Shown: piece after piece, positions 1-64,000 of the stretch | Numbering within the stretch: the stretch's first letter is position 1 | How the letters are laid out: the number at the start of each line of letters is the position of its first letter | Origin: Termitomyces sp. T153 | Taxonomy: Eukaryota; Basidiomycota; Agaricomycetes; Agaricales; Lyophyllaceae | DNA length: 64,000 nt | Assembly (NCBI GenBank): GCA_018296165.2 | Contig: JACKQL020000168.1 | Span: forward strand, 1-64,000 | Reading direction: 5' to 3' | The notes under the pieces: model-generated | Told to the model about the DNA's origin: nothing | Databases searched by the model: none | The model's input: the letters and a program-made list of their open reading frames with translations, nothing else | Translations under genes and position numbers: made by a program

Positions 1-749
1 TGTCATGACCCATTTCCTGGACCCCTGTACATTGCCCAACAAACCTCCATCCCCCCAGAACCTCCCCTGACACCCCGTCAAACTTCCCCAGCACTCTGCA
101 CCTACTCCGGCTAACTCCAACACATTCTTGGCTAACTCCAATGCATTCTCTGTTCTGTGTCTTGTTTTCCTTATTCTTAGTCTCCCGGTCTTATCTTGTC
201 TCTATTCCACTATCATTTTGTTATTGTTCTGTGTCTCCACCTGAATTTATTCTCATTCCTGTCTCTTCTCCATCTCATTTCATTCGACTCTGTCTCATCT
301 CATTTGATTCTGTCTATTGTGTTCAAGTCCTCTCAACTATAACACCCTCACAAACTCCGCAATTATGATTATGAACCTCCAACACTCTTTCACTAACTCT
401 GGACCTTGCTACACGCTCTGCTCCAAACCCCATCAATTCCCATTGATCCCCCATCAGAATTCTGGCTCCACTCCCGTCATTCACATAACCTCCACCTCCT
501 CTGCACCTGCAATACTCACATATGGACTTATGCCTAAACCTTGCCAAGCCTGTCCCCCTTTCCTGCAACTCATCCTCTACTCCTCTGGACCTCCCTGGAC
601 TTGCTTGGATCAATTCCCACTAACTATCCTCACAAGTCCCCAGTATTTGGAACACCTCCGAGTGCCCAGTTGTCAGTGCAGGGAATCACGTCTGCCTAGT
701 AAGGACTTGCCCAGTGTAGCTGAGCCCCCGTGGTCAGCAGAACCTGACA
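1..749 (-). mobile_element. Gypsy-type solo LTR, copy 1 (internally deleted)
   Basis: On the minus strand this reads from TGTCAGG (at 749) to GTCATGACA (at 1), with the TGT...ACA ends usual for LTRs. The same unit recurs at 20051-21166 and 42020-43153, which defines its ends. It is shorter than those copies because about 390 bp, including the TATA-like stretch, are missing near position 130. It lies directly behind the RNase H part of gypsy-1 with the 5-bp flank CAATC at 750-754. Its other flank is outside the window. There is no coding capacity; the open frames across it are incidental. Confidence 0.85.
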
Positions 750-1400
750 CAATCTCTTCTAGTGCATGGATAGCAAAGAGCTCTGGCTTGAGGAGGACAA
801 TGTTGTCATTATCTCCTGCTCCTGTGCCATGGTCAGCCTGCCTAGACAGTGCATCTGGTTTGCCCATACTCTGTCCTGGTTTGTAGTGCAATGAGAAGTC
901 AAAGTTGGCCAGATACAGAGACCATCAAGCTTGACGTTGATTGAGTTTCTTAGCAGAATGGAAGTACTCCAGGTTCTTGTGGTCTGTCCAGACTTTGAAC
1001 TTATGCTGTGCACCCTTGAGGAAATGCTGCCATTCTTCAAAGGACCAAATAATTTCCAGCATCTCTTTGTCATGGATCTCATAGTTCCACTCCACTGCAT
1101 TAAGGCTCTTGGAGTAGAAGGCTACTGGATGCTATTTGCCATCCTCTTTTGACTGCTGGGAGAGGACTGCCCCTGTAGCAAAGTCTGAGCTATCCACTTC
1201 CACATGGAATGGAGAGTCATTGTTGGGGAACAGGAGGACTGGCCTTGAGGTCACAGATTGCTTGAGGGCATTGAAGGCTGCTTGCTGTGGGGGCTCCCAC
1301 TGCCATGCAGTATCCTTAACTATGAGGTCAAAGAGGGGTTGTGCATGATGGAAGAAATCCTGTATGAACCTCTGATAGAAATTGACAAATACAAGAAAGG
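750..1400 (-). pseudogene. Gypsy-1 RNase H domain remnant
   Basis: Across several minus-strand frames the RNase H signatures are readable: [10 protein letters not shown], then NFDFSLHYKPG and GKPDALSR, followed by an acidic linker ending LFAIHALEEIV. The frame shifts at least once around 900-1000. The domain would remove the RNA strand during reverse transcription. It ends in the 5-bp sequence GATTG (minus strand, 754-750) and is followed at once by the LTR at 1-749. The coding frame is continued perfectly by the sequence after GATTG at 21167. Confidence 0.75.
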
Positions 1401-1401
1401 C

Positions 1402-1990
1402 CTAAACTTCCTTCTTGTTCCTTGGCTCAGGCCACTCTGCTACATCTGCCACTTTAATGGGGTCCATCTCTGCCATTTCATGCAAAATGATCAAACCCAG
1501 GTACTCCACTTTAGTCTGTTCAAATTTGCACTTCTCAGACTTTAAATAGAGCTGGTGTTGGCAGAGGCATTCCAAGACTATGCACATGACCTGGCAATGC
1601 TCCTCCAGAGTTCTTGTGTAGATATTATCAAGATACACGCAGACAACACCTTCCACAATCAGATCACAGAAAATGTCATTCATCATAGTCTGGAAGGTGG
1701 CTGGACTATTGGTGAGACCAAAGAACATTACCAGAGGTTCAAAGAGTCCGTGATTAGTTTGGAATGCTGCCTTCCACTCATCCCCTTCTTTGATGCATAC
1801 ATTGTTGTAGCCCCAGTGGACATCCAACTTTGTGAAATAGCATGCACCTCAAAGATTGTTGACAAGTTCTGAGATGAGTGGCAAAGGATAGCAGTTCTTC
1901 CACTGTCATCACATTCAGGACATGATAATCCTGAACCAGATGAAGAGACCCATCCTTCTTCTTAATAAAGAAGACTGGGGAGGCCATTGG
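1402..1990 (-). pseudogene. Gypsy-1 reverse transcriptase remnant
   Basis: The minus strand encodes the RT palm: a [16 protein letters not shown] motif near 1950-1910, FGLTNSPATFQTMMN, and the catalytic box as YLDN in place of YLDD (around 1625). The Asp-to-Asn change removes one of the paired metal-binding aspartates, so this copy would be inactive. The connection region YLGLIILHEMAEMDP-KVADVAEWPEPRNKKEV follows at 1500-1402. The frame breaks near 1830. Confidence 0.8.
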
Positions 1991-2570
1991 AGACTTGGAG
2001 GGTTATATTTGTCCTGAGCCAAGATTCTCCTGCAGGAAAGCATCCAGCTCATCCTGTTTACAGGGTGCAAGTGGATAGACCTTGTAGCTGGAGGGCTCCA
2101 CATCTGGTATCAGCTCAATTGCATGATCCCACTGCTTGTGCTCTAGAAGTGAATCAAAGGAGGCCCTGGAGAATACATCCTCAAAGTCATGGAGGTGATT
2201 GGGAACAGTGCCTTGGAAAGGCTTGGGCTGTGAGTTTGCTACAAATGCCTCAGCCAGACTCTAAGAAGTTGTCTGACTGGCCTGAATCTCTGCCACTGTA
2301 GAAGGGGGGCAGAGTGTTGGAGCATAGATCCAATCATCCATCTCTATAGTCTCATCTGGGGACTCTGCATCTAGAGTATGGGTCCATTCTCCTTTACCTT
2401 CCTCTTTCTCTAGAGATTCACACCTAACACCTCAGACATCCTTGTAGAGGGCCTCTCTATGAGGGAATGCCAGAGGGGGGGGACTCAGGAGGTCAAGATC
2501 AGCATAAGGGAGATGCCCAGCATGACAGGCACACACAGCAACATGCTCACAAGCTTTGGCTCTCTGCTCT

Positions 2571-3224
2571 TTACAGGCTTCTTCTGCACACTTCTGCACA
2601 GGTAATGCAGTGACATGAGCAACAACTCATCTTCACCTCACCCTTAGTCCAGTCAATCTCTGGGTTGTGTTCATGTAGCCAGGTGAACCCCAAGATTATG
2701 TCTTGCTTTCCCAAACTAGTGATGGCAAAAGTGGCTTGCTCTGAGTGGTCTTGGTAGTGGAGGACCAGGTCCATCATAGAGTGAATAGAGCCAGCTTCAT
2801 TGAGTGTACCATCAACATTGTATACAGGGATAGAATGAGAAAGGGGGTGAGTGGTCAGGCAGTGTTGTTGCACATAGTCAGTGTCAAGGAAGAGGCCTGT
2901 TGCACCAGGGTCAAGGAGGGCAACCACACTTTGGATCTGCTGGGTGTGAGTCATCTCAATTTCCACCTGTAACTTCAGAGAGTTGGTAGAAGGGGTGGAA
3001 GCAACAACATAATGATGGGGGAGGCAGCATTCCCATGCAGGAATCCAAAGGCATGGGCTATGAGGTGTGTTTCTAGCTGAGACTTTAGCTGGAGAGAGAG
3101 TTTGTATGTCTAAGGAGGGGGTTATCATTTCAGGCATAGTATCAACAATAGCAACAGATATATTTGATTCTATGGACAGGGGGGCAAAACAATTAGTACT
3201 GGGCAATGGGGGCATACTGGTCAT
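2571..3224 (-). pseudogene. Gypsy-1 retropepsin (protease) region
   Basis: This is about 217 codons on the minus strand. The retroviral-type aspartic protease is recognisable from VVALLDPGATGLFLD, where the canonical D-S/T-G-A triad is D-P-G-A, and from the downstream ILGFTWLHEHNPEIDW box, the usual ILGMxWLxxHNPxIDW of gypsy elements. The S/T-to-P change next to the catalytic Asp suggests loss of function. It lies between gag zinc knuckle and RT, as expected. The sister copy at 37463-37648 has D-S-R-A instead. Confidence 0.75.
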
Positions 3225-3235
3225 CCATTGCTCTT

Positions 3236-4381
3236 TTAAAAATCCTCAGACTCTGTAGGAACCTCCTCCAATACATTGGCTGCTTCCTCATAATGGACAG
3301 CTAGAGGTGCATCTGGAGAGGGGGTTCCTGTGGCATCCCAGGCTGCAAGGAGTTGGATAAGCAGCTCTTCTTGCTCTGATGCTGACAAGTAGCAAACTTC
3401 TAGCCCTTGAGGACAGTAATGGGCAAAATGACCTGCCTTCTCACAGCATTGACACAGCAAAGGAGTAGTGGACTGCTGTCAGGAAGCATCAACATCCATT
3501 GGGACTCCTTGGGGTAGGGAGTGCAGGGGAGCAACATGAGGCATGAAGGAAGGAGCTGCATCTGGTTGTGACAATGCTAATGCAGGTGCAGAAAAGGGAG
3601 CTCAGGGAGTGAACCCTCCATGAGAAGAAGAGAAGGTCAAGGGTTGTGTCTGCTGCAACTCATGTTGCAGTTCCATGAGCTGCCACTGCTCATGTGCAAT
3701 CTTGTACCAGGTATTGACATGCTCATCATCTGGGCACCCCTCTGCCATGGTGTCAATATGATCTCTGAAAGAGGGGTGGAGTCCATCATGGAAGGTTAGG
3801 CAGAGTTGTAGACTGTCTGGATATTCAGCCTGTTCAACTAAGGCACAAAAGGAGTCAATGTACTCATCAAGTGACTGCTTTTCTTGACTATACTGAGTTT
3901 GGTCTCGAAGGGAAAGAGCTGTGGTTTTGGTGGGGTCAATGGGGAAGAACTCTGCTTGGAACTCCTTCTCAAACTCTGTCCAGCTAGAGAAACTCTCCAC
4001 CTCTCCTGGGCATTGAAAGATATGCAGTGCATAAGTTGAGGCTTAACCAGCCTTCATATAGGAGAGGACCCAGGCAATTTTCAAGGCATCTGCAGTAAAG
4101 GCTTTACTGCTCAGCTGGATATAGGTGATGCAGGACTGGAGGAAATGTTCTCCAGCCTTACAATCTCCATCATATACATCAGGGAGTGCAGGACAAGGGA
4201 GTTTAGGATGGGAAGCTGAAAGGCCTAAGCCAGATGCAGATGCAAACAGTTCTGCAGCAGCTGGAGCTAGAAAGCCTGAGCTAGGTGCAGACACAAACCA
4301 TTCTGTATCTGCTGGAGCCATAGGAGGTGTAGTAGGAGCAAGGGGAAGACATTCCAAAAGGGCTTGGAGAGAAAGAAACAC
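3236..4381 (-). pseudogene. Gypsy-1 Gag (capsid plus CCHC zinc knuckle)
   Basis: The minus-strand pieces read in order. 4381-4043 is a proline- and alanine-rich N-terminal part with LPCPALPDVYDGD. 4000-3602 is the capsid core, with WTEFEKEFQAEFFP, SLDEYIDSFCALVEQAEY and a helix around EQWQLMELQHELQQ. 3460-3236 holds the zinc knuckle CQCCEKAGHFAHYC (C-x2-C-x4-H-x4-C). Stops separate the pieces. Gag packages the element RNA into virus-like particles. The same order with different breaks recurs at 39242-37750. Confidence 0.75.
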
Positions 4382-4954
4382 TGCTTCAGTAGTTTGATGG
4401 AGTCCAGTGAGTTCAGCTGTGTGGGAAGTAAGGGAGGCTTGGGTAAGTTGAACCTGTGTCTCCAGGGACAGAAAACAACTCCAGGCATTGTCCTGTGGGC
4501 TTGAAGTGTCAGGGGGAGGTGCTGGAGGGGTTGGCTGGGTTATAGGAAGGGTACAGGGGCACTAAGACACTGGTGGGAGAGAGACCTTTTGAGAAACCAA
4601 GTAGAAGCTCAAGTAACCAAAAAGGAGGCTCTCAGATGGAAAATGGAGACTTGTTCTGCTGTAATGGCAACCTCTAGAGGCTGTGGCTCAATCACACAGC
4701 TAGCAAAGGGAAAGCCAAAGTCTATTCAGTACTGTACAGTGTCTACTGAGATAACTACTCACCTGGCAAAGGAAAATCCAAAGAGAACAGGTCTGGGGAT
4801 TCCCTAGGCCAGGTGTGATGCTTCAGAGGCTTCAGAAGCATGATAAACAACTGTACAGTATGACAGAGAAAAAAGACACAAGTGATGTGTCAGCAATTGG
4901 TCAGCAGTTACATAAGCTGGTGGCAGTGTCAAAGGGGCCACATTTGTCTAAACA

Positions 4955-4990
4955 AGCTACGCCCCGTGCCTTCAGCATGGGCCTGTAGCT
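4955..4990. other. 3'-terminal hairpin of the non-autonomous Helitron
   Basis: Inverted arms AGCTAC and GTAGCT enclose a second stem (CCCCGTGCC against GGCAcGGG, here decayed to GCATGGG) with a TTC loop. It lies a few bases inside the element 3' end, where Helitrons carry their termination hairpin. Compared with the copy at 10421-10458, two stem CpGs have become CA and TG. Confidence 0.75.
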
Positions 4991-4993
4991 CTT

Positions 4994-5336
4994 GCTTCAT
5001 CCCAGACCCAACCTCACTTCATTCGGTTAGGTCCTCGATATTCTACTCAATGCTTCATCCCAGACCCAACCTCACTTCGTTCGGTTAGGTCCTTGTATTT
5101 CAAACTTAATGCTTCATCCCAGACCCAACCTCACTTCGTTCAGTTAGGTCTTTGTATTTCAAACTCAATGCCAAGTCCCAGACCCAACCTCACTTCGTTC
5201 AGTTAGGTCCTTGTATTTCAAACTCAATGCCAAGTCCCAGACCCAACCTCACTTCATTCAGTTAGGTCCTTGTATTTCTAACTCAATGCTAAGTCCCAGA
5301 CCCAACCTCACTTCGTTCAGTTAGGTCTTTGTATTT
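4994..5336. repeat. 59-bp tandem array, six units
   Basis: Units start near 4994, 5052, 5111, 5170, 5229 and 5288, each containing CCCAGACCCAACCTCACTTC and GTTAGGTCC. Within each unit, ACCcAACC can pair with GGTTaGGT across an 11-nt loop. The same family forms ten units at 10461-11037. The array is followed by a conserved AT-rich tail (5336-5550), also present at 11037-11245. Confidence 0.9.
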
Positions 5337-6466
5337 TGTTGACCAAGTGTTGCTTTTCTCTTACAATTCAATACACTGAGATTTCATCTATAAACTAATC
5401 ATGTATCTATATTACATTATTAACAAAATACTACAATGTCCACTGGTATATATTAGAGATGCTGAAAATTATAAAAGTTAGTACTAACCAACCAACTATT
5501 TAAACTGTCACACTTACATTTGTAAACCATTAATAATATCTATACTATTCTCCATAGGAGATCAACTGTCAGCACAGAAAAAGAGATTAGCTCTCAGATT
5601 AACCTAGAGAAAACATACCTGCAAAGCTACTGAATGCACAGAAAAAAAGCCTGATAAAGACTGCAGTGAAGTCTGTTTTCAGTCATGATCAGTCAATAGA
5701 GATGACCCTCAGAAAAGAAGTATACATAAGAAATTCAGCTTCTATACACCATCAAAATCAGCCATCAGACAATTAGGCAAAGAAAAGAAGGCCCACCTCA
5801 AGGACAGAAAGCTACTCAATGCTAAGAAATAGCCTGATAAAAGATGCAATAGTGAAGATCTGGTTATCAGTTTGATCAGTGATTGGAGATGACACTCAGT
5901 AGTAGAATAATACATGGCCAAGTAAGTGAAGCCTCTTTAGGAAAGTCTATCAAGCCAATCAAAGCCTTTTCTCACAGTATCAAAGCAGAGACAATGTTGG
6001 AAGCTTCAGTTTTCGGGAAGAAAGAAAGAGAGACTTGGTGTGATGTTTTTGATGTTTATATGATCAATTGATCTTTCCAAGGAACTGGCCAAAAATTTGA
6101 AGCCAGCCAACTTATGTAATTTTACATAAGCATTACATAAGGATTGATGGAACCCAGTTTCTTAAGATTCGTCGTTGCATATAATGAGCGCACAGCCACT
6201 TTCCCAGGAGTCGTCGCATATACTATAGATTATTGACAGAGAACCAGTGCAGCCTGAGGGCTGAAACTAGGACCAATAGATAGGGAAAAGGAAGGAGAAT
6301 CAAGAAAAACTATAACAGAGCAAATCTGACAAGAACTGGAAAAGGAGAAGGAGAAACAAGTGAGACATCCCCTGACACTCATGGAGGTGGTAAACATTAT
6401 GTTTTTTCCTTTGCTAATGTTGAGGAACATTTATTCCACAACACCACTGAGGCAAATGGTCAATAC

Positions 6467-7558
6467 ATGTACAAATTCATAGATCATGTCAATGAGATAG
6501 GCCTCATGGGCTATCCTATTTCTTCAGGAAATATACATGCCAAAATTCTGCTATCTACCCTAGCCCAGCATCTTATAGTGCGCCAAATATGTACTGTTGC
6601 TCAATGTCATGGTATTGTTCTTTTTAAATCTTTCTGTAAATCAGATGCTTTAACTGCTTTTGCACATCACAGCTGCCCAATATGTCATGGCAATATAACA
6701 GTTTTAAAGGCTAAACTTAGTCCTCAGTGGAGGAATACTCAAAGGCATGCAGTTGCTTGCAAAAAGGTGAAACTGGTGGAGCTTCAGTATAATGTTCCCC
6801 ATACTGACAATACCATCAACTTTTCCCCAGCCCCTCTTACTCATGAATTGACAGCTCAAATTATAAGAGACTTCTGTGACTCTTCAAGTCCAAAAAATAT
6901 TGAGGAAGCAGGGGGAGCAGTATGTGGAATGTTACATCCCTTTGAAAATATGAAGCTGATGAAAGGTCTGAAAAGGTTGTTCAGTGTATTGTGCATCAAG
7001 GGAGTTACCAGAGTTGAGAGAAAGTTGATGTTGGAATGTATACAGGAATTCAGTGGTCCAGTTATTGATCACACATGCGACTCAGTGTGTTTGGACTGTA
7101 GATCATCATTACTGAAGAGTAAAATGCCAAAATATGCACTTGCCAATGGCTTTTGGATAGGTCCTATACTAGATGTTCTAAGGGATCTTAACTGGGTTGA
7201 GCAACTACTTGTAGTGAAGATCCACAAATCCCTGTGTTATGCACATGTGTCATCTTCTGGCCTTAAACAGATGAAGGCTCATTTGATAGCTTTTGAATCA
7301 CCTGTAGAAAAGGTCTATGATATGCTTCCCCCTCCCAGGACAGACATGGATGATGTGTTGGTGATATTGTTCACTGGTCCTTGTCAACCTACAGAGGAGG
7401 AACTTAAATGTTTACCATTGCTTGTATGTCAAAATTCTGTGAGGAAAGCCTTGGAATGGCTTAAACTGTATCATGCAGCCTATATTGATGTCAAAATATC
7501 TGACACAAACTTAGATAGCTATTTGGAGTCTGCACCTCCTGTAAGCATAGTGTATTGA
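6467..7558 (+). pseudogene. Helitron A N-terminal Cys-rich domain (DUF6570-like)
   Basis: 363 codons beginning MYKFIDHVNEIG. A zinc-binding stretch (CPICHGN and CDSVCLDCRSSLLKSKMP) is followed by KYALANGFWIGPILDVLRDL, MKAHLIAFESPVEKVYDMLPPP and VILFTGPCQPTEEELK. This block is typical of basidiomycete Helitron proteins upstream of the Helitron_like_N domain. It probably contributes to DNA binding. The stop at 7556 is immediately followed by the next domain in another frame, so the gene is broken. Confidence 0.7.
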
Positions 7559-7579
7559 CAGTCACTAGATGAAGCAAAC

Positions 7580-9183
7580 ATGATTGATCCTGCTGTACAT
7601 ACTGTTGAAGGAGTAAACAGTGTCAATGCAGAGGAATGCCTGTTTGTAGTGCATGGATTGACTGGGGAGGAGTTGTCAGCCAAAACAAAGGATGAACTCA
7701 AGGGTATTGCATTGAAACATTGGGAATCTAATGGCAAGGCTTTGGCTGTAGGTCATTCTTCCCATCCAGTTACTTGGATGAAAGACCTGTCAGTTTACCC
7801 TAAAATGTTTCCATGGCTGTTTCCTTATGGGCTTGGTGGTCCTAGATGTGGAAACTCTAAAATATCTGTCAAGGCTCATAAATCTAGACTTTTGATGTAC
7901 CATGACAAGCAATTTCAAAGGGATGTTGAATTTCCCTTTGCTGCATTCAGTCATGACCCAGTGCAAGCAGTGACAACCAGTGGGTTTCTAGCCATTGAAC
8001 ATAATAATTTCAGTCAGATTGCAGAATGTATAGTTGGCCTCAATCCTAATGTCTCAAAGAATGTGGCTGAGCAGATGGCTAAAGGAGAACTTGTCAAGCC
8101 AAGTACCAATGAAGAGTGTGCATGTTCCAAGGCAATAGATGATTTAGATGCATTGTCTGGTTGGGTAGAGGGTGTGCCAATTTCAGAAAAACAAATGCAG
8201 AATGAAATATGGTCTCTGGTTATTGAAAAAGGTGCACCTTCATGGTTTATTACTCTATCACCTATTGATGTACAACATCCTATTTGCTTATATCATGTGG
8301 ATACAGCATATCCTTCCACCCTTCCATTCCCATGTCTTCCAACAAGGCCTATCAGTTAATTGCTCAAAATCCTGTGGCAGGTGCTCATTTCTTTCATTTT
8401 ATAGTTACTGCATTTATAAAACATGTACTCGGAGTGAGTGCAGATAGACAGGGACTGTATGGAAACATATCTGCTTATTATGGTATAGTTGAACAGCAAG
8501 GAAGGATGACATTGCATTTGCATATGCTGCTATGGCTATGCAGTAGTTTATTGCCAGAAGAAGCAAGATGCAGAATAATGTGTCCAGACTCTTCCTTTCA
8601 AAAGGCTCTAGTGGAGTATCTTGAAGCATCCTTCACAGAGGACTTCACTACAGGTTCAATGGATGATGTAGCAAATAATATCAAATCATCAAAGACTACA
8701 CCTGGTTATATTGACCCTACAAAATCAATGCTGGATCCATCCCCATCTCAATGTCAATGTGGTACTGATACAGACCATACCGCTGTAAACTGTCAAAATA
8801 GTGAATACACAGATAGTCAAGACATGGATAATGATAATCAAGGCATAGATAATGGATACATGGATAGTTGCAATGTCAAACCTACTTGTGTCAGGTGTAG
8901 AGAGATGTGCAATTGGTGGAAGCATTTCTTTTACACAGTGGATGATCTTGTTTTTTGTTGTAATGTTCACACTTGTGGTACATCCTTTAAGAAGGATGGA
9001 AAAAAGAAAGAAGGCAAGGAATATAAGGGCTATATGGATAACAAGTGGGGTAAATGTAAGGCTCATTTTCCAAAGCAGCTGTTCAAACAAACAGAAGTCT
9101 ATCCTATGATGGGTGCTCTTAACATGCAAAAAGCAGAACCCTGGCTTAACACATTGACACCAGCACTGACTTACCTGTTTTGA
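7580..9183 (+). pseudogene. Helitron A Rep (HUH nuclease) domain
   Basis: Two overlapping frames (7580-8359 and 8284-9183) together give a Helitron_like_N/Rep region: FPWLFPYGLGGPR, then VEQQGRMTLHLHMLLWL, in which HLH is the HUH metal-binding motif near 8510. A Cys-rich insert follows (CVRCREMC, CCNVHTCG at 8890-8980). The frame change near 8330 breaks the gene. HUH nucleases nick the donor strand during rolling-circle transposition. Confidence 0.75.
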
Positions 9184-10170
9184 TGCAACACAGACATCAC
9201 TAGTCTTCAGTCAGGTACAGCTGATAAGGCAGTGTTACTTTACATTACAAAATACATCATCAAGATGTCCCTTAAAATGTACACTGCATTTGAAGTGGTT
9301 AGAACTGTTCTTTCAAAAAATCAGGAGATTGTAAATGGTCCACTCCCTTTACATGAAAAGGCAAGATCCCTCATGACTAAAATGACCAATGTCCTTAGTG
9401 CTAAATCCAAGATGGGTTCACCTATGATATGTATGTATCTCTTGGGACACCCAGATTATTATACAGATCATTCATTCATTAACATACACTGGCCTAGCTT
9501 TGTACAGGAAGCTAAATGTGCTTGGTCAGATGAAGAACCATCTATACAAGATCCATATTGTCCTGACAAGATTGCTATATTCAAGAAATGGGGATGCATT
9601 ATTGGTTTGTCTCTCATATTCAACTACATTTATTGATGTAGGAAAATAGAAGACATGTCCTTGTATGAATGGTCAGCTAGATGTGAACATGTTGCCTTGT
9701 CAAAAAGATTTAAAAAATATAAAAATAATTCTGATGATGAATGTGAAAAACAATCTTTCTGGTGTCTGTCTGTTGTGACATTCCATTTCACAGAACATCA
9801 TCTATTAGCAGACACTCATGGGACCATAGTGCATCCACCTCATCAAAAATGAGTACCCAACTTCATAGGTGCTAATCTGCCTCAACATGATCAAGGTGAA
9901 AGGGAAGAGTACTGTCTTACTGTGTTGACTTTATTTAAGCTGTGGTGTTCAGGCACTGATCTCAGGAGTAAAGATACTACTTGGGATACAGCCTTTTCAG
10001 AGTATGGTTTTTCACATGCTTAATGCACTTTAATGAGTAATATGAATATTAAGTACAAATGCATGGATGCCCATGATGATTTTTATGCCCAGATGAAGTC
10101 AGATGGTATGGCATTTCTGGGGTTTGACACAACCCATCACCCTATGCATCCTGTGTTCCATTTGCCTGTA
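9184..10170 (+). pseudogene. Helitron A Rep C-terminal region
   Basis: Starting with CNTDITSLQSGTADKAV and YITKYIIKMSLK (the KYxxKY tyrosine-type block of Helitron Rep), this stretch continues with MTNVLSAKSKMGSPMICMYLLG and AWDTAFSEYGF-type segments in the frame of the preceding domain, with stops at 9182-9184, 9634, 9850 and 10021. No Pif1-like helicase follows, so this copy either lost it or never carried it here. Confidence 0.65.
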
Positions 10171-10178
10171 ATTGGAAG

Positions 10179-10419
10179 ATGAACAGCTGCGCATATGACT
10201 CTGTCATCTCAATACTGTTCAACCTGTTTATAGAAGATCCTGCAGAATGGTCTCTCAATATGGGTAATATAAGCCCATGTATGTGTAAACATCTTGTGAA
10301 AGAATTCTCAAAAATCATTCCTAGAGATCATGAAGCACTTGAGGAATGCAGAGAATGGCTGAGAACTACTCTCAACTCCAAAAACCATTCTGTGTTTCCT
10401 TTTGGAGAATATATGTCCA
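10179..10419 (+). pseudogene. NSCAYD (Cys-protease-like) domain of Helitron A, 5' part
   Basis: The ATG at 10181 starts MNSCAYDSVISILFNLFIED. NSCAYD with a following helical segment resembles a cysteine-protease-like domain found beside fungal Helitron and other TE genes; that assignment is from memory of the family and is tentative. The frame runs to ATG TCC A at 10413-10419, where Helitron B interrupts it. Removing 10420-17326 gives a continuous frame into 17327 (MS-I-HTLVSELSMNKE). Confidence 0.6.
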
Positions 10420-10420
10420 C

Positions 10421-10458
10421 GAGCTACGCCCCGTGCCTTCGGCACGGGCCTGTAGCTC
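10421..10458. other. 3'-terminal hairpin of Helitron B
   Basis: GAGCTAC...CCCGTGCC TTC GGCACGGG...GTAGCTC forms a two-part stem with a 3-nt loop directly inside the element 3' end. It is the undecayed version of the hairpin at 4955-4990. Confidence 0.85.
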
Positions 10459-10460
10459 TT

Positions 10461-11037
10461 GCTTCATCCCAGACCCAACCTCACTTCGTTCGGTTAGGTC
10501 CTCGATATTCTACTCAATGCTTCATCCCAGACCCAACCTCACTTTGTTCGGTTAGGTCTTTGTATTTCAAACTTAATGCTAATTCCCAGACCCAACCTCA
10601 CTTCGTTCAGTTAGGTCCTTGTATTTCAAACTCAATGCTAATTCCCAGACCCAACCTCACTTCGTTCGGTTAGGTCCTTGTATTTCAGACTCAATGCTAA
10701 TTCCCAGACCCAACCTCACTTCGTTCGGTTAGGTCCTTGTATTTCAGACTCAATGCTAATTCCCAGACCCAACCTCACTTCGTTCGGTTAGGTCCTTGTA
10801 TTTCAGACTCAATGCTAATTCCCAGACCCCACCTCACTTCGTTCGGTTAGGTCCTTGTATTTCAGACTCAATGCTAATTCCCAGACCCAACCTCACTTCG
10901 TTCGGTTAGGTCCTTGTATTCCAGACTCAATGCTAATTCCCAGACCCAACCTCACTTCGTTCGGTTAGGTCCTTGTATTCCAGACTCAATGCTAATTCCC
11001 AGACCCAACCTCACTTCATTTGGTTAGGTCTTTGTAT
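10461..11037. repeat. 59-bp tandem array, ten units
   Basis: Ten units with a 59-bp period, starting near 10461, 10519 and then every 59 bp to 10991, form the 3' non-coding part of Helitron B. Units are nearly identical, more so than in the six-unit array at 4994-5336, and keep their CpGs (TTCGTTCGG). No spacers separate them. The AT-rich tail 11037-11245 follows and matches 5336-5550. Confidence 0.9.
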
Positions 11038-11329
11038 TTTGTTGACCAAGTGTTGCTTTTCTCTTACCATTCAATACACTGAGATTTCATCTATAAACCA
11101 ATCATGTATCTATATTACATTATTAACAAAATACTACAATGTCCACTGGTATATATTAGAGATGCTGAAAATTATAAAAGTTAGTACTAACCAACCAATT
11201 ATTTAAACTGTCACACTTACATTTGTAAACCATTAAGAATATCTATACTACATGGTCCAGCTATAGACATTAGGTGCTGAAGTTCATAGAAGTTAGCAAT
11301 TTTTTGCTTGTATCCAACAAAACTCACAC

Positions 11330-12811
11330 TTACATTTGTAAACCATTCAGGATTTCCTGATAGACAATATTTGCAGTCTTTCTTGATGTGTTTTCTAGGT
11401 CCAAGATGACTTTGATACAATCTCCTGATGTGCACCGAGAGAGTGCAACATAAAGTTGGCCATGTGAAAAAACTCCTGATCGAAGGTCCAATCCAACATG
11501 CTTGACTGATTGACCCTGAGACTTGTTGATAGTCATGGCAAAGGCCAATCGAACTGGGAATTGTCTCCTGCGCAATGGAATTGGCAAATCTTCTTCAGAC
11601 ACATCCATGTTGATTCTTGGAATCAAAACAATTGATCCTGCAAACTTGGCATCTCCACTGATGATCCTACATCTGAGAACTCTGGTGCTGATGTGAGTGA
11701 CAATCATTCTTGTCCCATTGCAAAGTCCTTTGGTTGTATCAAGATTCCTGAGCAGCATGACAGGAACACCAATCTTCAAAGCCAATTTAGCCAAAGGCAA
11801 ACTGCTGGCTCTGAGAGAGTTGAGGTATTCCATTGGATACAATCCAAGGCCATTAGGATTCCCATCATCAGATATGACAGAGTCTGCACTCTGCAAGATT
11901 TTCTCTTCTCCTGAACATCTCTGCAGAACTTCAGAGTTGATATCCTCTACATCAGAGTTCTTGCCAGAAAGGATGGAACGGTCCAGATAATACTGATCAT
12001 CTTGATGGTGATCAATATGAGGATAAGTGGAAGAGATCAATCCAGTGACAGAATTGTCATCACAGATCATAGTTTCTGGAAGTTGTACTGTTTCTCCAGG
12101 CCCAAGGTTTTTTCCAGCACCAACATCCAATAACCAAGCTGCATGAGCAATGTTATCAGGAGTCTGATCCAATCTCATGTTTTGAACCAAGTAGTGGACT
12201 TGAATCTGATCCCAAAGTCTTCCCCTTTTGAGTGAAGCAGCAATCATCTGCTGCCTGAGTCCTCGTTGGATAACTGGGAGAGTTTGCCTAAAATCTCCTC
12301 CAAACACCACAGTCACTCCACCAAAAGGAACATCCTTCTCCAGAATGTCTGAACCCTCGATCCACAGAGTCAATGGCATTTTTGTGTTGCATTGGAACTT
12401 CATCCCAGATGACAACTTTGGTCTGGAGTAAGAGTTGAGACAACTGAGTTCCTCTTTTGATATTGGCAATGGATGTATCCAGAGCAGGAATGGGGATTTT
12501 GAACCTTGAATGTGCAGTTCTACCACCCTCCAGCAATAAAGCAGCAATCCCAGATGATGCTACACATAATGCCACATCTCCATTGGACCAACAGCAGAAG
12601 CCAAAGTGTTGCAGACAAATGTTTTGCCACATCCACCTGCACTGTGAATGAATATCATCTTGCCCAAGTTGTTGTCCACAGAGTCCATAACTTCATTGAA
12701 GGCCCCCAGTTGTTCACCATTAAACCTGGCCTTGTTTTCATCCACCCTTCTCTTCAACTCTTCAACATTATAATCTGTTTCTTCTTGCAAAAGCCTATTT
12801 CCTGAAATCAT
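11330..12811 (-). pseudogene. Helitron B helicase domain (Pif1-like)
   Basis: The minus strand gives a full superfamily 1B helicase in three frames: motif I GGCGKTF near 12640-12620, motif II VIWDEVP near 12430, motif III VVFGGDFRQTLPVI near 12300, MTINKSQGQSV near 11530 and LYVALSRCTSGD near 11440. Two frameshifts between about 12520 and 12620 disrupt it. Stop codons at 12836-12838 and 12812-12814 separate it from the Rep part in the same frame. The helicase would unwind DNA during rolling-circle transposition. The C-terminus ends with SRKTANIVYQEILNGLQM. Confidence 0.85.
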
Positions 12812-12835
12812 TTAATCAGTATCAATGTCAACTCT

Positions 12836-15800
12836 TTATACAATGTCCAACTTGCCTGGAATCACATTCCAAACTTGTTGGGGTTCTGGCATGTTTGGAA
12901 AGTCTTGAAGAGTCTTGCCAAAATTCTTCAGATTGTCATTGATTAGATGAAGGCCATAGTCATAGACATCTTCATCAGTAAAGACTCTGTCCCTGTACTG
13001 CCTGATATTCTCCAATCTGTGTTGAAGATCATCACAAATGGAGTGCTTGAATTCATCCCATAGAGCCTCTGGAGTAGTAGGAGCACAGTGGAATAGGATA
13101 GTGCAAAAGAGCTGTCTGAGAGCTGATCCTGATTGGATTGGAGCAGCTTCAGCAAGACACTGCCTCCATTCTGCATCATCTTCTAGAAGACCAAGGGCCT
13201 TGCATGCCTCCTTGTAAGTAGGATAGGTGTGGCCATTGACTGTCCTGAGATCAGCCCATGATGTTGCATTGGTCACAACTGTCAGGAGCATCCTAAGGTA
13301 GAACCTTTCTCCCTGTTGAGGTGAAGCAAAGTACATCCTCCCAATAGCTGTTCCTCTCTGCCTCTCCTTCCAGGTCCTTTTAGAAGCTTCATAGACAAAC
13401 TTGGTTGGAAAGCTCTGATAAGTGGTGTTGTTATTAGGGAATCTGGCATTGGCTTCAAACCAAGCAGTGAGTGCAGTCTTGTTTGCATTAGGCCTGGCAG
13501 CTACCATCTCCAAAGGCTCATTATCTTGAAAGTAGACTTCATGTTGGCCCTCCAAATGCACAGGTAATCGATATACAGGGGGATGTTCTCCATGCATGTT
13601 GAATTCAAAGATGTGCCAGCAAGCCTCAGGTGCAGAGATGTATCTGGCATCCAAGTGTTCCTTGATTTCATCCCTCTGGTCCATCTGCTCTCCAGCAATC
13701 TCCAAAGTTGTCCTATCATGGCCTTTGTAGATGTACTTGTGAATGTACTTGATGGCTTCTACTGAAGCACAGACCTCCACATTGATGTGACATTTGTACT
13801 TGGCTGAGAGATAAGGATTATATGGAACAACATCTCGATTGTCATAATGATGACCATTCTTTTCAAAGAAGCGTCCATTGTCAGGTCTGGCATATTGAGG
13901 ATAGCCATTGTCTCCATACTGAGTAGCCTCTTGGAATTCCTTTGGGTATTTCTTGGAACATTTGCCATCTACCATGCACTTAGCATTGGGTTTGGCAGCT
14001 CCACATGGACCATGGACCATGTTGGCAGTAACAACCTGACAACAAAGATAAGTAACTGAATTCAGAATTCAAACAAAGCCAATACCTGATACAATTGAGG
14101 CTGAGTGACTGGATCTGGAATCTGAGCAGAGACAATGGAATCCACATCAGGTGCATCCTTGATCCTGTGATGGCGATGGAAAAAGATCAAGATGTGCATA
14201 TGTGGAAGTCCTCTCTTTTGAAATTCAATGGTATGAACATAAGCCACACAGCTGCTAAAGAGACCTTCCTTGATCTCCTTTACTACAGCATTTTTCTTGA
14301 GTTCAAAAACTCTGGCAACAATATCAGGTCGATCAGCAGCTGTTTGCCTTTTCCCATTGACTGCAGGTTCCTTCAAGAGAGCTTCTTCAATTTCTGACCA
14401 CTTTGGATTGGTAGTCATAGTCAAGAAGAGGTCAGGTTTTCCAAAATTCCTGCAGATAGCCATAGAGTCCTGGAATAATTGCTGCATCTGTCGATCACTT
14501 CCAGTATGGGAGGATGGGAGGATAACACGTCGGCTTTGTGGGGTGACTTGTTCATCTCCAGCAGCAGCATCCACTACTCCCTGATAAACTTCAGCTCTGA
14601 TCTTCTTCTGATTGTGTTGAATCCAATTCAACTTGTTTTGTTCAGTGGAAGCCCATGCATCTACAACATATTGTTGAAATAGCCTCCCACTCCAGAGTAA
14701 TGGTGCATTGAATTCCAAAGTCCTTTGCTGCAGCCTGTATGCATAATATGCTGTTTGGGTGACCTTTGCTGATCTTTGTTGATTCTGTGGTCCAAAATGA
14801 GAGCGAATGTTGGTGTGAAATCCAGGCTGTCCAGTGGGAAAGATGATGGTATAATGTAATGGAGTGTAATATGGGTGCAAGTGACTGATCTGCTTCAATT
14901 GACCTCCATGCAAGTGCAAGACTATATCATGATCATTTGATCGCTCTTCTGAGCCATTTCCTGGAATTACAGCTGCAACTCCCTCCTGTTCATTAGGGTC
15001 ATTATAGCGTCGAGGATCTCCAAAATCAGCTGTAAGCTTGACAGAAAGCCTTTGTGGTTGGCCTTCTGGAACTTCTCCCATGATCTGCCTGGCCTGCTTG
15101 TATAAGCCAATGAAGGGATTGACTCTAGCAAGCATATCCTGCAAAGAGGCCATTGTCTGAGGATCAAGCCTGGGATTGTTCTGTTGACGAAAAGCCAATT
15201 GCTGATTGTGATTGTAAAAGTAGAGCTGTGCATATACAGGCAGATTGCCTTCAATAGGAAGCAAGGCACCTGTCAAATGATGTAGTTCTCCATTGATCCT
15301 AAAGCTGTATGGTCCAGGTGCATTGGTAATGGCATGGTCAATTTTGACTCCCAAAGATGTGAATGCAAAGGCTGCATTGTATTGACGGATTGATGTTTTA
15401 AAGGTGTTAGAGAGAGGATGATGCCCATGGAGCAGGTTCAATAAATCTGCTGGAGCATCTCGAAGCCTGGGCAAGTTTACTTGGCCTTGTAAGCAGCACA
15501 TGCCAAACTTTGGGCTGTTTCTAGTAGACTTGGTGAGCTTTTCAGCATCAAAATGTAAAGCTTGGCAGTGTGGACATATGACAGTCATAGGACCAAGATA
15601 GTGTGGAGGGTATTCAATCAAGTAAGGTTGCCTTCCTCTTGGAACAGGCTGAATAGGACCAAGCTGTGGTGGAATAGGAAGCTCAAGGGGAGGCTGTTCA
15701 GCAGGATTTTGTAGTCCTGCTGGATGGTTGGGTGGAGCAGGGTCCAATTGCTCTGCAGGTCTCTGTTGAACAGGATCAACATATTCCAAGTCATCATCAG

Positions 15801-16008
15801 AAGGGATGTCATCCTGAGGACCCAATGGCACATCAAGGGGAGGATCCAATTGTTCTGCAGGTCTCTGTTGAACAGGATCAACATATTCCAAGTCATCCTC
15901 AGAAGGTATATCATTCTGAGGACCTAAATCATTGAAATCCTCTTCCAGATCAGCTTCATGTTGCTGTTCCCAGCCTTGAAAGATCCTTTGAGCCATAGCT
16001 GCATTCAA
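12836..16008 (-). pseudogene. Helitron B Rep (HUH endonuclease), one intron
   Basis: Two exons: 16008-14086 and 14035-12836. The 50-bp intron 14085-14036 (GTATTGG...TTGTCAG) joins LYQ to VVTANMVHGPCG. The HUH motif is EFQKRGLPHMHILIF (near 14225-14180), and the catalytic Tyr block is IKYIHKYIYKGHD (near 13760-13720). The N-terminal region has two near-identical copies of IPSxDDLEYVDPVQQRPAEQ (15930-15770). A CPHCQALHF zinc motif sits near 15570. The frame continues past two stops into the helicase, so this was one RepHel protein. Confidence 0.85.
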
Positions 16009-16068
16009 AGGCCTATGTTCAGGATCTAGATCAATATGCTATTGAACTTTGTTAGTTAAAGTAGCATT

Positions 16069-16881
16069 TCAAAGAAGTGTTTGACTGACTTCTTGTTCCT
16101 GTTGCCTCAATCTTTCCTCCTCCCTCAGCCTTGCCTGATGCAAGATGGCCAAAGCTTGTTGTTGCCTCTCCTGCTCTTCAACCATAGCAATATGTCTCAG
16201 CCTTTGCTGCTCCTGCAATGCTGCTAGTGCATGCTGTTGTTGAATTTGGTGGTCTGCCATTACTTCTCTATGAGCATCTGGTCTCACTCTCCTCAGTGCA
16301 GGAGCAGGTAGAAGAGGCACCAATCTAGGTAAGGGATTCTGCAAAGGAGCATTCCAACCTTCTGGCAAAACTGTTTCTGGAATGACCATAGCAGCTTGAG
16401 CAACAGCAGACTGATTAAGTCTATTGCCTCTTCTCTGTATAGGAGCAGGTGGAGGTGGCACCATTCTAGGGATAGGATTCTGTAAAGGAGCATCCCACCC
16501 TTCAGGCAAACCAGTTTCAGGAATCACTATAGAAAATGGATCATCAGCCACTGCTGGCTGCCTAATAGGTCTTCCTGAAGAGCCAGAAGTGGTGGCTATA
16601 GATTGGTGATCAAGTCTCAAACCCCCAGTTCCCATACCCCCAGTTCCCATAGATTGATTAATACCCCCAGTTCCCATACCCCCAGGCCCCAATTGAAGTG
16701 GTGGGACAACCACAGTATTGATCTGTTCCAAAGATCTATTGTTTCTATTTGCACAACGATCATCAGGATCTGTCATTTGTAACTGTTCAAGTCTCCTCTG
16801 AATCCTAGCTTGTTGCCTTTGGCTTTCAGGAGTAGTAGGTGGTTGCCTGAAACATCCATTGTTAAGCATTTTAATAGTCAA
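16069..16881 (-). pseudogene. Helitron B N-terminal exon
   Basis: The ATG is at 16869, followed by RQPPTTPESQRQQARIQRRLEQ, typical of fungal Helitron N-termini. The segment is Gln-rich (EEQERQQQALAILHQ) and has two copies of a VIPETxLPEGWxAPLQNPxPR unit. It stops at 16069. A plausible intron of about 53 bp, with branch site CTAAC and acceptor CAATAG, would join EQE to HIDLDPEHRPLNAAMAQRI of the next exon; its donor (GTCAGT) is not ideal. The region 16900-17326 upstream is non-coding and would hold the promoter. Confidence 0.7.
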
Positions 16882-17326
16882 AAACCATTAAAATTGACTT
16901 GCATGATGAGATATTTGATATATCAATAGCTCAATGTAGTTAAGGAGTTACTAATAAGCTTGTTAGTCAACATCAATCAATCAATAGATGTGACGAAACA
17001 TACTTTGTCGTGTGGCCTCCTTTCCACAACCTCGGAAATGTCCATTATTTGGTCATATTGTGTCAAAAAACGTGCGAGGCGTGAAAAACAGTGTCCACTA
17101 AATTGTGTTTGGCCTTTTTGACACCTGCAGGCTATGTGGCATGTTTCAAACATGGTCAAAAGATTGTATATATGTATTAAAGCTGTCTACTGTAATTTTT
17201 TTTGAGAAAAAACCTGTTCCAAGTGCGAAAAACAGCTAAGTTACCCAAAAAGGAAGGTTCTTGGTCAGCCTTACTAAGCAGAAAAGTCGTCGCATTTTTC
17301 CCAGGAGTCGTCCCATATATTATAGA

Positions 17327-17613
17327 TACACACATTAGTCAGTGAACTATCTATGAACAAAGAAGTCATTGGATTCATTAACAACATGTCCAGAACAGCA
17401 CATAAGGTGCCATCAGCAAGTGCAGTCTGTAGAATGTATGGACTTGTCAATATGCCAAGCAAAAGGTTTGATTATTGCAGTGTATGTAAGAGCAGATTGA
17501 ATCTACATGTCATGTGTATACAAAATAATCAAAAGTTTGATCTATTTGTAATCTGTTGCTCCAGCGGCTGTTTATGTAATTACACTCATGTGAACTTGTG
17601 TACTGGGTTTTGA
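17327..17613 (+). pseudogene. Helitron A NSCAYD domain, 3' part (after Helitron B)
   Basis: This is the direct continuation of the frame interrupted at 10419: IHTLVSELSMNKEVIGFINN, then a Cys-rich segment CSVCKSRLNLHVMC...CCSSGCLC. It ends at TGA 17611. The cysteine pattern suggests a zinc ribbon. Beyond it (17614-19160) no gene is recognised; the sequence is AT-rich with only short open frames. Confidence 0.65.
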
Positions 17614-19160
17614 CATCTGGACACTAGTCACAACTCTTTGTCCTCCACTTCACTACTAGTTGCTTTCATTCATCTCACCTTTTCAATCCTCTTTTGCAAT
17701 TGAATAAGAGGGTGTAATTCACTGTTATCACCATGAAGGGTACCTGACCCATGTTTTGTTAAATCCTGGGGTTGCTTGTTCTCTTTGGTAGAATTGAGCG
17801 TGGAATTTTTCTTCATTCTTGGTATACTGCAATTGGGTATCCAAAAAATGGATTACATAGGGAAGTATCTCTAAATGCTACTGTTTCAGTTTTCCAGTTC
17901 TATATGCTGCTGTGTGTCTGTTAATGCTACTATCCAAGTCTTCAAGTTCAATGTGCTGTAGTGATCTTAGTGCTATCACTCCTGGAAAGAGGGAGTTTGT
18001 CATTCTATGCCTTCAGAGACTCTATTACTTGACCTTGGTTTTACCTTGTCTTTGAAGGATAGTCTACCTTGTACATGGCACAAATACTTTGTGCTTACAT
18101 AATTGTTGTGACCATAGGGCTGAAGATATTTTCTGTTCATGTTGACTGTGTCCTTTCCCTATGCAGCTGTAAATCTACTATGTCAGCAATTTCCTTCACA
18201 AAAACAAACAGTGTATTTAACAAAAATCAATATACACTGTGAAATTTGAAGGTATGTCTGCTTACACCTATGTTCCACCCTTTGACTCAATCTCACAAAG
18301 GTATTCCATGTAACAGACATACATTGTCCATTATACTATGTGTCATACCATCTGAACATTTACACCTGTTTTTTTTTCATTGTATCTTTTACTTTCAGAC
18401 ATCACAACTTCTCCATGTCCTCCCTGCCATGCTCAACCATCATCTGTTGGTGTCCTCAAACATCCATCAAGTCAGCAGGCAGCTGCCATATGTGAGAAAT
18501 GGCTGAACTCAGCATTCAAGCAGTGACTGAGAGATATTTTGATGTTTGAACCCAGGCAAACATTGTCACTCTGGTCTTTTGGTATATATATTTAGCAACC
18601 AATTGAGCTTCCCATCCATTCACTCTTTATTTCAAAGTTCTTACACTCACTTTGACCACAAGTCTTGCCATCTCACATTAAAAGGCTTCAATCACAACAA
18701 CTATATGGTTGCCGCATTTCATACATACCCAAATGATGCACAACAACATCTAGACAGAGCATTTACATACAGTTACAAAGGACACTCTTACAGCTGGCAC
18801 ACATGACACATAATCATTCAACACTGTGTACTCAGGGTATTAACAAAGAAGTATGAGTTTAACTCAGTATTGAATGAGATCATGAGTGATCAGACAATTG
18901 TACTCATCTAACATATTAACTATTTTATCTATCTACATCTATAGTTTGCCATTGCAACAGGCAATCAATGATTGTTAGCCAGCAACATGTCTTTTTGTCA
19001 ATAAAATTAGGTACATATTATATTAGTGCTATTATATGTAGTCATTTGACAATACAACTTCAGTTGGTACTTATAATGTGAACAATGTATTATATATGTA
19101 TATATATGTATAGTTGTAATGTATTGTACACTCAAAAAATATCTATAGACCTCAGAATTG
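17614..19160. other. AT-rich stretch without a recognisable gene
   Basis: Short open frames (for example 18246-18506 and 18546-18806 on the plus strand) show no domain that I recognise. A fragment TSPCPPCHAQPSSVGVL (near 18410) could be part of a decayed transposon protein. 19080-19110 is a short TATATATGTA stretch. Confidence 0.5.
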
Positions 19161-20050
19161 TCATGTGACGCAATGGCCCATCCTTGATGGTTTGAGGTAG
19201 AGCTTGCTTTTGCATAGTCTTTCAAGAGAACTCCTGAGTAGAAGTGAGCCAATTAGAGAGCATGGGGTTGTTGGGGTCAAACACACCAAACTTACTGGAG
19301 CACTCCTGGGTAAAAGCAAGCCAATTAGAGAGCATGGGGTTGTTGGGGTCAGATCAGAGCAGCACCATGTAGTTGTTGAAGGCAATGCCTTGTAAATATG
19401 ATGCAGCAAAGGCCAAGCTGGAAAGTAATAGGCTTAGCTTGGAACATTGTGAGGCATTGCATCAGGAAGATTCTCCATTTCCATGGGTCACAACTAGTAA
19501 AAGATTCAGGTTTCTAGATGTTGAGTTTGCCTTCTTGGGCCAGTGCATTGCAAGTGTTGTCCTGGGTGTTTCAAGTCTGAGGCAGAGGTCCAGCATTGTA
19601 GTAGTAATAGTGATTATTTCTGTTGCCATGCGACTACTCTGAGGTGCTGCTTGTGTTCCTCAATGGAGTCCAAAAAGACAAATATATTGTCTAAGTAGAC
19701 ATGCATCCACTTGCCAATGACATTCCTAAAGATGAACATCATTAGACATTGGAATGTGGCTGGGATGTTATAGTCATCAATCTGCATGATGTTACTGCAA
19801 TATGTTCCCATAATGGTTATAAATGCAGTCTTAGGTATGTCCAATGTACATATCCCCACTTGCTCATATGCATTGGTGAGGTCAATTTTCAACCTCACTG
19901 CTGTGTGAGCAACATCTTCCCTAATGACTTCTTAGTCTGGTAAGGTATTACATCCTTAATGGTATTGTCATTGCACTGATGAACATCTAATGCCATCTGC
20001 AGGGATCCATCCTTCTTAGAGATGCGCAGTAGCAGTGCAGCCTGATTAGC
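19161..20050 (-). pseudogene. Gypsy reverse transcriptase remnant
   Basis: The minus strand from 20050 reads ISKKDGSLQMALDVHQCND, then LKIDLTNAYEQVGI and KWMHVYLDNIFVFLDSIEEH, a gypsy RT with YLDN replacing YLDD. It begins abruptly at the LTR (20051), so the upstream half is missing here. Downstream, 19230-19350 holds a tandem duplication of a unit of about 75 bp (AGCCAATTAGAGAGCATGGG). This is a different gypsy lineage from gypsy-1, judging by the RT sequence. Confidence 0.7.
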
Positions 20051-21166
20051 TGCAGGTTCTGCTGACCATAGGGGCTCAGCTACACTGGGCAAGTCCTTAC
20101 TAGGTGGACATAATTCCCTGCACTGACAACTGGGCACTCGGAGGTGTTCCAAACACTGGGGACTTGTGAGGATAGTTAGTGGGAATTGATCCTAGCAAGT
20201 CCAGGGAGGTCTGGAGGAGTAGAGGATGAGTTGTGGAGAAGGGGGACAGGCTTGGCAGGGTTTAGGCATAAGTCCATATGTGAGTATTGCAGGTGCAGAG
20301 GAGGCAGAGGTTACACAAATGATGGGAGCAGAGCCAGAATTCTGATGGGGGATCAACGGGGATTGATGGGGTTTGGAGCTGAGCATGTAGCAAGGTCCAG
20401 AGTTGGTAGAAGAGTGTTGGAGGTTCATAATCATAATTGTGGAGTTTGTGAGGGCGTTATAGTGAGAGGACTTGAACATAATAGACAGAGTCAAATGAAA
20501 TAAGATGGAGATGAGATGAGAATGAGAATAAATTTAGGCAGAGACACAGAACAATAACAAAATGATAGCGGAATAGAGACAAGATAAGACTGGGAGACTG
20601 AGAATAAGGAAAATAAGACACAGAACACAAAACATGAGAAGAAACAATCAGAAACACATCAGGTAAGGCAGATAGGTAATCTCAAGACTAGAGTATGAAG
20701 AAGTACTCTACATCTTATATACTGACTACTGGAGAGCTCCAGGAACATCGGCTGTGGTGGCAGGGCTTGGCAGAGCTTGACAGAGTTGATGGGTGTCAGT
20801 TACAACCAGAGGGCAGGCCACGTTGATATCTTGATGGGATCAATTGTTGACATGGTCCATTCTGAGATTGTCATGATACTCCAAGGTAAGTCAGAGGAGC
20901 CAGGGTGTCGAGTCAATGATGTGTAATGGGGTCAGGCATAGTGGGGGAGTGGTCCCAGGGGCTCAGGAGATCTAGGGGAAGTGCCAGCGGCTGTGGGGAA
21001 GACGTTGGAGTTGGCCAGGAGGCCGTCGGAGTTAGCCAAGAATGCATTGGAGTTAGCCAGAGTAGGTGCAGAGTGCTGGGGAAGTTTGATGGGGTGTCAA
21101 GGGAGGTTCTGGGGGGATGGGGGTTTGTCAGGCAATGTATGGGGGTTCAGGAAATGGGTTGTGACA
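20051..21166 (+). mobile_element. Gypsy-type LTR, copy 2
   Basis: It reads TGCAGGTTCTGCTGACC (first T lost relative to TGTCAGG) to GGTTGTGACA at 21166, and matches copy 3 over its length of about 1.1 kb. Its two flanks do not match each other (TTAGC on the left, GATTG on the right), unlike copy 3. The right flank matches the flank of copy 1, consistent with recombination between LTRs. Confidence 0.8.
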
Positions 21167-22580
21167 GATTGTGGCTCAAGGAGATGAGGCAAACATCCTT
21201 AGGGACATTAGATGAGGGAACTGGAAGAGTGCACAGGAGGATGCAGTTGCCCAGGCTGCACAGGCCCTGCAAGCTCAATGGGCAAGTGGAGTCAAGTCAG
21301 TGCATGCTGATGAGTGGGGCCTTTAGGATGGGCTGCTGACCTTCAGAGGATGCATTTATGTGCCTAACATTCCAGAACTTCACCAGTGCATTATAGAACA
21401 ACATGATGACTCTTGGATGGCTGGACATCCTAAAAGGTGGAAGACACTAGAGCTGGTATTCCAGAACTATTGGTAGCCACAGATCTCCCAATATGTAGGC
21501 ACCTACACTAGCACTTACAACCTCTGTCTCTGCACCAAACCTCACTGGCAAGCACCCATGAGCCAGCTCCACCCAGTTCCTATTCCAGCTGCTTGCTAGA
21601 GTGTTGCCTCAGTGGATTTCATTGTGGAACTCCTAGATGCTCATGGGTACAATGCTGTGATGGTAGTGGTGGACCTCTATGGCAAACAGGCTTACTTCAT
21701 ACCTATCCACACCACATGCTCTGCCTTGGGAGCAGCCAGCCTGTACTGGAAGAATGTCTGGAAACTCCATAATCTGTCAAATGAGTATGTCTCAGACCAA
21801 GGCCCCCAGTTTGTGGTAGAATTCACTTAGGAACTGTATCACCTGCTAGGAGTGAAGCTCCATACCACCATGGCCTATCACCCTCAGTCAGATGGGCAGA
21901 CAGAACATGTTAACCAGGAACTGGAACAGTATCTCCACCTGTTTTGTAATAAGAGGCAGGATGACTGGAATGATCTGCTGCTGGATGTGGAAATCCAATA
22001 CAACAACCATGTCCACTCTTCCACACAGATGACTCCATTCTTCCTAGACACTGGCAGGCAACCTTGCATGGGATTTGAACCTCATGCATGCCTCTTAGAG
22101 AATGACTCTGTCAACAAGTTTGTGGATTGGATGAGGAGGGCACAGCAGGAGGCAAAAGCTGCCTTGGTGAAGGCCAAGGAGGACATGGCATGGTACTATG
22201 ATTGCAGATGGACACCTGCCCCAGTTTACAAGCCTGGGGACCATGTGTACTTGGATAGCTCAGACATTAGAACAATGAGACCATTCCAGAAGCTGTCACA
22301 TCATCATCTTGGCCCCTCCACAGTGGAGAAGAAGGTAGGGCCTTTGACATACTGACTTAAACTTCCAGCAGGCCTATGTCAACTGCACCCAGTCTTCAAT
22401 GTGGTCAAGTTATTTCCAGCTCCAGAGGATCCAATCCCAGGCCTTCACCCTAAGCCACCCCCACCACCAGTCCTAGTCAATGATGAGGAGGAGTATGAGG
22501 TGGAGGAAATCTTGGACAGCAGGGTATTCTGAGGGAAGTTGCAGTTCAAGTGAAATGGAAGGGATATAACTATCATTTGA
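21167..22580 (+). pseudogene. Gypsy integrase with chromodomain (3' half of gypsy-1)
   Basis: The plus strand starts with AQGDEANILRDIR, then the zinc-binding H-H-C-C region (YVPNIPELHQCIIEQHDDSWMAGHP...YNLCLCTK). The catalytic core has VDFIVELL, SDQGPQF and DGQTEHVNQELEQYL, giving the D, D, E residues. A GDHVYLDSSDI barrel and a C-terminal chromodomain EYEVEEILDSRVF...KWKGYNYH (22494-22570) follow. In-frame stops at about 21226, 21325, 21829 and near 22350 and 22530 kill it. The chromodomain places the element in the chromoviruses, which target modified chromatin. Confidence 0.85.
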
Positions 22581-23110
22581 GCATTGCTTGTATCAAACAA
22601 TAGTGCATCACTCTTTGGTAGATTTGGAGCATCACTCTATGACAATAGCTAATCCTTGACAAACACAAGGACCAACATCGATGACCTTGTTGAAGTAATG
22701 GCAGGAAGCATCTTTTATCGGACTTAAATAAATAATGATAATGTCAAACAAGAACAGAGACAGACAACAATATCAACACTCATGAATCACATGATATAAT
22801 GTGTGAGTACTTAAGTACCAATAACAACAATTGGAACAAAAGAAATACTCCACACACTGAGAGTCTCATGATGGCAAAAAGTCAACTGAGGATAGTAATA
22901 TGTAAATGATCACTGCAGCAATGAATGATGTAAGCCTCTTGATTAAGCAAGTATTACATAGACCACAGATACAGTGACACTTTACATAATGGGGCTAAGG
23001 CAGCAACATGGAATGGTACTTATGATCATCACTGGCCAGATCAGACTAATGAATTCCAATTGAGTGATCATAAGTATATTACTAGCATGTACAATAAATG
23101 ACAGCTTGAA
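22581..23110. other. Stretch without a recognisable gene
   Basis: AT-rich, with no open frame of note and no repeat family that I can match elsewhere in the window. It includes an ATAATG/AACAACA-rich segment around 22730-22850. Confidence 0.5.
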
Positions 23111-25244
23111 TTAACAAATGTGGCATTTTTTAGATGGGGGCTCATCAGTGCAGATGTGAAGGTCAGGTGTAGGCTTGGTGTCAGAATCCTCATCAGAGTA
23201 CAGAGTGAGAGTGGGTGATTCAGGGGGTGTATCACTGATGTATCCATCTTCTGGACAATAATTTACTTCCACACATTCCTTGTCTGTGTAGGACACCCAG
23301 CCATGCATTTCATTTTTGGAAGAGGGTTGAGCTCAAAATGTTTTAAGGGTAAGGCCAAGTCAAGTCACTACCTTACAGTCCCCCCATACATGACCATCAA
23401 GATATGGGAAGCCTAAGAAAGACAAGATATCAACAGTTCAGCAAAGATGAAAGGGAAAAGGTACACAGAACAATGAACGTACAGAAATCAACAGGTTCAA
23501 CCTTACAAATGGTGTATGTTTCACCTGGCCATGTGAAGGACAACATCTTGCTAGGGTGTTTGCCAGAGAACATGTCAGAAAGTGAAATACAGTTATACAC
23601 AAGCCATCCAGGTCAACATCATCACTGCAAATATGACTTGTCCAGGCCATCTTTTTGTAGTGTATCAGGATGCAGGCTTGATGAGCCAAGAATCCTGAGT
23701 AGACAGTGTTGAGTGCATCTATTCCTGTAAGTACACCATTCTTCCCTTCTAGTGCATGAGACAAGAAAAACCAGTACATGAATCTTTGAGCATGAGCACA
23801 ATTCTTGATAGACAATTCAAATGCTCACACGTCTTGGCTATCCACAAACAACCATCCTGATAGACCACTGTACAGCTTAAAGTAGATGCACAGGTACAAG
23901 AACACCAACACACCACTCCATGTGGAGAGATCTGGCAGATGGGAACTATCATATTCTAAACATACTAGAATATAAATAGAGGTAAAAATAAAATAAAATA
24001 AAATAAATCAAAATAAATCAAATGATGCTTACCATTTTCATCTGTTGAGTCCACAAAAGCAAGAACATAGAAAGTTAACATCTGCATTAGGATGTCATGT
24101 GAGGCCTGGCCATGATCCATATTTGAGACTGTGTTGAATGCAACAAAATGATGAAAAATGCTGACTATGGAGTCAGGCAGAGTTGTGATGCAATAAAAAT
24201 GCCCACCCCAACATATACAAGGTTCAGGAGTGACTACTGCATGAGGAAGATTTGGTTGCATGATACTGGATAATCATCAGAAAGGATGATATGTAAAATA
24301 ATAAAATATAGAAGATACATCATTGTTCCCAGCTCCAGAACAAGCAAGTCTATGTTCCATTTCTCAGCATTTGGTTTCCTCAATGCAAAATTGTTGATAA
24401 AAAGCTCCCAAGAAGCAAAGTCACTGTAGTCACCTGATTTAGGCACCATAATAAACAAAAGCTTAATACCTGTCTCAACCAGCAGGAAAGTTCCAAATCC
24501 ATTGGAGTCTATGTGCCAATAATGATGAGTATTTGCAGTTGAAGCTATCCCCAATGCATGTCAGAGATCAGGTAGAAATCACCACTCTTACAGTAACTTT
24601 CTTGTACATTGTTCCAGGCAGCCAGATCACTAGAAAAGGGAGGCAAGGGAAATGTTTTAACAGACCCAGGCAAGTTAAGAGCACTTAGAGCTCTGAGGTA
24701 TGGAGCCTCAAGAGAGAAAATGAGACCTTTGGAAGTACCCTTTCTCAACAGATCAGTGCCCTTCTGTTGGATGAATTTCATTAAATGACAGACAACAAAT
24801 GAATGAACCATGTAAATCTGTGAGTTTGTTGAGTGTGCATATTTGCAATAACAACCATTTGTTGAAACCAAGATTGACATGACTGACATTGCAAACAAGT
24901 ATGCATGCATGGTCACACAATAGCAGGCATATTTCATAAGGGCACCTAGTCTCATATTCCTGTCAAGTCAGGATTGTATAAACAGGCTGTTGTTCTGTAT
25001 GACCAGATGCAACAGCAGAGGCATGCATATGGTTAAACCAAAGGATATCCCTCTTGAGCTGTTAGAATGCATTTGTTCAAGACATTCTGCAAATAAAAAA
25101 TCATAATATAAATACATACATGAAATTTAGGAACATATTCAAAGGTCCCTGCCCCACCAGGTATGGGTATATGAACCTTTTCACCCTTGTGACAGATCCA
25201 TTGGTGTTCAAGATGCAGACAATTGTCAATAACCAATGTTTCAC

Positions 25245-26415
25245 TGTAGTACTGGGTTAGAGTAATACTGATAGTTCTGGGGCTTTCTTGAAGACTTAGG
25301 CAGTCTACTCCAATTCCACACTAATGTCTTGATAAATGTTTGAAGTTGAAGGGGTTTACTTCCAAAATATTTCTATTCTGAATGCAGAGGGGTCTCAACA
25401 AACTCCAGCCTAAGTGATTCACTCCCTGGGAACCACCGAGCCTTTGCCTATTAATTGCCTGTCCATTTGCTACTCTACTTGGGCTATTTATACCTCTTTC
25501 TACAGTGCACAGACCACCCCCTACATGTGACTTTTGGTTCCATACTTTCCAGCCCCTTATTCATAACTGTTATTCTAATTCCCCTTTTTGGCATGCCTGT
25601 TTCAGTGCCACAGGCCAGTTCCTGGTTCCATCATTCCTCCTTTGCATTCTTAGCTTCCATTTGCCCCATTTATCTCTCCCTCCTTTGTATTTCTCCCATT
25701 CATATTCTTTTCCATTCAGCTTCTTTCCCATTCAGATTCTTCCATTCATCTTCCTTTGTTCATTTCATATTCTTCCCCATTCAGGTTCTTTCCCATTCAG
25801 GTTCTTCCATTCATCTGTTCCCTCCCATTCATTCCATTCATTTCATATTCTTCCATTCATCTTCCTTTCCCTTCCCTTCATTCCATTCATTTCATATTCT
25901 TCCATTCATCTTCCTTTCCCTTCCCTTCATTCCATTCATTTCATATTCTTCCATTCATCTTCCTTTCCCTTCCCTTCATTCCATTCATTTCATATTCTTC
26001 CATTCATCTTCCTTTCCCTTCCCTTCATTCCATTCATTTCATATTCTTCCATTCATCTTCCTTTCCCTTCCCTTCATTCCATTCTTTCTCATTCATTCCC
26101 CCTTTACCTCCTTTCAGTCAACATTCCAATCTGGTTATTCTTAGATCAGATCTAGATCTTGCCAGAATTGATGCCACTCAGGTGCTTTTGCCAGTCCCAT
26201 GCTTCCCCTCCCATTGCAGTGATTGGACTATTATTGAGTGTATAGTCTAGTATAGTCCTTGTCCTATCCTGTTCTGTCTTTCTTCTAGTGTATTTAAAGG
26301 GATAATGTTGCTGGGACTTGTTTGACCAGGAGGCTTACAGTTTTCAGCCTTAATAAATGTTTGTTTTGACTTCTGGTGTTTATTATGTTCCCAATGGTGT
26401 GACAACATCGTATCA
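25245..26415 (-). mobile_element. Solo LTR (family 2), copy L
   Basis: In sense (minus) orientation it runs from TGATACGATGTTGTCACACC to AGTACTACA. It is flanked by 4-bp duplications TCAC at 25241-25244 and 26416-26419. It contains a TATA box (minus strand, near 25490), an AATAAA-like signal and about five 49-bp pyrimidine-rich units (25840-26085). It matches copy R at 35924-37171 in inverted orientation. No internal retrotransposon genes remain, so it is a solo LTR left by recombination. Confidence 0.9.
25840..26085. repeat. 49-bp tandem repeat inside solo LTR L
   Basis: About five nearly perfect units of CTTCCTTTCCCTTCCCTTCA plus ATTCCATTCATT-type sequence, period 49. The corresponding part of LTR R (36250-36740) has a different unit number and order. 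The long plus-strand open frames of FHSFHILPFIFLSLPFIP type are a by-product of this repeat. Confidence 0.85.
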
Positions 26416-27677
26416 TCACCATGCTCATTGTCCTGAAAAAGCAACTGAACTTTCAGATTGACATAATGAGTGTTGCAACACATATGGAAGACTTGAACAT
26501 CAAATCAATTAGGGCTTGTTCTTCCTCCTCTGATGTATTGATGACATCTTCCTCATTGGAAGACACATTTGTGTTGCTCTTTGGCTTTTTCTTGCCACTC
26601 TTTGGTTTTTTACCTGGCTTTGTAATAGGGCCTTTATTGTAATTATCACATTTTGGATTTGCCACAATATGGGAGGATTCTCTTGTTTGGCTTTCTGCTG
26701 TATTGTTATCAATAGACTGTTCAATCTCTACCCTGGACTCTGGACCAGATATACCATCTCCACTACTGTCACCTACAGGTGAATCATGGTTATCAGATGT
26801 ATTGATTGGAGAAGGTGACTGATTGGATTGTTGGGGATCATCATAGTGTGGGGACAACCCAGAAGGGGATCCTATATCAATAGACAGATCAATCTCTACC
26901 CTGGACACTGGGCCAGACAGTCTGTTACAACTCCTGTCACCTCCAGGCAAGTTGTGGTTGTCAGATGTATTGTTTGGAGAAGGTGACTGTTTGGATTGTT
27001 TGGAATATTCACAGTGTGGGGACAACTCAGAAGGGGATCCTACTCCAGTATGCAAATCATTGACATCTGCCAACTCTGACAAAGGTAGAGAAGGATGGAA
27101 GGCATTGCCAACATCTTTTCCTAACATTGCATCAAACATATGCAAGTCAATAGGTGGGGAACAGACATATCAGGCAAAATACAAGGGTCATTGGGGGTTT
27201 GTTGAATAGATGACATAGTAACCCCACTGCCAGGTTGATAAGAGAAAGGCTGGTCAACAGGGACAGATGACAATGGTGCAGGCAACCATCTGTCTGCAGG
27301 CACAGGTCCAAAATAAGAATTGACTGAGGAAGGGTCAGCACCAAACAAAGGACCAGATGGTATGAGCCCAAAGGTGCCAAATATGTCAGAGGGCATATGT
27401 GATATAATGTTCCATAATCAGACATATATGAATCCATGCTGAAGTCAAGTGATGTAGGAGGGAACAAGTAGGCCATGTCAATACCAGTCAAACCAGGCAA
27501 TGGTTCTGATGAAGAGGATTCTACATTGTTGTGTTTCCATTTCTGTGATGATACAGTTATGACATCAATCCAGGCTGGAGCACCACCATGTACTTTTGCA
27601 GAGAGATCCTCCAGAGTAGTTGACAATTCCTCAAGCAGATCACCTCCTTGCACAGCAGAAAACAGCACCTTCCACAA

Positions 27678-30600
27678 AGCACAGTTGGCTTTGGAGATTG
27701 TTGATGGATGTGGAAGACCACCTATATGTCTCCAAAGCTACAAACAATGTAAGGATGCAACAACACATGAAAAGAAATAAGTTATAAGACACCTCTAATA
27801 ATGAATCCTTTCCAGATAGTGATTCATATTCTTGGGGCAGGAGCAACATGAGTGGATATACCAGCAGGGCTATGTACAATGTGTTGTGCATCATAGTAGA
27901 ACATCTAAATGTACCTGATCCATCTATTGCAGCACCATGTATGCTATGAAGGTATGCTAACTCTTCTCAATTGCTTGATCTGCTTTCTCTGACAATATAA
28001 GATTGAATATGACATCAAAATAAGTAGAATAATAAGCATACTCATCAACTATTAGTTCTTTGATGGAGGACATGTCCAATGGCAGATACACATTACCCTG
28101 AAGAACATAATAGATAAGTTGTTGAATAAATATAAAAATACATAATACAATGGAAGGTAATAAAGATAAAAATGCACCTTTAAGAGACAGCTCAAGAGGA
28201 GAGCAGCAGACATAAGGTTAATTAGAACATTGTGAACACTCTTTTTGGAGACCTGCTTTGCAAGATTGGAATACAACTTCATTTGAGTGCTGGTAAAGGA
28301 AGATCATGGACAACTCAAAAGTGTGTTCTTGCCATTAGACTCAGAATTGACTTTGCATAGGTGCTGTAATAAATTTTTCTGAAATTTGCTGAGTAGAGTG
28401 GGAAGTGAGTTTAACAGATTGACCAGCTATAGAAAAAGGGGTAAGGACAATAGATAGAATAAAGCTCTTAACAAGTACTGTTCAACTGTTTTCCAATACT
28501 GGTCCAGCAGTGGATGGCTGACAAGGGTCAGCACCATCCACAAGGGTCTGGATATCCAATACATGATAGGCAAGAACTACTTTGAAAAATGCCTCAAGAG
28601 CTCTGTCCTTGGTTATGCAAGAAACAGATACTCCACAAAGGGTATCTCAAAAAATAGCAACCACATTGTTGCAGTTAGCCATAGACTGATTAGTTTCACA
28701 AACTGCAAGGGTGCATGCCAGATGCTAAACAAATTATAAGTGTCAAATTAACAATATTGAGGCTACCCAATACTTCGACAGGCATATTCTCAAAATATTT
28801 ACTGATATCAAGTGTGTTCAAAATGACATTGGAGTACCAAGAATGCAAACCAAATCTAGGGTTTCCTATTCAGAGATGAGGTAATGGCATAGTACTCATT
28901 GCCACCAGGGGAGAAAATGACATTGAAAGAATATTAAAATACATGACTCATTATATACAGGAAACACTGATTGTCAATCAAAGTTAGTCAGCAACTGCTG
29001 CTGCAGATGTATTAGTAATACATCAATAACAATAAACATAGGTGTTGGTAAGAAATAACCCAGTCAAACACTATATATGCTATATATATATGTTGGCCAA
29101 CCCACTTATATCCCCCACCTTCATACCAGTTTATACTGAATCCAACAGTGACAACTAAACCTTCAGGTAGTTCAGCATTGTTATTTTTATAAGAATGCCA
29201 GCTAGGCAAAGTGTCAAAATCAGCAGGTTGAAAATGGAAAGGCCTTCCTGTCTCATTTTGACCATTGTAAATAGGCACTATAGTATGTAAGAACAAGGAA
29301 CAATGGATTTATAACAGTGCAGTACCTTGCTGATCAAACTCAATGATGGGCTTGTACACATCTGACATGCTAGCAGAAGTAAAAATGGGTGCATCAACCT
29401 CCATGAACATAGAATTGTTAAGGCCAACAGATGCAGGACAATTCTTCTGCAGTGTCACATATCCACCATCTGAACAATGTTACTTAAGCTGATACACAAG
29501 AGGATGTAGATCATGTACTATTGTTGTACTTGGGTGTTTTACCCTCTCCTCAGGATACAAACACAATGCCACAGCTGGAAATGGTGCTGTGAATTCCATC
29601 TGGCAAATTCATAACTTGGCAAAGCACAGCAAACTGTCAAAAGGATTCCTGATGGAATTCATACACTTCCAATCTATGCTGTCCATACTTCTCAGTGGAT
29701 CCTCCAACAGCAACAGAACTATGTATCAAGTGAGAAGCAGATACCATGCCAGAAGACAAAGAAACACAAAAATGTCTGGACTGGTCATAGAGGGCCAGAT
29801 GTTGCTTGTTACAATGAAGATCTCTAGGATTTATTCTTGCTAGATGTATGTAGAATCCATGGCAAACAAAGAGAAGACCATGGGACAGAGAGCTATATCA
29901 TAGTGAAATAATAGAAACAGACATGCAAATTGTAGACACACACCCAGTTTTCTGAACTCATATGCTGCATGACCATGCAGATACAGGAATAACAAAGCTT
30001 TCTGTCACTGTTATACTTGTTGTATCCAAAAGGCTGCACTTTAAGCTGCTTTCTGCAGGACAGAAAGTGAAGACAACAGAATCTGATAAAATTTATGAGG
30101 CAACCAACATACTGTAAATGTGGCAGACCCTTGTAACTAGGTTTCATGAAATCCTCTTGATATTGTGGCTGCATGATGGTATATTCAGCCAACTCATCAG
30201 TCAGATCAGTAGAGCCATCCAATTTGAGGGAATAAATGAGTCCAGATCATTTTCCCAGAAGAGTTAGAGTAAAAAAAAAATGAACTTACTTGTCACAACT
30301 ACCAAGGTCTTTGCCAGACATATCAGCAGTATGAATAAGTAAGGGGCTGGCTGCAACAGAGGAAATAGCAGGAACACTCAACCCAACATCAGAAGATATA
30401 TTTTCAATGAAAGGGTAATCATCAATGACAAAATCAGACATATTGTCACTCTGATAACCTCTGACCTTTTCATATTTGTCTTCATCATTGTTGTTAGCAT
30501 CCATAGCAGCAAGAGGCCTGGAAGCCGGACATTTGTGGAGACTACAGAATGCATATAAGTTAATAAATAGCTGATGCAACATTAACAGTACAACTAACTT

Positions 30601-31493
30601 GGAAACAACAGGTAATTCCTCATCAGAATCTGAAGATATTGTCACAGGACTACTAGGAGAGAGAGGTACAATGTTTGCATCTGCATCAATAACAGGGCTG
30701 GATGGTTCACCTTTACTGCAGGATAGACCCACATAACAGTGGATGGCTTTTTGAGTGTGACAGTCAGCGATTGCAGTGTCTGAAGAGCCTTATGAGTCAC
30801 AGCATGCATGTGGCTGCATTATCATCAGGCAATTCTAAGGTACTGGTATTACCCACAATGTACACAGGATGCCCAACAGGGGTCAATTCAGAATCATCAG
30901 CATTTAAACTGGCCAATGCGTGACTATAGAACCAGTCAATATCATGTTGTCAAGAACATAACAAACATACAGAACAGGCATGTCGATAACTGCAGCCCCA
31001 ACTGTCTTCTTCTTCTTAGGGAAAGGAGTTGAAGAAGAACTCTCCAGACTGATAGAGGCAAGAATAAGCAAATACATGACTGCAACAGCTAAAAAAAATA
31101 CATGCCTCTTGGGGACAAGCAGAGCTTTATGCTTAGTAGGCAACCCATCAATGCTATGTATAAATATATGTGATATAAGCAACCACTGAATTGGCATGAC
31201 TTGAAGTATAAGTGCATGCAAAATTTGAAGAGTCACCCAAAGCTGTTGCAACATCAACAGGTGATTCAGAGACATTGTCAAATATGCTAGAGAAATGTGA
31301 GTCATTATAGACATGTTGGAAGGACATATAACACAATCATGTACAACTGGAGTTGGTCTTCATTCCTGGGGATATAGACATCAATATCAATAATAGGGGA
31401 CAACACAGTGGAACAGACTGACAAAGACTTCAACTGTTGTGCAAGAGACTTCACTTTCAAGGGACTAGATTTTGCTTGCTTGCATGGAGGCAT
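27678..31493 (-). pseudogene. Unrecognised intron-rich gene remnant(s)
   Basis: A plausible first exon starts at ATG 31493 (MPPCKQAKSSPLKVKSLAQQ). Further minus-strand coding-like pieces are 31130-30960 (GLPTKHKALLVPKRHV and SSSTPFPKKKKTVGAAVIDMP), 30880-30600 (SPVTISSDSDEELPVVSK), 30500-30290 (YQSDNMSDFVIDDYPF), 30210-30120 and 29296-29050 (FHFQPADFDTLPSWH...GLVVTVGFS). Short introns seem to separate them. The protein would be acidic and Ser-rich in its N-terminal half. I do not recognise the family. It may be the upstream partner of the JmjC-like gene in one mobile or captured gene block. Confidence 0.35.
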
Positions 31494-32340
31494 AGTGAAC
31501 TTGACACATATTAGACAGATACAGATGCAAGGGGTAGAGAGAAGGACAGGATACAGGAGTACAGAGTTGATGCCACCAGACCAAACACCTTATTATACAG
31601 AGGAGGACAATGTATTAAAAAGGATAATTAATTTACAAAGAGTAAAAAGATAATGAACATAAAGAATCAGGGCAGGGTAATTAGAACATTATATGACATA
31701 AATCCACATATGAAATGAACAGCCAAAGATGCAATGATGGCTAACAATACAGGACCACATATCAGTATATTCTGCTAGATGACATGTCAAAGGGCAGAGC
31801 AATTCATATGAAGAATAAAGGTACTTTAATGAAATTCAATGGCAAAGCAAAAGAAGGCAGCATAGCACAAAAAAAGAAAAGAGTACACAGTAAAGCACTG
31901 TTAATAGATGTACAGAGGGAAAGCATAAAATAGAAGACTCCAAGAGAATCACCAAACAAGCCAACTGTGAGACAGCAAAACAAGGGAATAAGGCAAACAC
32001 AACAGGCCTGTCAGAAGCAATCAATGACAGATGTCCACATTGGAAGCAATGTGAGACATGAAGCAACATGAGCAATTAAAATGATTCACAGAAGGAAACA
32101 GAGAGAAGCAAGGCAACAGGAATGCCATGGAAATGAGACCAACACACACATAGTGAATTGTGCATTGTTAGTCAAGACATGCATGACAGCAACACAATAA
32201 TTAGAACAGGACACCTATCAACTGAGGGACAAGAACCAGTACACAGTTTGAATTGTCTATAAGCACACAGTAGATTAAGTACACAAATATAACATTACCT
32301 AAATGTACCAAAGATCATCTGCTTGATATGACACTGTACC

Positions 32341-33417
32341 ATGCTCCACAGGTCATGGTGTTGGTCAAGGACTACAACAAAGCAAGAGCCAGTGAGTAAA
32401 ATGTTTAGTCATACTAAATATTCATTACTATTACTACTATCTTGCCTTGGTTTAATGTCAGAGATTGCACTTGAGCAAGCAATTATTAACCATGAAGAGG
32501 ATGAAATGATGCTCGCCAACATTGCCAGTGTAAGTTCAGTAGAGGTGAGTGCTGCCATTGCATACTGACCAAGAACAGGATCCTTTATGGGCAGAAGCAG
32601 TACAAATCAAAGAGATTGCAAATCCACAGATATGGAGATTGGTGTACATTCATGAAGATGGAGAGATTTTGAATGAGGAGCTTATATTCACCATATACAG
32701 TGCCATTATGGACAAAGATCTACTCCCTCTTAAAAAGGATGTGTGTATGAGGTCAGTTAAGACAGTCAAATGTCAGATACAAAGAGCTGACTTACAAGGT
32801 CAGTGATTACAAACACATAAAATACATGAAACAATTGGTCAAGCTCAATGGACTCAGGACTCAACATTTCAAAGACACAATAAAGAGTGCTGGGTTGATA
32901 TGCAACTATTTCAATTGCAAGTTTGCCAAAGGCCAACTCAAATGTTGGTGGGATGCCTACATAGGCCAGGACACAAGACACATTGACATTACAAACTGTT
33001 TATTCATGCCAACATCAGAGGCTTCATTGAACAAAGAGCATCATCCATTGAACAGGGATTTGGACCCATACAGACTTACTGAGAGGATACTTCCCAAAGG
33101 TTTCATGGTAACTGAGGACAACATAGTTCAGTATTCCAGAGCAAGATTAGGCAAAGATGGCAAGCAAACATAGGTAAATCTCATATCTAAAATATATATA
33201 TATATATATATATAAAGAGAAAACACAAGATTAAATGAATATATGTTACAGGTACGAATTATGCAAACCAGAAAGATTTAGAACAGGAGACATAGTAGCT
33301 GTTCAACTATTGTTCCAGGTCATCAATCTGAGCAGAGGCAAACTGAAAATGCTCCTAGTACTGAGGTCCATTACACTCATTGACAAGAGCTTCAGATCAG
33401 TAAGCACACATCACTAG
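32341..33417 (+). pseudogene. Unrecognised gene fragment, plus strand
   Basis: The first part reads HVMVLVKDYNKARA up to 32390, then a probable intron GTGAGTAAAA...AATGTCAG, then IALEQAIINHEEDEMMLANIA. Later pieces are DPLWAEAVQIKEIANPQIWRL, WDAYIGQDTRHIDITNC, DLDPYRLTERILPKGFMVTED and, after 33250, ERFRTGDIVAVQLLFQV...KMLLVLRSITLIDKSF. The style resembles agaricomycete TE-linked hypothetical proteins, but I cannot name a function. Several frame breaks remain unexplained by introns. Confidence 0.4.
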
Positions 33418-33709
33418 AATCAAATGTATGGAATGGTGCACATATATCTATATATCTGACCCCACAATCTAACAATTCAGTGCAGAATGGAGGTAAGCTA
33501 AAGCAGAAGCTCAGGGAGATAGTGAGTGATGTCTCACACAGAATGGAGGTTGACTTAGCTTGACATACCAAAGAACCATATGGCCACCCATAGTTCCAGG
33601 ATAATACTGTAAAGCCATACATAAATATAACATTGGCAGGCATGAACACACCTCAACATCAATGAGATTGACTGCCAAAGAAATGCAGGGGTTACTATGC
33701 TATTCAGCT

Positions 33710-34140
33710 GATCTGGATTACACAATCCATTGCTGTAGCAACAGCTGACCAATCAAACCACCTTTTGTTAATTGGATTACATCATCCATTGCTGCAGCTG
33801 CACATGACTAAGCAATCCAGTGTTTTTTATGTAAATAATGCAAAGTGAACACAATTATAAAATTAGCTCACCCAGATTACACAATCCATAACAGAGCTGA
33901 TCCAATGCCCATGCATCCCTTACAACAACATTGATGGTAGTGGGTTTCTGACAACTCACAGTCACATGTTTGTCACATCAAAATATGTCTCCTCCCATGC
34001 CTCCTTCCAGAGACATCATGCCCAGATTACACAATCCATCACTATATTGCCAGATGACTGATCAACTGTTAAAGTGTTTTTGTTAATTGGATTACACAAT
34101 CCATTGTTGGCAACAGTAGCTGACCAATCAACCCAGTGTT
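33710..34140. repeat. Dispersed copies of a GATTACACAATCCAT motif
   Basis: GGATTACACAATCCATTG or close variants occur at about 33716, 33774, 33875, 34025 and 34090, often followed by GCTGACCAATCAA and GTGTTTTTGTTAA. Spacing is irregular (58-150 bp), so this looks like a decayed tandem array. No gene is visible between 33420 and 34800. Confidence 0.6.
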
Positions 34141-34429
34141 TTTGTTAAGTATTTGATCTCAAATAACAAAAAGTTGACACATTTTAAATTTACCTTCATA
34201 AATTCAAATCATTTCAATGAACACTGACACATTGCAAAAGTGTACTAAGAGAAATACAATATATATATTGTATGTACACCACAATCAAAGAACAGAAAGT
34301 AAACAAGAATAAAGAAAGACAAAACAAAATGAATGAAAACAAAAAAATACAAAAGGAAAAATAAATATAAAAACAATAAGAAAGAACTCATGTGTTGTTT
34401 CCATTAATTAGCTGGTGGTTCATAGCTGG

Positions 34430-34775
34430 AATGAGTAAGGAATAGCCAGAACAGAGTGAAAATCAAAAAAATTGAGGACAAGAAGAAATAGCCAGGAATA
34501 GCTGTAGCCAGTGGTAATAGTCAAAGGGAGCAAATATTGAGGACAATACAGGAATAGCCTGTGGTCATAGCTGGAAGGAGTAAAAATTGAGGATAGCCAG
34601 TGGTAATAGCCGGAGGGAGCAAAAATTGAGGACAAGAAAAAGATACCTGGTCAGACCAGATCATGTGCCTAATAGCCAAAGGGAGCAAAAAATGAGGACA
34701 AGAAAAAAGATACCTGGTCAGACCAGATCATGTGCATAAAAACATCATGTGGGATCAAAAATTGAGGACAAAATT
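34430..34775. repeat. Degenerate tandem repeat
   Basis: Units contain AATAGCCAGAGGGAGCAAAA and ATTGAGGACAAGAA; two longer units include AGATACCTGGTCAGACCAGA. Period varies from about 55 to 90 bp. The repeat lies directly upstream of the gypsy-2 remnant. Confidence 0.6.
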
Positions 34776-34802
34776 TGGTGCTTGAAGATGGAGTAAAAGC
34801 CT

Positions 34803-35923
34803 CGGCTACTTTGTAGACCTTGAAATGAAAGAAGTGTGACCTATATGCCAAGCACATAGAGTGTCTCTGCCATGTAATTGACTTGCAGGGTATACACCCT
34901 GATATGGAGAAGTTGAATAGGATCCAGAAGTGGCACACTCCTAGAACCTACAATGACATCCAATGGTTTGTTGGGTTGGTAAACTACATTGGGAACTTTC
35001 TGCCTGAGTATCTGCATACACTGGGCCCTTAATGGCCATGATGCAGAATGGGTTGCCAATGAAATGGCAACCCATCCACCAACAGTGTTTTGACATGATC
35101 AAGAGGATCTGTGCCAAAACCCCAGTAATATGCCTGATTGATTCTTGACATGAGGACCCCATCTGGCTAATCTGTGATGCCTTAAAGACAGGTGTCAGAG
35201 CAATGTATAGACAAGGTCCAAGCTGGCAGAAATGTCAGCCAGCTGGATTCATGTCCAAAAACTTGCCCAATGCACAGCAAAACTATGCTGTGCATGAACT
35301 TGAAACTCTGGCAATCCTAAAAGCCCTCCTCAAGTGAGAGGATGAGCTTTTGGGGTATAAGATCTGTGTGATAACAGATCATAAAGTGCTGGAGTTCTTC
35401 AAAACTCAACAGAACTTGTCACCATGTCAACAACAGTGGCTACATGGCCTCCCAAGCTCAATTGTCAATGATTGAGACTCAAAGTTCATGTCAAAATGGT
35501 GGCATGAACTGCATAAGTTGTTAGGAGCAAAGCTCCTGATGTCTACATTGTTTCATCTACAGATCAATGGTCAGACTGAACATGCCAATTGGAACATTGG
35601 TCAGATCCTGTGTATGGTGGTACAATCAGACCAAAAAGATTGCTTAAGTCAAATAAACTTAATGGAGTTCACAATAAATGCAAGCATTTCTAAGATGACA
35701 TGGTTTGCACTGTTTGAGTTGAATGGTGGATATATGCCATCTATGATATGGGAGATTAGGGCAGATACTATGATTCCAAGGGGAATCCAGCAGTCTGCCT
35801 GCCAAACTCTAGAGAACTTGGCAGCAGCACACAACACAATTATAGAGGCATGCATCTTTCAGACATGTCTGGTCAACTCATGTTGCAAACCTCATCCCAA
35901 ACTAGTGAAAGGTGCATTAGTGT
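34803..35923 (+). pseudogene. Gypsy-2 RT connection, RNase H and partial integrase
   Basis: The plus strand reads KHIECLCHVIDLQGIHPDMEK and FVGLVNYIGNFLPEYLHTLGP (end of RT), then RNase H motifs LICDALKTGVRAMYRQG, YAVHELETLAILKAL and VITDHKVLEFF. The zinc-binding domain and first part of the integrase core are deleted. The frame picks up at WHELHKLLGAKLLMSTLFHL with NGQTEHAN, containing the catalytic Glu. Several in-frame stops are present. LTR R interrupts it at 35924 and the gene continues at 37176. Confidence 0.8.
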
Positions 35924-37171
35924 TGATATGATGTTGTCACACCATTGGGAACATAATAAACACCAGAAGTCAAAACAAACATTTATTAAGGCTGAAAACT
36001 GTAAGCCTCCTGGTCAAACAAGTCCCAGCAACATTATCCCTTTAAATACACCAGAAGAAAGACAGAACAGGATAGGACAAGGACTATACTAGACTATACA
36101 CTCAATAATAGTCCAATCACTGCAATGGGAGGGGAAGCATGGGACTGGCAAAAGCACCTGAGTGGCATCAATTCTGGCAAGATCTAGATCTGATCTAAGA
36201 ATAACCAGATTGGAATGTTGACTGAAAGGAGGTAAAGGGGGAATGAATGAGAAAGAATGGAATGAAGGGAAGGGAAAGGAAGATGAATGGAAGAATATGA
36301 AATGAATGGAATGAAGGGAAGGGAAAGGAAGATGAATGGAAGAATGAGAAAGAATGGAATGAAGGGAAGGGAAAGGAAGATGAATGGAAGAATGAGAAAG
36401 AATGGAATGAAGGGAAGGGAAAGGAAGATGAATGGAAGAATATGAAATGAATGGAATGAAGGGAAGGGAAAGGAAGATGAATGGAAGAATATGAAATGAA
36501 TGGAATGAAGGGAAGGGAAAGGAAGATGAATGGAAGAACCTGAATGGGAAAGAACCTGAATGGGGAAGAATATGAAATGAACAAAGGAAGATGAATGGAA
36601 TGAATGGCAGGGGACAGATGAATGGAAGAACTTGAATGGGAAAGAACCTGAATGGGGAAGAATATGAAATAAATAAAGGAAGAAGAAAGGAAGAAACTGA
36701 ATGGGGAAGAATATGAATGGAAGAAATACAAAGGAGGGAGAGATAAATGAGGCAAATAGAAGCTAAGAATGCAAAGGAGGAATGATGGAACCAGGAACTG
36801 GCCTGTGGCACTGAAACAGGTATGCCAAAAGGGGAAATTAGAATAACAGTTATGAATAAGGGGCTGGAAAGTATGGAACCAAAAGTCACATGTAGGGGGT
36901 GGTCTGTGCACTGTAGAAAGAGGTATAAATAGCCCAAGTAGAGTAGCAAATGGACAGGCAATTAATAGGCAAAGGCTCAGTGGTTCCCAGGGAGTGAATC
37001 ACTTAGGCTGGAGTTTGTTGAGACCCCTCTGCATTCAGAATAGAAATATTTTGGAAGTAAACCCCTTCAACTTCAAGCATTTATCAAGACATCAGTGTGG
37101 AATTGGAGTAGACTGCTTAAGTCTTCAAGAAAGCCCCAGAACTATCAGTATTACTCTAACCCAGTACTACA
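35924..37171 (+). mobile_element. Solo LTR (family 2), copy R
   Basis: It runs from TGATATGATGTTGTCACACC to AGTACTACA, with 4-bp target duplications GTGT at 35920-35923 and 37172-37175. Removal with one GTGT restores the gypsy-2 frame (ALVYPSTKNLSLLKGR). A TATAAAT box lies at 36924-36930. CCAGGGAGTGAATCACTTAG downstream is shared with the LTR-like region at 48470. Purine-rich 49-bp-type units fill 36250-36740. Confidence 0.9.
36924..36930 (+). promoter_or_regulatory. TATA box of solo LTR R
   Basis: AGGTATAAATAGCC in the LTR. The equivalent position in LTR L is on the minus strand near 25490, and a matching context recurs at 48401. It marks the transcription start region of the parental retrotransposon. 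Confidence 0.6.
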
Positions 37172-37398
37172 GTGTACCCTTCAACAAAAAATCTCAGCCT
37201 ACTTAAAGGCAGAGCTTCCTTGCTCTGCCCTAAGTGAGTTGGGCCATATAGGATTCTGAAGGCCTACAGTGAGACCTCCAACTATGTATTGGAGTTGCCT
37301 ACAGCACTCCAGGAACAGAGGATACATTCTAAGTTCCATGTGTTGCTGCTGCACCCATATAAGGCCAGCAACAACTCTCTGTTTCCCAACAGGCAATG
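37172..37398 (+). pseudogene. Gypsy-2 integrase C-terminal region
   Basis: This is the continuation of the gypsy-2 frame after LTR R: VYPSTKNLSLLKGRASLLCP, one stop, then VGPYRILKAYSETSNYVLEL and HSKFHVLLLHPYKASNNSLF. These are the post-core barrel features of Ty3/gypsy integrases (KxxGPYxI and FHVSLL-like). It ends abruptly at about 37398, where gypsy-1-like sequence in the opposite orientation starts. Confidence 0.75.
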
Positions 37399-39480
37399 CA
37401 GCTAGGTGAACCCCAAGATCATGTCTTGCTTTCCCAAACTTGTGACAGCAAAAGCAGCTCACTCAGAGTAGTCTCAGTAGTAGAGGACTAGGTCCACCAC
37501 CAAGCAAATAGAGCCAGCTTAATTGAGTGCCATCAACATTGTATGCAGGGATAGGACAAGCTAGGGGGCAAGTGGTGAGACAGTGCTGTTGCATGTAGTC
37601 TGTGTCAAGAAAGAGGCCTGTTGCCCTACTGTCAAGCAGGGCAACCACACTTTGGGTCTGCTGGGTGTCAACTGTCTCAATTTCTACTTGTAGCTTCAGA
37701 GAGTTGGCAGAAGGGGTAGAAGCAACAATGTAGCAACATGGGAGACAACATTCTCATGCAGGAATCTGGAGATGTGAGTTTGAGGTGTCTCCAGCAGAGA
37801 CTTTAGCTGCAGAGGGAGTTTGTACATCAGAGGAGGGGCTTATCATTTCAGGTGTAGTATCAAGAGCAGCAACAGATGTATTTGCTTCTATGGACTGGAA
37901 GGCAAAAAGATTAGCACTAGGCAATGGTAGCATACAGTTCATCTGTTGCCCTTTGAAAAATCCTCCTCCAATTCTGCTAGAACCTCCTCCAATACATTGG
38001 CCACTTTGTTGGAGTAGATTGCTACCAGTGCATTGGGAGAGGAGGTTCTAATTGCATCTCTGGCTGCTAGGACTTGGATGAGCAGCTCTTCTTGCTCTGA
38101 TGCAGACAGCTAGTGGACTTCTAGCCCTTGAGAACAGTAGCATGCAAAGTGACCTGCCTTTCCACAGTGTCAACACAATAGAGTGGTAGGGAGCCACTGT
38201 TGGAAGGCTTCCACATCCATTGGGACTCCTTGGAGTAAGGAGTGCAAGGGGGCAACAGAGCAGGCATAGAAGGGGGAGCCTGGGGGAAGAACCCACCATA
38301 AGAGAAAGGAAGTGTCAAGGGTTGTGTCTGCTGCAGCTCATATTGCAGTTCCATCAACTGCCACTGCTCACATGCCACCTTGTACCAGGTATTGACATGC
38401 TCATCATCTGGGCATCCCTCTGCCATACTATCAATACAATCCATGAGAGAGGGGTGAAGTCCATTATGGAAGGTGAAGCAGAGTTGCAGACCATCTGGAT
38501 AGCCAGCCTGTTTAACTAAGGCACAGAAGGAATCAATGTACTCATCTAGTGACTGCTTCTCTTGACCATACTGTGTTTGGTCTCAAAGGGAAAGAGCTGC
38601 AGTCTTGGCAGGGTCAAGTGGAAAGAACTCAACTTCAAACTCCTTCTCAAACTCCATTCAGCCAGAAAAACTCTTAACTCCTCCAGGGCATCAAAAAATG
38701 CACAGTGCATAGATTGAAGCTTGGCATGCCTTCATGTGAAAGAGAACCCAGGCAATTTTCAAGGTGTCAGAAACAAAGGCTTCACCACTCAACTGAATAT
38801 AGGTGATGCAAGAATGGAGAAAACATTCCCCAACTCTATGGTCCCTATCAAATACATCAGGAAGCACAAGGCAAGGAAGTTTAGAGCAGGGGGTGGCAAC
38901 CTCTGAGCTAGGTGCAGAAGAGAATCTTGCTGCAGCTGCTGGGGGTACCAGGGGAAGAGTAGGAGTGAGGGGGAGACATTCCAGGAGGGCCTGGAAGGAA
39001 AGGGACACTGCTTCAGTGGTTTGACAAAGCCCAGTGAGTTCAGCAGTGCAGGAGGTAAGGGAGGCTTGAGTGAGTTGAACCTGTGTCTCTAGAAACAACA
39101 AATAACTCCAGGCATCATCCTGGGGGCTTGAAGCATCAGGAACAGGTGCTGGAGGGGTTGGTTTGGTCATGGGAGAAGCACAGGGGGCACTAAGACACCA
39201 GTGGGAGAGACCTTTTGAGGAACCAAGTACAGACTCAGGCAATCAAAAAGGAGTCTCCCAGACCAAATCTAAAGACTTGTTTTGCTGTAAGGGTGACCTC
39301 TGGAGGCTGTTGCTCAATCACACAGCTGGCAAAGGGAGATCCAAAGTGTATTCAGTATGGTATGGTGCCTACAAGTATACTACACACCTGGCAAAGGGAG
39401 ATCCAAAGAGAACAATCTGAGGACTCCTTAGGCCAGATGCTACACTCTAGGCCTTCAGACTCATGGGACACAACTGTACA
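37399..39480 (-). pseudogene. Second gypsy-1-like copy, gag and protease only
   Basis: The minus strand mirrors 2571-4488: gag start near 39240 with SYLLFLETQVQLTQASLTSC, capsid pieces down to 38120 (PDDEHVNTWYKVACEQWQLM), zinc-knuckle remnant near 38140 and protease VVALLDSRATGLFLDTDYMQ at 37640-37590. Similar but differently broken, so it is an independent old copy. RT and beyond are absent. The Ngaro element begins 90 bp further right. Confidence 0.75.
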
Positions 39481-39571
39481 GTAGGACAGGAAAATCATAT
39501 GACTTGCATGTGCATAGCCCCAGCCATGCACATGCTGGCCAAATCACATGACCCAGACTTGCACATGCATG

Positions 39572-39750
39572 ATCTATGTCAGCTCACAACTGTGGATAGG
39601 AGAAGGTAAGTGAGGAGAGGAGGTGAAGCTGGAGTTTCTTTTAGTTCAAAGCACGACTTAGATGGTCCTATGTGATTGTGAGCAAATAGAATCTATTTGG
39701 TTGCCCTTGCTCTCTTGCATGGATCCCGAGAGAGAAACCACACTCAAGCC
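39572..39750 (-). repeat. Ngaro split repeat B2
   Basis: About 180 bp beginning ATCTATGTCAGCTCACAACT, direct copy of 40139-40318 (B1). It forms the 3' terminus of the element. 39761-39830 between B2 and A2 is unique. Confidence 0.8.
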
Positions 39751-39830
39751 AGCACAGGCAAAGTACTTTACAAGATAAGTGCTATGAGAAATGAATGGCA
39801 TAAGAGGGGAAAGTGGATAAGAGGGGTGGG

Positions 39831-40140
39831 AGAATCAAAAAGCCAAGTCCAAAGGACTGACAAGCTCTGTATGAGTAAGGAAAGGAAGCAGGATGTAGAC
39901 TAAAGCAGACCTGACAAGCTCTGTGTGAGTAAGGAAAGGAAGCAGGACAAGAGAAAGTTAAGCATAGCTAGAACTAATATATGATGTCAAACAATGGTAG
40001 GGAGAAGACAATGAGGCCATTGTCAACAAGTGACCAAGCAAGTGTGATATGGCCAAAGGGGTGCAACGCGACATGTCAAGGGTTGATTGAGGGTCAAGTT
40101 GCTTACATAGACCTCAATCAAAGGCTTTTGATCAATTCAT
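39831..40140 (-). repeat. Ngaro split repeat A2
   Basis: 310 bp starting AGAATCAAAAAGC, direct copy of 45267-45576 (A1, also 310 bp). It contains an internal short duplication (GACAAGCTCTGTGTGAGTAA twice). It abuts B1 directly, with the shared AT at 40139-40140 belonging to either repeat. Differences from A1 are mostly CG to TG/CA. Confidence 0.85.
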
Positions 40141-40318
40141 CTATGTCAGCTCACAACTGTGGATAGGAGAAGGTGAGTGAGGAGAGGAGGTGAAGCCAGA
40201 GTTCCTTTTGGTTCAAAGCATGACTTAGATGGTCCCATGTGATTGCAAGCAAACAGAATCTATTTGGTCACCCTTGCTCTCTTGCACAGATTCTGAGAGG
40301 AAACTGCACTCAAGCCAC
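40139..40318 (-). repeat. Ngaro split repeat B1
   Basis: Direct copy of B2 (39572-39750), located immediately next to A2 and downstream of the recombinase gene in element orientation. The adjoining B1A2 block is the template for the circular junction in current models of DIRS/Ngaro replication. Confidence 0.8.
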
Positions 40319-41400
40319 AGGAGCAAACAGAAGAGATGGAGGCTCAAGATTGATTGCATGAAAAGCAGTCAAGTAAAGATGTGCAGAAAGATCCAGAATT
40401 TGCTCCAGAGGTACTTTGATATAAAGCTTATAGGCATTGCTGCACCAATGTCCAAGGAGCTGAATCTCATGGTCAGCATAGCCTACTGCAGCAGCAGCCA
40501 TAGCTGCACCCCAGTGGAAACTGTGGCCTGAGAACCCTGACAGATCAAAACTGCACTCCAGGAGGCACTGCTTGAGTGTTGATACAAAGATGTCACACAT
40601 GAGGGGAGAGCCATCCAGGTTTGCAAATAAAGGAGAATTGTGTGGTTTGAGGTCAACAGTGAACATGTTGTGGAGCACTAAGATGGGACAGGTGAAGGAG
40701 CCAGTGGGGGCCCTGGTGAGCAGGATGGAAGTGCCTCTATGGAATGGGTCTGTTTTGGAGGTGGGGAGGTCAATTCTGACATGTGAGGAGGAATCAAAGA
40801 AGGGAAGGAATGTGATGCATCCTTGTGTAAGGTGAGATGCAGGGCTGGACTTCTCACCACACTCAAGGGTGAACTCACCACAGCAAAGGAATCCAGCCCA
40901 AGCAGACTTACATGCTGCATCAAAGGAGGCTTGGAAGGGTTTAAAGATGTCACTAGCAACACATGAGAGTTTCTGGAGAATGTCAAGAGTGATAGGCTGC
41001 TTGAGGTTGAGCTCATGCTACCCATGATAGTGCTTGATACCCCCGATAACTCTGAAAACTGTCTTGGACTCACATGCACTAAAGGGGAGTCCTTCATCAA
41101 TGTGGAGGGAACAAATAGTAGTGAAGTAACCCTTAATTGTCTTGGGCTGCAATGTGTGGTCCTCAAGGGAGTAGACCCATTCTACAATGGCTCAATCAGT
41201 GACTGGCAGATAGCAGCCTGGCTCATTGAGGATGCTGGGGTTGACACAGCAAAAATCAATGAAGGACTTCTGGCCAGTGGAGTAATTCTTTCTAGTGCTG
41301 GAGACCAGTCCATGCCTTAGGTAGAATGCTGCTTGAGTTGAGAGGTTAGCATGTGCATCATACCAATGAGGTGGAATCTCCATGATGAGGGTGTGCAGGG
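40310..41400 (-). pseudogene. Ngaro tyrosine recombinase
   Basis: The N-terminal part is at 41383-41192 (AFYLRHGLVSSTRKNYSTGQKSFIDFC), followed by a frame-shifted middle. The catalytic C-terminus is at 40678-40310: GHSFHWGAAMAAAAVGYADHEIQLLGHW...YKLYI. Family members read GHSFRxGAA and LGRW, so two conserved arginines are His here, while the Tyr nucleophile (YKLYI) remains. Both changes fit CG to CA transitions. The enzyme would integrate circular DNA copies; this one should be inactive. Confidence 0.75.
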
Positions 41401-42019
41401 AAGGTGCAGTGCAAGCTCAAATAGCTTGCTGTACTGAAAACAAGAAGCAGCATCAGCAAGCATGTTCTCTTTGGTAGGAATCCAAATAGAAGAGAAAGAA
41501 AACCCAAGGCAAGCTGCAAGCATGACAATGGTCCTTAAGACCTGCATGCTATGGACTGAGTTAGCTGTTCCTGAGTTAAGCCATGCTACAACAGCAGAGT
41601 TCTCACAGAAGAATGTGATGTGATGCCTGCTCCAAGCATCCCCCCAGCATAGGATTGCATAGAGGATGGCAAATATTTCCTTAAACTGTATATCATGTTT
41701 ATGGAACTGCCTGGGGATACGTGCCAAGAACTACTAGTCTATGATGACTCCTCCAATGCCTTTCCTCCTGCTCATGTCAGTGTAGACAGATAAAGAGGGC
41801 TGCAATGGGGATATGAGCATCATGCCATTTCAACAAGTGCTGAATGTCCTCCACCAACAAATGTCCAATGCCATGGACTTAGGGATGTGGCACAACAAAA
41901 ACAGAGAGGCAAATGAGGTTGAGAAGTCAAAAAGGCAGCAAAGGAAAGTTTGGGAATGAGGTATAACCTGTGAAGTAAACTGCAGAAAGCCAGTGAGTTC
42001 CTGTACTTCATGGAGGGAA
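41317..42019 (-). pseudogene. Ngaro RNase H region
   Basis: The minus strand reads IQFKEIFAILYAILCWGDAW, ITFFCENSAVVAWLNSGTAN and WIPTKENMLADAASCFQY, the typical DIRS/Ngaro RNase H blocks (E..AI, D/EN..VV, N..AD). The catalytic Asp before NSAVV is Glu here. Upstream (42019-41950) is KCSLHEVQELTGFLQFTSQV, cut from RT by the nested LTR. Confidence 0.7.
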
Positions 42020-43153
42020 TGTCAGGTTCTGCTGACCATGGGGGCTCAGCTACACTGGGCAAGTCCTTACTAGGCGAATGTGATTCCCTGCACTGACAAC
42101 CAAGCACTCGGAGGTGTTCCAAGCACTGGGGACTTGTGAGGATAGCCAGGGGAGATTGATCCGAGCAAGTCCAGGGAGGTCCAGAGGAGTAGAGGACGGA
42201 TTGCAGGGGAGGGGGACAGACTTGGCAGGGTTCAGGCATAAGTCCCTGTATGAGTATTGTGGGTGTGGAGGAGGCGGAGGCTATGCAGATGACAGGAGTG
42301 GAGCCGGAGTTCTGATGGGGGATCAACAGGGATTGATGGGGTTCAGAGCCAAGTGTATAGCAGGGTCCAGGGGTGGTAATGAGCATTGGTGGTTCATAAT
42401 TGTAATTGCGGAGTTCATGAGGACATTACGGTCAAGGACTTGAACACAATAGACAGAATCAAACAAGACGAGACAGAATCAAATGAAATGAGACAAAGAT
42501 GAGATGAGAATGAGAATAGATTCAGGTGGAGACACAGAACGATAACAAAAAGATAATAGAATAGAGATGAAATAAGACTAGGAGACTGAGAATAAAGAAA
42601 ACAAGGCATAGAACACAAACACAAGAAGAACAATCAGAAACACATCAGGTAAGGCAGGTAGGTAGGTAATCTCAAGACTAGAGTACAAGGAGCTACTCTA
42701 TGTCTTATATACTGACTACTGAAGAGCTCTGGGGACATTGACTGTGGTGGCGGGGCTTGGCAGAGCTCAATGGAGTCAACGGGTGTCAGTTACAATCAGA
42801 GGGCGGGCTGCATTGATATGTTGATGGGATCAATTGCAACGTGGTCCGTTCCGAGGCTGTTGTGATACTCCAGGGTAAGTTGGGGAAGCCAGGGTGTCGA
42901 GTTGATGACATGTAATGGGGTCAGGCACAGTGGGGGAGTGGTCCCAGGGGCTCAGGAAGTCCAGGGGAAGCACTGGCGGCTGCAGGGAAGATGTCGGAGT
43001 TGGCCAGGGGGCCGTTGGAGTTAGCCAAGAAGGTGCCAGAGTTAGCCAGAGTAGGCACGGAGTGCTGGGAAAGTTTGACAAAGTGTCGGGGGGTTCCGGG
43101 GGAGTGGGGGTTTGTCGGCTGGTGTATGGGGCTTCAGGGAACAGGTCGTGACA
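42020..43153 (+). mobile_element. Gypsy-type solo LTR, copy 3
   Basis: 1134 bp from TGTCAGGTTCTGCTGACC to GGTCGTGACA, with exact 5-bp target duplications GGGAA at 42015-42019 and 43154-43158. It defines the full-length unit for copies 1 and 2. It sits inside the Ngaro RT-RNase H frame. A TATATACTGACTACTG stretch at about 42705 may be the promoter. Confidence 0.95.
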
Positions 43154-44060
43154 GGGAACACTTCTGCTTGGAGGACCAGACATGCAGAAGATCTGCCAAA
43201 AAAGCCCTCTTATCAAATGGGAGCCATGCCTCCATTGCCTTGGAATCAATCTCAAGTCCCAGAAACTCTAGCTGGGTCATTGGCCAAATCATCTTTGAGT
43301 CTTGGAAGGAGAGCCCCAGCTCCCTACCAAGACTCAAAACCCATTCAACAGTGGCACCCAGCATTTCAGAGGGTATAGATGGGGAGAACATAAGGAGGAA
43401 ATCATCCAGATAGTGGTGGAGGGAAGCAGGAATGTGGTGCTGGATAATCCAGTGCAAAGCCTTGGCAAAGAGGTTAAAGATGTAGGGCACAGATTTGAGA
43501 CTAAACACCAATACTATGAGGTGATAGAGTTATGAGCCCCATCTAAAACCCAGAAGATGCCAATCCTTAGCTTGCACTGGGACATATCAAAAGGCATCCT
43601 TGAGATCCAGCTTAGCCATCCAAGTGCCACAACCAAGGAGACAGATATCCTCAATGGCCCTGAGGAACATGTCATAGACAATATGGCCTTCAGAGTCTGG
43701 GATCCCATTGTTCACTAAAGAACCATCCTGCCATGAGAGGTGGTTGATCAAGCACAGCTTTCCTGGATTCCTTTTGCAGCCAACAACACCTAGCAGTGAC
43801 CATCTAAAGTCTGAAAGGGGTGGGGAATTGAAGGGACCTGCAGCATGGAATTGCCCAACAAGTGAATTAACAGATGTCTCAATAAATTCACTGAACTCAA
43901 GGGTGGACTTAAGGTTTTTACATAATTGGGGACATTGTTCACTGATGAAGCCAATATCAGCACCAAATCTGATTATATTGAGAATGCAAGATACAAATTT
44001 GGGATTGGGATAGTCATGCAGGTAGTAATGCCATGTGTCAAAGACCAGGGGTGATGGCAC
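43154..44060 (-). pseudogene. Ngaro reverse transcriptase
   Basis: 44060-43587 holds the fingers and palm: CKRNPGKLCLINHLSWQDGS, DICLLGCGTWMAKLDLKDAF. 43511-43154 holds MVFSLKSVPYIFNLFAKALHW and the intact catalytic box HHYLDDFLLM near 43410, then GLSFQDSKMIWPMTQLEFLGLEID. A frame break separates the two parts near 43550. The gene continues across the nested LTR: removing 42020-43153 plus one GGGAA gives SSKQKCSLHEVQELTGFLQF in one frame. Confidence 0.8.
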
Positions 44061-44245
44061 TGGGGAGTGGCAACATGCGATGTTGGAACAAGCTTACAGT
44101 GTGGGTTGGAGTTGGGCCATGGAGGTGGTGGTGGACCCAGAGGGAACAGGTGAGAGTTGGTGAGGTTAGGTGAGAATTCAGAGGATGGAGCCAAAACTGG
44201 AATAAAAACCTGTTTGGTGGGCTCCAAGCCCACTAGAGCATGACC

Positions 44246-45274
44246 TCAGGCCTTCTTGCAGTCCTTTTCAGAGTGGTCTTTGCTGCTGCATCTGCAGCAC
44301 TTATGGATGCAGCCATCAGGGCAAGGAGATGCACTACAAGTGCCTTTATTGAAAGTGAAACAGGTTTCTGTGCTAACATTGCACTTGCACTTTCCAGGAG
44401 TTTTATGTGATGCAGCTGGCACCCTCACATTGCCCAGGCAGAATTCTGTCAGGAGCAAGTCATCTGGCCTGGCCCAGCCAGTGTAAGAACCTATGAGCAT
44501 CTCTTGGTGGCAGTTGAGGTGGAAATGAATATGGTACTGTAATACTGCCACTCATTTGTACTTTTGATTGAGGCTTGCAAGATGTGACAGGTACCTCACT
44601 GCCCCATGGCCAATTACAAACATAGCATTAGCATTACTTGAAGAGGCCACAAAAGCTTGGAGCACTGAGAAGTATGTGGAGAGAGGTATGAGCAGGGTGT
44701 GGAAGGATGGATAGTTCTTTGTGCCAGTAATCTGGGAACCATTTGTGTTGGTATGCTCCATCTCAGCACACCAGAACTTAGATGTGGGATTGAGCTTGCA
44801 TAGGTCCATGGGGCAGAAATTGTGGTGGGCAATGTCCAGCAGCATACTTGCTTCAATGGCAGGAAAAAGGGCTGGTAATGACTTACCAGCAGAAGACTGG
44901 TCTGTTGACACAAATGCTGGAAAAGCTGCATGAGGAATCGGTTGTGTTCCACCAGTGAGAGTTGATGTGGGGCCTGGCAATTGGTTAGCCAGAGTGGCAA
45001 AGGCACAAAACATCATCATCATGCCTGCCAGCACAGCATTGCTGCTCTGCAGCTGTGACTCCATGGGGTCAGGGCTAGACCCTGGCTGGTTGTCATCAGG
45101 CATGAAGGTTGGTGATGTAGGAGAAGGCATGAGGGATGTGAGAGGCAATGATGGTGATAAGGGAGGTGGGGATGAGTGGTAGTTTGCTGGGGCAAACCAA
45201 TTGCCTGGGAGACAAGAACAACCCAAACTATGCATAGTGCCTGCCTGAAAAACAAAAGCATCCTGCAGAATCAA
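44246..45274 (-). pseudogene. Ngaro first gene (gag-like, Cys-rich end)
   Basis: 45274-44552 gives a Pro/Ser/Thr-rich N-terminal part (PTSTLTGGTQPIPHAAFPAF, IEASMLLDIAHHNFCPMDLC). 44551-44246 ends in a Cys/His-rich segment CTFNKGTCSASPCPDGCIHKCCRCSSKDHSEKDC, a zinc-finger pair likely to bind nucleic acid. DIRS/Ngaro elements have a gag-like gene in this position. Frame integrity between the two parts is unclear. Confidence 0.6.
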
Positions 45275-45576
45275 AAAGCTAAGTCCAAAGGACTGACAAG
45301 CTCTGTGTGAGTAAGGAAAGGAAGCAGGATGTAGACTAAAGTGGACTTGATGAGCTCTGTGTGAGTAAGGAAAGGAAGCAGGATGAGAGAAAGTTAAGCA
45401 TAGCTAGAACTAATATATGATGTCAAACAATGGTAGGGAGAAGACAATGAGGCCATTGTCAACAAGTGACCAAGCAAGTGTGATATGGCCAAAGGGGTGC
45501 AATGCAACACATCAAGGGTCAATTGAGGGTTGAGTCACTTACATAGGCCTTGATCAAAGGCTTTTGATCGATTCAT
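45267..45576 (-). repeat. Ngaro split repeat A1
   Basis: 310 bp, direct copy of 39831-40140. It forms the 5' end of the element in minus orientation and runs up to the start of the gag-like gene. Confidence 0.85.
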
Positions 45577-45919
45577 TGTGGCCATGCACATGCTGACCTA
45601 AAACAGTGGTCCCCTGACATGTCCTATATATGAGCAGAGTTGCTCTACTATACCATGTCCAATACCAAGGACTCACAATTCACCTCTTTAACTTTTAAAT
45701 TCCAAAACCATAGAACAGCATGAGTGCACCACACATCATACAGAACTCTTGGAATGTGATTGATTGACATCCAACATGATTCTTCTTGCCCAAAAATACT
45801 TAGAAATATACAGGTAACATGTTTTGGGTAGATCAAACAAATAAAAGACCAATGTCAATGGTGCTGGCATGCATTGTATCCTGTTCCTCACTATACAAAA
45901 AGAGGTATAGTAAATCCAT

Positions 45920-46432
45920 TTAACCAGGATGAAGCACATCATTCATGGCTAATTCTATTTGTGAACCCCATGAACCCCATGAACCCATGTCACACTGCAT
46001 GACATTGAGCTGGCAGTGAACAGCAGACAAGTTTGTGGACAAAATTACTTGCATTATTCTATTGTTGTTGAGGCATAATACTATACTATTTACTATTCCT
46101 GTATTGATATAAGCAAGGACTCTAGGAGTGGAGCCTGGGACTATCTTAATGATTGTGTCTGCACCAACAAAAACCCAACAAAGGATTTGTAACATGTTGG
46201 GGTCAGCAGAAATGCTGAGGGAGTTTATGTGCAGGAGTTTTCCAGGCATCAGCAGGAATGCAGAGTAATGTTCATTTGTACAGGATAAGAATGCAATCAG
46301 TTTTACATTTGTGTTTTGAACACAATAACAAAGAGTGTCAATTTCATGTTTGCCATACATCAAATACGAGATCATTGTGTCAGTCCTGACCAACATGTAT
46401 GTCCATACATCAAAAAATACCATTGTGTTCAT
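45920..46432 (-). pseudogene. Ulp1/C48-like cysteine-protease remnant (tentative)
   Basis: The minus strand reads KLIAFLSCTNEHYSAFLLMPGKLLHINSLS, then QCDMGSWGSWGSQIELAMN. The order H (EHYSAF), an acidic position (here HIN instead of the HxD seen in relatives) and QxDxxSC is that of SUMO-protease-type enzymes that accompany some fungal transposons. The expected active-site Cys after MGS is lost through a small tandem GGGGTTCAT expansion. Assignment is from motif spacing only. The regions on either side (45577-45900 and 46440-47180) show no clear gene. Confidence 0.35.
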
Positions 46433-47187
46433 AATACATCTTCAAAACAATGTTCAAGTGGTTTTCCTTGACTGTTGGCAAAATAAGACTTGGTAGCATT
46501 TGAGATCAAGCCCTTCAGTGAGTTTGCTGTTCACTCATGTTCCAATATATCAACTGCCATTCTCAATACTCATTTGCTTCAGCTTTTGCTGCATTCAACC
46601 TACTTGTAGCATCTAATGTTAGGATCAAAGCAAGCATCAATGTCCTGTTGTCATTTTCTTGGTGTCCAATGTCAACAATGATACACTGGTCTCATACCAT
46701 GAGACAGGCAAAAAGATTACATAGTCAGAATGCTTGGAATATATCTTGAAAACTGGCTGAAAACTGTAAGATATGAATGCCAAAAACTGTAGGCACCAAA
46801 CACATACCAAATGTAGCACCAATGAGCCCAAACAACTAGTCAAAAAGCAACCAGAAAAGAGCTGTCAATGACAAGGAAAGCATAGAATAAAGATGAGATC
46901 ATGCACTGATTGCCAATGGGTGGCTGTGGTTAGCAGGTCTGGCTACCTGCCTACCTGAGTGTCTATTCTCATAACCTTCCTCAAACCCCTCAAAAGTACA
47001 ATGTTCCCTCTGATGAGCCAACCTAGAAGGCATGCTCCTCACATCAGTAAAGGATGATATATAGAGAAAGGACAAAGGGTAGTTCTGTACAAATCATGGA
47101 CACTCCTACTGGTACTCTGGCCAGACACCTTTTCAAGTGTGCTGGTTATGCCTCACAGCCACTTTACTGCAGTTTGATCCATTGGAG

Positions 47188-47479
47188 TTCATACTCTGTT
47201 TGTGTTGCTATGACCAGCACAAGCATTGTGGTGATGGGTGGTGGTGGTGTGGTGGGTGAATGATGATGATGTGGCAACACTGATCAGCTAAAGTAGTGCT
47301 GGGCTACACACCAACAGCTCTGCAATAAACCAGTTCATACTCTGTTTGTGTTGCTATGACCAGTGCAAGTATTGTTGTAGTGGTGGTGGTGGTGGTGTGG
47401 TGGGTGAATGATGATGATGTGGCAACACTGATCAGCTAAAGTAGTGCTGGGCTACACACCAACAGCTCTGCAATGTACC
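47188..47479. repeat. 146-bp tandem duplication
   Basis: TTCATACTCTGTTTGTGTTG starts at 47188 and again at 47334. Both copies run through GTGGTGGGTGAATGATGATG to CCAACAGCTCTGCAAT. They differ by a few bases in the GGTGGT stretch. Confidence 0.85.
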
Positions 47480-47582
47480 TAACAATGGCCATGGGTGTCA
47501 GTACACCCACCATAGCAGCCAGAACAGACAACAAACAGCCCTAAAGCTGTGGGGGGCCCATGTCCTGCATGTGAGTGGGGCA

Positions 47583-47585
47583 TGG

Positions 47586-47632
<47 letters not shown>
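47583..47632. repeat. (GTT)n trinucleotide microsatellite
   Basis: About 16 uninterrupted GTT units. On the minus strand it would encode a poly-Gln run after MANSICEPHE, but no surrounding gene is recognised. Confidence 0.95.
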
Positions 47633-48379
47633 CATGGGGTTCACAAATAGAATTAGCCATGCATATGTATTGATGAACTAGAATAAGAATGAAGAGTGGT
47701 GAACTCACCAGGCTGGTGTGTACAAAGTTTTCGAGCAGAACATGCAAAGTCATGCTTAGCCCAGGGTCATCATGCAGTGCATATGTACACATCAAACAAG
47801 AATATAAACTTCAGTAATAAGTGGTAACATTGATAATACAGCAACTGGTATCTTAATAAAAGAAAGGACTTTCTCAATATACCTAAAAATGCTGAAAGCT
47901 GTAAGCATTTTGCCAAAAACAGTAGGCAGAGAAAGTACTTAGCTTAATGAAATACTGCTCCAATGATCCCAAAAAGTCAAAGGTTTGCCTGCAAGCAGCA
48001 ACAATGAAGCCAGAGCAAAGGGTTGAGGGTTGAGCACTGAGCACACACTTGATCAAGAGAAATGATCAGAGTGATAGCTGACATGCCTAACAAAGTGGCA
48101 GTGCCAGCTATCCTCAGCCTCTCGACAGCTGGTGCTGCTCCAGCCAGAACCCAGCTTGCCTCAACTGCCACTTGCATCACCAGCCTGACCCAGAAGCCAG
48201 TGCTCCAAGGATGGTTGCAGTAGCCTCAGCATAGGAAGGAAGGGTCTAGAAAAAGGGAGAGAAGAAAAAGAGCCTCACTATGCATTGCCAAGCCTCGTCC
48301 ATATGGAATCCCAATGCCCAGACCTCCCATTGGCCGACTGCGCTCCCGAACAATGACAAAAACATGCAGAAAAGCCCTG

Positions 48380-48665
48380 GTCTGTGCGAGGTAGGCGAGG
48401 TATAAATAGGGGAGGATTTCAGAGGGAAGAACCAAGCAATTACTTGCCACGGCTCGGCCATCCCAGGGAGTGGATCACTTAGGCTTACGAGTGATTAGTT
48501 GCTTCTGGACTACTAGTCTGATATACTATTTGAGCCCACTTTGTTAGTTGGAGACCGTCTCTTGCTATTGAAGTAAAATCAATAAATCTATTGTCCAGTC
48601 TACTTTTAAAGTGAGGACTAGTTTTACAAAGAGCCCGCGAACCCTTGCAAAACTAAGCACGGCAC
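48380..48665 (+). mobile_element. LTR-like fragment related to family 2
   Basis: GGTCTGTGCGAGGTAGGCG, TATAAATA (48401-48408) and CCCAGGGAGTGGATCACTTA (48465) align in order with 36901-36990 of solo LTR R. An AATAAATC signal follows at about 48590. Ends and target duplication are not seen, so a diverged LTR or part of one. It lies at the border between TE-rich sequence and CpG-normal host sequence. Confidence 0.5.
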
Positions 48666-48917
48666 AATTGGCCAAGTTTGTATAACTTTGAGCCGATAGC
48701 TAACCTAGATTTTGCATCATTAACATTAACATTATGTACAATCGTTGCTCCATACTCTCTACACGTAACACGCAGAGGTCTAGACATGACTAATAAATAG
48801 ATAACTATAAGATGTATGAAAGAGACGAAAGTAACGGAAGCCACAACCCATCGACAGCTGAAACACACTACTTATTACTACTACCCATTGTTATACGAAT
48901 AGAAATTTTTGCAGGCC

Positions 48918-49878
48918 TTACGACTTCGTCCCCCAATTTGCCATCAACTCGAGATCACAGACTCGCAGCTGCCTGGGCTGAGGATGATGGCTCTCCTTAT
49001 GCTCGTATCTGTGACTGGCTACGGAAAGTGGAATATAATCCAAGTGATGTGGAGGCGCATGCTCGGGGGTCGTTGGGACGTCAGAGAGCGGAGAGGGAGA
49101 CTTTGGCAGATCAGTGGTCATCGGAGCAATGAACGTTGCAAGAGCAGTGGTTGAAGGTGTAGATAAAGGCACGGCGGTTTTCGCAGCGGAAACTCGAAAC
49201 TCAACAGGTAGCTCAATCTTACACGTCCCCTTCTCCTGGTGATACTTCAGCCCGTTCGGGTTAAGGTACGATTTCGAGCATCCAGGTGTCTAGGCGCATC
49301 CAATCCTCGTAAGTACCTCATCACTAGCCAAAGCAAGTAATTAAAGAAAGAACGCACAGGACATGGATAAGCCCTCTTATTCCTCCTCCCCCTCGTCAGT
49401 GGTACACCCGCAGCATCAATCCTACTCTTCCCCCTTTTCTTCCTACGATGCTCAAGTGTCGTACCCGAGGCCGAAGAGGGCGGGCGGCCGCGTCGCTTAG
49501 TCGTAGGGGCACCGGGTTTGGGCGCGTCATAAACCAGCCTATCAATGGTAGGCACGGGGGCACAGGCACAGGAGTACTAGCGAGGTACCGCTTCGTGGCA
49601 TCATAGCAGTGCTTACAGGTCGAGAAGTCGGAGAGCGCATAAGCATCGGGTTGATAGATGCATGGCTGCGAACCGTAGGGTGTGTTGCTATGAGTAATAT
49701 CCAGACTTGGACTTGGACTCGGCTCCCCGTCCCTTGTCAGGGGGCAGGTAGGGACGTCGCAAACGTGACAATAAAGCCCAGACGATGCGTGGAGGATGGC
49801 AGGGAGGAGTTGGGGCAGTGGCCATGGGAGGAAGGTGTGACTCTGGATCTGAGTACTCGTAGTAATCAAGCAACACAT
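48918..49878 (-). CDS. Sfp1-like C2H2-type zinc-finger protein
   Basis: Three exons 49878-49589, 49538-49358 and 49289-48918 with introns of 50 and 68 bp (GT...AG). The spliced frame is 843 nt, a 280-residue protein from ATG 49878 to TAA 48918. It has a Cys-rich region near residues 30-90 (YCHVCDVPTCPL and FSTCKHCYDATKR), an AT-hook-like KRRGRPPSS, basic EHRRKKRGKSR (nuclear signal) and the finger YPCPTPGCSKSYLNPNGLKY-H-x4-TC near residues 155-180. The finger matches the fungal Sfp1 type, whose yeast member activates ribosome-biogenesis genes. The C-terminal part is Pro/Ser/Thr-rich. Function as a transcription factor is inferred. The gene is CpG-normal, unlike the TE block beside it. Confidence 0.8.
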
Positions 49879-52608
49879 GAAGATCTGGGGAGACGACGTT
49901 GCAGCACGAGAAATTTGTACACTATGGAAATTTGATGTTTTGGTTGGTTGTCAGTGAGGAGATTGGTAAGATGAATGGGCCTACGAATGCGCGGTCGAAC
50001 CGCTCGATGCTCGACATTGGGTAGGAATCAATCTCTCCGTGAAATTGATCACTACGAACGTCAGATCCCCACAAACAGCGCAGGTCGCCATTGCGAGTCA
50101 TTCATGGGCAATTGGTGTGTGGGAGGCGACGAATAGCTCCGAGAGAACACGATATATATGCGAGCGAAGCTGTGCTTGGGGGAAAGACAATCAATTAAAG
50201 ACCAAATACACCATGGGACAAATCAGTCAGGGACGAAGAAGCGCTTGGAACGCATAGATTTCGATTTTTTGATGGACGGTGACAGGCGTGGAAAGGCACG
50301 AGCAAACCATGGCCAGAATCTCAGCTTCTCCGCGAGACCCCTTGGCGTGAGCTTCATTACCTTCGCCTTCGCTCCGCATCCGGCCACGCCTCGAGGGTGA
50401 TAGGATAGCCGAGGACCAAGATGACAAATCCAGAGAAGGTAATGAGGGTGGAGACGTGGAGAATAGAAAGAGAGACAGAGGAAAAGTAGGCGCGCGGGGC
50501 ATCGTGAAACAGAAGGGCGAGGAGGGAAGGATGAGTAGACGGAGGCAAGGAAGGTGTAGAGAGTTTCAGCTTCTCGACTCTCGCCTGAGTGAGTGAAGAC
50601 TTGAGGTAGCTGTGTAAACTGTCCCATCGCTGGTCTGGTTCATTGACAAGGCCAGGGACTTATCAGGGGACGACCGTTTATATTACCGGGGTGCCTAAGC
50701 TGCCGATATGTTTTGGACATTTTGGACAGTGACAACTCACAACTGCGGCTGATCCGGGCCGCTGTCGACCTGACTGAGGCTTCTCTCACCGTGTAGACGG
50801 CATTTTTGTTCCAAAATCGAAAACGAGAGGAAAGAAGAAGACAAAGGGTTGTCTGCAGGTAGGTACGACCCCACAACCTTCAGCATCAAATGTAACACGA
50901 TCGTGATCGCACGCCTAACGGGTGCTTATCAATACAGATTGAAATGAATCCATTTGGTTATTATCAAGGAAAGCAAACAGCTCTGATAACGCACATGTAT
51001 TCTACCCAAACTCACGCCATTTGCGCTCTCGCTCTCAATCTGCAATCCCAATGAGACCTTCTGCTGACAAACGCTCCAAATCCATGCTGCTTGGTTTTAT
51101 GAGGAGCAATGAGATGCGGTATGCTGTCGTGGCGTATTACCGGGATGGAAGAAAACAGATTCGGAAGAGACTGGTGAGATATGAGGTACGAGAGGTGAAA
51201 CGACCGGGAAGACTTACACAAAGGAGGAAGTGAAATGCGAGGTAAGTCTCACTGAGGACATAATGAGCGTCGATGTAGAGTTCTAGTCAGCGGCAAGATA
51301 CGACCTCAGTCCCTAGTCCACTGACCATGGCTCCAGAGTAAGGAAGAAGGGTATCGAAGAGCGCAGGGTCCCATAGAGAAATCTTGCTTACTTCTAGTAC
51401 ATGACAATATATGTCACACATAATAAAGTCAGCAAGAAACACCTCTTTGGCAGCGGGGGACGAGGAAATTGAGTACAGACAGCAGATAAAGGAATAGAGA
51501 CTGGTATGTTGGATTCGAACGGTCCAGTACAGAAGAACATGAAATGTCTGCAGGATCGATAGCCATAATCCAAGAATAATAGGTGGTCATAATTGAGACT
51601 ATATCATACACAACAAGACAGATGGGAGTTTGTGGCGTATCGGATGTCTGTAGTGGCATCCAGCTGCACACGAACTCATCAGAGATGACATTTGCACAAT
51701 GGGACCACAGTTTGGGTCATTCTCCTTTGCAGGCCCAGATAATTAAAGAGCATAGGCAGCTGAGGCATCTACCAAGAGTTAAATCATAAAGGAAATGCAA
51801 CAGCCTGGTTGACTAGCATTGGTGGTCATCTACATTTTTGCTTACAATTTCGGTGCGTGCCCTGTCCGTCATAGAATTTTCTAACTACACATCAACAGAT
51901 CTTGTCAAAGTCATACCTCGGAAATAGTAGTGGTTGCCATATCGCCAGAGGTTGGAAAGTTGGCAAGAAATAGACGTGTGATGACGGCTTTGATTATCAG
52001 GATCACACAGAATAACAGGTCAAAATGGCTGCGTACTGAGGGTGTACAGGTAGAGTCCTCTTGTTGAAATGAAATATACATTGACAATACCCAGCGGTGT
52101 CTTTCGAATACAACCCATGTACGCGTGTCATTAAGAATAGTCTAGGTTAGTACGCCAATTAGCTAGTGCAGTAAGTTGAGAGCTAAAAACAAAGTTCACC
52201 GAGTTTATCTCCGGATTAATACAGAAAAAGCGGAGTTGGATAAGGTATCCAACAAGGCCGCGGCGGATAATAATAGCATGGTATGGCTTTTGGGAAGTGT
52301 TAACGGGGTATTCTAGTCTGAGTGCAGGGCTTAAACAAATTACGTTTATGTAGTGGAACAGACGTGGCATAAGGTGTCCAATAATGTACTTGAGGAGGTG
52401 GCGAATACGGAACACAATAATGGACCTGGGGAGGCGATTGATAGGGTGGCGGACAGAGCGGCAAATAAGGTGGACAAGGCGTCCGACAATATACTGGTGG
52501 GTAGCAGCTGTAGTAACCTTCCATATATCTCGTCTGGCACTTGCCAGATGGTGCAAATGGGTACGTTCTCAAAAGACTTGGGCATCCGTCGGAGTCTACT
52601 TTGTATTC

Positions 52609-52657
52609 CGGCACTTAGTTGCCGACCATAGATGTAAATTGCGGCACTTAGCTGCCG
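52609..52657. repeat. Two copies of a 16-bp palindrome
   Basis: CGGCACTTAGTTGCCG at 52609-52624 and CGGCACTTAGCTGCCG at 52642-52657, 33 bp apart. Each can fold back (CGGCA against TGCCG). They could be protein-binding sites or remnants of a small repeat; no gene start lies close by. Confidence 0.6.
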
Positions 52658-53570
52658 ATACCGGAAAACTGCGGACCGCATTCTAAGGATGTAAATCAGA
52701 AGTCAAAAGTCTATTCTTAACCTGTTTGCATTGCCATATATGTAATTCAACTGTGTAATTTCGTTGGCATCTCTTTTTCACGTTATCAGCCATGAAGCTA
52801 CTACTATTGAGTCCAAAATGGACAGGGGGTGCAAACAAAAAACGTGAAGATTAGAACTTGAAGGATCTCCTTAAACCCACCTTCCCTTTTCAAACACATG
52901 GATGATGTTCGTCATGTTTCTAGCAGCTGACAGAGCTGTAGATAAATGCCCCAACGGTACCAGATCACACACTCTGTGAGTCTTACCTCGATCTCACATC
53001 CCATGATCTCATATAATCTCTTCTCATAATGTCTTCTCTGATCTTCCCTTTATCTCCCATCAATGAACCACAATGGCATCTGCATCTTCCTTTCCTCCGA
53101 ACACAAGATAGCGTGGATTTGGCCTCTCGTATATCTACCTCCTTGAACCCGAGTTTTCTCACATGTTTTCTCCAGAACGCTCAACATGAGACGGTGCAAA
53201 TGTGACGTATTCCCTGCTCCCTCTGTCAATAACATTTGTAGCTCTGTATACGATAGACTCAGTTCTTTGAAATCAATTTATTCACATTCATAAAATACAG
53301 AAACTCTCAATACGTCGTAACTGTAACGAAGAGCTGATGCTTTGACACAGAAATCAAATTTTGATGGAATGACAACAATTCCAGTGTTGAAATCAGATAA
53401 TTCGAACTTGCACCACAAAGGAATCCATTGGTTCCACATGGAGCGTATCCAGAATTAACCGGTAGTGTAGAGCATATTCATGTTGTTAATGGCGAGAAAC
53501 AGCAGTTTGCAGCAAGGTGAGCAGTGATTAACTCCCCCAAACACGGTTGATACATTACACGGTATATTAT

Positions 53571-53657
53571 TGCCGATCCTGTAAATCCAGCTCCACATTT
53601 GCCGATCCTGTAAATCCAGCTCCACATTTGCCGATCCTGTAAATCCAGCTCCATATG
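53571..53657. repeat. Three tandem 29-bp units
   Basis: TGCCGATCCTGTAAATCCAG plus CTCCACATT, repeated three times; the last unit ends CTCCATATG. No spacer and no associated gene. Confidence 0.9.
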
Positions 53658-54047
53658 TATCGATCAGGCTGTAGTCATAAGGTCAATACAATAATCTGTT
53701 AACTACAGGTACAGTTAGAGCTACTAAATTTTGGGTAGTTAGAGGTTTGGCACAGAATTCCTGAAAAAATAAAAATTTACAGAGATGGCAGGGTGTGTAG
53801 TACTTTGGGACATCATCATAGAAGGTGAAATAATGAACTGGAGACCTTTGCTACTAAAGCCTTTTACAAGGCCTGAGGTGTTAAAGCCTTCAAAAGCCCG
53901 ACGATCGGCCCGGCTCCCAGTCGAGCTCGGACCACCGGCACCTGGCTGAAGGAGATAATGGTGAAAAAGTTATCATGTTACCTCAATATGGCTTTGCTTC
54001 TTATGATCTTACGATACTTTCAGCACCAACGAGTCCTTTGCTCGTCA

Positions 54048-54054
54048 TATAAAA
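54048..54054 (+). promoter_or_regulatory. TATA box of the O-methyltransferase gene
   Basis: TATAAAA lies 35 bp before the ATG at 54089 and 160 bp before the in-frame ATG at 54214. The short distance favours 54089 as the original start. Confidence 0.5.
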
Positions 54055-54088
54055 AGCCGAGGCACCGTTTGCGCATTCCTAATCCTCG

Positions 54089-55981
54089 ATGGAGCCTCTT
54101 ACTAATCGACAAATTTCTGCCCTAGTCGCACTTATAAAAGAGACGGCAAATCAATTGAATCTCACTTCACGGACTCCTCACTCCTCTCTCTGAACAGCCT
54201 GGACTCTCATGCGATGGACGCAGCGATCTCCTCCCCTCCACTGAATGATGCCGTTCATATACTTGAAGGTGCTTGTGCTCAGTTGTGCGCGACCCTCGCG
54301 CGGCCGAGCCATACTGTACTCAATGTACGCCGCTCTGCTTCTGACTTCTCATAGATCTTTGGATTTCTCATTGAGTTTGTCTTTCATGACAGAGGGCAAC
54401 ACAGGTTAGGGTGCTGCTTAGATCTGCGTAAAGTGTATATAATTGATGGTGACCTTGGCAGTTCTTTGAACCTATTTGTTTGCACGTCGTGATCACGTTC
54501 AAGATACCGGATATCCTTCAGGAACGCCCGTTAGGAATGCATATCAAGGAAATCGGAGAAAAAGCCGGTGTTGATCATGAGAAACTTGGCCAAATCATGC
54601 GTCTATTAGCTACTAAGCATATCTTCCGAGAAGGTCTGTCATTCTATGACAAACCTCGAAGTGCCATTTTTACTCTACATGGATACTTTGTTTTACAGTT
54701 GCGACAGATCTTTTCGCAAACAACCGTCTGAGCATTCAACTTGTCTCTTCAAACCCTCTAGCAGGTTATTTATCTTTTTAGTGAGTATCAAACACCTCGA
54801 CTTTGCATCTCACGATGGAATTCCTCCACTGGCCCGCTGATTAATCAAATCCAAAGTAACGAGATTAACAAGGCATCAATGATGATTGTGGACGTTCTCA
54901 CAAATTCAAATCAGAAAAAAATCGAGCAATCGCCATGGAACAGGATGACGGGGTTCGATGGATCTCTGTTTGAATATTTCGAGGAGGTACTGTTATTTTT
55001 TGCCATATTGATGATCATATTGCTTGATACTGTCAGGGCACTCCGGAGGGTGCAAAACAAGGAGCATTGTTTGCTCTCGGGTTGCGCGGATGGAATGATG
55101 CCGTACAGGCAGCAGCCGTTCTTTCAGGTACGTTCTTGCTTTATTCTTTCCCGTCCGTGGATGTGGCGCTCACAGCAGAGCTATAGACTTCCCTTGGGGA
55201 AAATATCCAGCTGGGACAATCGTCAATGATGTTGGCGGGGGCATTGGAACCATGGCTATGGAGCTGATCAAAGCCTTTCCGAATCTTCTGCTCAAGCTCC
55301 AGGATCGGCCCGATAGGATTCATCAAGCGGAGATGGAAGTTTGGCCGGAGCTCCTGCCCTCTGCAATTGCTGAAAAACGTATCGAATTCAAGGCTATTGA
55401 TTTTTTCGTTGATTCGCCGATTGAAGGGTGTGATGTGTACTACGTGAGTATCAATAGGTCATTGAGCATGTGCTTCCTGATGTAAAGGATCCGCAGTTAA
55501 AGAACATCTTGTGAACAATCTATCTACAAATCCCTCCATCAGGACCCTAACATTACTACTATGATTAGGTTGCACTGGTCGGATGAAAAATGTATTCGGA
55601 TTCTTCGCAACATCCGCGCAGTCTTAAAGCCCAGTGCTTGCATCCTTCTCCGTGCGTGGCCCTCCTGCAAAGCTTCTGGATATGCTAACTTATCTGTATA
55701 ACGCAGATGACTATGTCCTTCAGCACACGAATCGTGATTATACTGGAACTCCCCAGGCCGACTCTGCGTTAACACTGAAGGAGGCACCGGAGCCATTACT
55801 TCCGAATTATGGTGCTGGTAATGTTCACCAGTACAATCTAGACATCGCTACGATGGTCTTGCTGAACAGTAGAGAGCGTACAATGGAGGAATTCATTGAT
55901 ATTGCTGGCAAGGCTGATCTCCGGTTTGTCGAACTTTGGCATACAGGTGAGATGGCCGTGCTCGAATTTCATCCTGCGTGA
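54089..55981 (+). CDS. Fungal O-methyltransferase (SAM-dependent, COMT-like)
   Basis: Coding exons in the frame of ATG 54214: 54214-54324, 54393-54404 (a 12-bp micro-exon), 54462-54633, 54699-54780, 54857-54986, 55037-55127, 55187-55443, an eighth ending at 55651 with uncertain start (55543 or 55569), and 55707-55981, stop TGA. The order is a winged-helix dimerisation part (VVITFKIPDILQERPLGMHI, LGQIMRLLATKHIFREV), SAM motif I DVGGGIGTMAMEL (55226-55264), then RLHWSDEKCIRILRNIRAVL with the likely catalytic His, HDYVLQHTNRDYTG and a C-terminal LDIATMVLLNSRERTMEEF. These are features of plant/fungal class O-methyltransferases (Methyltransf_2), often in secondary metabolism; substrate unknown. 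An upstream start at 54089 (MEPLTNRQISALVALIKETA) looks native but is out of frame by two bases in a CT run. Confidence 0.8.
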
Positions 55982-57800
55982 TAGTATCACATTATGTAGT
56001 CTATTTCAAGTTCTGTATGTCTCTTAGTGTCTACCATAGGCATCCAAACATTGATACTAGTACCAGCAACTTGAAAGGGCTCAGCTTGGGTCAAAAGCTC
56101 GGGATTATCAGGACTGTGAGCCAAGCTTTCAGCCCCCAACAAGACTTGGCCACTGCTGGCACTGGAATTTGAACCAGTGGGAAAAAAAGAGTCATGTTAT
56201 ATCTTTTCTTTGAGACGTTTCGATCCTGGGGGAAGAAGTCTTCTATTGTCTGGAGCCTTTCTCCTTAGAAAACACTCTCTTGAGCAATTGTCCTTCGCTC
56301 TCACGCTGCCGCATTGATCTTGTGCAAAACTATTTTGAACTCGATTTGATTAGGAGCTATCGTCATCAACATCGACCCGGTATGTGATGAGCTATATGCT
56401 AATAGATGATCTTGATCCTTCCCGAGCTTTGCATTGTGGTGCTGCGCCGGACAGAGAGAGGTCGCAATGATTATTAGGAAAAAGTCAGTAGTGACAAGGT
56501 ATTGTACATTTGGGATCCATACCTCTTGACATTCGCCTCAAGAAATCATTCATCACTCATTATAAATGAGCTCGTGGTCCTTTTTAAGTTTCAGTTTCGG
56601 TCAAAAATTCAGTATGCCGTCTGGAAGAGATTCTACGAGGTAAAGCGCTAATCATGACCAGCGTCTGTTCCATTTTCACACCGTAAACCCCAGCCAACGT
56701 GCCATCAATGCTGGTTCAGTGACAGATTGAAGTAAAGGGTGGCAGAGGTGTGTGTGTGGTAAGTGCACGTTCTCGTTTTCTCCGGCTTTTCTGTTCACCA
56801 TGTTTTACCACCGCATTCATCAAGGGTAGATGAGGTGCATTGGTGGAAGAGGGATGAGCGGTAAATAAAGGATGAGGTTGTACAGATGTAAATAATTGAG
56901 GCTCGTACGAGTTTTTCCAGCAGTGAAATCATAATTCTCAGCGGACTGATACCGCTTCAGTCGGCTCGCCTCAATCCACTCAAAGTTATTTTTCACAGTT
57001 CATCTTGTGCATTCGACACGGCAAGGAAACTATGCAGAAAGCATAACGATTGACCCGAAAAAGAGATGAAGCGAAGCTGCGTACCTCTATCCATCAAATA
57101 CTGTAGGATATTTCACCTGAACTCCCTTTCCTCATTCACTTGTATTCGAGAGCAATCAGCGCAGCAACACATAGTTTGAGCGAGACGCTAGGCCGCAGAC
57201 CGTCATCTCATTTGCAAATATCGAGAATAAGGCATGTAGTTGGGGGGGGAGGTTAGGGGAGGTGTGTGTGGGTAATTTGAATCTCGCAACCGGTGTATAG
57301 CATAGCAGGGTTTCGGGGGGAGCCAACAGCTTCGTAGCTAAGTTTAATTCGGCTGGATGAAAAGTGGAAGAGAAATGGATTTTTCGACGGCTTTCATCAT
57401 CATTGTTGGTCATAATAACACTAAGATAACGGAAGTAAGAGAGCTGAGAAGAAAGAGATGTCATGGATTGTTCTGGAAAAAGAGACGAGAGAAGGCTTGC
57501 TATCTCCACCTCTGTCAACCTTGCTCGACATCATCTGCACGGAAACACTCTTTTTCCTCGTTTGCACCTTGTATCCATTATCCTCTTGTTCGATTCCTTC
57601 TGCATGCAGAATCTGATTTGAATCCTGCATTCCGCTCTTCGACATCCAAGAACACGCTATACCGATATTCCTCCACTCCCAAGTCTTTGGAGCTGCTTCA
57701 ATTTTGATTTCGAGTGAGACGTCGACAAAGACGGTGGTTCATTCTATTAGGTGGACGCGTCAGATGTACTATCATCCGGTAGACAGACAAACAAAACACA
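55982..57800. other. Intergenic, no gene recognised
   Basis: Short frames only. 57240-57249 is a G run (9-10 G). CT-rich segments occur around 56250-56700. Nothing with domain similarity is visible on either strand. Confidence 0.5.
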
Positions 57801-57915
57801 CTCGTTCTAAGCATTTTGCAGTTTTCTTCTACTGACAAGCGATCAAATCGACCGCGTACTTCTTCTAATCACTTGTTGTGTTTTCCCTCGTGTCAGCGCA
57901 GCCACACAACACACT

Positions 57916-58361
57916 CTAGTAAACTCTCAATCTTACCTCTGGGAACATCAAGCTCCCCTTCCTACCGAGCAAAAACGTGTCCAAAGTACGACTTGGATGA
58001 TGGTTCTTGTCAAGGGTGATTAGGGCGCACGAGATTACGGCGAAAGAGGAGTGTGCAAGAAAGTTGGCCGTAGAGACCTGGTCGTGGTGCGGCCGCCATT
58101 CATGGAGGATTCGGTCGCGCAGCCGTTCTTCCAGACGTGAGACCAAACCTTCGGTGGTTGATCTATACAACAAGTCATCTTGACTCCCGTGGGCCAGAAT
58201 TCAGCATCTTCGACTCCCATTACGACTGTTGCTAGGGTTTTGAGGCCGCGGAAGAACACCCCGTTCGTCCTACGCCGACAGCATAAATGACAAGGTGAGT
58301 ACCTGCCGTTGCTCTTGTGTAGACTTGTGTCATCAAAGACGACCTGAAAAGAGGTTATCAC
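57916..58361 (-). CDS. Hypothetical protein fragment, likely spliced
   Basis: The minus strand gives a convincing protein-like run: LLYRSTTEGLVSRLEERLRD, RILHEWRPHHDQVSTANFLA, a hydrophobic HSSFAVISCALITL and DTFLLGRKGSLMFPE, ending near 57930 at a possible donor (GTAAGA). Upstream pieces FFRGLKTLATVVMG (58260-58210) and VFDDTSLHKSNGRY are in other frames, so introns are expected but not resolved. I do not recognise the family. 58400-58860 also has open frames on both strands without a clear winner. Confidence 0.35.
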
Positions 58362-59097
58362 GCCAAGTTATCGCAATCCTCCTTCACAGCTGCGGTTGTT
58401 CTACCGATCGAAGAGACGAACTTCCACCGGAATCATCGTCCTCGCATGTACAGCAATCGGCTTCACTGAGTGCCGAAGGATTGATCGACGGGATAGGCGC
58501 AGACGAGCACCACGGGAGGCTTGTACAACTAGTGGCAGCAGGGGTGAAGATAACAGGTCCACGTGGACGAGCCGGGGACGTTCAAAGGGAATACCGAGTG
58601 AGGGCATTGCAATGTTCGAGATATTGTCTGGCGCACGGCTGCTGTTTGCGGATGAGTCATTGATGGGCCTCTCGCAAATGAAAAGTAAGAGATTCCGCTC
58701 GACGCGACAAGGCCTTCATTGGATGACAATAGTAGACAAGTGCGAGGAGAGATGTGAGCGCAGAAGAGACTACAAGACAAGGTTGTGAGTTCCCTCAGAG
58801 TCAGTTGGCACAAAAGAGACAAGAAGATGACTGGTTGGCAGAGACGCGACGGCATGGAACGATCCGGCCCGCGCGCATTACGGTGGGAGTATTTTCAGGC
58901 TAAAATAGATGGTGAGAAGGATCGTTGGAACACGTGTATGTGCTGTGGTTGAACCTGGGACTTGCCCATATTTGGAACTAGGCAAAACATGTCCACACCG
59001 GTCTCGTCGCGGACAAGATGACAGCTGTACTCGTGGCACTCTCTCTATCGCTATTGTCCATCTTGTTCGCATTGTATAGCCCTATCGCCGCTGTAAC

Positions 59098-61666
59098 ATG
59101 CCCGCAGACCAGAAAGACAAGCCCTCCTCGAAGAGGCAAATGCTCATCCAAGGCCTCAAATCAGTGTTTCGATGGCTCAAATCAGTGTTTTCAAAACGTC
59201 GTGATTCACCACCTGCTCGTAAGCGCTCGGGTCAATCCTTCGAACACATCTCTCACAATTGACCGGCTTTTTCATCTGTGCTAGCTTCTATGGATACAGG
59301 TAAGCACAATGGGCATCGGTCATCTTAGCCCTTTGTCTAATTCATAGCTCAGGCACCGTGATGAAAGATGGACTTCAACTAGCTTGGAATGGTGTCGAGC
59401 TCTTGCTCAAGAAGGCTGAGGATTCATTGGCTGGAACACCATTCCAGGTTCCTGTTGGTATTGTTAATACTCTTGTTGAGCTTTACGATGTATGTTTTTT
59501 TCTCATATTATATGATGCATCAGCTGAACTCGATTCCAGGCTGTTTCTGACAACAATGATGAGTTAAAAACTCAGATAGTAAGAACTCAAGAACGCCTCA
59601 GTGCTATGGAACATGAGCTAGCCAAGACCAATGATACTGACTCAAAGGATCTGATGAAAGTCTTTGCTGAGTGTGTTCAGTGATATTTACCTACTATTGT
59701 AAGACTGATGTTGAGCAGGAGACTTGCTACTAAGCTTAGTGAACTTGATGGTATATCTAAGAAAGCAACATGGAAGAAAATTCTTCAGAATGAGCAGGAC
59801 AAGTCACAGCTCAATAGCATTTTCAAATACATTGATGAGCAGATAAAGGATTTTCAGGTGTGATTGTTTGTATGCATGTTTGAAGTATAAAGCTAAAACT
59901 AAATTTCTTTAGATTAGGTTTGCTCTCAAGATTGATCAGAATATCTTTAATTTGCAAAAATCACTTGATGTATGAGACTGACATGGTTTTAAGTAACTGT
60001 TATAAACTAATTTGATTCTTAGAAACTACAACTCAACAATTGGCCTTATTCTGACAAGGCTATATACAATTACAATCTTGAAGGTGTGCCAACATTGTCT
60101 CATGGAGCTTGCCTATCAGGAACTCGTGTTTCTATTCTTGAACAAATTTATGAATGGGCTTAAGATTCAGCATTAACAAGCCCACCAGTTTTTTGGCTGA
60201 CTGGTCATGCAGGCTCGGGCAAATCAACTATTGCCTACTCTGTAGCTGAGCAGTTTGACAATGGCAAAGAAGTGTTGAAGACTTTGCAGGCCACTTTTTT
60301 TTGCTCTAGGCAGTTTGAGGAGACAAAATATCAAAAACATATTATTCCTACTCTGGTTTATCAGCTTGCTCATCACTCTCATGTGTATGCAGAGTCATTA
60401 CATGCTGCTAGTGGTGCATTTGACTCTGTCAACAAACCCTTGTCAAATCAGATGAATGACCTCTTAGTTGGACCTTGGCAGAAGTCTGTTGAGAACCATT
60501 CTCCAAACCTACCACCATACCTCATTGTTATTGATGCTTTAGATGAAATTGAAGGCAAAGCAGGAGCAGAATTTCTTAAGAAACTGCTTATGACTATTCA
60601 AAGTGGACATTTGAAAGGGCTCAAGTTTCTTGTTACAAGTAGACCAGATCCTGAACTTGCCAAGCTATGTGCATCCTTTCCACCTGACTCAGTTTGTCGT
60701 CTTCAAGATGTATCTCAGAAGCAGGCTGATAGAGATATTATAACATACTTGCATTATGCTTTGCCTGTGTTCCAGAATAAGCTTGAACTCAAAGCACTTG
60801 GAAGGAAGGCAAATGGTCTGTTTATCTATGCTTCAACTGCTGTGAGGTACATATCATCAGGGACCCCAGGAGAGCAACAAGATCTGATGAGACAGTTGCT
60901 TGATTCTATGAATGATACAAAAATGTCAGAAGTGCTGGATTCTTTTGATCCAAGGACACTGATTGATAATTTGTACCATCAAATACTATCTGAAGCATTT
61001 GTTAAAGTTCAAAAGAATCATGTTGAAGCTTGCTTAAAGCTTTTACATACAATTCTTTGCACAGAAGAGTGTATATCTACTTCTGTTGCAGCAGGACTCT
61101 GTAATGCTATAAATGTAAAAGATATGGAAGAGCGAGCTGATGATGTCATTAAAAAGCTCCATGCTGTTCTTTATGTGAAAGATGATAAAGTCTTTTGGTA
61201 CCATGCTTCTTTTCCAGACTTCATCTTTGCTCAAGGACAATCATCCAAAATATGTCTGACAGATTTTAACAATTCTTCAAGTTATATCAAGGATATGTCC
61301 TGTGATGCAGCCTCTCATCATGCTCTACTTGCTCAGTCTTGCTTTGATGTCATGCAGAGAGAGCTTCAGTTTAACATCTGCAATTTACCTTCATCATTTT
61401 TCAAAGACACCCAAGTACCAAATCTTCAAACTTGTATCAAGGAGAAAATATCAGGTGTCCTTAAATATGCATGCCAGCACTGGGCACAACACATAGTGAA
61501 AGCCACACTACAAGAGCACAAAAATATTTTGTACAAAATGGAAAAATTCCTTGATATTCATGTGCTTTTTTGGATAGAAGTGATGAATTTACTTCGATTA
61601 TCAAAGCAGTGTCATATCATGCTTCAACAAGTCATTGAATGTATTATGAAGGCAAGAGAGTTCTAA
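59098..61666 (+). pseudogene. NACHT (NLR-like) part of a NACHT-WD40 gene
   Basis: Exons 59098-59218, 59285-59299, 59353-59489, 59540-59670, 59719-59857, 59913-59969 and 60023-61666 join in frame with GT-AG introns. The N-terminal part (MPADQKDKPSSKRQM, then coiled-coil-like AVSDNNDELKTQIVRTQERL) leads to TLSHGACLSGTRVSILEQIY, then an in-frame TAA at 60161-60163. Beyond it follow the P-loop GHAGSGKSTIAYSVAEQF (60203-), LIVIDALDEIEG (Walker B, near 60530), VTSRPDPEL and a helical region to 61666. Fungal NLR-like proteins of this type act in non-self recognition. The stop would truncate the product to about 246 residues. Confidence 0.8.
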
Positions 61667-61769
61667 TTTCAATATATTCAATAAGATTGATAGTATGATA
61701 GCAACAGGTTAACAGTTACTCATATCTCATACAAAACATCAATGAGACAGCTAACTTTGCTGCCTAGTT

Positions 61770-63548
61770 TACATCAAGCCTAGCAGCTCAGTCCACACCA
61801 CATCTATATCTTTCAGCATTAGCAACATTCTTAAGTGATAGCAACCTAATAAAAAGATGGAAAGAGGAATTCCCTTTGATTCCATCTCTAATTGGTGAAA
61901 GAAGACTGACAATGGCCAAAGTGAGCATATTGCTGGAAAGTAGTGTTAATTGTGTTGCATTTTCACCAGATGGGAAGTCCATTGTCTCTGGCTCATATGA
62001 CAAATCTGTGAGGGTGTGGGATGCCTCCAATGGTGCACAGTTGCAGGAATTAAATGGCCACACTGACTGGGTCACATCTGTTGCATTCTCACCAGATGGA
62101 AAGTCCATTGTCTCTGGCTCATATGACAAATCTGTGAGGGTGTGGGATGCCTCCAGTGGTGCACAGTTGCAGGAATTAAATGGCCACACTGACCTTGTCA
62201 CATCTGTTGCATTCTCACCAGATGGGAAGTCCATTGTCTCTGGCTCAGATGACAAATCTGTGAGGGTGTGGGATGCCTCCAGTGGTGCACAGTTGCAGGA
62301 ATTAACTGGCCACACTGACCTTGTCACATCTGTTGCATTCTCACCAGATGGGAAGTCCATTGTCTCTGGCTCAGATGACAAATCTGTGAGGGTGTGGGAT
62401 GCCTCCAGTGGTGCACAGTTGCAGAAATTAAATGGCCACACTGACCTTGTCACATCTGTTGCATTCTCACCAGATGGGAAGTCCATTGTCTCTGGCTCAT
62501 ATGACAAATCTGTGAGGGTGTGGGATGCCTCCAATGGTGCACAGTTGCAGGAATTAAATGGCCACACTGACTGGGTCACATCTGTTGCATTCTCACCAGA
62601 TAGAAAGTCTATTGTCTCTGGCTCATATGACAGATCTGTGAGGGTGTGGGATGCCTCTAGTGGTGCCCAGTTGCAGGAATTAAATGGTCACACTGACCTT
62701 GTCACATCTGTTGCATTCTCACCAGATGGGAAGTCCATTGTCTCTGGCTCATATGACAAATCTGTGAGGGTGTGGGATGCCTCCAGTGGTGCACAGTTGC
62801 AGGAATTAAATGGCCACACTGACCTTGTCACATCTGTTGCATTCTCACCAGATGGGAAGTCCATTGTCTCTGGCTCATATGATGAATCTGTGAGGGTGTG
62901 GGAGATGGGAAATCCATTGTCTCTGGCTCATATGATGAATCTGTGAGGGTGTGGAATGTCTCCAGTGGTCTACAGTTACAGGAGTTGAATGGCCACACTG
63001 ACCGAGTCACATCTGTTGCATTCTCACCAGATGGGAAGTCCATTGTCTCTGGATCATTTGACAAATCTGTGAGGGTGTGGGATGCCTCCAGTGGTGCACA
63101 GTTGCAGGAATTAAAAGGCCACACTGACTGGGTCACATCTGTTGCATTCTCACCAGATGGGAAGTCCATTGTCTCTGGCTCATATGACAAATCTGTGAGG
63201 GTGTGGGATGCCTCCAGTGGTGCACAGTTGCAGGAGTTACATGGCCACACTGGCCCTGTCACATCTGTTGTATTCTTGCCTGATGGCAAGGTCACTGTCT
63301 CTACTCCAAATGATGATTCTGTGAAGGTGTGGGATAGTCAATATGCTATATGGAAGTGCACACATAATAGTTGCATAGTGTTTACCCCTAGTACAAAACC
63401 ATTAATGTGGGTTCCTGATTATGTTCACACAACATTATACCTCCCAATCAATACTCTCATTATTTCATCTTCTCCCTCTTATCATATGGATCTTGTATCA
63501 TGCAAATTTGGAGAAGATTGGGCACAATGTTATGTTTCTATTATCTGA
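61770..63548 (+). pseudogene. WD40 repeat domain of the NACHT-WD40 gene
   Basis: The frame resumes at STPHLYLSALATFLSDSNLI (about 61790); the joint to the NACHT part (61655-61785) needs an intron (GTTAAC at 61707, branch CTAAC) and possibly a 1-nt frameshift. Seven full WD40 units of 42 residues (VTSVAFSPDGKSIVSGSYDK, SVRVWDASSGAQLQELNGHT) follow from 61940. An eighth is fused to a partial unit at about 62904 with a frame change, then three more, the last diverged (VFLPDGKVTVSTPNDDSVKV). A conserved tail MWVPDYVHTTLYLPINTLII...SCKFGEDWAQCY ends at 63548. WD40 units probably form the ligand-sensing propeller. Confidence 0.8.
61940..63270 (+). repeat. 126-bp near-identical tandem repeats coding WD40 units
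   Basis: Ten or so direct 126-bp units differing by only a few bases each, far more alike than is needed for a WD40 fold. Differences cluster at a few codons (Y/D after GS, N/S before GAQ, DW/DL/DR after HT, K/E/N before L). Confidence 0.9.
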
Positions 63549-64000
63549 TATATTTCTCTGATGCTTCCATCTACGCTTTTTCATTAACTGCACAAATAAA
63601 TAAATCCCTGACTAACATAGCAATTCTATTGTTCTGTTAAATACATTTATCAAATGTTTCTGCTGCTTAGTGGTTTCTGTAGTCATTCCTTTTGATAGGC
63701 AGAAAGTACCTTCACCCATCATGAGTCCATCTTATGAACCTATCCTTTGATCTAAATGTCATGAAACAGTAGTACATAATTGTTATTACAGTTGGAGGGT
63801 AGTTCAAAGTATCCTTGAAAACCCTGCTTATGTAACTGGTTTGTACATCTCTGTAAGTTCATAGATTTATGGGAATGTAACATTGGATCTCACATAAGGG
63901 GGAAATCTCTGTCACAAGGCAAGTCTCCAGTCTGCTCAGTGCAGGATCTTCCTGCCAGGTTATCTGATCCTCTTCTTAAGCTACTATATTGGCCTTAATA
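63549..64000. other. 3' flank of the NACHT-WD40 gene, no gene recognised
   Basis: AT-rich, with possible polyadenylation signals (AAATAAATAAA around 63593). No further coding region is visible to the window end. Confidence 0.5.

Follow-up and report, generated by a model that had tools for sequence, protein, structure and literature searches.

A 19-kb inversion bounded by two inverted LTR copies in Termitomyces sp. T153, with uninverted copies in the same genome

Inversion 2z3 of Drosophila buzzatii was generated by Galileo, and oppositely oriented copies of the element are located at its breakpoints with their target duplications exchanged (PMC2775673). Among the Ty1 rearrangements of Saccharomyces cerevisiae, solo-LTR replacement is common, and a figure legend records one inversion with Ty1 at both breakpoints (PMC9879454). 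Inversions can also be produced by end joining of staggered breaks, in which case duplicated sequence can flank the inverted segment (work cited in PMC2775673). LTR-mediated inversion is already a known process, and the locus of Termitomyces sp. T153 described here is a well-documented rearrangement of an ordinary kind.

The Termitomyces locus resembles Galileo 2z3 in having opposite element copies, an exchanged target duplication and a single target copy in the non-inverted form; it differs in that Galileo is a DNA transposon for which both duplications were exchanged and chimeric copies demonstrated, whereas here the elements are LTRs and one duplication is seen (PMC2775673). The Ty1 case, unlike the present one, concerns laboratory-induced breaks, and within its four closely examined isolates inverted-repeat recombination was found on opposite arms and never on the same arm (PMC9879454). 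Fungal inversions at repeats, as here, are reported for Candida albicans, although in that study lone LTRs and retrotransposons are rarely located at CNV and inversion breakpoints (5.7%; PMC6591007).

The window, that is, the whole stretch of DNA analysed, comprises 64,000 nucleotides (positions 1 to 64,000 of contig JACKQL020000168.1, assembly GCA_018296165.2). The contig (C168, 74,459 bp) begins at position 1 of the window, and the left flank falls outside the assembly. The closest protein matches are to Termitomyces, the mushrooms farmed by termites. Coordinates of the features are collected in Table 1.

Table 1. Features of the window at and around the inverted segment
Feature	Position	Strand	Remarks
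LTR copy 1	1..749	-	internal deletion of 395 bp compared with copy 2; LTR end coincides with contig base 1
GATTG, start-side half of split 5-bp target-site duplication	750..754	-	plus strand reads CAATC
Inverted segment	750..20050		reverse complement colinear with C214 6-12786
Gypsy element G, protease-RT-RNase H half	750..3173	-	RVP_2, RVT_1 and RT_RNaseH_2 above Pfam cut-off; interrupted by stops
1.3-kb insertion	4953..6228		absent from C214 here; left end with 59-bp tandem repeat, also at 10394-11165
Helitron, 6.9 kb, within inverted segment	10420..17325	-	Helitron_like_N, PIF1 helicase; C214 without it here
Second retroelement T, RT start	19632..20050	-	RVT_1; upstream part in C208/C141/C22
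TGCA	20051..20054	+	homologous to C208/C141 empty site; joint rather than clearly LTR
LTR copy 2, without canonical TGTCA start	20055..21166	+
GATTG, end-side half of split target-site duplication	21167..21171	+
Gypsy element G, integrase half	21167..22567	+	rve, E 1e-4, below Pfam cut-off for the piece tested
Right flank	22563..39448	+	C214 order and orientation equal; blocks 94.6-98.7% identical, insertions in both sequences; delimits the inversion

As the original prediction had it, inverted LTRs with one GATTG each are present in the window, at 1-749 (minus) and about 20051-21166 (plus); both breakpoints carry copies of the same family, in opposite orientation. The inverted arms pair 1-139 with 21028-21166, 146-295 with 20483-20632, 288-335 with 20463-20510 and 336-746 with 20053-20463, at 88-92% identity. 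A match of five bases is expected by chance about once in 1000. In the family to which both LTRs belong, 28 of the 31 other copies start with TGTCAGG and 30 end with TGACA; TG..CA ends, 5-bp target duplications and paired copies around an internal region were all found. By rule 14 of these 31 copies are solo LTRs, of which 13 are flanked by a perfect 5-bp duplication, while the right flank of the fourteenth, L088, resembles the internal start of the element. Hence two neighbouring LTRs with mismatched flanks that share one GATTG are not background. LTR pairs of the family, about 6.6-7 kb apart, lie on contigs C10 and C7, the LTR being 1.13 kb long. When 4.5 kb of the internal region of one copy (C10) was scanned for pol, the longer stop-free pieces, 7 on one strand and 4 on the other, gave no Pfam match at E 0.1.

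The uninverted arrangement is found elsewhere in the same genome. Contig C214 is colinear with the window from 20054 back to 748, in blocks 92-97% identical with indels, and after that block it contains one GATTG and no LTR and passes directly into the equivalent of window 21167-22567. Beyond this point it has its own 8.5-kb stretch and then follows the window order to at least 39448. The GATTG at the first breakpoint is thus single in C214 and represents an exchanged target-site duplication in the window, and C208 and C141 have no LTR at the other (left) breakpoint. For both breakpoints the uninverted form is therefore available as a single-copy site free of an LTR, in C214 for the first and in C208 and C141 for the second. 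This reversed colinearity with one GATTG, together with the LTR-free left sites, establishes that the 750-20050 segment is inverted relative to its intact homologue, as had been proposed, and that the window order is the derived one.

The same polarity is given by the host elements. The halves of element G, which we take to be gypsy from the name used in the original prediction and from its RT-RNase H-integrase order rather than from a clade test, abut with a 4-5 bp overlap in at least 17 genome copies, C214 included, among the 39 + 39 matches listed outside the window. At the left site the host element is continuous in at least 18 copies among the genome matches listed, although in 4 of these 18 pairs the parts are separated by between 2 and 27 bp; the count used 39 of 69 and 26 of 71 listed matches, short fragments and matches on the far part of the query being omitted. 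Continuity at both sites indicates that the window arrangement is derived. The predicted LTR insertion with duplication GATTG into one gypsy element is borne out by C214, continuous with a single GATTG, and the open frame expected over the rejoined halves occurs natively there, as an uninterrupted RNase H-integrase reading, ELFAIHALEGIVAQGDEGNILRDIR, followed by a stop. The RT remnant does have a partner, the upstream part of the second retroelement, which may lie left of position 1, beyond the contig end, as predicted. Copies of it occur in C208, where a stop-free stretch of 106 amino acids reads across the left site (gag and protease motifs judged by eye); C141 carries the same DNA (99.8%), and in C22 it begins at position 1 (98%).

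The left joint itself is less clean than originally described. LTR 2 does not start at a sharp 20050/20051 boundary, since homology of the window to C208 and C141 extends as far as 20054 (GATTRGCTGCA), which places the joint of flank and LTR 2 at about 20052-20055. LTR 2 begins TGCAGG, a start shared by none of the 31 other copies examined. The proposed left target duplication GCTAA becomes doubtful, because empty-site homology continues 4 bases past the claimed LTR start and LTR 2 has no TGTCAGG.

Crossing-over between two inverted copies of the LTR element is probably the best explanation for the flip. A copy of a retroelement with 1.13-kb LTRs inserted between RNase H and integrase of the resident gypsy, with the duplication GATTG, and a second copy of the family, to judge from the LTR 2 start, may have inserted in opposite orientation about 13-20 kb from it, within the RT start of the other retroelement. 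A crossover of both would then have flipped the intervening segment, parting the two GATTG copies and splitting both host elements, with a remnant of about LTR size left at either breakpoint. Later indels and transition-rich decay would have blurred the LTRs, with a few bases presumably lost at the LTR 2 start. An LTR insertion at the left site accounts without coincidence for the position of the only readable left joint, at most 5 nt from an LTR end. The present identity of 91% is low for recombination, though the LTRs may have resembled each other more closely when it took place, and against the crossover also stand the noncanonical TGCAGG and the doubtful GCTAA.

An alternative of limited but real plausibility is that one full-length element stood at GATTG, with copy 1 as the 5' LTR and copy 2 as the 3' LTR. 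End joining would then have wrongly connected breaks in or beside this element with those at the left site, the segment being flipped, the internal region lost and LTR 2 joined to the flank through a 2-bp CA microhomology, which would fit the noncanonical joint TGCA|GG. The relationship of the two LTRs bears on this proposal. In a tree of 33 rows (LTR 1, LTR 2 and 31 copies from about 3,300-3,600 first-look candidates; L002, L003 and L005 omitted as duplicates of L080, L069 and L079; the two parts of LTR 1 beside the 395-bp deletion aligned apart), LTR 1 and LTR 2 are sisters with support 99/97, comparable to the known same-element pair L066/L006 (100/97), and start and end parts each group them (SH-aLRT 95 and 92). 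They share 3 private states, the joint maximum among 528 pairs. Two random insertions would seldom be sisters. The LTRs differ at 64 of 720 positions, matching the same-element pairs (98/1131 and 106/1122), and their 6 transversions are near the rate between window and C214 (76/13,073). However, the second same-element pair, L063/L069, is not sister in the tree and five of the 528 pairs show greater similarity than LTR 1/LTR 2, so that kinship is a weak marker of same-element origin. Furthermore, the break would have had to fall, by chance, no more than 5 nt from the inner LTR 2 end. Dating from LTR divergence was rejected, since transitions dominate (58 of the 64 differences) and C>T plus G>A changes are in excess (15 versus 5 in LTR 1, 21 versus 6 in LTR 2; weaker, 5 versus 4, in control L063), making LTR age not comparable with flank age.

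It is improbable that only one solo LTR stood at GATTG and that staggered breaks on its two sides, by fill-in and inverted rejoining, duplicated it at both ends. Such a process would need no second insertion to explain the half duplication at each end, the sister LTRs and the empty left site, and it can leave duplicated flanks as in the end-joining inversions cited in PMC2775673, but in Termitomyces the breaks would have to coincide with the LTR ends. Moreover, the transitions between the LTRs (58/720) exceed those between window and C214 (426/13,073), unless fresh LTRs decay faster. An assembly chimera, in which C168 falsely joins pieces of several near-identical copies, is likewise very unlikely: C168, C214 and C22 do all terminate at or near the left breakpoint of a multi-copy locus where further contig ends share common points, but the two LTRs are 9% apart and are further distinguished by a 395-bp deletion, too great a difference for the collapse of one repeat. 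Near 20054 there is almost no homology that could misguide an assembler, C168 stretches 3-7% different from C214 mark a distinct copy, and chance alone would have to account for the split GATTG.

Since one genome contains the inverted copy, an uninverted one and an empty site for each breakpoint, the order of events (resident retroelements, LTR insertion, inversion) can be read without another strain. Contigs C168, C214, C173, C208, C141 and C22 are copies, either alleles or duplicated array units. C214 starts 5-9 bp beyond the left site, and the first bases of C22 and C214 meet 4-5 bp from that breakpoint, which would fit contigs being interrupted at the point from which a second arrangement departs. 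Relative to C208, C22 differs by about 2% (57/2,992 mismatches), C214 at 15/2,426 and the window by 3-4%, which assigns C22 to neither C214 nor C168. The gapped pattern expected for the left neighbour of C168, from left-flank end to LTR end, had no match in the assembly, as expected if contigs stop there. The locus is a case of retroelement-driven shuffling next to NACHT genes in Termitomyces. Only tentatively can it be proposed that both orientations coexist in the isolate, in two nuclei or in neighbouring array units, with C22 as common left flank and divergence at the breakpoint; this would represent a live LTR-driven inversion polymorphism inside a NACHT-type immune-receptor-like gene array.

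Phage and plasmid look-ups gave no match. Inverted repeats alone were rejected as a sign of inversion, as a second pair (25242-26419 and 35920-37174, 89.6%) encloses 26416-35923, whose orientation is identical in C214. The genes that neighbour the inversion resemble immune receptors of the NACHT type.

LTR 1 (window 1-749, minus strand) pairs as an inverted repeat with LTR 2 (20051-21166, plus strand) at 88-92%, and each is flanked by GATTG on one side only, in agreement with the original observation of an inverted LTR pair with a split duplication. In a set of 31 other copies of the family, the start is TGTCAGG in 28 and the end TGACA in 30. A rule classed 14 of them as solo LTRs, of which 13 show a perfect 5-bp duplication, including a third copy in the window (about 42.0-43.15 kb, GGGAA/GGGAA); in the remaining one, L088, the right flank looks like the internal start of the element. 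A scan of one internal region (C10 60855-68625) found no recognisable pol in that copy, from which the family may be a non-autonomous element.

The genome compared comprises 72.4 Mb in 307 contigs; the window covers 1-64000 of contig C168 (74,459 bp), from its first base. In another contig, C214, the order of the window from 20054 to 748 reappears in reverse (see table), with a private 2.3-kb stretch between the third and fourth blocks. At the GATTG site, which parts the RNase H and integrase halves of the resident gypsy element in the window, C214 has no LTR and passes straight into window 21167-22567, both matches overlapping at a single GATTG; the native reading is ELFAIHALEGIVAQGDEGNILRDIR, then stop. 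After 8.5 kb private to C214 the right flank resumes with the order and orientation of the window. The proposed inversion of 750-20050 is thus borne out, the segment being reversed and its right flank unflipped. Over nine aligned stretches 502 of 13,073 positions differ (3-7% by stretch), 426 by transition and 76 by transversion. The last 10.5 kb of C173 repeat the C214 order at 99.8%.

Matches between contig C214 and the window
Match	C214	Window	Orientation	Identity
Inverted segment		20054-19632, 19225-17326, 10419-10133, 10132-6229, 4952-3297, 3173-2499, 2389-748	reversed	92-97%
Right flank	22723-25459	22563-25244	same
Right flank	25456-34928	26416-35923	same
Right flank	40943-42555	37400-39007	same
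Right flank	43555-44000	39003-39448	same

At the left site neither C208 nor C141 has an LTR; both contain window 17326-19225 and 19632-20054 and continue past the site. On the C208 minus strand a 106-aa stop-free stretch crosses the site into the RT start, and a zinc-knuckle and a protease-like DSG motif were recognised by eye in separate stretches. The upstream partner foreseen for the window's RT remnant, which matches RVT_1, is present in C208. C22 starts with the left flank shared with C208 and C141 (98%). C22:1 and C214:1 fall on the same base, C208:2426, and the window matches C208 up to 2421, so both contig ends lie 4-5 bp from the breakpoint; C168 itself starts at an LTR end. We infer that C22 probably continues into C214 in one arrangement and into C168 in the other. 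LTR 2 starts with a non-canonical TGCAGG, and the empty sites in C208 and C141 read TGCACATGG. For GCTAA to be the second duplication, the LTR start would have to have lost one base and four bases would have to agree by chance; a CTGCA duplication with a five-base loss, or no duplication, would fit better.

At least 17 genome copies have the two gypsy halves adjoining at the GATTG site, and at least 18 have the second element contiguous across the left site, four of these with gaps of 2-27 bp (both counted among a selection of the matches listed). These copies and the empty sites show the arrangement in the window to be derived.

The inversion probably arose by crossover of two inverted LTR copies, which would flip the segment between them. 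An LTR lies at each breakpoint, as this requires, and a further point in its favour is that LTR 2 is joined to the flank no more than 5 nt from the end of the LTR. That both LTRs belonged to one element, parted by mis-joined breaks, is rather improbable. The TGCAGG start speaks for such an origin, as does the pairing of LTR 1 and LTR 2 as sisters (99/97 in a 33-row tree, 97/97 in a 26-row tree). Kinship is a weak marker, since only one of two same-element pairs was recovered (L066/L006, 100/97, but not L063/L069) and five of 528 LTR pairs are closer in sequence than LTR 1 and LTR 2. Crossover of inverted Ty elements is described as a source of inversion in yeast (PMC9879454), and inversions between inverted Galileo elements with exchanged target duplications are documented in Drosophila (PMC2775673). 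Among matches listed in Termitomyces, fungal, basidiomycete and general searches (titles and abstract openings), no Termitomyces case was found; the kind of inversion is already known, and this locus adds a further example.

The locus is multi-copy: for flank 22568-24400 there are five copies at 94% (C141, C214, C218, C173, C225) and five at 88-90%, and matches to 58500-60500 round to 100% on C244, C78 and C173 and stand at 98% on C208. The starts of C141 and of C173 join the right flank alike at position 138, and C208:1 and the C141 end fall on one point, window 10324, which suggests collapsed or forked repeats in the array. Another gypsy copy (C22 3326-6928, C208 5750-8128) bears an LTR-like insertion of about 70% similarity near the RNase H-integrase region, with both gypsy halves in normal order in C22.

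Within the inverted segment lies a Helitron (10420-17325), absent there from C214. A 59-bp tandem repeat occurs at one end of both this Helitron and a shorter insertion (4953-6228). Related sequence occupies C214 15102-22458, between gypsy integrase and right flank. A 5-bp overlap (window 22563-22567) marks where the window lacks about 8.5 kb of C214 (14179-22722); either the window lost it by microhomology deletion or C214 gained it by insertions. A 406-bp stretch (19226-19631), overlapping a 72-bp-spaced repeat, is missing from C214, C208 and C141. A second large inverted repeat pair (25242-26419 and 35920-37174, 89.6%) has not inverted its intervening segment, whose orientation is that of C214; its left copy (about 25245-26415) is missing from C214. 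The host can be placed in or close to Termitomyces by a NACHT-like ORF at 60272-61666, whose two best matches (89% and 88%) are from that genus.
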